A stretch of DNA of 64,000 nt from Alloascoidea africana. Lineage: Eukaryota; Ascomycota; Alloascoideomycetes; Alloascoideales; Alloascoideaceae. Location of the stretch: NCBI GenBank assembly GCA_030581615.1, contig JAKTTT010000028.1, positions 1-64,000 on the forward strand. The letters run 5' to 3'. This document shows positions 1 through 64,000 of the stretch, in pieces. A program made the position numbers and the translations under genes. Position 1 is the stretch's first letter. Each line of letters opens with the position of its first letter. A model generated the notes under the pieces. That model saw nothing but the letters and a program-made list of their open reading frames with translations, was not told the origin of the DNA and ran no database searches.

Positions 1-1168
1 TTTCGCTAACAGGCATTGCAGCGACAATCTTGTCGTCAGTTGGCTTCTTCTTTTGTTGCTCTACAAATAATAGATTTGGGTCATTCAAATCTAATCTCAG
101 CCGCAAAGCATTCTTCGAAATCTGACCATCGAGGATATAATCGTAATCAATGTCCCAATCATCTTCGTCTATAAGCTTGATTTTCTTAAGTTTTCTTGAA
201 CCTGCTTCATCCGAGGCACGATGGCTATCATCGTAATTTCCAGCATTAAATATCGCGTCAGTGTCCCATTCTGCCGAAGCTAATGACAAATCATTCTCTG
301 GCACTTGCTGTAAAGCCTCTGATGTATCTTGATCTGAGCTGGATTCGTCAGGGCACAAAACGCTTGGGTCAACCCTTATTATCTTTTGGCCAACTCTGTC
401 CTGTTTTTGAAATTTAGAAGAACCACCTAACTTGAATAACTTTCTTTCGTCCATTTCTGGCTCTAGTTCAATTTTAGTTGGATGTAGAGGCTTGATAACT
501 TTTGGAGGTTTGATATGAGATTTATAATGTCCTTTGGGGGGACCAAAAATTGCGTTCAGTTTAAGTATGCTTCCCCTTTGGTAGTCAGGATATAGGATCT
601 TCAAAAGTTCGTCATCTACTGCTCTCTTCAATTCTGGGTCGTTTTTAAGTCTCTCTTCTATACTCAGTTCGGCAGGTTTGGAAGCTTGTGATTGTTGCTG
701 ATGATATTGTTGAGCTTGCCCTGTCAGATAATCTGCTCTTGAGTCACCTATTCCCCAGCCCATATCTGAACCTTTACGTTGGGTTCCACCCCAGGAGGAT
801 TCGTCGGGTGCCTTGAACAGATCGTCAACATCAACCATGTCATCTTGTTTATCTTCTTGGCCCTCACCAGTGCCTAAAATGTCATCATCACCGCCGCCCA
901 TTTGAGTTGCGTTTAAAAAGTTGTTGAAATCTTCATCCTCTTCATCGTCTCTTCCATTGATGCCGCCGTCATTTCCGCTTTCTCGGTTAGTTGGCTCTTC
1001 CTCGTCGGCTAGCTCATCCTCATCTTCAAAATCGATTGCATCGTCAGCATGTTTTATTGCTCCCGCTCCGCCAACTCCTTTGGACGTCAACTCATTTATT
1101 GTCTCTGACATTTTGTCAACAAACAAATTAGAGGCAAATTCGCCTTCATCGTTATCCTCGGAGGGCAT
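1..1168 (-). CDS. TAF1: TFIID subunit TAF1, N-terminal part (gene runs off the left edge)
   Basis: Open frame on the minus strand from an ATG at 1168 to the window edge (about 389 codons seen); the C-terminal part lies outside. TAF1 is the scaffold of TFIID, which binds promoters and recruits RNA polymerase II. The acidic stretch AIDFEDEDELADEEEP (about residues 44-59) closely resembles AVDFEDEDELADDDD in yeast Taf1. It follows a short N-terminal region where the TBP-binding TAND lies. Further on, a KILYPDYQRGSILKLNAIFG segment matches the family's YFPDFEKGKILKWNKL region, and an LDLNDPNLLF segment precedes the central domain. The gene is divergent from RTT102 with 158 bp between start codons; that gap holds a Rap1-like site. 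Identification rests on recalled similarity. Confidence 0.85.
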   Translation of the reverse strand, partial: MPSEDNDEGEFASNLFVDKMSETINELTSKGVGGAGAIKHADDAIDFEDEDELADEEEPTNRESGNDGGINGRDDEEDEDFNNFLNATQMGGGDDDILGTGEGQEDKQDDMVDVDDLFKAPDESSWGGTQRKGSDMGWGIGDSRADYLTGQAQQYHQQQSQASKPAELSIEERLKNDPELKRAVDDELLKILYPDYQRGSILKLNAIFGPPKGHYKSHIKPPKVIKPLHPTKIELEPEMDERKLFKLGGSSKFQKQDRVGQKIIRVDPSVLCPDESSSDQDTSEALQQVPENDLSLASAEWDTDAIFNAGNYDDSHRASDEAGSRKLKKIKLIDEDDWDIDYDYILDGQISKNALRLRLDLNDPNLLFVEQQKKKPTDDKIVAAMPVSE

Positions 1169-1248
1169 TGCCTAGTCTGTTCTTCCACGCCCTTTGGCCG
1201 TTTCCACTATTCATAAGAGGAGGTGGAGGTCCTTTTATACCCCATTCA

Positions 1249-1262
1249 ACACCCGTACACCC
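1249..1262 (+). promoter_or_regulatory. Rap1-like site in the TAF1/RTT102 divergent promoter
   Basis: The sequence ACACCCGTACACCC fits the Rap1 consensus ACACCCRYACAYM. The same 13-base core recurs at 4869 and at 58092 (opposite strand), each time in a promoter. The binding factor is inferred; in an early-diverging yeast another Myb-type protein may use this word. Confidence 0.6.
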
Positions 1263-1326
1263 AAACTCCGTGTCGCGTCCCAACCACAGCACCAGTTTCC
1301 TGAGCTGAAAAGCACAGAACTGAGCA

Positions 1327-2235
1327 ATGTCGAGCACACGAAGATCCCTTTACAGGCAGTCGCTAATGCGACACGCGAGTAACGTTCATCATTCATCAGG
1401 AATAGAGGATAACATCACGCATTGGAAACGTGCCCGTATTACTCCACAGAAGCTCAGTTCAACAACAAACCAAGCAGGACCTATTACAGATCCCCAACCA
1501 ATTGAATTCGAAGTTGTTACGTGGGTCCAAGCGACTGGCGATCTAAACTCGGATAAGTTTATTGTGGTGGATGGTGATGAAGATGACTTCCTGGACATTT
1601 CTAGGAAATCCGAGAGCGTGAGAAATAAGGAGGTTGAGGAAGAAAAGACTCTCACCCAGTCTGACATTCGCGGCGCGGTTGGCGGAGAAGCGATACCTGG
1701 TTTCTCGTCTTCAGATGCCCAGAAACGGAAGGAACCCGAGACTACAGAAACGAAGCCGGATTCTGCTCAGAATGATGCTGGAGAAGCTCATGGCCAAACT
1801 GATAAGCCAGCCGCAGACGTTCCTGCTGAGGTGTCCGAGGCTACCACCAATAGCACTATTGTTACCGAGGAAATAGAAAAGGTTGAGAGCGAAGCTCCTG
1901 TAGCTGAATTGTCGAACACTGCTGTGGAGAAGCCGCCAGCAGAAGCGAGTGCCCCTCAAGAAAGCACACTTGCTGTCACAGAAGAAGTTCCACCAGAAAA
2001 AGCCAATCCAACACCAGATGCACAAGGAGAAGCACCAGCTGAATCGACAGGAGCATCAGAAGCAGTTAAAGAGGATGCTCCAATCGAAGAGAGAAATGAG
2101 ACGAATGATGCAAGCGCTCCAGGTGAAAATATACCGACAACAGCAGCTGTACCCACAGTGGAGTCAACAGAAACAAGTGAACCAGCCGCTACTACTACAG
2201 GCGCTGACGAGGATGTGGTGATGGATGATGCCTAA
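1327..2235 (+). CDS. RTT102: Rtt102-like subunit of SWI/SNF and RSC remodellers, with long acidic tail
   Basis: A 302-residue intronless frame. The N-terminal half carries the two parts I recognise from S. cerevisiae Rtt102: a Trp-containing segment (THWKRARITPQKL, then FEVVTWVQ, about residues 32-70) and DIRGAVGGEAIPGFSS at about 116-131, which matches DIRGAVGNSEAIPGLS of Rtt102. Rtt102 is a small shared subunit (157 aa) that clamps the Arp7-Arp9 actin-related module. Here roughly 170 extra residues follow, rich in Ala, Glu, Thr and Pro and likely disordered. The segment also resembles metazoan BCL7 in layout. Divergent from TAF1; its stop lies 74 bp from the REX1 stop. Confidence 0.75.
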   Translation: MSSTRRSLYRQSLMRHASNVHHSSGIEDNITHWKRARITPQKLSSTTNQAGPITDPQPIEFEVVTWVQATGDLNSDKFIVVDGDEDDFLDISRKSESVRNKEVEEEKTLTQSDIRGAVGGEAIPGFSSSDAQKRKEPETTETKPDSAQNDAGEAHGQTDKPAADVPAEVSEATTNSTIVTEEIEKVESEAPVAELSNTAVEKPPAEASAPQESTLAVTEEVPPEKANPTPDAQGEAPAESTGASEAVKEDAPIEERNETNDASAPGENIPTTAAVPTVESTETSEPAATTTGADEDVVMDDA

Positions 2236-2309
2236 TTCTATAAATTTTAGATCTCTTACAAGTTGTATCTATTGTATTGTACTTTTACTCTAGTAGATTA
2301 TATACACTT

Positions 2310-4373
2310 CTAGGGCTTGGTTGCAACAAATGAAATTGCATTTCTGGCAGCCACTGATGCTCTTTGCAGCTCCTGAGTATCTTTTTCTGTCCAGAAAGTC
2401 TTAATTTCTCTGAATGTTTTGGTTTCATACTCTTGTTGAAACATCCGTTTCTTTTTCAAGAGTTCTCGCATGTGTCGTGGATCTCCGGTTCCGGTGGTTA
2501 TAATTACAGCCGTGTGCTCTGGCAGATTCTCGTATACTTTCTGTAGCCGGGCATTTAGTTTTTCTTTAGCTAAAGTTCGTTTATCTTCTTCAGTAATGTC
2601 CGGTTCAGGTGTTGTTTCTTTAGAACTGCCATCGCTAGCATTTGTTGCTGTTACCCACCCTGAACAGATCTCCATTTCCTTGAATCGTGCCACTATAAAA
2701 TCATAGTTTTCGACATTTTCAATAATTCCGCTGGCAACTTCATCATCATTTGTGCAATGTACATAATGATCAAGATGTCTCCCGTAAGGAGGCCTTTTGG
2801 CGTAATCTACTGCCAAAGATAGCCGCGTCGCATCATTCACTTTCATATTTGCTGCTGCAGGCGAATCTTTAAATCTTGATAACTTTTGATATATGCTTTC
2901 TCCATTGAAGAAGCAGCCAAAAGAAGGTCCCTGCTTCAATTTGGCCTTGACAAGATCTAGGCATGCAGTGGCGTCTTCGACGGAGCTGTGGCCATCGGTG
3001 CCGGTTTGTATCTTTCTCTTCAGATGAGTTTCAGTCACCCATTTGAGAGAAGGTTTGAATCCATCTCCACGGGGATGTTCGAATATGAGTGCTGTGTCGA
3101 TCACATTTCCATGAATTATTCTCAAAGCTCGCAGATCAAATTCTAAGGAATGTCCGATGATAATGTCGTCACTATCTATAATGCTTAAGAGCTTCTTCTG
3201 GATGTCTTGAAGTGTAGTGGTTACATTTTTCAATGTTTCCTCACTTATTCCAGAGTATGCGGTTAAGTAATTTGTGATTTCTTCTTCTGGCTTCACCAGT
3301 TCATCCATTACTACACTACCATCCCATGCTATAAGGGAAGCTCTCGTTAAGACCGAGCCTTTAGCAGTGGTACACATTTCACAATCCATAGCAAAGGTTT
3401 GCCTGCTTTGTTCAGAGCTTTTAAACTTGATCGTTTCTACCCATCCTTCTTCCTCATTCAACTCCCCTTTTCGTGGGTATTCTTGATCTAGATAGTCATT
3501 TTCTGACATGAGCAGATTGTCAATTGTGAGCTTAACATTTCTATTTTTCTTCTTAATTTCGCTCTTATATTTTTCAGAAAATGGAACGGTCAGGATCGCC
3601 TGTATAGGCGAATGTAATGAATTGTTTGTTCCTGCTGCTTTTGTCGGAAAAAGATGGGAAAAATGGTTAAAGAAGCTTAGCTCTTCATTGGGTGAAAATG
3701 GGACTGGGGAAGCGCCTTTATTCACTTCGTCCAGTAAATTGAAATCTGATGAGGTTATACCAGGTATCAGCAAAAACACCACATGGGATATTCCCGCTCG
3801 ATTCTTAGCAATCGTTAGAACAATAACCATCTAATGTATTGTAGGATGTCCAAAAGTGAACTTACTATGGCCTTGAGCCAAACGCTGGGCTGTCCATCGG
3901 CTAAAATCCAAAGTACCAGGCCTCTCAAATCCTAAATTCGTATCAATTAGTTAAGAATACCATTTCAAAAGTAAATAAATTGGACTCACTCCCATGCCAA
4001 TTTTTCTCTCCAGCGAATTCAAAATCGAAAAGCTAGGTGCAACTAGCGAATGTTTTTTCTTCTTATGAAGCTTTCCGCTTGACCGTCGTCGTCTCTTCTT
4101 CTTTAACAGAGCCTTGTTAAGCCCATCATGAGCGTCTGCGTGCTTTATCTTGTCCAAATCCGGACCCGCTATTGTATCTCCATTCTCCATAATAGGAACT
4201 ATTGATTTGCTATCGTTCTTTTCCTGTGATTTTTTCTGTACATCTTGGAGACACAAGGTCTCAATGCTAGGTGTCGAGCTTGAGCTTGAGCTTGACTTTG
4301 ATTTTGAGCTTGAGTTAGAGCTTGAACTTGAGCATTGCAATTTGGCGCTCGCATCAAAAGAACTGGAAACCAT
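2310..4373 (-). CDS. REX1: RNA exonuclease Rex1 (DEDD family), three exons
   Basis: 3'-to-5' exonuclease that trims 5S rRNA, 5.8S rRNA and tRNA precursors in the nucleus. Exons (5' to 3'): 4373-3990, 3931-3866, then 3803-2310, giving about 647 aa. The third exon holds DCEMC (DEDD motif I), later GHSLEFDLRAL and HSSVEDATACLDLV, the expected motifs II and III. Exon 2 encodes DLRGLVLWILADGQPSVW, which the family shows just before a VVxLxxPG motif. For intron 2 I prefer the acceptor CTAAG (intron 3804-3865, 62 nt): it sits 10 nt after the branch site TTCTAAC and aligns WLKAINRAGISHVV without a gap. The alternative TAG at 3831 would give a 35-nt intron, shorter than any other here. Exon 1 is Ser- and Lys-rich and likely a nuclear localisation segment. 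Confidence 0.85.
4276..4333. repeat. GAGCTT-type hexanucleotide microsatellite in REX1 exon 1
   Basis: Imperfect tandem copies of GAGCTT and variants (GACTTT, GATTTT, GAGTTA). On the coding strand they encode a Ser run broken by Asn and Lys. Unit length is a multiple of three, so length changes keep the frame. Confidence 0.7.
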
Positions 4374-4945
4374 TATTTATGAAATTAAAAGAAAAATTGT
4401 TTTTGTACATCCATCTGAACTGAATCGACACCTTAGCCAAGTGCTTTTGAAGCATCGGCTTGTGTCGAAAAGATTTGACATCCCAGGGCGTTGTATGGGT
4501 GTTAAGCTCAACCAAGCTTTATTGTGCACCAAAAGTTCGTCTTACTCGTTTTACGATACGAGACGGCGTAAAGGGGGTTCTGCTACAATAATGTGCCCAG
4601 TAAACTGCTTATAAGATGGCAAAAAAAGTGCTTGCGCTAGGGTGGTACAATTGGAAGAGCAATGCCATCAGAGAGTGTAGATTGAAGCAGTAACAGGATG
4701 AAAGAAGGCAACTAGAGAAGGAATAAAATGTGATTGTTTCAGTTCGACTCCCGAACTGAAAATGGAAAATCTCAAGTCCTTTGAAACGGTTGGCATCTAT
4801 CCCCAGCAACAAGAGAAAAGAAGAAATCAACAACTTTGAGACTTGACATGTTGGAATCTGACCAAGAAACACCCGTACACCTCATTACTTGTTGGGAAAA
4901 AGAGTTGTTTCTTCTTTTCTGGCTTCTAGGGTTCAGGCTAGGTCG
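4374..4945. other. Divergent intergenic region REX1 / CHY-RING gene, with hairpin
   Basis: A 572-bp region with no convincing gene. It contains a perfect 10-bp inverted repeat, TTTCAGTTCG / CGAACTGAAA with a 5-nt loop (4737-4761), and a Rap1-like site at 4869. The hairpin superficially resembles a tRNA T-arm but has no matching acceptor or anticodon arm. Confidence 0.6.
4869..4882 (+). promoter_or_regulatory. Rap1-like site upstream of the CHY-RING gene
   Basis: ACACCCGTACACCT lies 64 bp before the chosen ATG at 4946. The 13-base core ACACCCGTACACC is identical to the copies at 1249 and 58092. Confidence 0.6.
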
Positions 4946-7261
4946 ATGAGTATACTAAGACTGCCCCATTTTCTCACCAGAAATGACCGCTATCATATCG
5001 AAAAAGCACAGGAAAAAGGCGTAAACGATGCTTCTTTGGCACAGAAGGATTCGTCCGAGGGCCCTTCGTCATTACCGATACCAATTAATAATAACGCCAT
5101 TGAATCGGTCCGGGAATTAGGACCATCACTCTCTTCCAGCGAAGAAGTGACTAACGATTCTTTTTCTCGCTCAGGGGTACTTTCGAAAAAAAAGAACATT
5201 GGTCCAGGACCTTCTCCTTCATCCATTTGCGATACAGATTCTGATTCTGACGACTCGATATATGGTGACATGGAATTGATTGGGCGGTTCTTATTCCCGC
5301 TTCAAGCGCTTCCTCCTTTGACAATACCCAAGATACCAAGCATATCTGACTTGTCATCCAACATCCAACAAAAGCGGAAAACCATGCTTCCTAATATGCC
5401 ATCATTTAATGTTCCTTCCTTTGAGCTTCCAGATCTACCTGAACTGCCACAGTTCCATCTAGAGGATTTTTCTAAACGATTTCAATACAACCGGGAGAAC
5501 ATGAGGCAATTTATTGATAATATAAAAGAAGCAATGGATGATTTTAATGCGGAAATGATGGCTCGAGACTTGAATAATGATGAAGACTTTGACGATGACT
5601 ACTATGCCTCTGTCAGAGTTGATGCCGATGTCAAAAAGATTGACGAAGAAGATGATACGGAAGGTATTCCGTCTGTAGTCGTTCCGGCCTCTGAGCCCGA
5701 AATCACGCCTCCCATTAATCAAGTTGTATTGCCGCAAAGCACTGTCCGGGAAGAAATACTTAGGCGGCGACGGAGGAGAAGAAAGAGAAGACGCAGACGT
5801 CAAGAACAGCTATATCTCGGTAGCAATGCTGATGATGCACCCTCGCCCAATAATGCTGAAGTTGAAACAGGAACTTCACTGTCTGTAGCTTCTATCCTTA
5901 GCGAAGTTGAGAGGATCGACCTTACTTCGGATGACCGTGATCATGAAGCTGAGTTACGCAAAGAAATTTTCAGAATAAGAACGAAAGAAAATCTAAGTGA
6001 TCGGGGAAAAGATCATTTAGTGCAAAGTCTAATGACTGCAAATTATTTCAAGAAACTTGGTAAAAGTCCTCTGAGCAAAGAGTTTTTTGTAGACGATCAA
6101 GAAGAAAATGATACTGATAGTTTCGATAGTACAGGGTCAGAAGCTTCTGATCTAGGGTATGAACTGGATGGTTATGAGTCAGAAGACCAATCTCATGCTC
6201 AATCATCTTCGCACCATCATCCTTATCACCATGATTCTGAGCCTTGGACTCAGACTTGGCACGACGAAAGTCGCGACATTCTGGGGTGTCCACATTATCA
6301 GCGCAACTGCCAAATTGAATGCTCAGTTTGTCGCAAGTTTTATACGTGTCGGTTCTGCCATGACGAGAAGGAAGACCATCAACTGGTTAGAAACGAAACC
6401 AAACATGTTCGCTGTATGGTATGCGGTCACATACAAGATGCTACCGGATGTTGCGAGTCATGTAACTCTGATTTTGCATACTACTTTTGTTCGATTTGTA
6501 AATTATACGATAACGACGATACAAAAGAGATCTTTCATTGCGATAAGTGTGGTATATGCAGGATCGGCAACAGATGCGACTATTACCATTGCGATAAATG
6601 TAATGCCTGTATTTCAACGGAACTTCGCGAGGCCCATAGATGTATTGAGAAATCAACACAATGCGACTGTCCAATATGTGGGGAATACATGTTTACTTCA
6701 GTTCATAAAGTGGTTGTAATGCCTTGTGGGCATTCTATCCATCAGCATTGTTACAATGAGTATGTTAAGAGGAGTTATAAATGTCCGACATGCGCAAAGA
6801 CTATCATTAATATGGAGGCACAATTTCGTATTTTGGACATGGAAATCGAGAGGCAAAGGATGCCTGAACCTTACGACGAATGGAGATGTGATATATATTG
6901 CAATGACTGCTATGGAAAAGATAATGTGGCTTTTCATTTTCTGGGGTTAAAATGCGGCAACTGCAAAAGCTATAATACAGTGCAATTGAAGCTTCTTAAG
7001 CCCGATAACGAAGACGACGATGAAGACGATGAAGAAGAAGGTGATGATGCTGATATTGATGTAGACCTTGATGGGTTCGAAATTGTAAGCAATGAAACTC
7101 AGCGGCAACCAAGCTTACCGCCTAATAACGGAATTCGTCCTCCTGGTCTTTCCCGCTCGGTAGAAGATGGTGTCGAGGAAGCTACTGCTCCTGCTATTGA
7201 TAGCACGGCAGAACATAATGAAAATTACATTCTTTATGGCAACAACATGTTCAGCACTTGA
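4946..7261 (+). CDS. CHY zinc-finger / RING ubiquitin ligase (PirH2/RCHY1 type)
   Basis: A 771-residue intronless protein predicted to act as an E3 ubiquitin ligase. I start it at the ATG at 4946, the first ATG in this frame; the frame is open further upstream but only with non-ATG codons. A long acidic, Ser-rich N-terminal half includes a run of 17 residues almost all Arg or Lys at about 273-287. From about residue 446 comes a CHY zinc finger (CPHYQRNC, then many Cys/His pairs). Next are a CTCHY-type section, a RING finger (CPICGEYM ... CGHSIHQHCY ... CPTC, about 572-615) and a C-terminal zinc ribbon (CNDC ... CGNC, about 650-675). That order is the one found in PirH2/RCHY1 and fission-yeast homologues; I know of no full-length S. 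cerevisiae orthologue. A second acidic stretch follows the ribbon. Confidence 0.85.
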   Translation: MSILRLPHFLTRNDRYHIEKAQEKGVNDASLAQKDSSEGPSSLPIPINNNAIESVRELGPSLSSSEEVTNDSFSRSGVLSKKKNIGPGPSPSSICDTDSDSDDSIYGDMELIGRFLFPLQALPPLTIPKIPSISDLSSNIQQKRKTMLPNMPSFNVPSFELPDLPELPQFHLEDFSKRFQYNRENMRQFIDNIKEAMDDFNAEMMARDLNNDEDFDDDYYASVRVDADVKKIDEEDDTEGIPSVVVPASEPEITPPINQVVLPQSTVREEILRRRRRRRKRRRRRQEQLYLGSNADDAPSPNNAEVETGTSLSVASILSEVERIDLTSDDRDHEAELRKEIFRIRTKENLSDRGKDHLVQSLMTANYFKKLGKSPLSKEFFVDDQEENDTDSFDSTGSEASDLGYELDGYESEDQSHAQSSSHHHPYHHDSEPWTQTWHDESRDILGCPHYQRNCQIECSVCRKFYTCRFCHDEKEDHQLVRNETKHVRCMVCGHIQDATGCCESCNSDFAYYFCSICKLYDNDDTKEIFHCDKCGICRIGNRCDYYHCDKCNACISTELREAHRCIEKSTQCDCPICGEYMFTSVHKVVVMPCGHSIHQHCYNEYVKRSYKCPTCAKTIINMEAQFRILDMEIERQRMPEPYDEWRCDIYCNDCYGKDNVAFHFLGLKCGNCKSYNTVQLKLLKPDNEDDDEDDEEEGDDADIDVDLDGFEIVSNETQRQPSLPPNNGIRPPGLSRSVEDGVEEATAPAIDSTAEHNENYILYGNNMFST

Positions 7262-8557
7262 TTGTATAATGCGTGTTTTAATGGTTGTTGGTTATTTTTT
7301 CTTTGTTTTGCATAATCATTTATGTGTTGTATTGGATTCTAATAAGTAGGCACAACAAACACGAAATATCATTTCGTATGTTCTAAATTTGTTCAGCGTC
7401 ATTCCCTTTGCAAATGAGCTCTGGGTTTATAATGACGATAAAATAATCTTCCAGCGCCCAATCTCAATGTACTGTCTTTTTTTGAATGCTATATCTCAAC
7501 ATTATCTTTGAAGGATTTTGGGAGAAATTTGTTTCACGAGTAGGTCTTTCATCATGCTTTTCCTAGTTCTCCGTTTCTTACAATTTTACTCAACAAAGTG
7601 TCCGTTTTTCCATCAAATTCAAACTTTTGTCAGCTTTATGCGAAGGTGAATCCAACAAAATGGGAAACCCTTTTGCAGTTCAGCAGGCAACAATGAGTAC
7701 TGTTCATGAGCAAACATTTGTTAGTTACGGAGGGATATCTGTAAATTAGATATTTTTTGCTGTCTCATTGTAATTCTCTAAGAATCTACTATTTTTCTAT
7801 TCATCTGTTTTTCTTTTATGACTCACACTGAATCTTCACTGCAGCATTTGCGTACGAGGAAAGGAAATGTGGGAAAGGTCATGTTAGTTGATCGAGGAGG
7901 ATTCAAACTTGTTAAGTTAATTTGCTATCTAGCGAATACATACTCTATTTAAGTGAAGTTATGTTTCGGGGTAATACGAGGTCGCATATTCGAGATTGAG
8001 TAAAACTACGAAGGAAAGAGTGTAGCGGTTGTTCTGGGGGTTTGCGTAGTTTAGAATTGAAACGTTACGTTATCAGTCAGATACTACAATCACATCTTAA
8101 TTTGATCAAGTGGACATTGAGCAGATGTTCCAGTCGATACAGCCACAACTAGAGAGGTCAGAGGCTCAAGGTGGAAGCCTTTAGTTATCATAAATAATGC
8201 CGTTTTTTTTAGTGGAAGAATTCTAATGTAATTTAGTTTGCAGTGAGTGTAAACCACATTGAGCAGTAATCTGGTTTTTCTGATAGTCTATTTCATTTAC
8301 TATGACCTCAAAAACATACGCTCTATACCAGTAGAAACATGAATGACCAAAAAAACAAAAAAAAGGGAATGCCCGAAGATGGACAAGCCCGTGATAATGA
8401 AACACCATACCTCTAAATAAAATAGATGGACAGTTACATATAAAGTGAACGCATTCTCTTTTGGTACGAAAACCCTTCCTTTCAGCCCCTCTTTTTAAAA
8501 GCGAAACATTGCAAAGCGCAGCTGTTCATGAAAATATAATACATAAATCGAATCCTC
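7262..8557. other. Gene-free convergent intergenic region (1.3 kb)
   Basis: Lies between two convergent genes and shows no coding frame with recognisable similarity, no tRNA and no repeat that I can see. It is several times longer than most other convergent gaps in this window (74-330 bp). Confidence 0.6.
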
Positions 8558-9985
8558 TCATTTTCTGCCTGTCAACCATAGTCCAAGTCTTGCTCCATTT
8601 TTAGAGGAGATATCTGAGGTAGCAGGAGTGGACGAATGCACGCTGTTTTCATCAAAAGATCCGGATATTGGAGATAAAGAGTGAGGTACTCCTATAGCTC
8701 TTGACGTTAAAGGAGAAGCATACAAATAACTTGCATCATTTAATGTTATAGATCGTTGCATTGAGCCTGATCTCGATGGCGTTGTGACAACGCTCAAATT
8801 TATGCCGATTTTACCTGGATTGGATGTCTGGAGACGCAATGGAGCCTTTTCATTCAGAAAGCTTATACTGGAAGAAGGGCTTGTATTCGAAGTTATACGA
8901 CTCCATCTTGACGAAGCGCCACCTCCAGTAAGAGAGAATGGTCTTTGACGTGCGAAACCATCACTCTCACCAGGGCTGAAGGCTCCGATCAGACCGTCAG
9001 GATAAGACTGTGATGACATAATGGAACTAATAGTTGAAGCTCTTCTCATACTTTTATTCATAGTTCCATGAGGAGATGGTACTTCTTGATGCTGCTGTTG
9101 TTGGTGCTCTAAAAGCTCGCGTTCTAGTGTTTTAATTCTTTCGTCCTTTGCTGATATTTGAGTATTTAGCGAAGCGTTTTGCGTGATAAGCTCTTGTTGA
9201 ACAGCATCCATATGGTTTGAATTTTGTTGCAAGAGCTTCATTTTTTCCTGCAACTTTTCGAATCCAGCAAGTCTTTCCTCTGTTTCTTCTAGCTTTATTT
9301 GCAAGGTAATATACTTTTCGCAATACTCATTCATATCTTTTATCAGTGAAACGTTTGTCTCTTCTAGTTGTGCCAATTGCTGTTTCAAGTGTTTGTTAGG
9401 TCTGCTTTCAACGGCACTACCTGAACCGTTGGTGATGCTTGGCAATTCTGACCTTAGCTCTGTAACCAAGCTTCTTAGTTCTGATATGTCTTTTGGAGAT
9501 TCAGCGCCATCCAGTATCCGACCACAACACATATCCAAGTCTTGTAGATTCGACATGACGGGTTTCCGCTTAAAATTGACAATCTTGAGGTACACACGAT
9601 CGAACACTTCTCTTGCATCTTTGTTGTCACTAGATGTTCTTTGGAATAGCTCATCGATAAGGTTATCTAAATCACCTCTCTTATCGCCATGGCATTGTTC
9701 TAGCTTGGATGATAAATGTATATTTTCATTCTTTAGCTGTTCCTGCGTCAAAGACATCAACTGTAAAGAATCCTGGGCATTTTGTAATTCAGCTTTCATT
9801 GCTTCATACTTGTTTTCCATGTTTTTGGCAATGGCAAGCCGTTCCTGAAATTGTTTGTTATCTTGGACGAGTTTCTCAATGTCTTTACCGTCATAATCAC
9901 CATAGCGTCCGTTCATACTACTATTTTCAAATGGTTTCTGAGAATGCAACACAGAAGAGTTCTCCGGAGCTTGAATTCCCTTCAT
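8558..9985 (-). CDS. Coiled-coil protein with Ser-rich basic tail, function unknown
   Basis: A 475-residue intronless frame starting at an ATG at 9985. Heptad-rich coiled-coil segments lie at about residues 35-105 and 195-295, separated by a helical region (residues about 105-190). The C-terminal 180 residues are Ser-rich and basic with possible phosphorylation sites such as RRASTISS. This layout (N-terminal coiled coil, disordered basic C-terminus, 400-500 residues) is that of She3, the adaptor linking localised mRNAs to myosin V, but I see no diagnostic motif. Treat the She3 idea as a guess. The frame is open for about 20 codons upstream of the ATG, without another ATG. Confidence 0.7.
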   Translation of the reverse strand: MKGIQAPENSSVLHSQKPFENSSMNGRYGDYDGKDIEKLVQDNKQFQERLAIAKNMENKYEAMKAELQNAQDSLQLMSLTQEQLKNENIHLSSKLEQCHGDKRGDLDNLIDELFQRTSSDNKDAREVFDRVYLKIVNFKRKPVMSNLQDLDMCCGRILDGAESPKDISELRSLVTELRSELPSITNGSGSAVESRPNKHLKQQLAQLEETNVSLIKDMNEYCEKYITLQIKLEETEERLAGFEKLQEKMKLLQQNSNHMDAVQQELITQNASLNTQISAKDERIKTLERELLEHQQQQHQEVPSPHGTMNKSMRRASTISSIMSSQSYPDGLIGAFSPGESDGFARQRPFSLTGGGASSRWSRITSNTSPSSSISFLNEKAPLRLQTSNPGKIGINLSVVTTPSRSGSMQRSITLNDASYLYASPLTSRAIGVPHSLSPISGSFDENSVHSSTPATSDISSKNGARLGLWLTGRK

Positions 9986-10698
9986 TTGTGATGGACGAGT
10001 TTCTGATGATGGCGTGGTAACAGTTAAGCTTGTGGTAGAAAGTATCTACACGTTACAAGGTCAAATAAATCATAAAAAGGTGCACTCTATGGTACGCCCT
10101 AATATTGCCTGTTCCAAGCCATGACATTCTTCTTTCATTTTTCTACTTACGTCAGAGTTCAAACGGAAAACAGGTTCTTTTTCGGCGTGCTTTCTTGTGA
10201 CATTTCTGTCAATGCTTGTCGCAGCATTCCATCATGCATCATCTCAAACATCATTGATACCATTCTACGTCTCACTCTTGCCACCACTAATAGCAATAGC
10301 TTTTTGGAAAAAAACTGGTTATGCATGGACATTGAAGATCAGAGCTAGTTTTGGCTCGGTTGTCTAAATTTATGCTTCCTTTAAAATGTTTGATCCAACT
10401 AGTTGTGCTATTGACAGAATGTAGTTCAGTTCCCAAGTTCCTGGAATTGGAAAAAAGCAAACTTCTCAATTTACAAATGACCAAAAGATTTAAAGGTAGA
10501 TACTATATAGCTTCTAATAGGAAAACTAGAGGATGATAGACATGCTGAAATTTAATCCATCTTTCCATGAAACCTGCTCAGCAATTGCATTTCCTATTTT
10601 TCTTGGTTAGCTCTATCATTGAAAAGTTTAGATCTGATCAATTATGCCTGTTTGAGGTAAGGGTGAACATCAATGAATACAAGATGTCCAGCCACTTT
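9986..10698. other. Intergenic region upstream of the coiled-coil gene
   Basis: A 713-bp stretch between the start of the coiled-coil gene and the stop of UBX4. Short frames here have no recognisable similarity and I see no RNA gene. Confidence 0.5.
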
Positions 10699-12432
10699 CT
10701 ATTTCTTTCCGATCTTTAGCCATTTAGGAACTTTTTTCAAGACCTTTGTTTCAATGTGAGCATTGCTTGATCCAGGCTGGTTCACTATGTTATTCATTAC
10801 AGGTGGCACTTTGGATTTAGACGATCTTCGTTCTTCTTGGATCAGTTCCCTTGGCTGTCTATCCAAAGTAACATCTTCTGCTTCCGATATATCTTTCGCT
10901 TTGGAGAGAAACTCATCTTTCAAAATAGCCTGGGATGATGAAGCTTTCATGTTATCATCCTTCCAGTTGAAGGTCAGTAAAGTGCGAGTAGAGAATCCAT
11001 TATCGTCTACAAGAGTGCCAGCTAAGTTTGTGAGTGCAACTCTGGGGGACGTTAATTGGAGAACAAAGTCATTCTCGGTGTTTCTTAAAGCCGATTTTAC
11101 GAATGAATAGAGATCACCAACTACAATCTTTGTTAGACACCGTCAACGTTTTCCCCTCTTCTGCCATACATACCTGTTTCATTGGGCTTAAATGTTGCCT
11201 CAAGAAAGCTCTGGTCAGGAAATCTGATCCGTATGTCACACTTATCGAATACGGTTAGCAATTGAAAAATTTAAAGTAGGCACTGATTTTGCATGCATAC
11301 TTTTGATACATGTTGCTTTTTATCCAGTTTCGCTTTCTCTCTTAATCCTTTTGTAACTAAAGGACCATTACTGTTGGCTCTTGATGATAGAATGTTTTGA
11401 TACGTTTTTGCTTGTGCAATGGTCATATTGTAAACTTCATCGTCGTCATCATCTAAACATTTCAGGCACAAGACTGTTAGGCAAGAGATATCCAAAAAAA
11501 AGTAACCTCACTATCCATCATACCTCGATTGCCTTGCCTTGATGCTGGCGTGGCGCGATAAACTTGAATTTGTCGTGCATCAGCTGGTTGTTCGATAGTT
11601 GGAGTGGAGAGCTGTGGCCCAGGGCTGATAGACTTTGTAACTTTCTTCAATTCGTTTGGTTCTTCTGTCTTTAGACTCGGATTAGTTTCTATGCTTTTCA
11701 GATTATCATCTCGTCTTTCAGCAGTAGTTGGCGCTTGTGGAGTTGTTCCAAACAATTCAGTGTAAGTTTGTAAAACATCATTGAAAAACATCTTTGACCT
11801 TTCAAATCGGACACGTAAGACACTGCTTGTGCCGCCATTTATCCCAAACGAACTTAAAGAATGATTAAGGCTGCTCAATTCTTTGACGATCGAATTAATA
11901 GTTTGAACAACTGGTTGTTCATAGAATAGCTTATCGCTTCCTTGTACTTCGACTGCCCTGGCAGTCAGGTTTAGCACTCCTCTACTCTTGGTTTCAAAAT
12001 GTTGTAAAATAGACCATATCGAGGTTGATGATGGAAAGTTATCCACTAGCAAGTTAGCTGGGATAGAAGAGGGAATGACGTTGGCTCCTATAACCTGGAG
12101 CTTGATCGCCACCAGCTTGCCATTATCCTGCTTTTTCCTCTTTGCTTTAACAATCTCCAGCTTGGCGCCCTGAGGTAAGTTTGCTAACCGTATAGGCAAT
12201 GAAAGATCGAGCAGTGAGTTTGAGTGCCTTAAAAAATGGTTAAAATTCAATTAAAGGTCAGTAGTAAAGCCACTTTGAACTCCTAAACATCGCCATACTT
12301 TAGAGCGAATTGAGTCGCGTCACCAAGCTTGAAAGTTGCAACTGATCTTTGCAGTACATCAATCAGAGCTGTCCCTGGAGTGACTTTAACCTTGACGCTT
12401 CGAAGCCCGTAGGTGACATGGACCTGTGACAT
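10699..12432 (-). CDS. UBX4: UBX-domain protein Ubx4 (ASPL/TUG family), five exons
   Basis: Cofactor of the AAA ATPase Cdc48/p97. Exons: 12432-12299, 12227-11524, 11452-11301, 11240-11174, 11120-10699, giving 492 aa with phases that close exactly. The N-terminus (MSQVHVTYGLRSVKVKVTPG ... LDLSLPIRLANLPQGAKLE) is the TUG-type ubiquitin-like domain. A helical DDDDEVYNMTIAQAKTYQNI segment matches DEEDYELTVEQAKKYQKM of yeast Ubx4. The UBX domain begins at CDIRIRFPDQSFLEATFKPN, and the end VPKWLKIGKK matches VPKWMKLSKK. Acceptors of introns 1 and 3 are AAG. In intron 2 the donor could be GTATGA (used here) or GTGAGG a few bases later; both keep frame. A CACGTG lies 66 bp before the ATG. Confidence 0.9.
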
Positions 12433-13854
12433 TGTGGTCGTTGGCAGATTGGCAAGATTAGTGCCTTCTTGGATACTCAAGCTCACTTGAACATAGTCAC
12501 GTGGACATGTTGGAGGAGCCAAGATTTCTGCTTTCTTCTTGAGCCGGCTTTTGGCGATTCCCAGGAATAGTTCAGTGGAGATCTTTGAATAAACTCTGTC
12601 TGTATTCAGGATTTGTTCCAAGCGACTCCCTAATGTATGTTAAACTGATCTGTGCCTATACATCTAGTAGTCTGATTCTGTTTGTGGTGTCTGGTGATTC
12701 GTATAGAGTTCAACCGCGATCTTTGAAATGCGCTGGTTTTTGTCAATTGTTAAGTAATGTACATAGAGCGAGCCATTGGTGTTCAAACCTTTCATTGCTT
12801 CTAGTTAATTCTTGATTCCATCACTTTTGACTGATGCACCAGCATGCTTCCTGGCCTAGTAAGTAAAGATTCTAACAGACATTATCTCAAGACATCGAGT
12901 TTCCTACAAGTCTAAAAATGTGGAGTGACTTTACGAGATACAGATATAGATGCAAATAATAGAGAAAAGAACCTCGTGTCCTCGAAGTATTTCAGTCTAT
13001 GATTTTTGGAGCATGTACCTGACCTTTGGAGAAATTCCTCACTCAAAGCCAAGGAAATGATTACATACACTAGTTATTGGGACAAAGAAGTACCAACTAG
13101 TACCAATGCTATCAATTGGCGGGCAAAATTAGTACACAGACAGGTTCTTGTAGACACGAATAAAACTAGTGATCCAATCCATGCGAAAACAAGAAACTGT
13201 TCCAGAATGTTGAAATTCAGCAATTGTGGTGCCAAGCGAGCATTCAAAGACTTCAACCCACATTGCAAACCTGCATCTCAGCGAGTTCTGTGGAAATTAA
13301 ATGTTCTAATTGTCTCGTCGGTCTCCACCTGAATTCTGTTAAACTGTTAGAATAATCCCTAAAATGTGTCCTGAAGATGAGTTCGAGGAGGACGGATGTT
13401 TGTGAAGTTTACCGGTCTTTCCAGGACGGTGCTAACAGCCAGCAAGAACGAGACAGCGCTCTAGTTTGAGTCTGTAGAGCTGGAACAAGATTGTTTGTTC
13501 TGAGATCAATACTAGACGTATTTGTTGTGTAGCATATTGGTTGGAGCCAGATTCGCTACGTGTAGAACTTGGTCTAGTGACTGTGATCGTTAAGCCGAGG
13601 TCTAAATTACAGCTCATGTTCAAGAAAAGCACTTCATAAGCTTGCCTGGGCAGAATCTGAACTCGCCAGGGACACCATTAGCGTAGAGCTGTTTACCATA
13701 GTAACTTAGAAACAGAGACAATTGTAATTCACATAATAGAAAAGTGGGTACTCTGCTGCGGGCAATTCTCTGTCGGGTATGTTGTAAAAGTCGTAGCGTT
13801 CTGCTACCGTCAGAGCACTCTCACTCCTGATTGCAATCCTCAAACCCACACAAA
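12433..13854. other. Divergent intergenic region UBX4 / CWH43 (1.4 kb)
   Basis: Holds the promoters of both flanking genes. The sequence GTCACGTGGAC (12496-12506), a CACGTG E-box, lies near UBX4. A frame at about 13006-13332 begins only at a TTG and has no recognisable similarity, so I do not call it. Confidence 0.5.
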
Positions 13855-16800
13855 ATGGTGGACCCAATAAGCTCTCCATCCCAAAGTGGCACGCTATCGC
13901 TCAAAGTATGACTTTCAGGATCATCTGTTTAAGACCAAGCCTGACCAATCGGCATTTTTCATAGATTAATGCGGCCTGGGTTTCGTATGCCCACACCGTC
14001 TGCGCGCTATCAGCTTTTTTCACTGCTTTGATTGTTGGCTGCTGCTTGCACTATGAGAAGATCGTTCGTAATGCCTGGTTTGGCTATCCAGATGAGTGGT
14101 GAGTGCCTTTAACTTGTTCTTCTACAGCTGATTGTGTTGTCTGGTTCTTTTTTGCTGACTCCATCCGGGATTTTGCATCTCAAAAGGTTTCCAAGTGTTT
14201 CGGCGACAATTGGTGACAGATACCCAGAACGCTCCCTCTTCCAGATTCTAATAGCAGTCACCTCAGGCCCTCGGTTTCTGCTGGTCTTCTTGACATACTT
14301 CATAACGTCCCATGTGCGTCAAGGCTCGTCTTTACCGCTTGCGCTGCTGTTAATAGGTACCCTAAGAACTTTCACCTGTGGTGGATGGGTATACATTACC
14401 TCAACAGACGACCATGACTGGCACGACATTTTCATGATCAGCTACATCATTTTGACTCTTCCTTGGGATATCTTGGTTGTACTGACAAGCCAAAAGGGAA
14501 GCAGCTCTAAAAAGTACAGAACTATTCTTGCATCTACGTTTTTTGGTACCATTGTACCTCTTATTTATTGGTTCATCCAACACAAAGTTCATAGGCGCCC
14601 AGGAGCATACACAACCTATGCGTTTTTTGAATGGTCTCTAATTCTACTGGATGTTCTATTTGATTCAGTATCAGCCCTGGATTTTAGTGGCCTGTCTGTA
14701 TCTATCTCAGGTACTGGATTCAACTCCGTTGTTGCCGAGAGTGATTCTTCACATAACGCCTCAGTGGGGACAGCAAGGGCAGAGGCCACCACAAATGTGC
14801 CAGCACAAACGTCTCTGAAACTGGTTGATATCTATTCATTGACGAGACTTTTGGTCATAGTGGTCAATTCCTACATGTTCTGGACTGTAGTCACTGCTAT
14901 TCCTCTTCTTCTCTGGTATTTCCCACTTTGGTACATGGGAATATCTGGCTATGAAGTAGTGATTGTCGTATATGCAGCTCCAATACTACTAGGCGTGCCT
15001 TTTCTTCGTTCATTTTTGCTCCGGTTTCCCCAGATTTCAAATCTCCTTGTCGTTGGGTTGGGTATTGGATCTTGGCTGGTCAAAGAGCCTAGCACAAGAC
15101 TTCTGGTTCTGACTGCCGGTGGTGGTTTTGCGACTATATCTCTAGCAACTTTATTCTACAACAATTCTTTGGTCGGTCCAAACCTGTCTCTCTTTAATGC
15201 AACTGGGTTTATTTTGGGACTGGCTCTTTCTTCTATTGGAAAATTTGGATTCTGGACTAATAACCCTATCTGGCCGATTATGCACGAAGAAAATGGTGGT
15301 TATAATCGAACTGGTCTAGCTATAGGAATAATTTCCGCTCTGCTTTCCACCAGACCTCAGTCTAAACCTTTTCCACAATTGCAATCTTCAGGTGACAAGA
15401 GCAAAGCAGGGGGAAGTGGTCTTTTGGCAGCATTTGGCTTGGGCGGCCTTTTATTTGGTCTGTTCTCCATGCTAACAGATTCGTCTACTATAATCACTTG
15501 GGTATGGTCTGGATATCCTGTAAGTGGTCCTACCCCTGTTCCTCACGGAGTGTTGACTATTGCTGCCATGCTTCTTGGTACTTATCTGGGCATAGTAAAA
15601 AGATCGGTCACTGGAAGCTTACAGTACTATCTGATCGGATGTACTGGAGCTTTAACGCTGTATCTCTTTGAAGGTTGGCTGGGCTACATTGGCGGTCTTG
15701 TCTTTACAGTTTATATCACTTCCATTGCCCCGGTAATATTGGGAAATGCAGGCCTGTACAACCCAGCGCTTTCGTTTGGTGTCGGATCAATTTTAATGAT
15801 ATTGCTTCTCCTTGGCCATGTTTGGGTGGTAGCTTATGCTTTTGTTCCAGGCGGACCATTGCTGCGTGAAAGAACTGATATCATTTTTGGAACCACTATG
15901 GCAACTATTGGAGCTGGTATATTCAATAATGTTCTTATTTCGTCAGCTTCTTTAGCTGGTACCAGCAACAAAAAGAAAGGTTTGACCCCTGTTTCACCAT
16001 CTTCTTTTGGAGTTGGAATTGTTCAAAGAATCGCTTCACAAACTGTGTACTTTATCACAGCTTTTCTTGCTTTGTCTGCTTCGATTGCAGTTTACCGCTA
16101 TCCTAAACAAGCGCCACAACCATATCACAAGGATGAAAAGATACTAACTGCTGGCATATGGACTATACATTTTGGTCTGGATAATGATATGTGGGCATCA
16201 GAGCATAGAATGCGCGATCTACTAAAAGACCTTGAGATTGATGTTATGGGCTTACTGGAATCTGATACTCAGCGTGTTATTATGGGCAACCGTGATCTTA
16301 CTCAACAGCTCGCTGAAGAATTAGGAATGTACGCAGACTTTGGCCCTGGACCTAATAAACATACCTGGGGAGCAGCATTGTTATCAAAATTCCCTATTGT
16401 AAACTCAACGCATCATTTACTTCCAAGTCCAGTTGGCGAATTAGCCCCAGCAATTCATGCTACTTTGGATGTCTATGGCACTTATGTGGACGTTGTTGTA
16501 TTCCACTCTGGACAAGAGGAAGATGTCGAAGATAGGAGACTCCAATCTTTAGGCGTTCGTGATATTATGGGATCTAGCGATAGGCCCATGATTCTTCTCA
16601 GTTATCTGGTTACAAAGCCTCTCCAAGGAAACTACAACAACTATGTTTCTGAAAAGTCGGGCATGTCCGATATCGACCCCTCCGATTGGGACCGATGGTG
16701 TCAGTACATCTTGTATAAGCACGTCAAAAGATACGGATATGCTAGAATAAGCAGGTCCACAATTACAGATACAGAAGTCCAGGTAGGCAAGTTTATGATT

Positions 16801-16956
16801 GACCCCGCTTTACATGGGTTTGGAGAAGCAAGTACGAACGAGCGAATTCCTGAAGAATCGGTTAAATCTCAATTGAGATTCCCCGATAAGTTTTATGGAG
16901 ATGGTGTTAGAGGGCATCGCTTCCATGTATTTGATGAGCCACGATATTTCGATTAA
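13855..16956 (+). CDS. CWH43: GPI-anchor lipid remodelling protein Cwh43, three exons
   Basis: Multi-pass ER protein that helps replace the diacylglycerol of GPI anchors with ceramide. Exons 13855-13905, 13965-14098 and 14187-16956 give 984 aa (yeast Cwh43: 953). The junction of exons 2 and 3 restores [20 protein letters not shown], typical of the family, with acceptor CAAAAG. Residues 1-700 hold an N-terminal Frag1/PGAP2-like section and many hydrophobic segments. From about residue 712 (TAGIWTIHFGLDNDMW ... DVMGLLESD) a C-terminal endonuclease/exonuclease/phosphatase-like domain follows, as expected for fungal Cwh43. The next gene beyond its 3' end is more than 6 kb away. Confidence 0.93.
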
Positions 16957-19900
16957 TTGTGAATCCTACATCTTTAGTGTACAAACTTGTTACTATGCTT
17001 TTTTTGTGTTGCTTTGCGAATCCGTGGAAAGATAATAACGAAAGAAGATAATAGAGTAGTTTCATGATTGAGTTATGTTTGAGAGTTGCTCAGGAACGGG
17101 GTTGGCGAGTTGTAGCTGTCTTCCTGAGAACTAGTAATTTGTATGTTTTTTTGGCTCTATATTCAAATAGCTAAACTAATTCTTTTTCTTTGTAATGTTG
17201 TCAAGTCAATTCTTACTGTAAGAGATTAAAAGATGTTAGTGGTCCGGTTAAGAAATGATTTCTTGAGAATGAGATACTCTTGAAAGCAAGGAGTACTACG
17301 AAATATCCAAGCGCGAAAAAGTTAAGAATAGGCAATCTGATGTATTCCCAGATGTTGAATGTGACTATTTCACATAACCTTATTCAAAGAAAAAATGATA
17401 AAGGAGGATATAAATGAAAGGCACTAGAGATCCTCCAAAGCACTAGAATAAATTGAAAAGCTCTACTGATTGATTCGTACAAGTAGTGATAATTCTTTTC
17501 ACAACTATCAATAGAGTGTTCTAAAATTCTGCTATCCACTCAACGTTTTACAAAAATGATTCTGTATGAAAACTTTATACGATACTCCTAAATTCTTCAT
17601 TTGCAATTTTTTTCTGTCGGAAAAGTGCTCTCTAATTCTACCTGAATCTTTTGCTTATTCTATAACCTAAAATTCTATTGTCAATTCAGATCTGGGTCTC
17701 AGAGTGGAAACCATGAAGGGGTTTACATTCGACAGTTTGGAATAAAATCGGATCATTTTGGTTACTGTTTCTGCTCCTTGTATAATGCCCAAATCATTCA
17801 AGGTCACTAGACCATCAAATACTCATAGATCTTACAGATAAGTGTATTTTGATATCGCACACTCAAATTTAAAAGACGTAGGTTGTTAAGTTTAGTTAGA
17901 AGCATAGATGGTTCTTATTTCTCCTATGTAGTAACGCGCGTTGATAAATGCTGGGAAAAAATAGTTGATTTAGCTCACAAACAAGCCAAGAGTATAGTCA
18001 AGGGCTTTTACTCTGCGTAACCGAACTAGATTATATGAGAATACAGTGGAGTTTTGTAAAAAAAAAGGCTATTCTACTCCTCAAAAACGGGAAGAGTGAA
18101 TAGATTATGCGTCAAAAAGCGGATGATAAATCTTTTTTAGGATAAGAAGCAAAACAAACGTGGGTACGAAATAGTGAATACTTACAAATATTACTGAAAC
18201 TCTCAAAAAATGTAATTTTGAGAGGGAGCTTTACTTCTTTAAGTGGTTAGCATCGACTTTAAGAGGACAAGGCTCAGGAAAATGGTATGAGTTTTGCTGT
18301 ATATAGCCTTTGTGTTGATGCACTTTTGTCCTGTATTCTCTCAAAGGCCATAACAACATGAAAAATTTTGGGACCTGCTTTTTGATTGAGTTGAAACAGT
18401 TACATAATTCCGGTGTAGCTTTCTTAGTTGTTTAGAACTTAAATATTGTTAGGTCCCGAGGAAGCTAGGGGTATGTGATTCACACATATAGTTGCTGAAT
18501 TGCTATAGAATAGGGATCTAACTACTTATATAGTTATAGATTGAGCTCACCCGGGGTGGATATCACTTAAGTCCTGACAAATATCACTCTTTGGCTTACC
18601 TTTACTATGAACAAGCAAGACTCGCACTGGTCTTATGAGAGTCACATATGAGTTGAAAGCCTCATTTAAAGTTTGTATCATTCGAAGCTTATTAACCTTA
18701 TTTTAGCTATCTGGTTCTTAATAGCAAAGAGAGTAATCTGCATCGATTATAACCATCAACACACACTAGGAAGTACCTTTCCTGAATGCAACTATACATT
18801 AGTCTCTTAATGATGCGCCACAGAGAAGAGCAAAATATTTAGCTTAAATGGTTATTAGGTCGGTTCGGCTACAAAAATTTACTTGAAACAGATGCTCTTT
18901 TCCCACTAACCCTTTGATTTTCAAACGAGCTATGAATTTTACGGATAAACCCAGGATCGGTGAGGCGCAGAAATATGAAGATACGACCTGCTTCTCTCCT
19001 GTGGGTAGTAAAGTATTTTCCGCTTTCAGAAGTAAGTAAGTATGCTTAGATTCTTAACTTGTTCATCGCGTGTATCATCTTATAACAGCATAGTTTACTC
19101 TAAAACAAAGCTTTCGTTTTTTTCATCTTCTCCTAAAAGGGACAGTGATTTTTTTTAACAATAAAGGCACTTACAGATATTTCCATACTGTTTTTTGGAA
19201 GATGAACTTCCTCTGTTTGCGAATGGAGTTAAACTTAATTTAACCTTGTTTTTCCTACACCAGGCCCATGCCGTGGCTGGTGCTTTTATCTATCACCTTC
19301 TAAATCTCAAAAAACCTAGAACTTCTGGGATTCTATATAACTAAAATTTTTATTTGGGGTTATGATAATGCATTACATACTTCCAAAAATGCCAGGTTCT
19401 GTAACCGTCTACTTAATGAAATAAGATGGAGAGAAGCATTGACGATTCTTTGTTTTATCTCAGTTATTAAGACCATGAAAAAGTTCTTACAAAATGATGG
19501 TGTTTTTCCATTTCTAATTTTGTCTTAGTCTTGAAACATGCGCCAATTTTTACCTAGATAAAAAAATAAGACTGTGGATAAATGCATTTTCAAACCGCCA
19601 ACACAATATTCGAACTTTGTATCTTCATCTTTAGGTGCAATACAAAGCATAAGAACATGGCAGAAAAAAGTTTAATGGATATCCAGTTGCGAATATCGAT
19701 CTGTATGCGAACATGCAGACGAAGCGAAGCTCAGATTAAAGTGCCCCCTTCCACTAGACCAATATTTACAACTGTAAACAACTGGACTACTGAATTTTGG
19801 AGTTTCAGACTTGCAATGATAAACAATTAAATGATAGAGGATTATTCTACGCAAAAATAAAACCAAAAGTATAAAGAAATAGATTATCAGAGCGCAAACA

Positions 19901-21388
19901 GCACATCCGAAAAACAGACTATATTGATCACTAAGTAGGTACGTTTACACTGATTGCCGCTGTACATTTGGCAGGGGATTATATCCTGGGCATGTAACTG
20001 TGGCGTACCGTAAATGTTTGTCCACGTTCTTGTACAGTGTGAAAAGGATTATACCGCTGAGACATTGTGCCCTTTCTTTTCTAGTTCATATGCCGATAAT
20101 AGATACAGATCGGTGCGCAACAACAAGCATTCAGCCTGACAATTGAAAACATAGATGAAAATCGTGGACGTGCATTATACATCTGATTCGATTATCATAC
20201 TCCAGCCAGACAGAGACACAGGCAAGGGCATTGGGTATGAGAGCTGGCGCTACCCAGCGAAATTAGCAATTCAAGGGTTCAGAATGTAGAATCGCAAGTA
20301 TGGGATTCTATATATTTGTAAGTTTTCATTAATCTCATAAATAGGCAACTTGTTGCTAGAATCAATCTCTTCCTCAAAGTCATGGAATAACAATGCCTTT
20401 TCTCAGAGTTCAGAAAATCTGATATTTTCTCCAGATATTTTAGTTCCATTGCTTTGCCACTCTTTTAGTCAAAATAGGGTATGCGCTCCTTTATTATTCT
20501 CCAAAGCCATCACTCAAAATCATTCCACCGTCATCATCCAGAAAAGCTGATGTTAAAGTTCTGGATTTGGGAATTTGGCATCCTATCTGAGAATCGTAAT
20601 GCTGTCAACATTTCAATATAATACAATGCTCTTTCACAACATACAGCTAGCATCTGATAGTGATCATGTGTAAGAAGTAGTTTTCTCTATTGAATAAATA
20701 ATTAGTCAGTGTTTTTCATTATTTTTATCATCATGTTACTATGTATGGAATGAGAGAGCAGTAAGATACTACCTGTCTTGGACAGAGCAACTCCCGATTG
20801 AGTTTCAACTTGTGTCAAGCCTTCAACTGAGATTTCAATTAAATACTGAATTCAGGTATGGCCTCTTTTTGTTTGTTTACACATCGGCCGTCAAACGATC
20901 CACTTAATTTTACCTAGTCAAAGACTTGTTTCAATCACATGGTCATGTCCCCAACCTGTGAGCATGTCAATATTCCAACTGTTTGATAAATTAAAAAGCC
21001 CGACCTCCATTCCACCCATTTCTTGTTTTAAGTACTGTTATGTGATAATTGTTGCGCCAAACGTTTCTCCATCTTTTCGATTTCTTCTGTTATTCCTGTT
21101 AAAATTATTCAATAATTTTTATTATCTTTGTAAATACGATTTACCTGTGTTTCTCTTTTTTGATGAGCTATGGAGAAGTCTTGATTGTGGAAGTCAACAG
21201 ATTTTTCATTTTTCCTATCGTTTCTTCCATTCCCTTAGTTGTCTCTTCCAAAGGTTTTCGAGCCATTTTGCCGATGGTGATATCATGTCGAATCTCACGG
21301 GCCCAGGGATCCCAGATACGCACACTATTGCAGCAGATTCGAAAAGAACAACAAACCTCTCACCTGGGAAAAAGTCTTTCAGGATTCT

Positions 21389-21610
21389 TTAGAGCCAGCT
21401 AGTTAGCGCAGTACCAATACAGTAAAGTGCATAGAACAGTCCCCATATTGACAATGTGCATAACGCCTCTGCATAAACAGTATGCTGTTGGACATATTGA
21501 TCCTGCTCAACTGATTTCTTAAGGCCTTGAAAATGCAAGTTGTCATGCCCTGGGGGTTTATTAATTAAGATTTTATTCATCGGAAAATATCTGGTTCGGG
21601 TACGTGGCAT
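21389..21610 (-). CDS. Possible small single-pass membrane protein (73 aa)
   Basis: An ATG-started frame of 73 codons. The first 45 residues are polar and basic; the last 25 or so (ALCTLSIWGLFYALYCIGTA) form one plausible membrane helix ending close to the C-terminus, as in tail-anchored or small organelle-complex proteins. I recognise no family. It lies alone inside the gene desert, so it may be chance. Confidence 0.25.
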   Translation of the reverse strand: MPRTRTRYFPMNKILINKPPGHDNLHFQGLKKSVEQDQYVQQHTVYAEALCTLSIWGLFYALYCIGTALTSWL

Positions 21611-21696
21611 ACTAAACCAATAGACAGGCCCCTAGAGGAAAGATTCTAGGCTGAACTAGGCAACTAGTTTTCAGGTAAAAATGGTATATTACGGGG

Positions 21697-21747
21697 TCCA
21701 ACTCGCTCGGGTTGGGCTTTTTTGGGACGAGAAAGAAGCGAGTTGGA
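21697..21747. other. 11-bp perfect inverted repeat (hairpin) in the desert
   Basis: Arms TCCAACTCGCT (21697-21707) and AGCGAGTTGGA (21737-21747) are perfectly complementary. The stem extends by three more positions if G-U pairs are allowed, and an inner CTCG/CGAG pair could stack. It is GC-richer than its surroundings. It could be part of a structured RNA or a terminal repeat; no partner copy was seen. Confidence 0.5.
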
Positions 21748-23316
21748 TCTGGCATATTGTTCCAGTCCCGCGTTCTGGACCATCATCACCACCGATACCG
21801 GCACATCCTTAACATGCCAAAAATACGTAATAATTGGAAATAAGGGCGTTATGTGTTAGCATGCTTTTGAGGGAGTTTACGGAACTGTTCATAAACCTCC
21901 TTTCCTAGGGCTTTCAAAGGTGTTTTATGTTAAATTTTTAGATGACATCAATTCTAACCCAATTTCATTTCCAACCTTGGAACAAGACTTGATTTAGCGA
22001 AATGGGTATGGAACTGAAGAAGACTTGGAGCGTCTGTTGCTCCTATGATCGATACGCTTGGGAGCTTTCAATTATTGTATTTTAGACAGACAGGCAAAGA
22101 TGTGCTGATGGCAGGTATTAAGTGGGACACTGTACTACGAAGACGCTTGGCTAGCCTAAAAATTTCCCATTGGGGAAAACTGAGGCCGCATTACTCGCGA
22201 TCATTAGGCTTGTTGGGGCAGCGGTTCACTCATCTCTTTGTAGCAGTGTACGTACTAATAAGGAGGGAAAAGCGCTTCAGATCTTTTCTATTTCGTTGCT
22301 TGGATCACCAAGAACAGGTTGGAAAGGTTGATGACCTATGCTGACAGTGGCGATCTATCCCTGCTTTATCCATCTCCGAATCTAGAAACAGGAATCAATC
22401 GACATCAACATTCTCCAAAGCGTAATGCTGTTTAATTTTGAATACTCAGGTTATGTCTCCATAGAAAGGGTCTTGTCAGAGACCCTACCGATGCCTGGTC
22501 ATGCTTTCAGTATATTTATCGGCTTTCAAAAACCCAAAGCGCTAATATTATAAGCGTGCTCTTCAGTCTACAAAGGGTGGCTTGAATGGTAATAGAAAAG
22601 GAAAAGAGCATGAGGTAGACAGCTGATCGACAAAGACTTCAAATTCAAAGGACCGAACTCGCCCATTTAGATAGTTGTCCTAGGAGTCCAACAAATGTCG
22701 TCGTTCTATTTTATAACTTTAATCTAAACCAGCTATATTTCATTTCAGGAAGGATCTACAGCAAATGGTATCTTCTGTATCTTTGGTTTTGCAAGGTTGG
22801 GGCTAAGGCTTGATAGTCTACAAACGCTTGCTCTATGATGCTGAGAATTAAAGAAAGTCAAATGAATTTTGGTTATATATTTTGATTATGTTCAAGATAA
22901 TACATTTTGCACAAGGCTGTTGTTATTCTTCAGAGCTACTTGTGAAAGCAAACAAATGAATTATGATACAGAATATCCAATTTGAAAAAAACAGAAAAAG
23001 ATGCAATTCAGGCTTTATGATGATGATAACGATAATGATGATGCACATTCACAACCATAGTGTATAGTAGTAGATAAATAAAAGGTTGAGAAAAAGGGGA
23101 GATAATAAACAGGTAAAAAAAGAAAGTGGGCAGCTTAGCCTCTTGTGATAATATTTTTTGGTGAGCTTCAAAATAATGGTATAGCAGAGTTAGTAATACG
23201 AATAACAGAGAGTGTTGAGAACTGAACGGTAAAAACAATGCAACTGAGAGTGATTCACAAAACCATAAAACAAAGTGTATTTGGGATTGACACGGAAACT
23301 TTGAACAGTCATTTCT

Positions 23317-24513
23317 TCAGAGGGATCTAACCCCTGGTACAACGCCCGTTATAGCTGTGGCAGAATGATTTGGAGCGAATTGTGGTTGTTGGTGATGAAC
23401 AGTTTGTTGTTGGAACGTGATCGGTTGCTGAGAGTTGGGAGAGGAGTAGATGAAGTGAGAAGCAGCTGGACCTGTCGGTACCTGTTGATGGCCAGCGATA
23501 GGCATCGAAACACCCGAAACAGGAGCAGCTGGGAAAGATGGATGGGGTTGAGTTGGAACAACATGAGGGGAGTATCCTCCCATTTGATGCTGTGGATGAA
23601 CAGGCTGAGGCTGCAACTGTGGCTGTGCAATGGCAGCTGAAGATTGATGCTGAAGTAACTGGAATTTTAGGGACTCAATCTCGTATTCCAGGCATTCAAT
23701 GTATGATACTGCTTTCCTTAGAATCGCTGCTTTTGAATCATGGGAGCCGCGAGATGTTGGAACTGCATTTTTGAGCCATGCAAAGCCACCATTTATGCTT
23801 TCTCTCCTTCGTTGTTCGGAAAGAATATGCAAATGTCGTCGAGTTGCCAAGCTGGTGGCTGTTGACTTTGCCGATGAAGAATCCTTGGTTGTGGATTTTC
23901 TGTCATCTGCATCACTTTCAGAGCCATCTCTTGGCCCTTTGTCCTGGATAGACGTTAAAGCTGGACTGACTGATCTCTCTAGCTCAGTCTTAAGGTTTTC
24001 TCGACAGGGGACTGTCAAAGGAGAAGATAGAACATTAGAAGGCGATGATGCTGAAGAGGCTACCGAAACTGGTGAGTTGGCACGCATAGCATTATTTACA
24101 AGATCATTGGGTGCAGAGCAAGATCTAAGTTTCTTTGACTTATGTAGGCTTGATGAGGATGCATAATTGTAATCGGCAGGAGAAGTAAGCGACTTGATGT
24201 TCAGCTTTGAGGAGAGCAGGGGCAGCCTTTGCCCAGCAATATTGCTTCCTGTATTGAATGGGACAACGGCAGGCGGAGAGGGAAGTCTAGGTGGTTCCAG
24301 AACAGAAGATAGGGGGCGTTTTTCTCCAGTCTTGGGGGAGTCAGGTTGACTCTTGTGGCCGTCGTTCTCATGAATTAGGTTGCTGATGTTGAATGGGTTA
24401 CTGGAATTGCTATTGTTATTGCTATTGCTGTTGATACAGTCCAAACTATTGACACTTTGGCGCACTGCTTCAAAGCTGGGGAGCTTGGGGATCTGTCTAG
24501 GAATCATAAGCAT
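23317..24513 (-). CDS. bHLH transcription factor, E-box type
   Basis: A 398-residue intronless protein. The bHLH domain is at about residues 227-280: basic region RRHLHILSEQRRRESIN, loop PTSRGSHDS, then helix 2 KAAILRKAVSYIECLEYEIE running into a short leucine-zipper-like tail. The His-Glu-Arg spacing in the basic region predicts CACGTG binding, and there is no Tyr replacement, so it is not SREBP-like. The N-terminal part is Ser- and Pro-rich with an Asn/Ser microsatellite run; the C-terminus is rich in Gln, His and Pro, like an activation domain. I cannot assign it to a named yeast regulator (Ino2/Ino4, Cbf1, Rtg, Tye7). A TATAAA lies about 90 bp upstream, and the 3-kb region beyond suggests complex control. 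Confidence 0.85.
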   Translation of the reverse strand: MLMIPRQIPKLPSFEAVRQSVNSLDCINSNSNNNSNSSNPFNISNLIHENDGHKSQPDSPKTGEKRPLSSVLEPPRLPSPPAVVPFNTGSNIAGQRLPLLSSKLNIKSLTSPADYNYASSSSLHKSKKLRSCSAPNDLVNNAMRANSPVSVASSASSPSNVLSSPLTVPCRENLKTELERSVSPALTSIQDKGPRDGSESDADDRKSTTKDSSSAKSTATSLATRRHLHILSEQRRRESINGGFAWLKNAVPTSRGSHDSKAAILRKAVSYIECLEYEIESLKFQLLQHQSSAAIAQPQLQPQPVHPQHQMGGYSPHVVPTQPHPSFPAAPVSGVSMPIAGHQQVPTGPAASHFIYSSPNSQQPITFQQQTVHHQQPQFAPNHSATAITGVVPGVRSL

Positions 24514-24604
24514 TGGGGCTGGTGTATATTAGGGTTTGCTAGGGAAGATAGGAAGGGAGGAGGCAAACAAGAAGACGTAAAAGAAGGGGAAATGAAGCTT
24601 CATT

Positions 24605-24610
24605 TATAAA
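24605..24610 (-). promoter_or_regulatory. TATA element of the bHLH gene
   Basis: The stretch TTTATAAA (24603-24610) reads as a TATA box on both strands and lies about 90 bp before the ATG at 24513, a normal distance in yeasts. Confidence 0.5.
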
Positions 24611-24804
24611 AGAATACGCCGTGGGCGTTCCCGTGATTTAGATGCAACAGAAGAAAGCAAATTCCAGTAGTTAAGCCAAGTTACTGGGGAGAATGGCATT
24701 TTGGCATGGATCGGTAGAGGCCTCTGGCGAAAACTGCAAGGTGACCGATCGGGACGCCCGTATCGCTACGCATCTAGGCCCCGCAGCACTGTGCATGGAT
24801 GCAT

Positions 24805-24906
24805 GTGCAGCTGCACGCATGTGCCACTTTAATTAACATCCTGCCCGCGATGCACTCTGCCGTTCCGAGATCCGCCATGTTCTGAAAGCATCGCGGTGCA
24901 TGCCTC
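24805..24906. promoter_or_regulatory. Palindrome cluster upstream of the bHLH gene
   Basis: GTGCAGCTGCAC (24805-24816) is a perfect 12-bp palindrome around a CAGCTG E-box. CCGCGATGC (24845-24853) and GCATCGCGG (24898-24906) form a perfect 9-bp inverted repeat 44 bp apart. The area is also dense in GCATG and GATGC words. Likely bound by dimeric regulators; autoregulation by the bHLH protein is a possibility, not shown. Confidence 0.5.
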
Positions 24907-27554
24907 TCAAACCGATGCGTTACCTTTAGATACGCCAGATTCTCCTCCAAACCTTAGATTCGATTAAACATGTGCACAATTTCTCCAGGGTCTGTGTTCA
25001 TGCACCGGGAGTTTCATCCCATATGACACGTTGAACTCCCGTTTGAAACACTGAGCCTGGGACACTTTATTTTGCCTTATATAAAACGCCGGGCCAAGAT
25101 TTAGAGCTAACAAAACTGGATAACAATATATATTATTTTATCCAGAAAGTCTATCTGCCACCTGGTTTTATGCAGTTAGTTTCCTCATCCCCTACATATG
25201 GTTATGGCCAGACACAAACCCTGACGAACAAAGCAAGTTTTTTTATTGGCGGTTCAGTTTCTACCTTTCTTGAAGTAGAAATTATTGCTTGAAGATTGAA
25301 CGTGTACTGGATTACAACCCGCCGTTCCTTGACATCAAATTTGGCCCTGGAACGGCATTCTCTACTCCTCAACATGTAAATTTACATAGAAAAGCGAGGT
25401 TGACAGAAGAGTACATTATTTCAGTGGAAAGGGGTAACTCTGTCCCAAAGTGAATAATCCTTCCTGCTGGTTAAGCATATGAGCTGGATGGACAACGGCC
25501 TGCTCCTACAGGCCTTTATGCAAGCACACCATCGCATCACATACTTTCATGAACAATTTCTTTATCTTTAAGCATCTATATCCTGTAATTGACATAGCTT
25601 TCTGTATTACGGTAAACGTGAAGAAAACGGCGAAAGCGCTTGCGTTCGACACTATATAATGCTTGCTCTTTTTGCTAAACAATGCGCTGCTCTCTCTGTT
25701 ACTTGAACTATTTATGGCGTTTTCATAAGTTTTAGCAGCTTTGCGATGGAAAATGCATTCTATCAAGCACCTCCCATTAGAAGTTATAACTGTGATATTT
25801 GAAAATCTAGTTTGCATCCATGTAGGCACCCTAAGATTATAAAGGCCAATTCTGGGAAGAAAAAAACTTAAAAAAAGCGAGGAAAAAGGTTAAAACACTA
25901 TAAAGATGGTGCCAGAAATAACTTACCAACTACATTTAACCGCTGGCCAGAGAAATAAGATAGTACACTCTTGTCCCTTTTCACTTATAGACATTTAAAT
26001 GCTTAAAAAGCTCTCAATGGCTTGTTAGAGAGCCCAGCAAAATTCATTTAAAGATAAAATTCTCCGGATATTATGGGACCCAAGCCAGTCAACCTCGGAT
26101 TTACTGTATATGGATTGTTCTCGGAAGGAAATGCGATTCTGATGGTCTAGAGTTTTTCTTGAAGCTGAAAAATAGTGTGACGGAGGAGTTGGAGCAGAAA
26201 ATCAACCATACTTTTCATTCAGAGATATGTCTTTTCTCTTTTCTTTCAGTTGTTCAAATATTCCAATAGCCTTTATAGATGTATGCCCTTTGTACATCTG
26301 GAGCTAAAAATTTTAAACAAGTTTCTAGATTTTTTTATTTTACAAAGCTCTAGCTTCTGTACCCCAGCGAGGAAAGATGGTGTGATAAAAAAGAAGAAAA
26401 AACTATTAGCTTGTAATTGGCTCTTTGATTCTAAGAATAAGCTCGCTTTATTGTTGGAGCGCTTGGAATAGAGTGCGAGAAAATCCAGAAGTAAATGGTT
26501 CAAATTCTTTATTCTCTTCTTCACTAACCTCCACATTTTCTTGTTTTTAACAGCTTAGATTTTATCCTAAGGGCCAGCTTACCATTAGGTATTAGATAAA
26601 ACGATCAAATTTCACAATAAACGTTCTTTAATCTGTTTCTTACATACAGTATTTCAGGTTTTTTTCGTAAAGCTTATGAGTAGTGATGCTCCACTCCCCA
26701 CAAACCAAGAGCTTAATATGCAAGGCTCTTCTCCGAAATTCTAGAGAAAAAAGGAACATCAAGCAACTTGGCTTACAAAAACTGGACAGAATGTGTATCC
26801 AGTGTTTATTTTTCCAGAAATTCTCACATCAGTAAATTTTATACAAATTTATCAGATACTTTTTGTCTATTTCCAATGCTTCTGGAAGAAAATTGAGTTT
26901 GATTTGCCTAGCTTTTAGAAACAATAGGCAAACGTTAAATATTATGAAAGATGAATAACTAGAGATTCCCTTGGACTTTTGTAAAATAGTCAATTTTCCA
27001 GCAACGAGCCCACAAATACCAATGGCTTGGATTATACTGTTTTATGATAAATAGATTGTCAAAAAATGTCTCTGGAAATGGAACTTTGAGTAGTGTACAA
27101 ATCACAGAAGAAATTTCCAAACTATACCCATTTTTTATCTAATTCCAAACGATAACAAGACTTTCGGAATTACTTGCTTGTTGAGCAAAACAGTAAAGAC
27201 TAAACAACTCAAGATAAACCAATAAAAATGGATGAATAGAGGAAACACTTAGACTTCTTTTCATACGACAATGTTGCCACAAAGATGACCCACGGAGTGG
27301 ATAACCCTAACATACTATAACAACTCGTTAAGAGCGTTCACTAAGCCTTTTCTGAAAAATATAGTTAAAACTATTCCAACATAAGATTAAATTAAAACAG
27401 AGAAAAAATGTCAGCAAACTACTCCAGATTTATCTAACATTGCTGTCGGCCTTTAGGCAGCTAACGCACTTAATAACCAAAAGGAAATTCTGATTCATTT
27501 CCATGTTATCTGCTAGTGTACACCCAGATTATATATAGTTTATAGTTATCAGAA

Positions 27555-30281
27555 TCAACAAATAATCTCTTGGAATCTGTGGTCAAGCTCTTTTTGCCTG
27601 TTGATATAGCTAATGGTTCTTTCAAAGTGCTTTCGAGGAGAGTCACTGATACCCTCATCCGTGTTATTAGCCAGGTTAGCCTGTATAAGCTCAATCAAAC
27701 CGTTTATATACTTCACCGTGACTGCTTCGTTATCGTTTGAAAAGTAATATAAGCATTGGTTCAGAATTTCCACGAACAATTCGACAGATACAGCAATATC
27801 CATGCAGGCATCGGCAACACGAAGTGCTCGCTGAAGACATTCAAGAACTCGCTTGTCATCACGGTACAAAACAGCAACCTGTTCTTCCTCTTCATCATTT
27901 TTATGGGACCCAGTGGGGATCTCAACTCCCCACCAAAGATGACTTGCAAGGTATACAGCACGGCATTGGTCAGGCTTTTTCAATAGTTTTGAACCATATA
28001 GCGTGCACTTTGTGATGAGCGTGTCAAAGTTTTCCTTACTGAAATTTCGGGCCGTTTGTAATGCTCCTGCTATCACACAAATCGACTGATACTGTGCTCT
28101 CGAGTCTGAAATACTCTCTTCGTAAATAGTGAATGCTTGGGCGAAGAATTCATAGGATGCTTCCTCAGCTTCTACCTGGTCCGCAATTTGTGCTACTGAA
28201 ACATAGAGCCTTAAAGCTGTTTCCGCTTTTCCAGCACGATATATATCATTGATTACTCCTTGCAAAAACTTGAAAGTTGATCCCACTTTCTGGCACCATT
28301 CAGAATCTTCGTCTTCTATAGCTTTGAAACGACGAATCAGTCTCAGAGAACTGTAAACCAGAGATGGATAGGTGAATTGGATCTTCTCTCCTCCCTCCTT
28401 TAAAGCTTTTCTTGCAGTATTTAGCAACCGCGCTTGGATATTTGGATCCTTATTGTAAACAAGATGCACCACCCGTGCAACCTTCTCTTGGTTATTAATC
28501 ACAGAAACTGGATAGGCTTTGACGCCTTCACTGTTGGCACTATTTCCACCAAACAATAAAGATCTTGAATTTCTCGATGCTGTTTGATTCGCCAACTGAA
28601 CATCATCATCCCCATCATCCTTTATAAGTATCAACAGTAAACTGAACACCCCTTCGGCATATTCAGATGTTTCTATTATTGTATTATTCTTCAGTAAGGA
28701 ATCGATAACAGCAGAGGCAATCAACTTTTGAATAGTTTTGGATTGGGACCATAACAAAGGAACATAATGCTTGAATGTCAACACGCTGATAATCTGAGGA
28801 AAGAAATTAATAGGAGCAAGTAGCAGTGAGCAGACGTTGTCCACGCAAACTTGAGAATAGACATCGACAGAATCTTTCATACTTTCCAGCTTTTGGTTAG
28901 TAAAATCAAAAATCTTATCAATGGCGTCCAACCTTTCAGGGTAACAATTCAACGTCAACCGACACAGTGCCTCCAGTATTGCTGTAAGATCTTTAATTGA
29001 TATGTCTGGCCGACTTTCCAAAAGTGTTTGTATGTATGCCCAGAACAATCCAAAAAGGTCAACATTGACAGGAATACCTCTAATCACCTGAACTGGTAAT
29101 TCCTTATGTTCAGTTTTGTCATCTTGATCCGTATTTTCATCCTTGTTCCCCTCTTCTTGTTCTTTATCATCATTTATTGTTTCAGCACTATCAGCTTCTT
29201 GCTCTGGTTTATCAGGATCTTCAACCTCATTGCCTTTGTTTTCGGTCTCTGTTTCTTTTTTCTTATCGTCGGGATCGGTTTCACTAGTAATACCAGTCTT
29301 CTTGAATGATTCGGCCAACGTCTCCACATCAGTACTTGGAGAGTCGGCCTCTCGAGCCACATACGCTGTTAGTCTGTCGAAAAGAGTAATAATGATCTTT
29401 TTGACGCTGACTTGTGGGTTCAGCTTCGTCGTTGCCTCCAAAAATTCATTCAGCGTGTTTAAATGGAATTCATCAGGAAACACCTGAATGACTACATCCA
29501 GTAAATACTCTTGAGCAATAACGTCACGGCATTGTACAATCTGCTCTAGTATCGAGGGCAGAATTACATCTCGATAGTAATTTTTGTCAAAACCTTCCAA
29601 TTGAGATAATCGAACAAGATTGGAGCCTACTAAGATCTGTAACTCTTTCCTTTCACGAGTGCGTTTCTCCTTTTCCCGGCTGTGTCCTTGATGCTGTAAA
29701 CGTACCCATAGTTTATTCATTTCAATGAAATTTGTGATCACAAAACTCAAGGAATCCTGTAAGCCTCCATCTGAACCTTCATCTGTTCCAAGCGGCAGTA
29801 AATCCCTGGTTCTTTGAGACAAGTAATAACGAAGAAATAGACCTCTTATTGGGTGTTGGACCCCTCTGCACATTTCTATCATGTCTTTCATGATCTCCTT
29901 CAATGGGGCATCGGGAACAGCCATATACGCTGTTCCAACAGTGATCATTAGGTATAGACGGGGCACAATGTTACCGGCATACTGAACAAGCTCATACAAG
30001 TCGGCCAAATGGTTATTTGGATGATTTTCTTGCAAGTATGAGCCCAGGTAAGACAAAGCGTCAAATATAACAATGTACAATTCGTAGTACTGTTTGGGGC
30101 TTAGCAAAGAGGTTCTCAACTCAGCCAAGAAAGTAGAGGCATGTTTTAAAGCGTCCATAAGTTTTCCTCTAGAATCTAAACATCTCCTCATTAACAACTG
30201 CTGCTGGCGAATCACTTGAAGGGAATCTTCAAGTAACCTCGCCTGTTCCTCAGGTGTCGGGGGTGGCGCAGAGTTTGACAT
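27555..30281 (-). CDS. VPS35: Retromer subunit Vps35
   Basis: A 908-residue intronless protein from the ATG at 30281 (MSNSAPPPTPEEQ). Vps35 is the alpha-solenoid core of retromer, which recycles receptors such as Vps10 from endosomes to the Golgi. The N-terminal signature is strong: RLLEDSLQVIRQQQLLMRRC, then LMDALKHASTFLAELRTSLL, LSPKQYYELYIVIFDALSYL and HPIRGLFLRYYLSQRTRDLLP (the PRLYLM region that binds Vps26). An acidic, low-complexity insertion of about 60 residues (near residues 330-395) interrupts the solenoid, as in other fungal Vps35 proteins. The C-terminal helices (YEFFAQAFTIYEESISDS) are intact. The TTG-started extension to 30311 is not needed. Confidence 0.95.
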   Translation of the reverse strand: MSNSAPPPTPEEQARLLEDSLQVIRQQQLLMRRCLDSRGKLMDALKHASTFLAELRTSLLSPKQYYELYIVIFDALSYLGSYLQENHPNNHLADLYELVQYAGNIVPRLYLMITVGTAYMAVPDAPLKEIMKDMIEMCRGVQHPIRGLFLRYYLSQRTRDLLPLGTDEGSDGGLQDSLSFVITNFIEMNKLWVRLQHQGHSREKEKRTRERKELQILVGSNLVRLSQLEGFDKNYYRDVILPSILEQIVQCRDVIAQEYLLDVVIQVFPDEFHLNTLNEFLEATTKLNPQVSVKKIIITLFDRLTAYVAREADSPSTDVETLAESFKKTGITSETDPDDKKKETETENKGNEVEDPDKPEQEADSAETINDDKEQEEGNKDENTDQDDKTEHKELPVQVIRGIPVNVDLFGLFWAYIQTLLESRPDISIKDLTAILEALCRLTLNCYPERLDAIDKIFDFTNQKLESMKDSVDVYSQVCVDNVCSLLLAPINFFPQIISVLTFKHYVPLLWSQSKTIQKLIASAVIDSLLKNNTIIETSEYAEGVFSLLLILIKDDGDDDVQLANQTASRNSRSLLFGGNSANSEGVKAYPVSVINNQEKVARVVHLVYNKDPNIQARLLNTARKALKEGGEKIQFTYPSLVYSSLRLIRRFKAIEDEDSEWCQKVGSTFKFLQGVINDIYRAGKAETALRLYVSVAQIADQVEAEEASYEFFAQAFTIYEESISDSRAQYQSICVIAGALQTARNFSKENFDTLITKCTLYGSKLLKKPDQCRAVYLASHLWWGVEIPTGSHKNDEEEEQVAVLYRDDKRVLECLQRALRVADACMDIAVSVELFVEILNQCLYYFSNDNEAVTVKYINGLIELIQANLANNTDEGISDSPRKHFERTISYINRQKELDHRFQEIIC

Positions 30282-30669
30282 GGCTTCTTGTGAACCTGTT
30301 TTTTCCCACAAAGTGCTAGTGTCAAAAAGTCAAAATTGCTAAATTATTGCGGAGATGAAATTCGAACTGGAATGATGGACAATGCGATAAGGATTTCAGA
30401 TCAGGAGGTTATGATGTGAATGCCAGGAGTGTCTCTTTTGGCGGTAATGTTGATGGCGTGTCAGCCATGACTAAGCGCAACTATTCAAAGCGAGTTTGTA
30501 CAATCAAAGGTGTGATATCAAAACTTGAGCATTTCACCTAAGATTTGTTATAATTAACGAGATTATCTTCTGGCAAATAACTTCTCTAGAGTCACAATGG
30601 GAAGTCATGAGCTTCAGGTGAAGATACATGATAATACGATAATAGAAATCACTAGAAATACACTGGTGT

Positions 30670-31430
30670 AAACCGTTTCTTAAGCTGAAGAGCCCGAAAT
30701 TGTTCATTAAAAGTACAACAGGGCTGTATCCAAGAATCTGGAATATTGGTGGAGACAGAATAATTTCCCGACAGCACGTAGAGGTCTTAACCAGTCAAAT
30801 CCTATAGAAGTATCCTTTAACAGCGTTTGGAGGATTCTAAAAACCTATTCTTTGGGCGACTGCCATAAAACTCAGGAGGCAGATTGATAATCCTCATTGA
30901 AAATGTTCTTGCCTTTCCACGCCGTTCATTGCCTGTAATAACCATTGAGGAGGAGGGGATCATGCCCAGCATGAACCAAGTCTCGTCAATCAAAGTTATA
31001 TGTCCACATTGACGACAACATATTTGTTTGACACAAGCTTGAACCAACTATTTTAGCACGTCTGGATCTTCTCATTCGCCCTTCTGGCAGTCATATGGAC
31101 GATTCAAACATTGCTTGACTTCTGGTTGTCGCTGAATGAAGTTGGCAGTCCAGTGTTTTCTAACGCTTCCTCCATTGCGTTTCGCGACTAGGACATTGGC
31201 TCTATCCTCAACAGTCAAACTCCTGGTAGAGAATTCCCGTCTATCGAGATCTCGAATGTATTTGATAATAATCTTCTCTTGTGAAACCAATTTCTTACAA
31301 GGGGGGAGATGGTATCGGCGCGAGAAGGTCGTCAATCCATTCTGCTATTCAATATAGTTCGATTGACAGAGAATTTCTCAGCAGCCTTTCGAAGACTAAG
31401 TTTGGGATTTTTTTGTCATAACCGACATAA
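30670..31430 (-). mobile_element. Decayed pogo/Fot1-type (Tc1/mariner superfamily) DNA transposon
   Basis: Pieces of one transposase can be read in order on the minus strand. A psq-type helix-turn-helix (PKLSLRKAAEKFSVNRTIL) lies at about 31350-31410. A CENP-B/Tc5-type DNA-binding domain follows at 31335-31072 (YHLPPCKKLVSQEKIIIKYI ... DLDRREF ... VEDRANVLVAKRNG ... HWTANFIQRQPEVK). Part of a DDE domain comes next, with LIDETWFMLGMI and the family's TGxERRGK motif, at 31047-30900. An NIPDSWI fragment at about 30,690-30,720 fits the next segment. In-frame stops and frame changes separate the pieces, for example near 31,060 and after 30,840, so it is a pseudogene. I could not find terminal inverted repeats. 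It occupies the VPS35 promoter side. Confidence 0.8.
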
Positions 31431-31850
31431 CAAGGAGAATTTTGGACCCTTATGTTTTTTGAGCCATATATTTTGTGGTTGGAGATATAGATGTTTAGCG
31501 AAGTTGGGGAAAGTGACCAGTTCCAATGTATGTCCTGATCACAAGTGACCTTTGCCAAAACAAAATGCAAACAACCACTACGAAGTACCTTAATGAAGAT
31601 ATATGGACATTACTATCCTCTCATAAGCACGAGCTAATTTGAATAGATTCAATATTTTCTCATGTGGGCGACTACAGTCGTGGCGTAACGGTTCATAACC
31701 TTATCGTTTAACGAAAACAATCTAAACCGGGGTGAAACAAGTTAAATGTCTTCATCTTGGCCCAGTCAAATATTCTCTGTGCTGACAGTAACCTTCCAAT
31801 TCAAACAGCGGGCCAGATACCGATCTCTATGAGAGTATTCAATTCTCAAT
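31431..31850. other. Intergenic remainder between the transposon relic and PYM
   Basis: About 420 bp with no recognisable gene. It may contain the decayed 5' end of the transposon; no terminal repeat or target-site duplication was visible. Confidence 0.4.
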
Positions 31851-32543
31851 TCATTTCTTTCTCCAGTTTGATTCCAAATCCTCTTTCGTGGGAACTTTAT
31901 ATGTTTTCCAATTGCTTTTACGGTCCCTATTACTAGTCTGACCAGTTTTATTTGAGAAACGATCTTTTGTATCTTTCGAACCTACAGACTCGGAACGCAA
32001 CTCGTTCTTTTTATCTGACCGACTCTCTGATTGCTGATCGCTCAGTCTTAGGTTCAATAATGACTCTTCTAAACCAGTTTCATCTTCCTTGGTAGCATCC
32101 TTGCTACTTCCAACAGTTTCTTTTGCTTTCAAGCTAGTTCTAGGCTGATCCAATTCCGACTTGATATTTGTTTTAGTCTTCCCTTCACTTCTTTTTGTTT
32201 CGTTACTTTGAAGAATCTTATTTATCGCAGAAAGAGCTGGACTCGGTCTACTCCCAGGGGTCCGCCGAGAAGGGCGAGCAGCCGAATTTGTATTCAAAGC
32301 GCCTTGACCTTGTGCTTCTTCAGTAAGATCTCCCTCTTCCTTTCTCCTTAAATTACGCGCCCTTGCCTCTCGAACATTATAACGTTTTTGATCTTCAGGA
32401 GGGACATAGCCTGGCCTGACCTTGACTACTTTCCGCACCGTTCCATCTTCTCTTATGCTTCCCCCTATTTTTCTAACACCGTCACTATCTGTATAGATGC
32501 CTGAGTTAGTGACTTGGGTCAGTTCTTCGTTGCTGTTGTTCAT
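31851..32543 (-). CDS. PYM homologue (partner of Mago-Y14, exon-junction-complex recycling factor)
   Basis: A 230-residue protein from the ATG at 32543 (MNNSNEELTQ). Residues 12-50 (GGSIREDGTVRKVVKVRPGY followed by VPPEDQKRYNVREARARN) match the PYM/WIBG N-terminal domain (xRPDGTxRKxxRVKxGYVPQEE), which binds the Mago-Y14 dimer and releases exon junction complexes during translation. The rest is charged and probably disordered. Its C-terminal end (NWKTYKVPTKEDLESNWRKK) is basic, as in the ribosome-binding end of PYM. S. cerevisiae lacks Mago and Y14, so a PYM gene fits an intron-rich yeast that kept the complex. The GTG-started extension upstream is not used. A TTACCCGG site lies 44 bp upstream. 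Confidence 0.8.
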   Translation of the reverse strand: MNNSNEELTQVTNSGIYTDSDGVRKIGGSIREDGTVRKVVKVRPGYVPPEDQKRYNVREARARNLRRKEEGDLTEEAQGQGALNTNSAARPSRRTPGSRPSPALSAINKILQSNETKRSEGKTKTNIKSELDQPRTSLKAKETVGSSKDATKEDETGLEESLLNLRLSDQQSESRSDKKNELRSESVGSKDTKDRFSNKTGQTSNRDRKSNWKTYKVPTKEDLESNWRKK

Positions 32544-32586
32544 GGAGGTGTGCTTCTCCTCTCCGATGAAGAGGAAGACCACATAA

Positions 32587-32594
32587 TTACCCGG
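32587..32594 (+). promoter_or_regulatory. Reb1-like site near PYM
   Basis: TTACCCGG, the core recognised by Reb1-type factors, 44 bp before the PYM start. The same word is found in the promoters of SKI6, MLC2 and DBR1/TFB4, and TTACCCG before the gene at 39752. Confidence 0.55.
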
Positions 32595-33108
32595 TTTATG
32601 GGCCTGGAAGAGCAGATGAATCGATAGTTTTCAATTCTAAAATAGAATCCATTATAGATGTAAAGAAACACAGAGGTCAACTCCATTCTACATTAAGAGT
32701 TGGTATGGGCCCATTTTAACTGTTCTAGTGTCATTTGGAAGTGATCATTATGGCACAAATCATATTTTTACTTTTGTACCATCAATTCTTTACTTGTTAT
32801 TGAAGATCTATCAGGAAATCGAGCGCTATTTGATACTTCATATGCAAATTCTCCATAACTAGTATTATCATTGCTTTGCAATTAAAAAGGCCTCGGAAAT
32901 ATTACAAGAACACAGTGCTATTTGCAAATGTTAACTAGGAGGGTGTCAGTTCATTGATCTGATTAATGTTTTGAATTTTTAACAACCAACTTGAGAAGAA
33001 ATTTATTATCATTGTTTTTTAATTTAACCACTGTTTTGTTTTGTTTTACCATATTTATGAAGTGAAAAGAGCTTGGTTGGAGATTATTTCTTGGAGGTAC
33101 TATTGGAC

Positions 33109-33136
33109 TCACGTGACACTGTACTTTATCCAATCA
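33109..33136 (+). promoter_or_regulatory. E-box and CCAAT box upstream of QCR9
   Basis: TCACGTGA (33109-33116) and CCAATCA (33130-33136) lie 110-137 bp before the QCR9 ATG. CCAATCA is the HAP2/3/4/5 binding core that drives respiratory genes in yeasts, which suits a complex III subunit. The CACGTG would suit Cbf1 or another E-box factor. Confidence 0.6.
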
Positions 33137-33245
33137 CAGCGAAGAGAAACGATCAATCCTCTTCTACTCGGTTTTCTAGTTCATCTTCAGTTCTACTATC
33201 AAGATACACTCCCTATCCACACAATCCTAAAAGGAGCACACTACA

Positions 33246-33744
33246 ATGGTAAGGAAAGATTTATGATATAATTCTTTGGGATCTCCACGTCCTTTAGGTT
33301 TTTGCACGCTACCAAGAGGATTAAAAGTGGCATCAGATTTAAAAGCGTTCGACAAGTGCGAGCGAATGTGATCTAACGACATTTACTTTTCAAATGAAGG
33401 CTTTTTCCAGTTCTCTGTACAACACGTTTTTCAAAAGGAACTCCGTTTATGTTGCCTCTATCTTTGCAGGCGCTTTTGTTTTCCAAGGGTATGGACGACT
33501 CGACTAGTCCGAAATTACGAGATGGTGGAAATTTAACATAGAAACGATTTTAGATTCTTTGATGTTGCTGTAACGAAATGGTGGGACAGCCATAACCAAG
33601 GCGTATGTTTCTTTTACAATCGATTTGACAAAAAATTGGTTCTCGGGTCTGACCTTATGTGCTTTATAGAAACTGTGGAAGGATGTCAAGGGAAAGTTTG
33701 TGCAGGCAGGAGATGATGATGAGGAAGATGAAGATGACGAGTAA
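33246..33744 (+). CDS. QCR9: Cytochrome bc1 complex subunit 9, four exons with an ATG-only first exon
   Basis: Small inner-membrane subunit of respiratory complex III. Exons 33246-33248 (just ATG), 33400-33488, 33554-33602 and 33670-33744 give 71 aa (S. cerevisiae: 66). The product M-AFSSSLYNTFFKRNSVYVAS then IFAGAFVFQGFFD matches MSFSSLYKTFFKRNAVFVGT then IFAGAFVFQTVFD, including the single membrane helix, and ends in the acidic DDDEEDEDDE tail. As I recall, S. cerevisiae QCR9 also has an intron right after its ATG, so the position looks conserved. Intron 1 ends ATGAAG; an unspliced message could instead start at that internal ATG (MKAFSS...), which is the main alternative. Confidence 0.88.
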
Positions 33745-34064
33745 AACGTTACAAATCTCGACACATTAAATCAAAGAAGTTTTTTAATATAAAGCTACTG
33801 CATCTACAATAACGTAGCCAAAATTCTAATGTTTAAATTCTCTTGAACAAGTTAGGAGAGCCATTGCAGTGTATTAGAATAGTTGTCATACAGAGGCTAG
33901 TTTACGAAATATCAGTTTTCTGTATGACATTTCACAAGTTCCAAAATCGTAAGGTAACTATGGAACTAAAAGTACTGTATAATACAACAAAATGCGTGAG
34001 AGCGGATAGACGTTCAAATGAGTAATTTTTGATTGTTAAGGAAATTGGTATTCTTTCTACTTGC
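33745..34064. other. Convergent intergenic region QCR9 / RPP2
   Basis: About 320 bp, no gene seen; probably terminators of both genes. Confidence 0.5.
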
Positions 34065-34553
34065 TTAGTCGAAAAGACCGAATCCTAAAGAAGGAGTTAG
34101 TACCAGATCAGAAAAGTGATTTTGAAAATTGAACTTACCCATATCATCATCAGACTCTTCAGCCTCCTCTTCCTCCTCTTCGGCAGCAGCCTCTTCAGTG
34201 GCAGCAGCAGCGGCACCGGATCCAGAAGCAGCGGGACCTCCTGTTGGGACAGATGAAAGTTTTGTGTTACCTTCAGCAATCAGTTCTTCAACGGACTTTC
34301 CCTCAACTTCGGAGATCAGCTTGTTGAGCTTTTCCTCATCAACATCAATTCCAACGGACTCCAGAACAGAGGTGATATCAGAGGCAGATGGGCTTGTCTT
34401 GCCAGCAGAGGCGAGCAATAGGTAGGCAGCAAGGTACTTCACTAATTACATAGAAAATTGTATGTTAATGATGAGGTCGATAATAAAACATAAGGAATCT
34501 GTGTCTGTAAAAGACTCTAGATCGCTTAGAGATGTCAATGAATTGTTCATACT
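34065..34553 (-). CDS. RPP2: Acidic ribosomal stalk protein P2, start codon split by an intron
   Basis: P2 forms the ribosomal stalk with P0 and P1 and recruits elongation factors. Exons: a single A at 34553, then 34441-34139 and 34084-34065, giving 107 aa. The protein [20 protein letters not shown] ... [20 protein letters not shown] ... [13 protein letters not shown] has the complete family pattern, including the Ala-rich hinge and the conserved acidic end. The reading frame upstream of KYLAAY has no ATG; splicing donor GTATGA to acceptor AATTAG joins A to TG and creates the start codon. The last intron (TACTAAC branch site) separates MG from FGLFD. Whether it is P2A or P2B is not decided. 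Confidence 0.9.
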
Positions 34554-35695
34554 TTTGTTGTCTGTGTTTAGTGAAGATTAGAGATTTCTGGGAAGTTGAA
34601 GACAATTGAAGATTGGAGATGTCTTTAACGCGGGTTACGTCCAGTCTGAAAATTACGCACTCTGACTTATGACTATTACCAACCGGATTTTCCTGGAATA
34701 ATGCTCTCTGAATTTCGAAAGAAAGAATAACATGGTATATTTAAAGCTATATTAGTATGTTTATTTCTTTGATTCTATATGGCTAGTAACTGTGGACTGG
34801 GAGAATGCGTTGGAAGATCAAGCGTGGACAAAACACAGTCACTCGTATGTCTTAATTAGGCAACTGTGCGTAACTCACAGCACTCCCTGGCAAGACCAGG
34901 TGCTAGTGCCCTAGTTTCATATTGAAGAAGCCTACACAGTTCAGAGATAGTGGTGGTCTAAGATGCTATTGATACTAAAGCCCCAATGATCGATTACTTG
35001 GTAGCTTAGTATTGTAGAAATCCAGTTTGGGCTTCTAAGTATTGTTCCGTCATACACCGCTGGTCATATTGATATTTCCAAATGGTCAGTTAGTATATAT
35101 TGATATTTGGGACTTTTAAGACATGGCCCTTGTGGGGAATCAACAGTGACAGCACCAGTGTCGGATTATCCCACTAAGATAGCCTCTAAGACAAAGCCAT
35201 CCTGCGAGTCTGGGCTCTCCTTAGCCGTAATGCGTATGAGTAGAAATGATAAGCACTCAATCTTGAGGACTTTAGAGAAAGCCGCTCCAAAAGCAAGTTT
35301 GATGTTTAATGACTCTGAGTTTTATCAATTGGCTGGTCCAGCAGCCCTTCAGCGCAGATGCCAGACCTCCAGAGCCACCCCTCCGCAGCGAACGTGGCTT
35401 GCCGGTTGTGCAACAAGCCGTTTCCTATCGGCCGCGACTTACTCGCATGCCCAGCCGATCGCGGGACCTGGCGGGACCTGGTGGGAGCCCTGCTAGACCG
35501 AGCGATCACGGCTGTCCGGGGCCAGCTGAGGACGGAAGGGCACCTTAGCGGTGATCGATAAGAGAAGGCACCGCCATTACGTAACTCGCCCCGCCTATCA
35601 CCAAATCAAGGCACACGGCACAATCCCGCCACCCATTTATAAACCTCCCTTCCCCAGCTTCTTGCTCCTTATCTTCTACACTTATCGAACCGAAC
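34554..35695. other. Divergent intergenic region RPP2 / BLH1 with a GC-rich block
   Basis: A 1.1-kb region. The half next to RPP2 is A/T-rich and ordinary. From about 35,340 to 35,560 the sequence becomes strikingly GC-rich and contains two perfect tandem copies of GCGGGACCTG (35461-35480) followed by a degenerate third. An ATG-started 67-codon frame (35358-35561, +) in this block has very high GC at third positions and a CRLCNKPF motif, but no recognisable similarity. TATAAA at 35638-35643 is the likely BLH1 TATA box. Confidence 0.5.
35638..35643 (+). promoter_or_regulatory. TATA box of BLH1
   Basis: TATAAA 53 bp before the ATG, in an otherwise GC-rich surrounding. Confidence 0.55.
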
Positions 35696-37198
35696 ATGGG
35701 TGCCGAAGCCTCTAGACCTGCCACTTCCTCCTCCGAGAAGACACATGCCCCCAGGTATGTCAAACAGTCTTCTCTAGAGCCCAGCGTTGAGAAGGAGCTT
35801 GTGGACTCCTTATCAAAATACCTCAAATTGGGATCCGAGCCTGCCTCCGGACTTTTGAATCCCATTTCCGTTGAGGCCTTAGAAAGATGGGAATCTTCTT
35901 TACTTGCGGATCCCAAGAACAGATTAGCCCTTTCTGCGCTTTCAAACAACAACATCACAAGCATTTTGAAGAACACTACTGCTTTCAATAAAGGGATTGA
36001 CCACATATTCAGTGATAAAGTGAGCGTTGAGGGAAGTCCAGTCACAAACCAGAGATCCAGTGGCAGATGCTGGATCTTTGCCAGCACCAACGTGTTTCGT
36101 GTTGCTATCATGAAGAAGTATAAACTTGAGAGCTTTGAACTGTCTCAAGCTTATCTATTCTTCTACGATAAGCTCGAAAAGGCAAACTACTTTCTCCAGA
36201 ATGTCGTTGAAACAACTAGCGAACCATTGGACTCTCGCCTAATCCAGTTCCTTCTGTCTGCTCCTGTTAATGATGGTGGCCAATGGGATATGATTGTCAA
36301 CCTTGTTGAGAAGTACGGTCTGGTTCCCCACTACTTGTACCCTGATGCTTGGAGTGCTCAGAATTCCTCGAGGATCGACTATTTGATCACCGAGAAATTG
36401 AGAGAAGACGCATTGATTTTGAGAAAGATTGCCGCTGAAGGATCTGTTTCTTCTGCCAGGCTAAATGAAATCAAAGAGCAGTTTGTAAGGGAAGTCTTTG
36501 ACACATTGGTGCTTGCTCTTGGTCCTCCTTTGAAAGCCAGCGATGAGTTTACCTGGGAGTATTATGATAAGGACAAGAAGTTCCACTCCATTAAGACCAC
36601 TCCTCTCGAGTTTTACAAGAGTGTGGCTGGTTTTAAAGCCACAGACTACTTTTCTCTTATCAACGACCCTCGAAATGGTTACAAGAAGCTGTACACTGTT
36701 GACCGTCTCAATAATGTGCTAGGCGGTAAGCCAATCGAGTACGTAAACGTCCCCATTGATGATATGAAAGCAGCTGCCATCAAGGCTATCAAGAACAATG
36801 AGCCAGTGTTCTTTGGAAGCGATGTTGGCAAATTCTCTGACTCCACCTCTGGTGTTCTTGATGTCAACAGCTGGGATTATGAACTTGGCTTCAACATTAA
36901 ACTTGGACTTACCAAGAAGGAGAGATTACAGGTGGGCTCATCGGCCATGACCCATGCCATGGTCTTGACTGGAGTTCATATTGTTGATGGAAAGCCCACA
37001 AAGTGGAGAGTTGAAAACTCTTGGGGTGATGCTCCTGGCGACAAGGGCTACTTTACTGCTAGTGACGAGTGGTTCAATGAATATGTTTTCCAAGTTGTCA
37101 CAAGCGCTGCCTATGTCCCCAAAGAGCTCGTTGACATTTGGAAAGCCGGAAATCCCACTGTTCTTCCTGTTTGGGATCCCATGGGAGCCTTGGCCTAG
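35696..37198 (+). CDS. LAP3: Bleomycin hydrolase (Lap3/Gal6), papain-like aminopeptidase
   Basis: A 500-residue intronless cysteine aminopeptidase (peptidase family C1B) that forms a hexameric barrel; it hydrolyses homocysteine thiolactone and bleomycin. The catalytic Cys lies in QRSSGRCWIFAS (about residues 117-128), the His in MTHAMVLTGV (about 419) and the Asn in RVENSWGD (about 440). The end VLPVWDPMGALA matches VLPIWDPMGALAK of yeast Lap3 but lacks the last Lys, which yeast removes to gain aminopeptidase activity. The N-terminus MGAEAS, with Gly2 and Ser6, fits an N-myristoylation signal; no mitochondrial extension is present. The conserved Leu in FELSQAY is encoded by CTG, arguing for the standard code. 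Confidence 0.95.
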   Translation: MGAEASRPATSSSEKTHAPRYVKQSSLEPSVEKELVDSLSKYLKLGSEPASGLLNPISVEALERWESSLLADPKNRLALSALSNNNITSILKNTTAFNKGIDHIFSDKVSVEGSPVTNQRSSGRCWIFASTNVFRVAIMKKYKLESFELSQAYLFFYDKLEKANYFLQNVVETTSEPLDSRLIQFLLSAPVNDGGQWDMIVNLVEKYGLVPHYLYPDAWSAQNSSRIDYLITEKLREDALILRKIAAEGSVSSARLNEIKEQFVREVFDTLVLALGPPLKASDEFTWEYYDKDKKFHSIKTTPLEFYKSVAGFKATDYFSLINDPRNGYKKLYTVDRLNNVLGGKPIEYVNVPIDDMKAAAIKAIKNNEPVFFGSDVGKFSDSTSGVLDVNSWDYELGFNIKLGLTKKERLQVGSSAMTHAMVLTGVHIVDGKPTKWRVENSWGDAPGDKGYFTASDEWFNEYVFQVVTSAAYVPKELVDIWKAGNPTVLPVWDPMGALA

Positions 37199-37327
37199 AT
37201 AAACGGCTAAAGAATCCACAACTATACAATGATATTTTTTTTATGGTAGATGATGAAATAGACGATCAAATGAAGTAATAATTGGAGCTTCCCATATAAC
37301 TCTAGTTATGCCATTTCACAGTGTAAA

Positions 37328-38178
37328 TTACGACTGCTGCTGTTGTTGTTTCTTTTTCTTCTTCTCTTCAATTTGCTCAACCTTCACTTCAGTCAGTCCC
37401 TTCTCTTTCAGCAATCCAGTTATGTATTCCTCTACTTCATCACCAACGTCACCTTGGATTACTATTTCCTCCTTCTTTTCGGCATTTTTGGTTACACTTG
37501 CACCAGTAGCGAACTTTGAAGCAAATGTTTTGGCCAGTTTCTTCATATCAATTCCAAACACTTCGAGACCAGCAATAGCGATAACGTGCTTGCGCTTTGT
37601 TCTTTCAATTCGTTTAATCAGAACTTTGCTAGCGAGCTTGACCTGTAGTTGGCGCTCTGCCTTTGCTTCATCTTTTTCCTGTTGCTTTTGCAAAGCTTTT
37701 TCAATTTTGGATTGTTTTTCATTCAAAGAGAGATTTGAAGTTGCCACCACAACTCCATCTAGACAATTTAAGCGTTAGCATGAAGGGTTGTGAAAAAGGG
37801 GAATCACACTTTAACAAACCTTCTGAATATAGCTTTTCGTAAATCTCGGGATGTGTTTTCTGGACGTTTAGTCTACATTTCTTAAAAAACCCGCCAAACT
37901 CGCAATACTTGGGAAAAATCACAATATTAGATCTCTGTGGTTAAACATTGTTCAAAATAGTTTCAAATGATGTTCTTACTTCGTAGGGATAAGAACAAAT
38001 AGGACAATACAGGACGTTATTTAGCTAAAGATCGGTAAGCAGTTAATAATCTCCGCTAAGCCAACAATGCGAGAAAGCATCAGAAGATCTTGATTTCCTT
38101 AAGCGCTTTACATTATCATTTAAACCGCTTATGACAATTCTGTTTTAAATCACTTACCACTACCGCGACGTCTGCCAT
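37328..38178 (-). CDS. TMA22: Translation machinery-associated protein Tma22 (DENR homologue), four exons
   Basis: Partner of Tma20 in recycling 40S subunits after termination. Exons 38178-38158, 38024-37980, 37907-37820 and 37758-37328 give 194 aa (yeast: 198). Exon 2 encodes LYCPICSYPYE and joins YCEFGGFFKKC in exon 3, matching CGICSYPPEYCEFSGKLKRC. The C-terminal SUI1-like domain (RTKRKHVIAIAGLEVFGIDM ... KKLAKTFASKFATG ... EIVIQGDV) is complete. Intron 2 ends in CCCAAG; using the CAG 27 nt earlier would also stay in frame but would add nine unconserved residues and leave a 45-nt intron. Intron 3 has the unusual donor GTTTGT. Divergent from SKI6. Confidence 0.92.
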
Positions 38179-38530
38179 TTTGGGGTGTTGATGGAAGTTG
38201 ATATGTTGGAGATCAGATCTTAAAACCCAAACGTTGAAGAGGAGAAGGCGCCCGGAAAATTTGCGAACCATCTACAAACCACAATACGCTTACTGGTTAA
38301 CTATGTTCTGTTCAACCATTCATAAATACATTCATCAAATATTTCTAAAATCTATTTTACAATGGCCTAAAAGCTCTAATCTACTGAAAAGTGCCGGCGA
38401 TTTTTGGACGGATCTTGTATATCTGAGAGAAGAGAAAGTGTTACCCGGATGACTTGGTTTTTGTGCATGAAAAAAGGGTATCATCTGTCTGTTTCAACAG
38501 ACTTGAGAAGAAAAGAGCTTTTCAAAGATA
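38179..38530. other. Divergent promoter TMA22 / SKI6
   Basis: About 350 bp. Contains TTACCCGG (38441-38448), a Reb1-like site 83 bp before the SKI6 ATG. No gene seen. Confidence 0.6.
38441..38448 (+). promoter_or_regulatory. Reb1-like site in the TMA22/SKI6 promoter
   Basis: TTACCCGG; same word as in four other promoters of this window. Confidence 0.55.
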
Positions 38531-39590
38531 ATGGTATGTCTTTATAGTGTATATTGTTGTTTCCATTCATACACTGACAGAAATCAATAGTCACGATTAG
38601 AATTATATTCCCCTGAGGGTCTTCGAGTTGGTAAGTATCATGATTTTCAGAAAACTTCAAAAACTCATCAAAACATTAACAAACTGATTTGAAATATAAA
38701 GATGGACGGCGATGGAAAGAGATTAGGAAATTCGAATGCAAAATGAACACATATGGAACTTCATCTGATGGATCATCATTTGTCGAAATGGGGAATACAA
38801 AAGTTATTTGTAGAGTGAATGGTCCTATGGAACCACCAAAAGGTCAAGTATCAACCAAAGCCAATATTCAAGTAAACTTGAACATTGCCGCATTTAGCAC
38901 AATTGAAAGGCGGAAACGACAAAGAAATGATCGGTATGCTTTATTGGAAGATGGATCTGGAACGTTGTTACAAGTTACTAAGATAAATGGATAGTCGAAC
39001 TCAAGAGCTATCAGCAGCTATAAGACGAACAATTGAGCAAGCAATCATGACGCATTTATATCCTCGAACGCTTATCTCGATCGATTTACAGGTGATTGCT
39101 CAGGATGGAGGTGTTCTTGCTGCCTGTGTCAATGCAACGACTCTGGCGTTGATAGACGCTGGCATATCAGTTTATGACTACGTCTCTGCTGTCTCGATTG
39201 GATTATACGACACGATTCCTTTATTGGGTATGTTGAAGTGCTATGTTATGTTATTGAGCGGATTCTAACTTCTCTGTAGATCTAAACTCTCTGGAAGAAA
39301 TGGACCTGGCCACACTGACAGTAGGAGTAATAGGACAAACCGATAAAATTGCATTGTGCATGGTGAGTTACTTGTATTGCCTCTTTTTACCGTTTCGACT
39401 TTTTCTTGTATCCCGAGATAAGCGTCTAATTGATTTGGTCTAGATGGAGGACAAAATGCCATTGGACCGGCTGGAGTCTCTTTTGGCCATGGGTATATCA
39501 GGATGCCATATCATACGCGAACTGATGGACAAAGAGGTGAGAAAGCATGGCAGCGAGCGAATGGCCAAAACCGGCCACAAAGATATGTAA
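38531..39590 (+). CDS. SKI6: Exosome core subunit Rrp41/Ski6, six exons with an ATG-only first exon
   Basis: RNase PH-like ring subunit of the RNA exosome, which degrades and processes RNA in nucleus and cytoplasm. Exons 38531-38533 (ATG), 38591-38630, 38702-38933, 38995-39227, 39280-39362 and 39444-39590 give 245 aa (yeast: 246). Spliced text M-SRLELYSPEGLRVDGRRWK matches MSRLEIYSPEGLRLDGRRWN. Later segments include MTHLYPRTLISIDLQVIAQD, LALIDAGISVYDYVSAVSIG and MMEDKMPLDRLESLLAMGI. All phases close exactly. Intron 2 ends in ATAAAG; the others end in TAG. As in other eukaryotic Rrp41 proteins the ring is probably catalytically inactive; I did not check each phosphate-binding residue. Confidence 0.93.
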
Positions 39591-39662
39591 AGTACTAGAT
39601 ATAAAGTAGATTTTGGCAAATTCAAAGTTTTTCCATCACGTCACACACAAAAGGGTCCAGAG

Positions 39663-39669
39663 TTACCCG
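39663..39669 (+). promoter_or_regulatory. Reb1-like site before the gene at 39752
   Basis: TTACCCG 83 bp upstream of the ATG, in the 161-bp gap between SKI6 and the next gene. Confidence 0.5.
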
Positions 39670-39751
39670 ATCCAGCCCTTGGGGGTTCATTCTCTACAAC
39701 AACCGGATCTCTTCTCCAACTCCAACATTACAATTCAAGACTTGTCTGATC

Positions 39752-42609
39752 ATGGCGGATCAACTAAACGGGTATATGCTTTTTTCTATTTTGTTAAATG
39801 GCGTAGTGGCTCTAGCGGGCTTTGGTATGCCTCAACCAAGACGGAGTTCTCCAGCTAACCCCCACCAGCGCGAACTATGTGCCCCTTAGAGGCCGGCAAA
39901 AGTCCAAGAGATGGGTCACCGAGTCCACAAATTATGACGGAGACGATTGGTAAGATTACTTGTTGTTGGACACGTGTATTTATGCCTGTAAACGTACTTT
40001 GGCTAACGCTTCGTGTGTGCTACAGGGAAGACAGCGACTACGACTATGACGACGACTATGAGGATGGGAATACGCTTCCAAAGGCTGCTCCGCCACCAGT
40101 CCCTCAAATACCCGAGCAGTTCAAAAAGCCTCGAGGTTATGATCAAGCTGAAGATCTTGCACCCAGATCAAACTATCAAGTTTCATCTGCAGCTCCAAGC
40201 TCAGTTCGACCTAGTCAGCCTTCTCAATATAGCTACGATAGCTCTGATGACGATGACGATGATGATCCCTACACCAGCTCCAGACTTCGCTGGCAGCCTG
40301 ATCATGTCCCGGAACCAGAGGTAAAACCTCCCCTGGAACATACTGCTGCCGTGGCAAAACCTGAAAGCCCACTTCCTACACAGCCTCCTGTTCAGCAACT
40401 GCCACCGAGTTCAAATCACCTGCCAGAACAGCAGGAACCAACTCCTCCTCAAATTGTGAAGCAGGAAATTGTGTCTCAGCCTGTAGAGCCTAAGCCAGTG
40501 CCCCGCCCCCAGCCAATTGATGATATTTATGGTGGTGATGATTATGACCAGTATGAGCCTGTACAACCGTTGGCAACTTCAAACAGGCAAAGCATTGGCG
40601 AGATTGAACCAGCCGATCGTCAAAACGATGGAAAACATTCTCCTATAAGCCAAGGGAGACTAACTTCTTACAACAACGAAGCAGTTAAATCCGTTATAGA
40701 CGATTTGACAAAGGCTTTAAAGCTGACCAAAACTAAGAGCAATTCTCCTAGTCATTCACCAGTTCATACCGCTCATGATGGGTCTGAGCAGATAGTTTCA
40801 GAACCTCTATCCCAACCTTCAGCAATCATGAAAAATTTCCGGGAACCTTCTGTAGAAGCGCATCCTGTAGAGACTCAGACCGAGACAAGCCCTAAACAAT
40901 CACAACAACCGTTTTCTCTTCCTATTCTACAACCCTTGAACGAGCCCCTTTCCCCTCCTTCACATGTTTCAGATACCACATCAAACACAACTTCTAATGA
41001 TAATAATATTAATAACAATAATAGAATTTCAGATGAGGACGAAGAGTTGAACAATGTGTACGCAGACGTTATGGGATATTACGGCAACAGTGAGAGCGAA
41101 GACGAATATAGTAAAAACCAAGCTCCCACCAGCTCATCACAAGCAGCAGGGCTTCCGCAAGTTAAGAGTGGTTCTTCGCTTTCCCTTCCAAGTAGTCACG
41201 AAAGTCCTGCTTTGCAACCGAAAACCGAGGTTCCACATGGTCATACACTTGTCGAGAGACGGGTGGAAGATTCGCTTTCTGATAGTAGCTTGTCAATTGC
41301 AAGTAGTAATAATAATGAGGCTTTCAATGTGCCGCATCTGAATAAACAATCTACTTCAGAAGAAAAAGCTCCCACCATTGAGGATCACAATCATCGTGCT
41401 CTCGAACCCGAAGTTAAACATGACCTTCAAAATGCTTTCCCTCTCTCGAGAAACGAAGGTCTCAGTAGCGATGGGGATGTTTCTTCAATGTCCTCTAGTT
41501 CTTCTGATGATATCGACCTTGCTGGAAGATGGGCACCAGATCCTTCTGCACAAGAACCAACAAATCTATCACCTTATGAGTTGGCTACTCCGTCAAAAGA
41601 TAAGGGCTACGGTTCTGATCGATTGGCAGATGAGATTATGGATTTTATCCATTCAGATGAAAAAGACAGCTCGAATGAAAAGATACAAGAAAGAAGAACT
41701 TCAAGCATTCCTAGCTTAAATAATAACAGCTTGAATGATCCAGTTGAGCATCTGTCTATTGATCGGATTTTGGAAGGAAGAAGGAAAAGTCAAAGCAATA
41801 TGCCAGTACCCGAGTTTAGTATTACAGATGAAAATTACTCAATTAATAATGGTATTGCAGTTGTTGATCATGAAGAATCATCAAAAGACCCTGAACCAAG
41901 GCCACTTGCACAATCTCGTGATACAGTCGAGGAGCTAGTTTCCGACATCAAGTCTGAAGGGGCGGCAGGTACTTCGAGAGATGCAGGACGAAGAGAGTCT
42001 CAGATCAAGGAAAGCTTTACTGAGGATTCGCTAGTGTCGGAAGGATCATTAAGGTCTCCAGAAGCAAAACACTCTATGCTTGACGACCTTGATTTAGAAT
42101 TGGCCTCCACAGCCAAACCCAGTACAATCGAGTCAAACAGATTCAGTCAGTTACCAGAGACACCATCGCCTACCACTACTCAAATCGTTTCACCCACTTC
42201 AACGAGCACCAAATCTGATCGACCTGTTCCTCAGTTTAAGGCAGTAGCTTCTCTTCCAAGTTCAGAGCTGAGAAAGCAAGCCTATTATGAAATATGGCAG
42301 GCCGAATATACAAAGGATACTGGTCTTCAAGATTGGTTATCTTCAGCTCTGAAGAGTACTGTTTACTCTCAGCAATCAACTATTGCGACTCCACATGCAT
42401 CTTCTGCCTATAAGCAGGTTCAATCTCAAGGTTTGAATCGTCATGCTTCTATTACAACCAAAGTGCAACAGTCAGCAGCCCGAAGCTCCAGACGTATGTT
42501 TACAACTTCAAGTCATGTCATGGAGAAGGTAGGAGGAAATGCACACAATTTTGCAAAAGGATTCTTGTCTCGAGGAAAGAAGAAGATTATGAAATCCCAG
42601 CAATCTTGA
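39752..42609 (+). CDS. Large disordered fungal protein with DGDDW motif, three exons, function unknown
   Basis: Exons 39752-39771, 39869-39949 and 40026-42609 give 894 aa. The spliced N-terminus reads MADQLNGANYVPLRGRQKSK then RWVTESTNYDGDDWED. A basic RQKxRW segment followed by YDGDDW is a motif I remember from conserved fungal proteins of unknown function. Most of the protein is Ser-, Pro- and acid-rich and likely disordered, with an Asn microsatellite near residues 345-360. A short conserved-looking segment near the C-terminus (SSELRKQAYYEIWQAEYTKD, then TGLQDWLSSAL) precedes a basic end. Such an architecture suggests an adaptor of the cortex or cytoskeleton, but that is only inference. 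Starting at 39877 without splicing would miss the conserved N-terminus. Confidence 0.8.
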
Positions 42610-42938
42610 GGGTGTGGTTGTCTTTCTCTAAGAACTTCGCTTTGTCTTGATCATGGATTTTTAATTCTCCTACTTTTAGTTTATTGTTTTTCCATCGATA
42701 CAGAAGTAATCTCCTTCTGTTCAACGGCTTTTATCGAGAAAAAGAAAAAATGTGTTATTCCCAAATGTATGAGAGACCTGTTCAATAAGGTTATAGAGAA
42801 TTGGGGGAAATTTATTTAAGATGCTTTAACTAAGAGACTCCAAAAAATTTATCCTTTCTATTGGATTTTTATTGGCCCTGCCAATTTGGAACAGTATATA
42901 TAGTTTTTTTTTTTTTGGATGCGATGTGTGATTGGAAG
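42610..42938. other. Convergent intergenic region
   Basis: About 330 bp, A/T-rich, with a 14-nt T run at 42904-42917 that fits a terminator area. No gene seen. Confidence 0.5.
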
Positions 42939-44183
42939 TTAGTGAAGATATCTCATTACAGCCTCGAAAGCTGCCAGAGCTGCCGCATTCGCAGGGAATG
43001 ATCTGAACAAAGCAATTGTAGTAGGTTAGCTATTGTTAATGTTGAAACACGAGAAAAACATCTCACCTTAAGATTGAGGGTACAAATCCTCTGAAGTACC
43101 CTCCCCATCCTTTCGTTTGGTAGACCGCTTTGCAGGCTTCCATCCAGGTTTTGTACTTGGGGTTTAAAATACTATCAGTCATAATTTGTTGCTTCACCAC
43201 ATCCGATGGATACGCAACTATCCAAAACACGGTCGCTGACAATCCACCAGACCAAAAATTTATCGATGGGTCTGATAATTTTGTGTTTCTTTTAAAGTAT
43301 TGTGTGAATAGCTCATAGGATCCCCACCATGCGATGAAGTTTGTTCTGAAAAGCATTGTTGCAAACAGACCTTTGAAAAGACCCCTTAGACCATTTTGCT
43401 TAATCTGTAAAGACGATTCGTGTTAGAAATGGCAAAAGCATACTGGTGTTTAAACACGTACTAAAACACTGGCACAGTTTATTGGTCCTGTGTAGAGTTT
43501 AGTTCCAGCATCATACTGGACTTGTAACCGGGCTTTGATATTCTCTATTGGCGCAGCGACAAAACTGACAGTCCACCCCGACATACAACCTGTAATTTCT
43601 CTTGTTAGTGCCTCCATCTGTGCATTTTGGAGTTTCAGATATATTCATACCCGCTATGCAATGTCCGGAGAGAGGTAGAACTGGTTGGTCATGATAAACA
43701 TTTTCTTTCAAAAGTCGCCGGTAATTGTGCAACGACCCGAGCATTCTATCAGAATGAGATTAGAATGCACACAAAACAACCAAAACGCGACCAAACCAAA
43801 GACCTTACACGCTATCCATTATCATCCAGCCTACCAAGGGAGGTGTAGCTCCCTTATAGAATCCTTTTATGCCTTCATTTACAAACGTCTTGTAAACTGC
43901 ATCCAGGGGTCCTTTGAACCTGCCCTCCGATGTTTGTAACCTGACCTTGATCGTATCAAATCTTGACATATGACAGTCTATTAGCATTTGCCCGATTTTC
44001 TCTTATCTTGCGGCTATGATCCACTGGCTGTCTCCTGAAGTAGTTGAAATATCACACATACGGGTGCCCCACTGATAACTTGGCAATGCCAGAAAACACA
44101 CCAGCCACGTAGCCGAGGTACCTCGGTGGAGGAGGTTTGACCTGGGTATCTATCGTCTTCTCATCTTTGAACTGGGCACTCAT
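42939..44183 (-). CDS. Mitochondrial carrier (SLC25 family, YMC/CRC-like), six exons
   Basis: Inner-membrane metabolite carrier. Exons 44183-44062, 43961-43809, 43745-43651, 43589-43462, 43404-43067 and 43002-42939 give 299 aa, the normal carrier length. The three repeats each show the signature: GHPFDTIKVRLQ, APIENIKARLQ and YPSDVVKQQI. The text GFYKGATPPLVGWMIMDSVM and the end SFPANAAALAAFEAV recall fungal carriers annotated as carnitine/acylcarnitine-like. The substrate cannot be set from sequence alone; Ymc1, Crc1 and Ort1 are the nearest S. cerevisiae types I know. Intron 1 ends in GTCAAG and splits the Pro of the first PFD signature. Confidence 0.9.
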
Positions 44184-44435
44184 CGTTTGGCCGGGGACTC
44201 GGGGACAGGATGGTGAGAGAGATGAGGCCTGCGGCAAGTACAGTATATAGGAGAGTCGGTTGTGCGAATCAGTCATAATTATCACAGCTGCAACTCTCCA
44301 CAAAAGGCAACCGGCCGGGCCTGTTTTTCTCCGGGCGCTTCAGAACTCCGACATACTGAACAATAAAAGTTTCAAAAATCTATGAGTAAAGATATAAAAA
44401 AACCAAGTAACAGAAACTACAGTAAGCCAAAACTA

Positions 44436-46706
44436 TTAATATGGCATTGCACTATTCCAGTTCCTTACTGGCCGGTTTTCCTCTAGTGCAATACATTTCC
44501 AAAGCGCAATCCTCACACCTTCCTTGTCGCCAACAAGCTCATACACTTTGGACAAGTACCACCAGGCTTCAGAGCTATCCCATCCAATGCTCTTTTGAGT
44601 GATGTTTTCCAAAAGAGCTTTAATACGGGCCTGTCCTGCTAACTTATCCCTTTCAGTTATAAAGATGGAATCGTCCCCGCCAACCTTGTCAGCATTTTCT
44701 AAAAACAAATATGCAAGACCTAGGATTGCTTGTAGGTTATCTTCATCGTCCTCCAAAGCCGTTTCAAACTCTTGTAAAGCAAGAAGACTTCTTTCGTCGC
44801 GTGTAAGCAGCCCAAGCTGTGTATGTGTTAAAGTGTTGGGTCCATCTGCTGCTTCAGCCTCGATAATGCACTGTTCTGAGTCCTCAAGAAGTCCTGCTTT
44901 AAAATACAAATGTGCTGCAAAAATCCATAGTTCTTGTAGTGTTGCCCTTTCTCTTTTCTCATCCTTATTGACTTTCTTACTACTCTTTGATCGCTTCACT
45001 TTGTTGTTCAGAAGCTTGTCAGCATTTTGGGACAACGTTTTTGAATGAGAAAATTGTGGAATTCCAGATATACTAGGTCGGTGAGTCCATTGCACTGGCG
45101 GTTCAGCTTCTTGTTCTGAGTCTATATCAGCACCAGTAACCTCTCCAAACAACTCCGAAAACAGAGCAAATAGATCTGAAAGCATCGCGAGAGCAGCTTC
45201 TATTCCATCAATAATTTCAACCAGGGCAACATGTGTACATTTGATTTGTAAAACAGCATACTTCCCCGTGAAACTTCCACTGTGAAGTCCCTCGTTGTTA
45301 AACAACGCTAGTGTGCTTGTAATGATTTTTAAAGCCTCTGACTTGTCTTCTTTTACAGATAGAACAAGCGCTAATAAATGCCAAGATGATGCATGGGTTG
45401 GATCCCGCGACAGGGTTTTCTTCAGTATTTCAGTCGATTCTGGTAGTCGTGATCTCTTTGCCTGTAGTAAGGCCAATTTAAATGAGGAATCAGAAGAATA
45501 CTTGTACTTGATGCTATGAAGCAAAAACCCATATATTTTGCTGTATGATGCTTCGCGATTTTCTTCACCAAAGGCACAGGTGATAAAAAAGTTCCCCGAG
45601 GAGGCTAAAGTACCCCATGCGGAACTCATTAAATTCCTAACCTCGACACCATCGGTTTGATTATCCGTTCCTTCCATGTACTTTGTACCTGTAGACTTGT
45701 CAAAGGTCTCAAGGAGTCCACAGAGTATCCCTGCCAGATTGCTTGCTTCGCTGTAGTTTTTCTGAGCAATGGCAATTTTTAAGATTTCTGTTGTTGCCCG
45801 TATTCTGAAGAATAAGTCTTCTGGTGGAACATCTAAATTCCCTTTTCCTCTTTGTGTATTTATTCTGTTGACGTAATCACAATATACTCGGAAAGACAGC
45901 TTTGCTTCGTCTAACTCGCCACTTTTTGCAAGCACAAAACTCATATCTCGCAAAACCGCACATGACTGATAGGTCTTTTCAACTGCGTTTCTCAAAATCT
46001 TTAATGTGAGTTTTGTTGAAACGGCACCTGAAGAATCCCATATAGACATGACAGTCTCACAAAAGCTTTCAATGATCACGTTCGAGTCTGTTGCAGCAGG
46101 AAACTTTGCATCTGTAATCACCACTTTTTCTAATCTTTCTACTGACTTTACCAATTCCTCATTTATTTCAGGGCTATCTGGGGCCTTGAGCAGCAGCTTG
46201 TTCAAAAACAAGAGATAGGCATTGTTCTTGGTACAAAGCTCTGGGGTAACTTTGATGCCAGTTTCCGATATCTTCAATTGAGAAAATAGAAGCGAAAAGA
46301 CTTTGAGCTGGTTGCCCTTTCGAAGGCCAAGTGTCAAACTCAAAAGCCGTTCATATATATGATCTCTCCATAGAAACTCCTCGCTTCTTATTTTTGACTG
46401 TGCCACTGTCTCGCCAATTAGAGAAAGGTATAACTCTTTTGCATTGTTGACTTTGGATAGTGCTTCGTAAGACGCACCCATGAGGGCCCCACGTTTCAGT
46501 ATTAAAGCTCTAGTGTACTCGAAATGTAACTCATTGGCGATCTCCAATTCCGAGAGAAGTGTCAAAACATCGTCATATTTTTTGGCTTCATAGAGTAGAT
46601 GAGCCAGCGTGATATAACCAAAGTAGAGAATCTCCGCATGGATTTCTGGATCCTCCAAGCGCGGACGCAGCTGGTTCACCAACTGTGTGATGGTCTCCTT
46701 TGGCAT
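44436..46706 (-). CDS. YPP1: Ypp1/TTC7-like subunit of the plasma-membrane PI4-kinase complex
   Basis: TPR-like helical scaffold that with Efr3 holds the PI4-kinase Stt4 at the plasma membrane. The frame is helical repeat throughout (for example YFGYITLAHLLYEAKKYDDV, SWHLLALVLSVKEDKSEALK, AWWYLSKVYELVGDKEGVRI) and ends WKCIALEENRPVRNWNSAMP Y, with a Ser/Lys-rich insertion near 44,960-45,060. The first in-frame ATG is at 46706 (MPKETITQLV), giving 756 aa. The frame stays open to about 46,792 with coding-like sequence, so a short 5' exon is likely. One candidate (46846-46825) needs a 32-nt intron with donor GTTACG, shorter than any other here, so I did not adopt it. Confidence 0.8.
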   Translation of the reverse strand: MPKETITQLVNQLRPRLEDPEIHAEILYFGYITLAHLLYEAKKYDDVLTLLSELEIANELHFEYTRALILKRGALMGASYEALSKVNNAKELYLSLIGETVAQSKIRSEEFLWRDHIYERLLSLTLGLRKGNQLKVFSLLFSQLKISETGIKVTPELCTKNNAYLLFLNKLLLKAPDSPEINEELVKSVERLEKVVITDAKFPAATDSNVIIESFCETVMSIWDSSGAVSTKLTLKILRNAVEKTYQSCAVLRDMSFVLAKSGELDEAKLSFRVYCDYVNRINTQRGKGNLDVPPEDLFFRIRATTEILKIAIAQKNYSEASNLAGILCGLLETFDKSTGTKYMEGTDNQTDGVEVRNLMSSAWGTLASSGNFFITCAFGEENREASYSKIYGFLLHSIKYKYSSDSSFKLALLQAKRSRLPESTEILKKTLSRDPTHASSWHLLALVLSVKEDKSEALKIITSTLALFNNEGLHSGSFTGKYAVLQIKCTHVALVEIIDGIEAALAMLSDLFALFSELFGEVTGADIDSEQEAEPPVQWTHRPSISGIPQFSHSKTLSQNADKLLNNKVKRSKSSKKVNKDEKRERATLQELWIFAAHLYFKAGLLEDSEQCIIEAEAADGPNTLTHTQLGLLTRDERSLLALQEFETALEDDEDNLQAILGLAYLFLENADKVGGDDSIFITERDKLAGQARIKALLENITQKSIGWDSSEAWWYLSKVYELVGDKEGVRIALWKCIALEENRPVRNWNSAMPY

Positions 46707-47115
46707 TTTTGTCTTGCCAAGAGGAGACTTTTGTCGATTGTTAATGGCTGAGCGTATTTGAAGTTCCAAAAGAGATATCTCAGCAAAAAGAGCTAAATGG
46801 GGTTAGTCCATATCCTTCCGTAACCTAGAAAGAATTCTACCCACATGATTCTTTGTCTCCTTTTCGCTGAAGCCTATTGCAAAGACTTGGAACTATTGAC
46901 CATAGTCCAACGGACCGTGCATTGTCCAGCTGCTCTCTTGTTTTCACAGGCACCTAAATCGACATTAGAATTTGACCTCGCAAGCGTGCAAAGACCCATT
47001 ACGTACAGCACTCATCTTTGTGGCACTGAATATGTGGTTCAAATGTCTAGGAATGAAATATGGAGAGGTTGATGTTCGGATGTATTGGCTTTACGTAACT
47101 ACTTAAACATCCTCT
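46707..47115. other. Intergenic region upstream of YPP1
   Basis: About 400 bp between the YPP1 start area and the TFG1 stop. The part next to YPP1 may hold a missed first exon; otherwise nothing recognised. Confidence 0.45.
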
Positions 47116-48909
47116 CTAGATTTCTCTCAAAACCAACTTGCCTTCTTCATTCTTCCTTGCAAACTTCTTCACCAGCTCCTTCAACCTGTCTTTGTTAGAA
47201 GGATCTTTCACAATCTTATGCTTCAACTTCATGAGAAGTTCCTTTGCAGTCACAGGTCCTGCCTGTAGGACACTCTTAATATCATGGCTGGCCAGTATGT
47301 TTGAATCGCTTTCCCCTGTTCCATGAGGCCGAGCACTAGGAACAGGAACAGAAGGAGGCGGAGTGGGAGTTGGGGTGGGCGTTCCGAGCCTGGGCTTCTT
47401 GGCCTTAACCTTCCCAAGTCCAGGTTGTGGGATGGAGTTGTCGGGTGGGGACAAGGCTCGTTTTCGAGCAGCTGCCGGATTCCACTCTCCTTTGGGGAAA
47501 GCTGATAGTACTGTACTTGGCGCTTTGATAACAATTGTCCCTGGTGGCATATTAGACAAAGCCTTTAGGTAAACCCTTCGTGCAGAGGGATTAGGGCTTC
47601 CCTTTCGAGATATAGGCGATTTACCATCTCCGGACTTTTTGTCCAGTTTCTTGGAAGGGCTTGCCTTTTTGTCCTTATCGTCCTTCTTCTCCTCATCTGA
47701 AGAATCCTCTCCCTCCTAAATATCCATAGTTAGTAAACTTTGAAGTCTTAGAGTAGTTTCCAAAGTAGAGAAAATGCTTACTTCTTCAGACAAATAGGGG
47801 TTTTCTTCCTCGTCACTATCATAGGCCCCATTCTTTTCCAACGCTATCAGGTATTTCTTTAGCTTTCTTCCTTCCTTGTCCATCTTTCTTGTATTCATTA
47901 AATGATCATCTTCCTCTTCTTCTTGCTTTAGCGCAAAATCGCCAATGTTATTGGCATGGTTCATTTCCCGTTTCATTCGTCTTTCTAACTCCTTGTTTTC
48001 TTCCTCCGGACCATCCATTATCGGAGCCTCTTCATCATCGGCAAACTCTTCTTCAAAATCGGCTTCTTCTCTAGCATCCTCTCGTCCCCTTGAACTCGCT
48101 AGATTTTCAGATGTGCCATCCACGGTCCTAAATCGTCCTCTCGATCCTACTTGGCGTCCGCTTAGCGCTGGGTCTTGATCTTTGTTGATACGGTCCATCA
48201 GCCATCTGGGCACAGATGCCTTTTTCTCCATCTTGGCTTCAGCCTCTTCTAACGTCAATGTAGCATACTTATTTCTGGGTGTAAATTTGTAGACTTTCTC
48301 GGCCGGCACCATCTTGAATCCATCGGTATCAAAAACGAATAAAACATAGGAGTCTGAACTGCCAGCTTCGTAGCTACCAACCCAGGTGTTTGTGCCATCA
48401 TAATCTTCCATAACCCATGGATAGAATTCCTCATATCGCAACTTTTTGGCAGAATCGTTCATCACCGAGCTTTGAAAAGTTTTCCTCTTAAACATTCTCT
48501 TATGTGATTTTCTGGCCCCTCCGTCTGGTGCAACAATAGACATATCAACCTCTTCCCTCTCAGTGGGTATTTCGCTTTTGCTTTCTGTCGCATTAGAATC
48601 TTCGTCCTGCTTTTTCTTCCTCTCGTCTATGTCCTTTTGTGATAGTTGAAACTGAAGTCCCCTTGGGTCCTTTCTGTGAAGACGAATTGGTTTCTGGAAC
48701 GATTTTACTGGATCAACTGGTAATCTAGATTGAAATTTCATGATATGATTCCGAATGTTTTTAATTTCATCGGTCGTGCAACTGTGAAGCTTGAATTCAG
48801 TGTATACATTTTCATTTTTTTCTTTTTTAACGTCTACTTGCTCATTCTTAACTATCGGTACTTCATTTTGTTCTTTTTTAATCGATGCTTGTAACTGCCT
48901 ATTAGCCAT
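47116..48909 (-). CDS. TFG1: TFIIF large subunit Tfg1 (RAP74), two exons
   Basis: Subunit of TFIIF, which escorts RNA polymerase II into the initiation complex and aids elongation. Exons 48909-47782 and 47715-47116 give 575 aa. The dimerisation region carries VRLHRKDPRGLQFQ-type text (IRLHRKDPRGLQFQLSQKDI) and AKKLRYEEFYPWVMEDYDGT followed by NTWVGSYEAG, near-identical to yeast Tfg1. An acidic middle (FADDEEAPIMDGPEEENKE) follows. The C-terminal winged helix (ASHDIKSVLQAGPVTAKELL ... KFARKNEEGKLVLREI) is in exon 2 and would bind Fcp1. The intron has a TACTAAC branch site. Shorter than S. cerevisiae Tfg1 (735 aa), mainly in linkers. Confidence 0.95.
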
Positions 48910-49047
48910 GATTATAATTTTAAAAGGCGGGATTACCAAAAAGTGAAAGCGTCTCCAAGATCGATTAAGGCCACCCCTGAACAAAAAAGATTGGAAAAGT
49001 TGATGAGGAGTGAAGACTATGAAGGTGTGTTCAACTTGATAAAGTGG

Positions 49048-49059
49048 TCACGTGAGTCA
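49048..49059 (+). promoter_or_regulatory. E-box in the TFG1/MMM1 divergent promoter
   Basis: TCACGTGA (49048-49055) overlaps TGAGTCA (49053-49059), a Gcn4-type word. It sits in the 207-bp gap between the two start codons, 62 bp before the MMM1 ATG. Confidence 0.5.
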
Positions 49060-49116
49060 CGTTATCTTTTCGGCTGAACAAGGCAACTCACCACCAAGAG
49101 GGAAAGTCCAAGACTC

Positions 49117-50485
49117 ATGGCATTTCCTTTAGGGACTTCGGACTTTGTCACATCTACGACGTCAGCTATGTCCAGTGTGGCAACTATTGTGATTGAAAAC
49201 GGTAGAAATGGCCAACTGGAGGATTTACTAATCAGGGCTGCAAAGGGTGAAATCCCAGAATCTTCTAGGTAAGTAGGTCATTGTGTTTTACAAATGCAAC
49301 ATCACTAATTAAACAATAAGATGGGGGTTTTCTCATGGTTTTATAGTACGCTCACTTTGATCTTGAATTTAAACCCAATTTTTAACCTGAATCAAATAGA
49401 TAGGGCAAGCAAGCGTCATATTAGTGTTCGCCTGTTTCATCAAGTTCTTCATATTCGCAGAGTCTTCGAGTCCATCGGCTGGAATATCCTCCCTGCCTTC
49501 CTCTTTATTGATACCCCGTTTAAAATCTCAAGATAAAAAAACACGACCAGAGCCTACGGCCTCTACATTTGCCATTCTCGAAAAAACCTATTACAATGTG
49601 GCTACTCATTCTCCAGAGTCTCTTGATTGGTTTAATGTGCTAATAGCACAGGTAATAAGCCAATTTCGAGATGAAGCAAGCACAAATGGAAAATTGGAAA
49701 AAAGTTTAAACGAGGTTCTTTCGAGCACTCATCTCCCAGACTATATAGATACAATTGAAGTCACCGAGGTCGATATAGGCGATGACTTTCCTATTTTCAG
49801 CAATTGCCGGATAAAGTATTCAGAAGAAAACTCTGGATTGGTATGTGCTCATAGATGTAATCTTGGAGTATCACCCTTTTTAACCTTTTGCATGGCGCTA
49901 TAGGAGGCCAAAATGGATGTGGATCTTTCTGATACACTGACGCTGGGAATCAAAACGCGGCTACTTTTGAATTACCCTAAGATATTAATGGCAGCTCTAC
50001 CCATTTCGCTTAGTGTGTCTATTGTCCGCTTTTCGGGGTGCCTTACTGTATCTCTTCTACCAACTGAGAATAGAAACTCGGAAGAGGAACGAAATAAAAG
50101 CAACGCTCAGCCTAACGCATCTTCAGACTCGAACCAACGGAAGCCAAGTGCATCTCTCCTATTTTCGTTCGCGCCAGACTATAGACTTGAATTTCAGGTA
50201 AAGTCGCTTGTGGGATCGCGGTCGAAATTACAAGATGTTCCCAAAATTGGTGAACTTATTGAATCTAGGCTTCGAAAATGGTTTGTTGACAGATGCGTTT
50301 CACCACGGTTTCAAGAAGTCAAACTTCCTTCAATATGGCCTCGCAGCAAAAACATAAGAACGCCAATGCATTCCAGCTCAACAAACATTCCAACAAGTGG
50401 AGCTTCTTCCATTTCCAGTAATCGAGATGGCGTAGCGGCGAGCAGCGCACCAGTTTCGTCCAGTGCTGTAGAGAGTGAGAGCTAA
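49117..50485 (+). CDS. MMM1: ERMES subunit Mmm1, four exons
   Basis: ER-anchored, SMP-domain subunit of the ER-mitochondria encounter structure, which moves phospholipids between the organelles. Exons 49117-49268, 49321-49345, 49400-49840 and 49904-50485 give 399 aa (yeast: 426). Splicing restores RWGFSHGFIIGQASVILVFA then CFIKFFIFAES, the single membrane anchor at about residues 51-80, matching WSFAQGFFVGQLSIVLLFIF. The SMP domain starts near ILEKTYYNVATHSPESLDWF and ends near KLPSIWPRSKN; a Ser-rich tail follows. Intron 1 ends in ATAAG, and exon 2 is only 25 nt long, so automated gene finders could miss it. Confidence 0.95.
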
Positions 50486-50791
50486 ATAAAAAAAAAAAGC
50501 ATTACAATACGACCGGAGCATATCGTCTACTTGTGCGTAAACCATTGTGTTTTATGAAGTTACTGGCCTTACGAGGAAAAGCTGTATGTAAATAACATAA
50601 TCAACGAGGAGAGATTCCAATCAAGAAAATGGGTCTGTAGATGTTGTATATCCCGTATGTTTCATGCACTTGTTAAACGCCTGGAAACCGACACTTTACT
50701 GGCATTCAAGTGCCCAGAAATTTGACCCCATGTTTCTTTATACCCTTCCCTAACTCATTCATTTCTCCTTTTTCCTTCGTTTTGAGACTAG
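50486..50791. other. Intergenic region between MMM1 and the spermidine-synthase-like gene
   Basis: About 300 bp, no gene seen. An A run directly after the MMM1 stop (50489-50500) fits a 3'-end element. Confidence 0.5.
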
Positions 50792-52465
50792 ATGGGCAGC
50801 ACGCAAAAGCCTTCCAACACATTTTTCTCAGCTTTGAAGCTTTTCACGCTATTGCTAATATCATGCGCATTTACTTCTCAGTTAGATGACAAACTTCGAA
50901 TGTTTTTTGGTTCCTTCAGCTCGGTGTACTACAACATGCAGTGTATTCTACTCCTAACGTTGTTGTTGAACATTCTTTCATTGATACAGCTAAACGGGTC
51001 AGTAGCCCTGTTGCTGCTCTCCATCTTCCTCCTTCATTTTGATGTGTTGGGATACTGGACTGCAACCCAATGTGCCAGACAGTTGAAAGATCCAGTTTTA
51101 GGATCAATTGCAACGAACATGCTCATTTTTGTTCCATATGGCACAATGCTATTTAACGCTGCACAAGACATTGAAATCAAAAGAAAGTACTGTTCCATTT
51201 TTACAAAGCCTCTGATCTTTTTAGGAATTGTCGCCTACAACTTTCTCGATATCAACTCCATGGTTACAAACATATCTTCGTTTTATCTGAGTCTCGGAGT
51301 CTTGATCATATGGCTACTGGATATAAAAGAGCAGTCACGCTCAGTAGGAGGCAACTCTGCAAAGACTTTGATTATTTTAGTGATTAGCATTACTTTACTA
51401 AGTTTTCTACTCCCTGAGACTCCAACCACGACTGAGACCACAATAATGCCTTATAACCATCCTAAGCATCCAAAGATGAGAATACTTAGTTCAAAGCAAT
51501 CAATTACTGGACAAATCGTAGTTGGAGAGCTACCTTACAATGATGGACAAATCCGATATCTTCGAATGGATCATTCAATACTAGGAGGAGTCTGGGTAGG
51601 TCCCAAAGTTGAAGAGCGTCTTCAAGACAGGACTTTCCATACTGACGCCATGGGAAACAAACTTGGGGATTCAATATATTCTGCATTTGTCCTTCAAGAA
51701 GCAGCACTTCTTGTTAACAATACAAGCAGAAAACCAAATTCAGCATTGATAATAGGATTAGGTGTTGGAATTACAGCTGAGTACTTTACACAAAAGAAAA
51801 TTTCAACAACAATAGTCGAAATTGACTCTGAAGTATACTACGCCGCGAGAGAGTATTTTGGTCTTTCGTATCCAGGTGGTAACAAAGTACATCTAGAAGA
51901 CGCCAGAAACTGGGTTAGAAAGCGCGAAGATACTGAAGAGAAGTTTGATATCGTTATACACGACTGCTTTGGTGGTGGGAGCATACCTCAAGAGTTATTC
52001 TCAAAGGAATTCCTTGAAGATATAAAATCAAGAATTTTGACACCAACTGGCGTTTTGGTGGTCAACTTTTATGGAAAGTTGTACTCAGATTCTTTTCGGA
52101 TCATATCAAGAACCTTACAATCAGTTTTTAACAACACATGCCATGCGTTTCGAGACGATATTGAAGCTGGACCTGCTGACACATCGGAGGCAAAAAACAT
52201 TGTTTATTTCTGCACGCCATCAGACCCCGAGCTTTCATTTCGTAGTCCCAACTCTAATGATTGGTTGGATTCGCCCATGAGAAGACTCATCTTTTCAACA
52301 ATGGCCCAGAGAAATGTTGATAGTTATATGGTCGACGGCGAAAAAGAAAACAAAATTCTCACAAAAGACTACAATCCACTCAACGAATGGCAAAAATCCT
52401 CATCGCGTGACCATTGGAAGCTCTTGAGAGAAGTATTTCCAGATGAAATGTGGGAATTTTTCTAG
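50792..52465 (+). CDS. Membrane-anchored spermidine-synthase-fold protein
   Basis: A 557-residue intronless protein. Residues 10-215 hold about six hydrophobic segments. From about residue 230 a polyamine-synthase-like (PABS, SAM-type Rossmann) domain follows: GELPYNDGQIRYLRMDHSIL, then ALIIGLGVGITAEYF (cofactor loop), TTIVEIDSEVYYAA (acidic end of strand 2), HLEDARNWV and FDIVIHDCFGGGSIPQELFS. True spermidine synthases have a D-S-(S/T)-D-P motif at the last place; here it reads HDCFGGGS, so aminopropyl transfer is doubtful and a related methyltransferase-like reaction is possible. The same fusion is known as an uncharacterised family in fungi and bacteria. It is unlike soluble Spe3/Spe4. Confidence 0.8.
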   Translation: MGSTQKPSNTFFSALKLFTLLLISCAFTSQLDDKLRMFFGSFSSVYYNMQCILLLTLLLNILSLIQLNGSVALLLLSIFLLHFDVLGYWTATQCARQLKDPVLGSIATNMLIFVPYGTMLFNAAQDIEIKRKYCSIFTKPLIFLGIVAYNFLDINSMVTNISSFYLSLGVLIIWLLDIKEQSRSVGGNSAKTLIILVISITLLSFLLPETPTTTETTIMPYNHPKHPKMRILSSKQSITGQIVVGELPYNDGQIRYLRMDHSILGGVWVGPKVEERLQDRTFHTDAMGNKLGDSIYSAFVLQEAALLVNNTSRKPNSALIIGLGVGITAEYFTQKKISTTIVEIDSEVYYAAREYFGLSYPGGNKVHLEDARNWVRKREDTEEKFDIVIHDCFGGGSIPQELFSKEFLEDIKSRILTPTGVLVVNFYGKLYSDSFRIISRTLQSVFNNTCHAFRDDIEAGPADTSEAKNIVYFCTPSDPELSFRSPNSNDWLDSPMRRLIFSTMAQRNVDSYMVDGEKENKILTKDYNPLNEWQKSSSRDHWKLLREVFPDEMWEFF

Positions 52466-52517
52466 GAAACATAATCATCTTTGAGAAAAATCAATTCATT
52501 ATATGTACAGGCTACAC

Positions 52518-54297
52518 TCATATCTCCTCAGATTTGTATACATTGTTAGATAGTTGGAGTAAATCGCACAAATATTGTGTTTGATTGTTCTTATGTTCCT
52601 TCAATGGTTGAGAGTCTCCCTTCGGACTTGCCGCGGCACTAATTTCAAAATTGAAAGGAATTTTTAGCAAATCTTTAGATGCAATGTTCTCGTTAACCCA
52701 TACTAATTCTTCGTCGATTAATTTCCATAATTTTTCTTTCTCCAGTTGAATAACAGAATCTGGAGCTGTTAGAAGGTCAGGCAGAACTTCACCAGATTCT
52801 TGAGAAAAATATTTATGCATTACACGGGTAATTGCAAGCCATTCTGCGTCAAACTGTAATGATCTCGCTGCTCTTGAAGCTGGATCACTCGAGAGGGAAG
52901 AACTACGTTTTCGTTTTTTCCCGCTTGTTTTTGTTTTCTCTAATCTCTGTCGAGGCTGAGGAGAGATCACTGGAATCTCCAAATGCTTAATAAACTGTCG
53001 ACGAGGAAGGCATTTGTCAAGAGCCAAGAAATATGTTTTCTGCGCTCGAGGTTTGTCTGAATTTTGAAACTCTGTATCCGAATTGTATTCGCTGTCTGAA
53101 TCCGAGAATGGTTTCTCTTCAATAGTCAAGTCTTTTAACGAAGTGGAGGATGGGATTGGCTCTGTAGCATTTATTTTTTTGTCTGTCTTCTCTTCATCTG
53201 CTTTATCCTCACTTATTAGACAGATAGAACTAGAACCCTCCTCTGTCTTTTGAAGAATGCCTTTGTTATAGCTCGATTCCTTTCGTAGAGTAACATTTGT
53301 GTCGGGCTGTTCAACAGCGTCCTCAAAATCAATCTCTATGCTGTTAGGATTGATTTTAGAATCCTTCTTTTGCACCGTTTCATCTTCATCAAGTGTTAAT
53401 TCTATTTCATTGGCATTTACTTTCGTAGCTTTAATATCTTCGTCGCTATCACTGAAATCAACATCTACTTCATTTTGATTAATCTTTTGAGGTCCGTGAT
53501 TTGAACTAGTACTGAAAGCCTTATCATGGTATACGTCTGCCTCAAATTTAACATGAAGGTGTGCGCTAAACCAATAACAAGGCTTCAACAGATACAGCAA
53601 ATCTCTTGCTGGTGGGGATCCTAGTTCACCTTTTTCAACATCACTTTTGAAATGTTTTTTATAACTCAAAAGCTGGCGCAAGTTACCGTTATGCTCAATT
53701 CCTTGAGGCCAATCATGACTTAACATGACATCCAGCCCATTTCTAATCAATGCAAGTTTAGAGACGTCTAATCTTCGAACATGATATGTTGACCTTTTTG
53801 TCGATTCTGTATACGGCAGCCGCTCAAAATGAGGGAGGTTGAAATGCCCAGGATTCCAGATTCCAGAGAAGCCCCCAATTCTCAAGCCTCGAAAATTTAT
53901 AACCGAAGCAGCTCCCATATAGTACATATTTGGAGCTACCCATCCTCCATAGTATAGTTCCCACAGGTAATTACTAGCTTCATGATTACCTCCAATGAAA
54001 ATAGTAAGATACGGAGCTTGTTTTTGACCAGTATAATATTTGTAAAAATCTCCTAGCTTTTGATATTTCCTTGGAACGCTCATACAGGACATATCTCTGG
54101 TATTTCTTAGTGCCTGACAGGAAACAATTCTGTTAAATTATGTCCACAATGGTCAAGCTTTTGTAAACACTTACCTGAAAATCGCCACATATTATTACCA
54201 AGTCAACTTTTTTTTTCAATTTACCAATTGAATCATAAATCTTTGAAAGCTCTCCATGACAGCATCCTTCAACTACCACATTAACAAATCGTTTCAT
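52518..54297 (-). CDS. DBR1: RNA lariat debranching enzyme Dbr1, two exons
   Basis: Hydrolyses the 2'-5' bond of excised intron lariats. Exons 54297-54175 and 54113-52518 give 572 aa. Metallophosphoesterase motifs appear in order: [35 protein letters not shown] and [10 protein letters not shown]. The text after the second motif, [20 protein letters not shown], matches IPPKYQRLGDFISYY of yeast Dbr1, and [12 protein letters not shown] matches the C-terminal domain. The protein is longer than yeast Dbr1 (405 aa) because of a roughly 190-residue acidic insertion (about 53,050-53,530) carrying repeats of a [10 protein letters not shown]-type segment. The enzyme is apt in a genome this rich in introns. 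Divergent from TFB4. Confidence 0.95.
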
Positions 54298-54344
54298 TGC
54301 TTCAACATCTACTTTGGCGCGATGTTCGTGACAAAATACCATGG

Positions 54345-54379
54345 GATTACCCGGAAATAGAAGTGAACTCCGGGTAATC
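54345..54379. promoter_or_regulatory. Paired inverted Reb1-like sites between DBR1 and TFB4
   Basis: GATTACCCGGA (54345-54355) and TCCGGGTAATC (54369-54379) form a perfect 11-bp inverted repeat with a 13-nt spacer. Each arm contains TTACCCGG. It sits in the 159-bp divergent promoter, 48 bp from the DBR1 ATG and 78 bp from the TFB4 ATG, and could serve both genes. Confidence 0.65.
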
Positions 54380-54456
54380 TACATTAATGTCTCCAACTTT
54401 CTATTGCACTATCTCATCGGCGGAAGCTTTTCCATGACAAGCGTAGATATCACTAA

Positions 54457-55464
54457 ATGGATGCAATCGCAGAGTCAAGTTTTGATGGAATCACTAATGA
54501 AACAGGAAATACACCCAGCCATCTCACGGTAATAATAGATACCGACCCAACACAGTGGGAATTATTGAAGAAAGAGGTTCTGTTCTTGGATGTCGTAAAG
54601 GCAGTTTTGATCTTTTTGAATGCTCATCTAGCATTAAACAGTGCAAATTCGGTATCTGTCATTGCAGCTCACAGTGACGAAGCAAGTGTTTTATTCCCAC
54701 CCCATCCCGACCGGCATTCTTTTGGCAACGGCGAAGTTGACAACGGTTCAGAGGATATTCTAAAAGGAGCAACAAAAACGAAAGTTGCAAGTGACAAAAT
54801 GTACAGTCAATTCAAAGTAGTAGATGATTTGGTACTGGAGAATTTACAAGAGCTGTTAAAACGGCCTCATTCGGAGAACGCTTCAAAATCGACTCTTTCG
54901 GGGGCGCTTGGCTTAGCATTGTCGTTCATCAATAGACTCACAAATGAACCAGGAAGAACATCGCTAAAGTCAAGAATATTGGTAATCAGTGTGAGCAACG
55001 ATGAGCTTTTTAACTATATTCCGCTTATGAATTGCATTTTTGCGGCACAAAAGATGCATGTGCCAATAGACGTTTGCAAGTTGGGTCAAGAAGCCACTTT
55101 TCTTCAGCAAGCAGCGGATGCAACAAATGGTATATATATCCTTTTACAAGAACCTAAAGGGATAATACAATATCTTTCAACAGCATTATTTATTGAACCA
55201 AGCATGCGCCATATAATGAACTTGCCCACTCAGGATAACATTGATTTTAGAGCCTCTTGCATCCTCACCAAAAAGCTAGTGGATGTTGGGTTTGTTTGCA
55301 GTGTATGCCTTTGCATTTTTACGTCTATTCCACCGTCTGGGTGGTGCCCTGTTTGCGATAGCAAGTTTGAAGAGAAGTCTTTGGCCCAACTGCGGAGGAA
55401 GCCCATCGCCCCAAAAAGAAAAAAGAAAAAGAGGAAGCTTAATGATGAAAGTAATGGAGCTTGA
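54457..55464 (+). CDS. TFB4: TFIIH subunit Tfb4 (p34)
   Basis: A 335-residue intronless protein of core TFIIH, acting in transcription initiation and nucleotide excision repair with Ssl1. The von Willebrand-like fold is seen in HLTVIIDTDPTQWELL, VKAVLIFLNAHLALNSANSV then SVIAAHSDEA, and YIPLMNCIFAAQKMHVPIDV with TFLQQAADATNGIYILL. The C-terminal zinc-binding C4 motif is CSVCLCIF ... WCPVCDSKF, followed by a Lys-rich end (KRKKKKRKL). All segments align with yeast Tfb4 (338 aa). Confidence 0.95.
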   Translation: MDAIAESSFDGITNETGNTPSHLTVIIDTDPTQWELLKKEVLFLDVVKAVLIFLNAHLALNSANSVSVIAAHSDEASVLFPPHPDRHSFGNGEVDNGSEDILKGATKTKVASDKMYSQFKVVDDLVLENLQELLKRPHSENASKSTLSGALGLALSFINRLTNEPGRTSLKSRILVISVSNDELFNYIPLMNCIFAAQKMHVPIDVCKLGQEATFLQQAADATNGIYILLQEPKGIIQYLSTALFIEPSMRHIMNLPTQDNIDFRASCILTKKLVDVGFVCSVCLCIFTSIPPSGWCPVCDSKFEEKSLAQLRRKPIAPKRKKKKRKLNDESNGA

Positions 55465-55727
55465 ACATCAGACAATTGTTTATCTGTCATCTGTCATTAT
55501 TTCTTAGATTAAAGCATTGGATGCCATTTACAGTATATATATTAGGTGGAATGTAGCGTTAACCAGTGGTATTGAATTGTAAAAGTTTTCTATCCTTATT
55601 GCCGGACTACGACAACAGTTATGGGCTTGTATTTCACCAAATTGTATTGACATGAAATACAAATTTCCCTGTGTAATGCCAATAAACTTTATGGGAAGTT
55701 TGGACAGAAACCATGCAAAATGCCATC
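55465..55727. other. Intergenic region between TFB4 and the retroelement fossil
   Basis: About 260 bp without a gene; no LTR was recognised next to the fossil. Confidence 0.4.
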
Positions 55728-56116
55728 TCTTACGAGTGCTTACCATCATATAAGACTCACAGACCGATCTCGACAGTTTACAACATTCAAGACTCAGAGC
55801 GGCTTCTTCCGTTTTAAGGTCCTTCCTTTCGGCTTGAAGAACGCTCCAGAGATCTTTTCACGTGCTATAGCTAAGATACTTCGGAAACACTCAGCCTACA
55901 CCAGGATCGAGCTAGATGACGTACTTATCTTTAGCCCAAGCTTAGAGCAGCATATCAAACATGTCACCGATGTCCTTGACACGTTAAAAGATCTCTGGAG
56001 CGTTCTTCAAGCCGAAAGGAAGGACCTTAAAACGGAAGAAGCCGCTCTGAGTCTTGAATGTTGTAAACTGTCGAGATCGGTCTGTGAGTCTTATATGATG
56101 GTAAGCACTCGTAAGA
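55728..56116 (+). mobile_element. Ty3/gypsy-type reverse transcriptase fossil folded into a perfect inverted repeat
   Basis: A small, broken fragment of the pol gene of an LTR retrotransposon. Reverse-transcriptase palm motifs of the Ty3/gypsy family are recognisable in the first two thirds. The fragment is part of an inverted duplication: 55728-55858 and 55986-56116 are perfect reverse complements over 131 bp, separated by a 127-bp spacer. No LTR, gag or integrase part is visible nearby, so this is an isolated piece. The element itself may be old, but perfect identity of the two arms suggests that the inverted duplication is recent or kept equal by conversion. Confidence 0.85.
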
Positions 56117-56322
56117 CCATCAAAAGAAGAGAGGTTTGAAGGCCTTTTCTCGGAACCCATTCTTTTCTTTTTAGTTCTTAACCGTTTTTGTCTCTTTGCT
56201 GTTTATACAAATATTTGTAGATAACACTACACTATTTTTCAATGAATGCTTGAAATCTGCTTGCAGTTTCTCGGTTGCGATATATTTGTCCTGTGATGCT
56301 GTGATACGTGGGTTAGACAAAC

Positions 56323-56330
56323 ATTACCCG
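56323..56330 (+). promoter_or_regulatory. Reb1-like site before MLC2
   Basis: TTACCCGG 66 bp upstream of the MLC2 ATG, flanked by an A/T-rich stretch, as in the other four promoters with this word. Confidence 0.55.
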
Positions 56331-56395
56331 GATTAGTAAATGTAAACAAACCCGCGATGAGATTCAGAGAACAGAAACACTGGTAAAAGGCAATA

Positions 56396-56999
56396 ATGGT
56401 ATGGCACTTCTAAATCAGCTTTTAGATGGCTGGAATCTAACAGCTAACTTTAGGGGAAACCTCGTCTTTCATACTCAACTTCTTCTTCTTCAAATAAGCG
56501 AAGTGTGTCTGGAGCATTTAACCAACTAACACAAGCACAAGTTACAAAACTGAAAGATGCATTTACTCTCATTGACAACGATGGAGATGGGTTTATTCGA
56601 CATAATGATCTAAAGCAAATGCTCATATCGCTGGGACAAGAAGATGATGAAGCCGATTCACTTGCAGCAGAAATGCTTGACCCTGAAGATGAGAACGGAC
56701 CCAAAAAACCAGTAACTTTCAGCTCATTTCTGAATAGAATGTCTCAACACTTATTGGATGTGGATAGCAAGAACGATCTGTATATGGCGTTTAGCACGTT
56801 CTCTGACGACTCAGTTGGAATGAGTGGCGAAGGCCAAGAGCTGATCATTCCGATGAATGAACTTCGAGAGTCACTACTGGGAGCAGGCATGACGAATGAA
56901 GAGATTGATAACGCAGTCAAAGGGTTTACAAAATGGGGAATGAGGGGTGGAGAAACGTTTAACGCATCTCGATTCATAGAACTGATACGTGATGACTAG
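56396..56999 (+). CDS. MLC2: Myosin regulatory light chain Mlc2-like EF-hand protein, ATG-only first exon
   Basis: Exons 56396-56398 (ATG only) and 56454-56999 give 182 aa. The intron (55 nt) runs from GTATGG to TTTAG and joins ATG to GGGAAACCTCG, so the protein starts M-GKPRLSYSTSSSSN. The next section, FNQLTQAQVTKLKDAFTLID, matches FNQLTQDYINKLKDAFQMLD of S. cerevisiae Mlc2, the light chain of type II myosin Myo1 at the bud neck. One clear EF-hand loop is present (DNDGDGFIRHND); the later loops have lost calcium-binding residues, as usual for regulatory light chains. The Ser-rich start could be a kinase target. The alternative of a GTG start at 56505 is unlikely in a eukaryote. Confidence 0.85.
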
Positions 57000-57194
57000 T
57001 GTTTGCCAGTGGGTTTCATCATGGATGATTTTTTTCTTATAGATATGGATCAAACAAACAAAAATTAAAACTCAAAAGCAGTGCTGATCTTTTGATTTAT
57101 GATACATGTAAATATGAAGCCCCAACCAGGCCACTGGACTGAAGTCCAAAATTTCAATATTAAAACTTTTTCTTGCTCATATAGTTGAGGAGCC

Positions 57195-57748
57195 TTAAGT
57201 GTCGACAATCAGTTCATCACATCCCCAGTCTTCGTAACTCCCGTCAGGCAAGTATCTTCTTATAACGAGCGGGATTTTCCTCTGTGAAAGCTCTTTCATG
57301 GCGATTTGCAAAGGATCAGTCTCTCCTTCAAGATCAACTAACACTGGCGCATTCATGCTTATTTGTAAAGCTCTTGTGCCCAATATTCTTGCTCGTTCGT
57401 ACTTTGTCATGTATGGAGTTGTCGTTCTCTTTTCCTTTGGAATAGCAAGCTCTCTTGCAGTTTTCTTCCGAGGAGCTACGCCATTCGCTGTGGCATTAAA
57501 GTCATCGGGCCCAATACCGCCATTAACAATTGTTCGTCCATCAGCTGCCACTTCGTGACCAGGGTCTACAGCATCATTTCCGTCTTCACCTTCGTATTGC
57601 TCATCTGAAAAATGCTCTTCGTCAAAATCAGCGTACTGCTCATTTGCTCCATCATTGAAACTACAATAAATGCGCAGTTAGATAGTAGTCCTGTTTTGCA
57701 GCAGTTACCGAGCACTTACGCTCCATCTTCTTCGCCATAGTCCGACAT
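57195..57748 (-). CDS. RPO26: RNA polymerase subunit ABC23 (Rpb6), two exons
   Basis: Small subunit shared by RNA polymerases I, II and III. Exons 57748-57720 and 57660-57195 give 164 aa. The C-terminal core is nearly identical to yeast ([60 protein letters not shown]), and the acidic N-terminus ([20 protein letters not shown]) aligns too. The intron falls between [10 protein letters not shown] and FNDG, apparently the same place as in S. cerevisiae RPO26 (MSDYEEA/FNDG), so it is probably ancestral. Confidence 0.97.
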
Positions 57749-58246
57749 TGCTGCTATCGCGAAGAGAAAGTATCACTTGAAGCTTGGGAAGTAGAAAATT
57801 TGTGTGTATGACTAATATTGTTAGTACCATTATGTCATCCGGTCTTCGATGCTGCGATGTACGCTTTATATGCGTATATTATGTACCGGGGTCTTTGAAT
57901 ACTCTGGGGCAGCACCATGAAGGCTGAATTCAAAGCTGAAGTGTATCTCTTGCTTTGCACTAGGGATCAACAAGTAGTGATGAAAGATCACAAGTCCATC
58001 CACTAGCTTTGACGGAGAAAAGTAGATAGTGTTCGATTCTGGTTAGCTGTGTCCTCATCAATCGACTCAAGGAGAAGAGCTATGTTCTTGTGGTGTACGG
58101 GTGTATTGCTGACAAGGTAAGAATAATTTCTCTGTAACCCACCACAATTCTTGCACCTGCCTTTTGTGAAAAAGTGCGATAACTTGATTTTTCTTTCTTA
58201 ATTCTCTCTTCCCCAACCACCACCCTTTCACAGATACACACAAAAC
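57749..58246. other. Divergent promoter RPO26 / TFIIIA gene
   Basis: About 500 bp with both promoters and a Rap1-like site at 58092-58104. No gene seen. Confidence 0.6.
58092..58104 (-). promoter_or_regulatory. Rap1-like site in the RPO26/TFIIIA promoter
   Basis: On the minus strand this reads ACACCCGTACACC, identical over 13 bases to the sites at 1249 and 4869. Both flanking genes serve the transcription machinery. Confidence 0.6.
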
Positions 58247-59659
58247 ATGGAGGAAATAATAGCTAGCGCTGACAGCATTGCTCCTATGGAGTTTTCAAAT
58301 TTAGATGAGTATCTTTTGATCCCAGTAGACGATGGGACGCGAGATGATGCTTCATCCACCCCGAAAAAGAATCAGAGGCCAAAAGTGTACATCTGCGATT
58401 TCCCCAACTGTGGGAAGGCTTATTCTCGACCTTCACTACTCGAGCAACATTTTCGATCACATACCGGTGAGCGACCTTTTGTGTGCAGTACTTGTTCAAG
58501 TTCATTTTTCAGAGCATCTCATTTAAAAGCACACGAGCTGTCTCATTTGAGTAAAGCTGAAAAGCCTTTCCAATGCCGATTTTGCGAAAAGGGCTTCAAC
58601 ACTGGACAACATCTAAAAAGACACGAAAAAGTACACATCCCCAGCGTTCCCTGTAAATATCCGGACTGTAAGGAAATGTTCCACAGAAAGTCTCAAGTGA
58701 ATAGGCATATTGTTTTGGTACATACACATGAAAAGGCCCACAAATGTACTTTCGAAAACTGTGGAAAGAGCTTTGTGCAAAAATCTCGATTAAATATTCA
58801 CATTGCAAAATGTCATTCCGGTAAACCCAAATACCATTGCGAGCATGATGGTTGTGGGCTGAAGTTTAACACATGGACTCAATTTCAATCTCATATCAAA
58901 CTTGATCACCCAAAATTAAAATGTAGCACATGCGGCAGACTATGTGTAGGGAACGAAGGTCTTGCTAAGCATATGCTGATACACCATGAGAGCGTGGCTT
59001 TAAAGAAATGGAAGTGCGATTTTGACGAATGTAAAGAATCATTTGCGAGAAAAGCAGGCTTAATTGCCCATCAGAAAAAGCATCATGGACCTTCATCGTC
59101 AGACTCTCAACTTAAGGAGAAACTCACTCTTTGTAATCTCAATTCTCTTGGATTATCTACGACTTCTTCTGAATCTGATTTCGACTTGAACTCCCCCAAA
59201 ACTATTAATCAAGATGATTATGAGGATACGCGCGTAACAAACTCTGGCCTTTTCGGCCTGAAAGCTCCTGGTTCTCCTCTTTCCCTTGTTTCCTCCGACA
59301 AAAAATCACAAAATAGAAAAAGAAAGACATTAGACTCTTCAACTTCATCAATCGGCAAAAAGGGGAAGGTGAATGGACCTTCTCTTCTTGATAAACTAAC
59401 AGGTTACGGCTATGAGGATAAAAGGACGATATCTTGCCCATTTAATGATTGTGATTATAAATTCATGCGGTATTATGACTTGAACAGGCATATCAAAGCC
59501 ATTCATCTAAGAGAATATGAGGAACAGGTAATGAGCACCACAGAAGGTGTTGATGAGCCTCAAGAATCTGAGCAGTTTGAGGAGCTTGAAGAGTTTGACG
59601 ATTACGAGTCTGAGGAAACTGATGATTCTGAATTCGAGGAATCTGAAATAGCCCTCTAA
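58247..59659 (+). CDS. PZF1: Transcription factor IIIA (Pzf1), nine zinc fingers
   Basis: A 470-residue intronless protein that binds the internal control region of 5S rRNA genes and recruits TFIIIC. Nine C2H2 fingers can be counted: eight in a row from YICDFPNCGKAYSRPSLLEQ (about residue 46) to WKCDFDECKESFARKAGLIA (about 290), then a spacer of roughly 100 residues rich in Ser and Lys, and finger nine at CPFNDCDYKFMRYYDLNRHI (about 398). Splitting finger nine from the rest is the layout of yeast TFIIIA, where the spacer is required for activation. Finger 7 is shortened (CSTCGRLCVGNEGL). The acidic tail (EESEQ-type repeats) is an extra. Confidence 0.95.
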   Translation: MEEIIASADSIAPMEFSNLDEYLLIPVDDGTRDDASSTPKKNQRPKVYICDFPNCGKAYSRPSLLEQHFRSHTGERPFVCSTCSSSFFRASHLKAHELSHLSKAEKPFQCRFCEKGFNTGQHLKRHEKVHIPSVPCKYPDCKEMFHRKSQVNRHIVLVHTHEKAHKCTFENCGKSFVQKSRLNIHIAKCHSGKPKYHCEHDGCGLKFNTWTQFQSHIKLDHPKLKCSTCGRLCVGNEGLAKHMLIHHESVALKKWKCDFDECKESFARKAGLIAHQKKHHGPSSSDSQLKEKLTLCNLNSLGLSTTSSESDFDLNSPKTINQDDYEDTRVTNSGLFGLKAPGSPLSLVSSDKKSQNRKRKTLDSSTSSIGKKGKVNGPSLLDKLTGYGYEDKRTISCPFNDCDYKFMRYYDLNRHIKAIHLREYEEQVMSTTEGVDEPQESEQFEELEEFDDYESEETDDSEFEESEIAL

Positions 59660-59991
59660 CTCAAGAAATTCTCACACATGGACTACTAAGTTGTACACTA
59701 TTTCTTTCGTTGTTTTAAAGCTGTTATTAGACGACATTTTGCATGGGATTGTTTAATTTTTTTTTTCAGTTTTATCTTCTAGGTATTCGTAACTTTGTTA
59801 GGATAATAAATTTGGAGTGCTTATGCTGGCTATGGAAGCATTATTAAAAAACAAACGTGTCTACTTCTAGTTGTAAAAGAAATTAGAAAAAAATGATATT
59901 TAGCGCCCAGTATGTCCTGCATAGCAACCTTTTCTCTTTCTTTTTTTGCGGTTAAAGTAGACACGAGAGACCGACAAATACTGCTTGTGTC
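59660..59991. other. Convergent intergenic region TFIIIA gene / ATG13
   Basis: About 330 bp, A/T-rich with T runs (59756-59766), likely transcription ends of both genes. Confidence 0.5.
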
Positions 59992-62881
59992 TCAAGAATT
60001 ATCTTTCCAATGGTCCGGAACTGGAATATGACTGTTCGTGTTATGAAGGTCATCTTCGGCTCCACCAGAGAAGCGTTCCAAATTCATATCGCTCATCGCA
60101 AACACCAAATCATCGTCATCGCCTTCTTCCATTTCATTATCCAGTAGACCGCTTTCCTCCACATCCGCTGATAGAGGCATTTGATTCACAGGTCTACTAA
60201 GAGAACTATCGAATTGGTGAATAGAACGATTTCTGTAATTATCCATTTCTACCACTCTTCCCAAATGCGATGGACGACGCAAATCTTTGTACCTCTCTGC
60301 TTGTTTTGAGTACTGATAATTGGCTCCAGCGTTCATTGTTCGGCTGGGAATAGCAGTACCGGAAGTATGAGGCCTCGTTCTATTTGCAATGTCATTTACG
60401 CTTTGAGGATGTGTTGTGCCATCCAATTCCATCTGGGCATGAAGAGTTTTGTAGTCTGTTGTATGACCAGTAGAAACGCTTAGTGCACTCCGTTCCGTTG
60501 TTCCTAGTGCAGGAGGATTAGAGGCAATTGCAGGAATTGCAGGAGATCGACTTAGAGGTATATCCAACGGAACAGTACCTGAATGTATGCTTGTCCTACT
60601 AGCACTGTTGTTGGATGACGAGGCGGCTTTTCTTCCAACGCTATCGCTTCTGTGTACAATTCCACGAGAATTAGGCGAACTGGTATCTGTTGATGGTCTT
60701 GATCTTGATATAGGCTTGTCATAATAGATACCATAAGGCCCATGACTATTGATTTCGTCGTCAAGATTGGTTTCTTCGCTCAATCTGGAGGGTATTGTTG
60801 GGGTATATGGGAAATGAGGCGAAGCTTTAAGAGATCCTGGTGTCGTGCTAATCACCGACCCAGCAGCATTTGAAAGATTATAAGTTCCATTTGTAGAATT
60901 AAATGATCCATGGCCGTGTGATAGATTTGAATTTGAGTTTGATCTTGAGTAATTAATGTTCTGATAGACCTGATGGGGGCCTGTTGCAGATGAAGTCGGT
61001 AATACCCCAGCTTGCTGACCTGATGATGGAGAATTTGATAGTAAAAGAGAGTTTGACATGGACTGAGAAAGTGCATTATGGGTGCCTTTCAACTGTTGAA
61101 ACCGCTCCAAAGCAGTTTTGGAACCAAGGCCAGTATTCTCTCCAGCATTGATTAACGAGGAAGAAGAAGGATTGGTAATACCGGACGTGCTCTGTTTATC
61201 AAAAACTTTCAGGTTTCTTCTTGAATCAACCATTTTTACAAAGTCTCCAATTCCCGAATCATCAATATACAGTCCAGAAGCGGGAGTATTCGAGGAAGAA
61301 GAAGTGCTGCCTGTACTAGATGAATCCTTTCTGTGAGATGGTCCAGTTCCTGTGCCAGATCCTTGCCGCCTCCATCCACTTCTTGAGCTAAAACTGCTGC
61401 TGTAGCGTCTTATAGAGCCAGAAGTGCTACTGACTGATGAAGAGACGGCTTGATCTAAAACTGGTGTTAATCCAGTTCTAGTAACAGAACCCGATGTGCC
61501 AGAAACTAGAGTCTGAGATTTATTTGGGATTCGTAGAGCAGCCGAAGACGAAGGCGTTGATATGTTCCTCGTAAAAAAAGACCCTGGATGAGAAGAAACG
61601 GAAGAGGTTGGAATCGAAAGATCGCTTGCCGGAGAGCCTGATAGAGAAGGAGCTTTAAACGGTTGCATAAACGATACCGATTGCCGTCTTATCCCAACCG
61701 GAGACGCTGGGCTTTGACGATCGTCCCCCTTATCTACATGTTTTGAAGGAATTCCTTTTCCCTGGGGTAAGCTTTCATCGCTTCTCAAGGATGATGGGAT
61801 GCTCGGCGTAACGGGAGGGAAGCTAAAGTCTTGATTGCTTGTCAGCGAGAATCGTTTCGAAGGGTCCGTTGGCCGGCCAGTACTTGGACGCCTTGTCTTC
61901 TCATCAAGGTAGAGAAAATGTGAACTGAGCAGTTGTTCAGAATCGTCAACTTTGAAATTACAGTTTAATCGGTAAGACACGGAGATTCGAAAATCGCCTA
62001 TTGGCGTTGGTATCGGATTAAAACGATATTGTCCAAGGTGAGATTGATCTGGATCGGTGGTTATAATGGGCTTTGAAAGCCCGATCCGACCTCTGCTGGG
62101 GATCGGTAACGACCCATCGAGCACCCTCACATATATCTTTAGAGGAGATATGTTGAGCTTTTGTTTCATCAGTCTTCTCTTTAGACTATAAGCAGGCATC
62201 GAATGACAAAGAGTATATAGCGATCGAAACAGAACGATCGATTTTTTGTAAACGATTGGTAGATCAAGGGATGACGGAGATGCCTGTGAATACTGCTCAG
62301 GACTGAGTTCCACGAGCCATCGTTCCAAGACAACCTCGGTTCGCTTCGTTCCTTTTGCAGCGGTACATGTTTTGTTAGTGGCTTCCTCTAGTAAGACAAG
62401 AGTTTGCTTTGAGTTGAGATGCCTGATGTCGAGGTAAGTCTCAAGGACAAGAGGTGGCAGTTTGGGATGGGGTTGGTTATTGTCAGGTTTCCATAGCTTG
62501 AGTTCTTCTTTGTAGTAATCTGAGTCATTCAATTCCAAGTTAAACTAGAAATTTAGATTTAATAAACAGTTAGTTATCGTAACGGGCTTCGTATTGATAC
62601 GGCGCCAGCACATACCCATTTGTTTTTTTTGGGGATAGAAGACGAAGCAGGTACCGTAGGCGGCGAGCTGATACGGGATTCCCTCACAATCTGCGTAGAC
62701 TTGATGAATAGATTCTATTTGAATGCAAAAGCAAAGATCGAGTCAAAAGAAAAGTGTTAGTGGAAGTCACAAGAACCGCTTGCTTAGGAGTACGTACCTG
62801 AGCTACTTGGTTCAGTTTCTTAGCTTGGGAGGCCTGATCGCGAAATGTAGCTGATCGGGAGTTCTGAGGAGAATCAGTCAT
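59992..62881 (-). CDS. ATG13: Autophagy regulator Atg13, three exons
   Basis: Scaffold of the Atg1 kinase complex, phosphorylated by TORC1. Exons 62881-62798, 62714-62616 and 62544-59992 give 911 aa. The N-terminal HORMA domain spans about residues 20-290: after splicing, LNQVAQNLFIKSTQIVRESR ... KKNKWFNLELND, then LVLETYLDIRHL, VVLERWLVELSPEQ and the paired-Arg segment RRLMKQKLNISPLKIYVRVL. The remaining 600 residues are Ser-rich and disordered, as in other Atg13 proteins, and would carry the Atg17- and Atg1-binding motifs. Starting at the third exon alone would lose the first HORMA helix. Intron 1 starts with GTACGT; intron 2 has a TAACTAAC branch site. Confidence 0.95.
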
Positions 62882-63260
62882 TGAAGTATTTGACGTAAAA
62901 TCTCAAGCGGTCTAGGATATGAAACAGAAATACTGGATATTTAGTTATGAGACCGAGCACCTGTGTGGTCATAAGATAGTCAAGCCGATTCTAGTGGCAT
63001 GAAGTGTGTGCAAAGCAGGTGTAGATAGTGAAGTATTGTTACAGGAAAAGCAGTGGACGTGATATAGAATTATCTGCCAAAAGGCGTAAATTCTCTAGAA
63101 AAAGCACAGGCTGAAGAGCAGTCTAAAGAACAAAAGAAGAGAAAGAGTAAGAAGAGGACTTCCTAATGGTAATATAGAGTGGAGGAGAGTGTGAGTGATG
63201 ATGCAGAGATGAGAGATTGGGGACGACTTTCACGTGACATCGTTGATAGTGTGGCAAGTA
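62882..63260. other. Divergent promoter ATG13 / small ORF
   Basis: About 380 bp. Contains TCACGTGA at 63230-63237, close to the start of the small ORF at 63261. No other feature recognised. Confidence 0.5.
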
Positions 63261-63524
63261 ATGAGTCAAGCGAGCGAATCTGCCAGAAGAGCGACGGGTG
63301 GATATGACTCTCTTCTGGGGGCCGGAGCCAATAGGTTTCGGCCTTGGAGACGTCCCGTAGAACGGGCTGTTTCAGGGAGGGATGACTGGTTTGAAAAGAC
63401 AATAATGCCGGCGGTGGAGGCCCTCACAAACTCTAATGGGCTGGAATTGGAGGTGAAAGTCATACAATTTAAAAAGTGGCACAGGTTTGCTCATTCGCAT
63501 TCGACTAAGCTCTTTAAAAAGTAG
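63261..63524 (+). CDS. Small basic protein of unknown function (87 aa)
   Basis: An ATG-started frame of 87 codons: MSQASESARRATGGYDSLLG ... RPWRRPVERA ... DWFEKTIMPAVEAL ... EVKVIQFKKWHRF. It is basic, with a Trp-Phe-rich middle and an amphipathic helix, and looks like a real protein rather than a shadow, but I recognise no family. Its last 11 bases overlap the end of RPC82 on the other strand. The frame is open upstream of the ATG only with non-ATG codons. Confidence 0.5.
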   Translation: MSQASESARRATGGYDSLLGAGANRFRPWRRPVERAVSGRDDWFEKTIMPAVEALTNSNGLELEVKVIQFKKWHRFAHSHSTKLFKK

Positions 63525-64000
63525 TAAACACCAGGTTGATGTCCCGGGTCCGGGAAATCTGCGTGAGCAGCTTGATCTCCTTCTCCTGCAACTGGTGGAG
63601 CTCCTTCAGCTCGTTTGTGCTCAACAACTCTGCTTCGTTTCCCTTCACGTCTTCTCTTTCGCACTTGTTTAGCAGTATAGACATTTTCCGTCTTTCTGCA
63701 AGAATCCTATCGTACATTTTCCCCATGGTGCTCATCAAGCATTTGCTTAAAATAACGTACGCCATCGAAGGACGATGGCGGAACAAAAATATCGAACGAG
63801 TTGCGTTTCGGTCAACTGTCCTTGGAACTTCTTGAATTTCAACAGCGCCCCATCGGACTAGCTCAAAGGTTATTGATCTAACATCTTTGTTCTTGACCAG
63901 GCCGATACTAGTGAGTTGCTTCTCGTCAACAAGCCTTTCATCGCGGATGATACGTAGAACTCGCATTGCAACTGGGGAAATGCAATTCTGTAGGATTCGA
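63514..64000 (-). CDS. RPC82: RNA polymerase III subunit C82 (Rpc3/RPC62), C-terminal part
   Basis: Partial gene; the 5' part lies beyond the right edge. The visible 162 codons (RILQNCISPVAMRVLRIIRD ... VRWGAVEIQEVPRT ... SIFLFRHRPSMAYVILSK ... ISRTRDINLVFTTF) match the end of the RPC3 family: the last winged helix, then a coiled coil (RILAERRKMSILL ... LHQLQEKEIKLLTQ). With C34 and C31 this subunit forms the Pol III-specific initiation heterotrimer. The stop overlaps the end of the small plus-strand ORF by 11 bases. Confidence 0.85.
   Translation of the reverse strand, partial: RILQNCISPVAMRVLRIIRDERLVDEKQLTSIGLVKNKDVRSITFELVRWGAVEIQEVPRTVDRNATRSIFLFRHRPSMAYVILSKCLMSTMGKMYDRILAERRKMSILLNKCEREDVKGNEAELLSTNELKELHQLQEKEIKLLTQISRTRDINLVFTTF

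Follow-up and report, generated by a model that had tools for sequence, protein, structure and literature searches.

The window analysed here, a 64,000-nucleotide stretch of contig JAKTTT010000028.1 of the yeast Alloascoidea africana, contains introns predicted to end in AAG in REX1, UBX4, CWH43, TMA22, SKI6, MMM1 and a mitochondrial carrier gene (42939-44183) that we take to be carnitine-carrier-like, and possibly also in QCR9. A first-pass annotation had named nine such introns, of which eight are supported by reading frame, Pfam matches or protein alignment, while the ninth, in QCR9, is undecidable. The nine introns, with the basis for the placement of the first eight, are as follows.

3804..3865, minus strand: REX1 intron 2 (REX1-2), GTAAGT...TTCTAACGATTGCTAAG; frame
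11241..11300, minus strand: UBX4 intron 3 (UBX4-3), TGCTAACCGTATTCGATAAG; Pfam
12228..12298, minus strand: UBX4 intron 1 (UBX4-1), ending TTTTTTAAG; frame and Pfam
14099..14186, plus strand: CWH43 intron 2 (CWH43-2), ending CTCAAAAG; frame and Pfam
33249..33399, plus strand: possible QCR9 intron directly after the ATG (QCR9-1), ending AAATGAAG
37908..37979, minus strand: TMA22 intron 2 (TMA22-2), ATCTAATATTGTGATTTTTCCCAAG; DENR alignment
38631..38701, plus strand: SKI6 intron 2 (SKI6-2), ending GAAATATAAAG; frame and Ski6 alignment
43962..44061, minus strand: intron 1 of the carrier gene (carrier-1), TGCTAATAGACTGTCATATGTCAAG; Pfam
49269..49320, plus strand: MMM1 intron 1 (MMM1-1), CACTAATTAAACAATAAG; frame

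AAG introns in the window

Homology backs six of the eight supported introns, namely UBX4-3, carrier-1, TMA22-2, SKI6-2, UBX4-1 and CWH43-2. Three of these have an in-frame CAG downstream. The UBX domain scored 48.1 bits when UBX4-3 ended at AAG versus 29.5 bits with the CAG 30 nt downstream, and Mito_carr scored 189.1 bits when carrier-1 ended at AAG, restoring GHP/FDTIKVR (slashes mark junctions), versus 157.4 bits with the CAG 21 nt downstream. Splicing of TMA22-2 restores CPICSYPYE/YCEFGG, which is gap-free against human DENR at the AAG junction, and DENR_N was matched over positions 1-37 of 37, the AAG model alone having been scored although an in-frame CAG exists.

For the other five introns (REX1-2, UBX4-1, CWH43-2, SKI6-2 and MMM1-1), the 60 nt downstream offer no CAG or TAG that keeps the frame and avoids an immediate stop, and for SKI6-2 an in-frame YAG is absent over that distance. 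For UBX4-1, which had a gene-finder margin of 21.9, and for MMM1-1 there is no alternative in-frame AG up to +60, nor is there one for REX1-2 between the branch site and +60; an in-frame TAG lies 27 nt upstream in REX1-2, but before the branch site. A full-length TUG-UBL1 match spans the UBX4-1 junction, splicing of CWH43-2 restores YPDEW/FPSVSATIGDRYPER with a Frag1 domain of 172.4 bits over the junction, and splicing of SKI6-2 restores GLRV/DGRRW, gap-free against S. cerevisiae Ski6. The REX1-2 and MMM1-1 junctions fall outside the Pfam matches to RNase_T and MMM1, respectively. In MMM1-1 an out-of-frame TAG at +26 stays open over the stretch examined; removal of MMM1-1 together with intron 2 (49346-49399) gives WGFSHGFI/IGQASVILVF, presumably an Mmm1 motif and, if so, support for this junction. 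For QCR9-1, both models are possible: splicing (ATG/GTAAGG...GATCTAAC...AAG) gives MAFSSSLYNTFF and a protein starting MAFSSS..., and the unspliced reading from the ATG at 33394 gives MKAFSSSLYNTFF and a protein starting MKAFSSS....

Among the hand-placed introns of the genes from REX1 to MMM1, 8 end in AAG, 19 in TAG and 3 in CAG (n=30). The earlier proposal that about a quarter of introns end in AAG thus holds within the window, but not across the genome, where the share is estimated at 12-19% (10/68, 9/50, and 43/231 among the matches listed). Across the whole window, a gene finder neutral to base -3 called 27 introns, five of them AAG; it missed the carrier gene, merged a pair of introns into one in both TMA22 and MMM1, misplaced CWH43-2, and chose the downstream CAG for UBX4-3 with a margin of just 0.4. 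An Rfam scan of the window gave nothing at the gathering threshold.

Frequency of AAG acceptors across the genome

The genome assembly comprises 23.18 Mb in 138 contigs. The gene finder, whose matrices were self-trained from a GTRNGT/CTRAY-like start and whose intron score was blind to base -3, covered the window together with 200 kb of contig C1 and 40 kb of contig C5. The margin of an intron is the score lost on forbidding that exact intron, or its donor, and the 50 of 68 non-window introns with both margins at least 2 are referred to as clearer. The donor matrix (A 0.77 and G 0.16 at +3, G 0.95 at +5) and the CTAAC-like branch site are those of U2-type GTRWGT/CTRAY introns. Over all regions the gene finder returned 95 introns, with T in 53, C in 24, A in 15 and G in 3 at position -3. 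Outside the window the counts were T35, C21, A10 and G2 (n=68), becoming T28, C13, A9 and G0 at margins of at least 2 (n=50) and T20, A7 and C6 at margins of at least 5 (n=33). Eight gene-finder rows (six from the window and two C1 GAG introns) were omitted from the analyses of skipped AGs, of avoidance and of the comparison with Y. lipolytica, and kept in the 95-, 68- and 50-intron tallies. A set of 73 introns includes 13 hand-picked ones, five of them AAG, and its 17/73 AAG was therefore not used as an estimate.

Seven of the ten non-window AAG junctions sit, by coordinates, inside a Pfam match (Dcc1, CENP-H, Zn_clus, GTP_EFTU, DUF1681, WLM and Ribosomal_L22e), and the eL22 junction aligns gap-free to the solved yeast eL22. 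Wrongly called acceptors would land on AGs of the exon, and AAG leads the NAG triplets over the opening 60 nt of downstream exons (153/367), with GAG at 96/367, so that GAG serves as an error gauge. Gross mis-calling of acceptors was ruled out by this gauge, which stood at 0/50 among the clearer introns.

A second sample was drawn by pattern, with no coding model: one of the donors GTAAGT, GTATGT and GTGAGT, followed by CTAAC and by NAG preceded by six non-G bases. Genome-wide there were 198, 177 and 103 matches for the three donors, versus 115, 80 and 46 for a reversed control. The sample comprised the matches listed (100 of 198, 99 of 177 and 39 of 103, respectively), each with the first AG lying 8 nt or more beyond the branch A as its acceptor, and with repeats removed, including one GTATGT repeat and one GTGAGT place already in the GTAAGT set. 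Among these listed matches the base at -3 was T in 115, C in 60, A in 43 and G in 13 (n=231), giving an AAG share of 18.6% (95% interval 14-24%), which falls to 12-13% when all GAG is counted as background.

The whole-genome pattern GTAAGT...CTAAC...AAG occurs at 39 places versus 42 for the reversed pattern. In 304 kb of local sequence, however, the words of the reversed control are more abundant (TGAATG 200 versus GTAAGT 98; CAATC 746 versus CTAAC 379), making it about four times commoner, so that the reversed control, though rough, scales to some 29 matches overall, about 10 of them AAG. As a broken donor, the permuted GATAGT, present 150 times locally versus 98 for GTAAGT (1.5x), gave 16 AAG matches, or about 10 once scaled. 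After scaling, about 28/169 matches are left, which suggests an AAG share near 17%. Together, these estimates predict a genome-wide AAG share of about 12-19%, or between roughly one in eight and one in five introns.

Published figures for fungi provide a scale. For a set of fungi, a value of Y89 cited second-hand in the excerpted text of PMC5677156 implies 11% RAG. The raw 43/231 among the matches listed lies above 11% (p = 0.0004), 9/50 gives p = 0.09 against the same value, and the GAG-corrected 12-13% among the matches listed lies near it and does not clearly exceed it. Judged from predicted introns, AAG ends look genuine and somewhat more frequent here than in those few fungi for which shares have been published.

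Acceptor choice and the base at -3

AAG introns obey the normal first-AG rule. With a cut-off of 8 nt past the branch A, picked after inspecting the data, the first AG was the one used in 7/8 AAG, 27/29 TAG and 12/13 CAG introns among the 50 clearer non-window introns, and in 7/8 AAG, 33/38 TAG, 18/20 CAG and 1/2 GAG introns among all 68. With a 5-nt cut-off, the first AG was used in 6/9 AAG, 24/27 TAG and 11/13 CAG of the clearer introns. AGs less than 8 nt past the branch A were often passed over, regardless of the base at -3.

The introns use A, C or T at -3 and avoid G. No GAG was found among the 50 clearer introns, versus 7.5 expected from local composition and 9.4 from the local frequency of G before A (p = 3e-4 or less), and G stood at the first AG in just 13/231 of the pattern sample, background included, among the matches listed. 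Measured against the local frequency of each base before A, T was over-represented and A under-represented in the clearer introns (p = 1e-4), which argues that position -3 is still under selection. Discrimination between C and A appears weak. The first AG is used to a similar extent for A, C and T, yet A falls below its base-before-A expectation. Taken together, the near exclusion of G and the favouring of T indicate that position -3 is loosened towards A rather than ignored. The suggestion that reading of -3 is relaxed thus survives as to the acceptance of AAG and the apparently weak distinction of C from A, but not as a loss of discrimination, and because an excerpt of PMC7138796 gives HAG, and not YAG alone, as the fungal consensus, "relaxed" is a matter of degree.

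AAG also appears to be a poor competitor: just downstream of acceptors, in the first 28 nt of the exon, CAG and TAG are scarce and AAG is not. Upstream, in the stretch from branch site to acceptor, one AAG was seen versus 7.8-10.9 expected, but the GAG control was depleted too (0-1 seen versus 6.2-8.7 expected), so that avoidance upstream does not single out AAG. We conclude that A at -3 is accepted, yet is probably a weaker competitor.

Splicing factors

The first-pass annotation had pointed to the U2AF/Prp8/Slu7 step and to inspection of the U2AF35 and U2AF65 genes. Genes for U2AF65, U2AF35, Prp18, Slu7 and Prp8 were all found in the genome, Prp18 and Slu7 scoring above the Pfam cut-off, and loss of Prp18, Slu7, U2AF35 or U2AF65 was thereby ruled out. 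Excerpts of PMC10711555 place Prp8 Gln1594 and the Prp18 loop at or near -3 in S. cerevisiae. Both are conserved here (Prp8 numbered through 3jcm_A), ruling out an altered Gln1594.

A single U2AF35 gene was found at C2:192633-193206 and read with two introns ending in CAG and TAG; its product scores 300 bits against fission yeast U2AF23. In the alignment to U2AF23 its position 34 is Thr, the residue being Ser in U2AF23 and in human, and this is the sole departure among the -3 contacts examined. According to excerpts of PMC7505975, the uridine at -3 is bonded by Ser34 in the fission yeast structure, and mutants with S34F/Y take U, C or A there but reject G. Thr34 would fit the idea that reading of -3 is relaxed at this step. 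As a cause of AAG use, Thr34 is a lead only; because Thr, like Ser, carries a hydroxyl, the substitution may have no effect. A search of viral and genome contig sets for residue 34 of other fungal U2AF35 sequences found none.

Interpretation

The reading that we consider likely, on the evidence of predicted introns, is that these are ordinary U2-type introns that follow a first-AG rule, with -3 read as "not G" and AAG at about 12-19% of ends. In these predicted introns, the statistics of AG use show the spliceosome to take the first AG from about 8 nt beyond the branch-point A onwards, and the composition of acceptors shows -3 to be read mainly as "not G", T being best, C next and A acceptable; AAG would consequently end roughly 12-19% of introns. 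The genes found point to recognition by U2AF35 and U2AF65, followed by second-step readers that are conserved. A weak pyrimidine preference of the U2AF35 -3 pocket may let A-ending introns persist, and Thr in place of Ser34 possibly helps to weaken that preference.

Plain base composition, in which T/A-rich intron ends yield AAG as a weaker but allowed form of HAG with the machinery unchanged, has about an even chance of being correct. Once G is left out, the bases at -3 agree with local composition (p = 0.36 in the 50 clearer introns and 0.05 in the full 68), the HAG consensus of fungi already admits AAG, and the step-two readers checked are all present and conserved where compared. In addition, synthetic introns in S. 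cerevisiae are spliced equally well with AAG and with YAG, although its natural AAG introns are few and less efficiently spliced (excerpts of PMC8496845). Against composition alone, AAG exceeds the 6.3% given for Y. lipolytica (excerpt of PMC13309789) in both 9/50 (p = 0.004) and 10/68 (p = 0.01), a comparison that is not matched for A+T content.

It is unlikely, though conceivable, that the Ser34-to-Thr change in U2AF35 itself loosened the reading of -3, as a mild natural counterpart of the changes at this residue in human cancers. The one U2AF35 gene found carries Thr34, the residue touches -3, its S34F/Y forms discriminate only against G, and the rule here is close to not-G; on the other hand, Thr is chemically close to Ser, the search for fungal sequences to compare gave none, and T is still favoured at -3. 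Its evolutionary extension, that this substitution moved the lineage from YAG to not-G (HAG) and that AAG introns then spread near-neutrally, is more doubtful still, and equally speculative is the analogy by which such a shift would be an evolved, tolerated version of the change in specificity of human U2AF1 S34 mutants.

That many AAG calls are misplaced acceptors whose true sites are nearby YAGs is very improbable: the gene finder did pick CAG for UBX4-3 and errors would yield the AAG so common in exons, but they would yield GAG too, seen in none of the 50 introns with margins of at least 2, five of the eight window cases lack a usable YAG within 60 nt, and homology prefers AAG in UBX4-3, the carrier, TMA22, SKI6 and eL22.

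If RNA sequencing bears out the AAG share, gene-finding programs built around YAG would place roughly every fifth to eighth intron wrongly in this yeast, and perhaps likewise in its relatives. Were Thr34 causal, this yeast would offer a natural experiment on a residue whose mutation in human blood and lung cancers alters splicing, and the link between the reader and genome-wide splice-site composition would be directly testable.

Comparison with known systems

The introns described here resemble the U2 introns of fungi, for which excerpts of PMC7138796 give the consensus GURWGY, DYURAY and HAG, in their GT(A/G)(A/T)GT-like donor, CTAAC-like branch site and non-G base at -3. Their AAG share of about 12-19% is unlike the acceptors of Y. 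lipolytica (AAG 6.3%, GAG 3.1%; excerpt of PMC13309789) and Fusarium (RAG 5.7%; excerpt of PMC5677156), and the literature excerpts searched for an AAG-rich fungus named no such case.

As in the U2AF1 S34F/Y mutants (PMC7505975, in excerpt), A is tolerated and G rejected at -3 and the same residue is changed; unlike in those mutants, position 34 is predicted to be Thr, not an aromatic Phe or Tyr, and T is still favoured. As in S. cerevisiae, with its HAG scanning, the first suitable AG past the branch point is taken and A at -3 is tolerated, whereas S. cerevisiae has no U2AF1 and a vast majority of YAG acceptors (excerpts of PMC8496845) and U2AF35 is kept here. The loss of YAG strictness at -3 recalls prp18-deficient S. 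cerevisiae (excerpts of PMC10711555), but Prp18 and its loop are present here and GAG is hardly used. Set against the HAG consensus and the published shares, this yeast shows a known pattern in strong form rather than a new kind of splicing.

AAG acceptors and competing sites

An AAG acceptor was used in the gene for ribosomal protein eL22, where the intron was predicted by the self-trained gene finder, with support from alignment, on C1, another contig of the same genome (G000):

C1:179743-179803, + strand, AAG-ending intron of eL22

As read from this predicted intron of a ribosomal protein gene, AAG acceptors are not limited to genes of poor expression. In the exons of the window and of the loci on C1 and C5 (a further contig), CAG and TAG were rarer within the first 28 nt than deeper in the exon, whereas AAG was not depleted there, hinting at selection against stronger competing acceptor sites despite the presence of the gene for U2AF35, a splice-site-reading protein.

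Gene models in the window

Four further features of the window bear on its annotation:

16957-23316, stretch of ~6.3 kb lacking gene calls
34068-34445, - strand, 60S acidic protein P2 gene with an intron
39776-42609, + strand, gene-finder model whose first two introns end in GAG and CAG
42939-44183, - strand, mitochondrial carrier gene, 6 exons, 299 aa

The carrier gene, presumably carnitine-carrier-like, was absent from the self-trained gene finder's calls, and its model was assembled by hand. In the model at 39776-42609, introns 1 and 2 look unreliable and the 5' end doubtful. The ~6.3-kb stretch, with neither calls from this gene finder nor Rfam matches, contrasts with the otherwise gene-dense window.

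The putative P2 gene contains one intron with donor GTAAGT and 3' end TACTAACTCCTTCTTTAG, directly upstream of the FGLFD end; since it contains no stop and read-through keeps the frame, it could be wrongly annotated as coding sequence.
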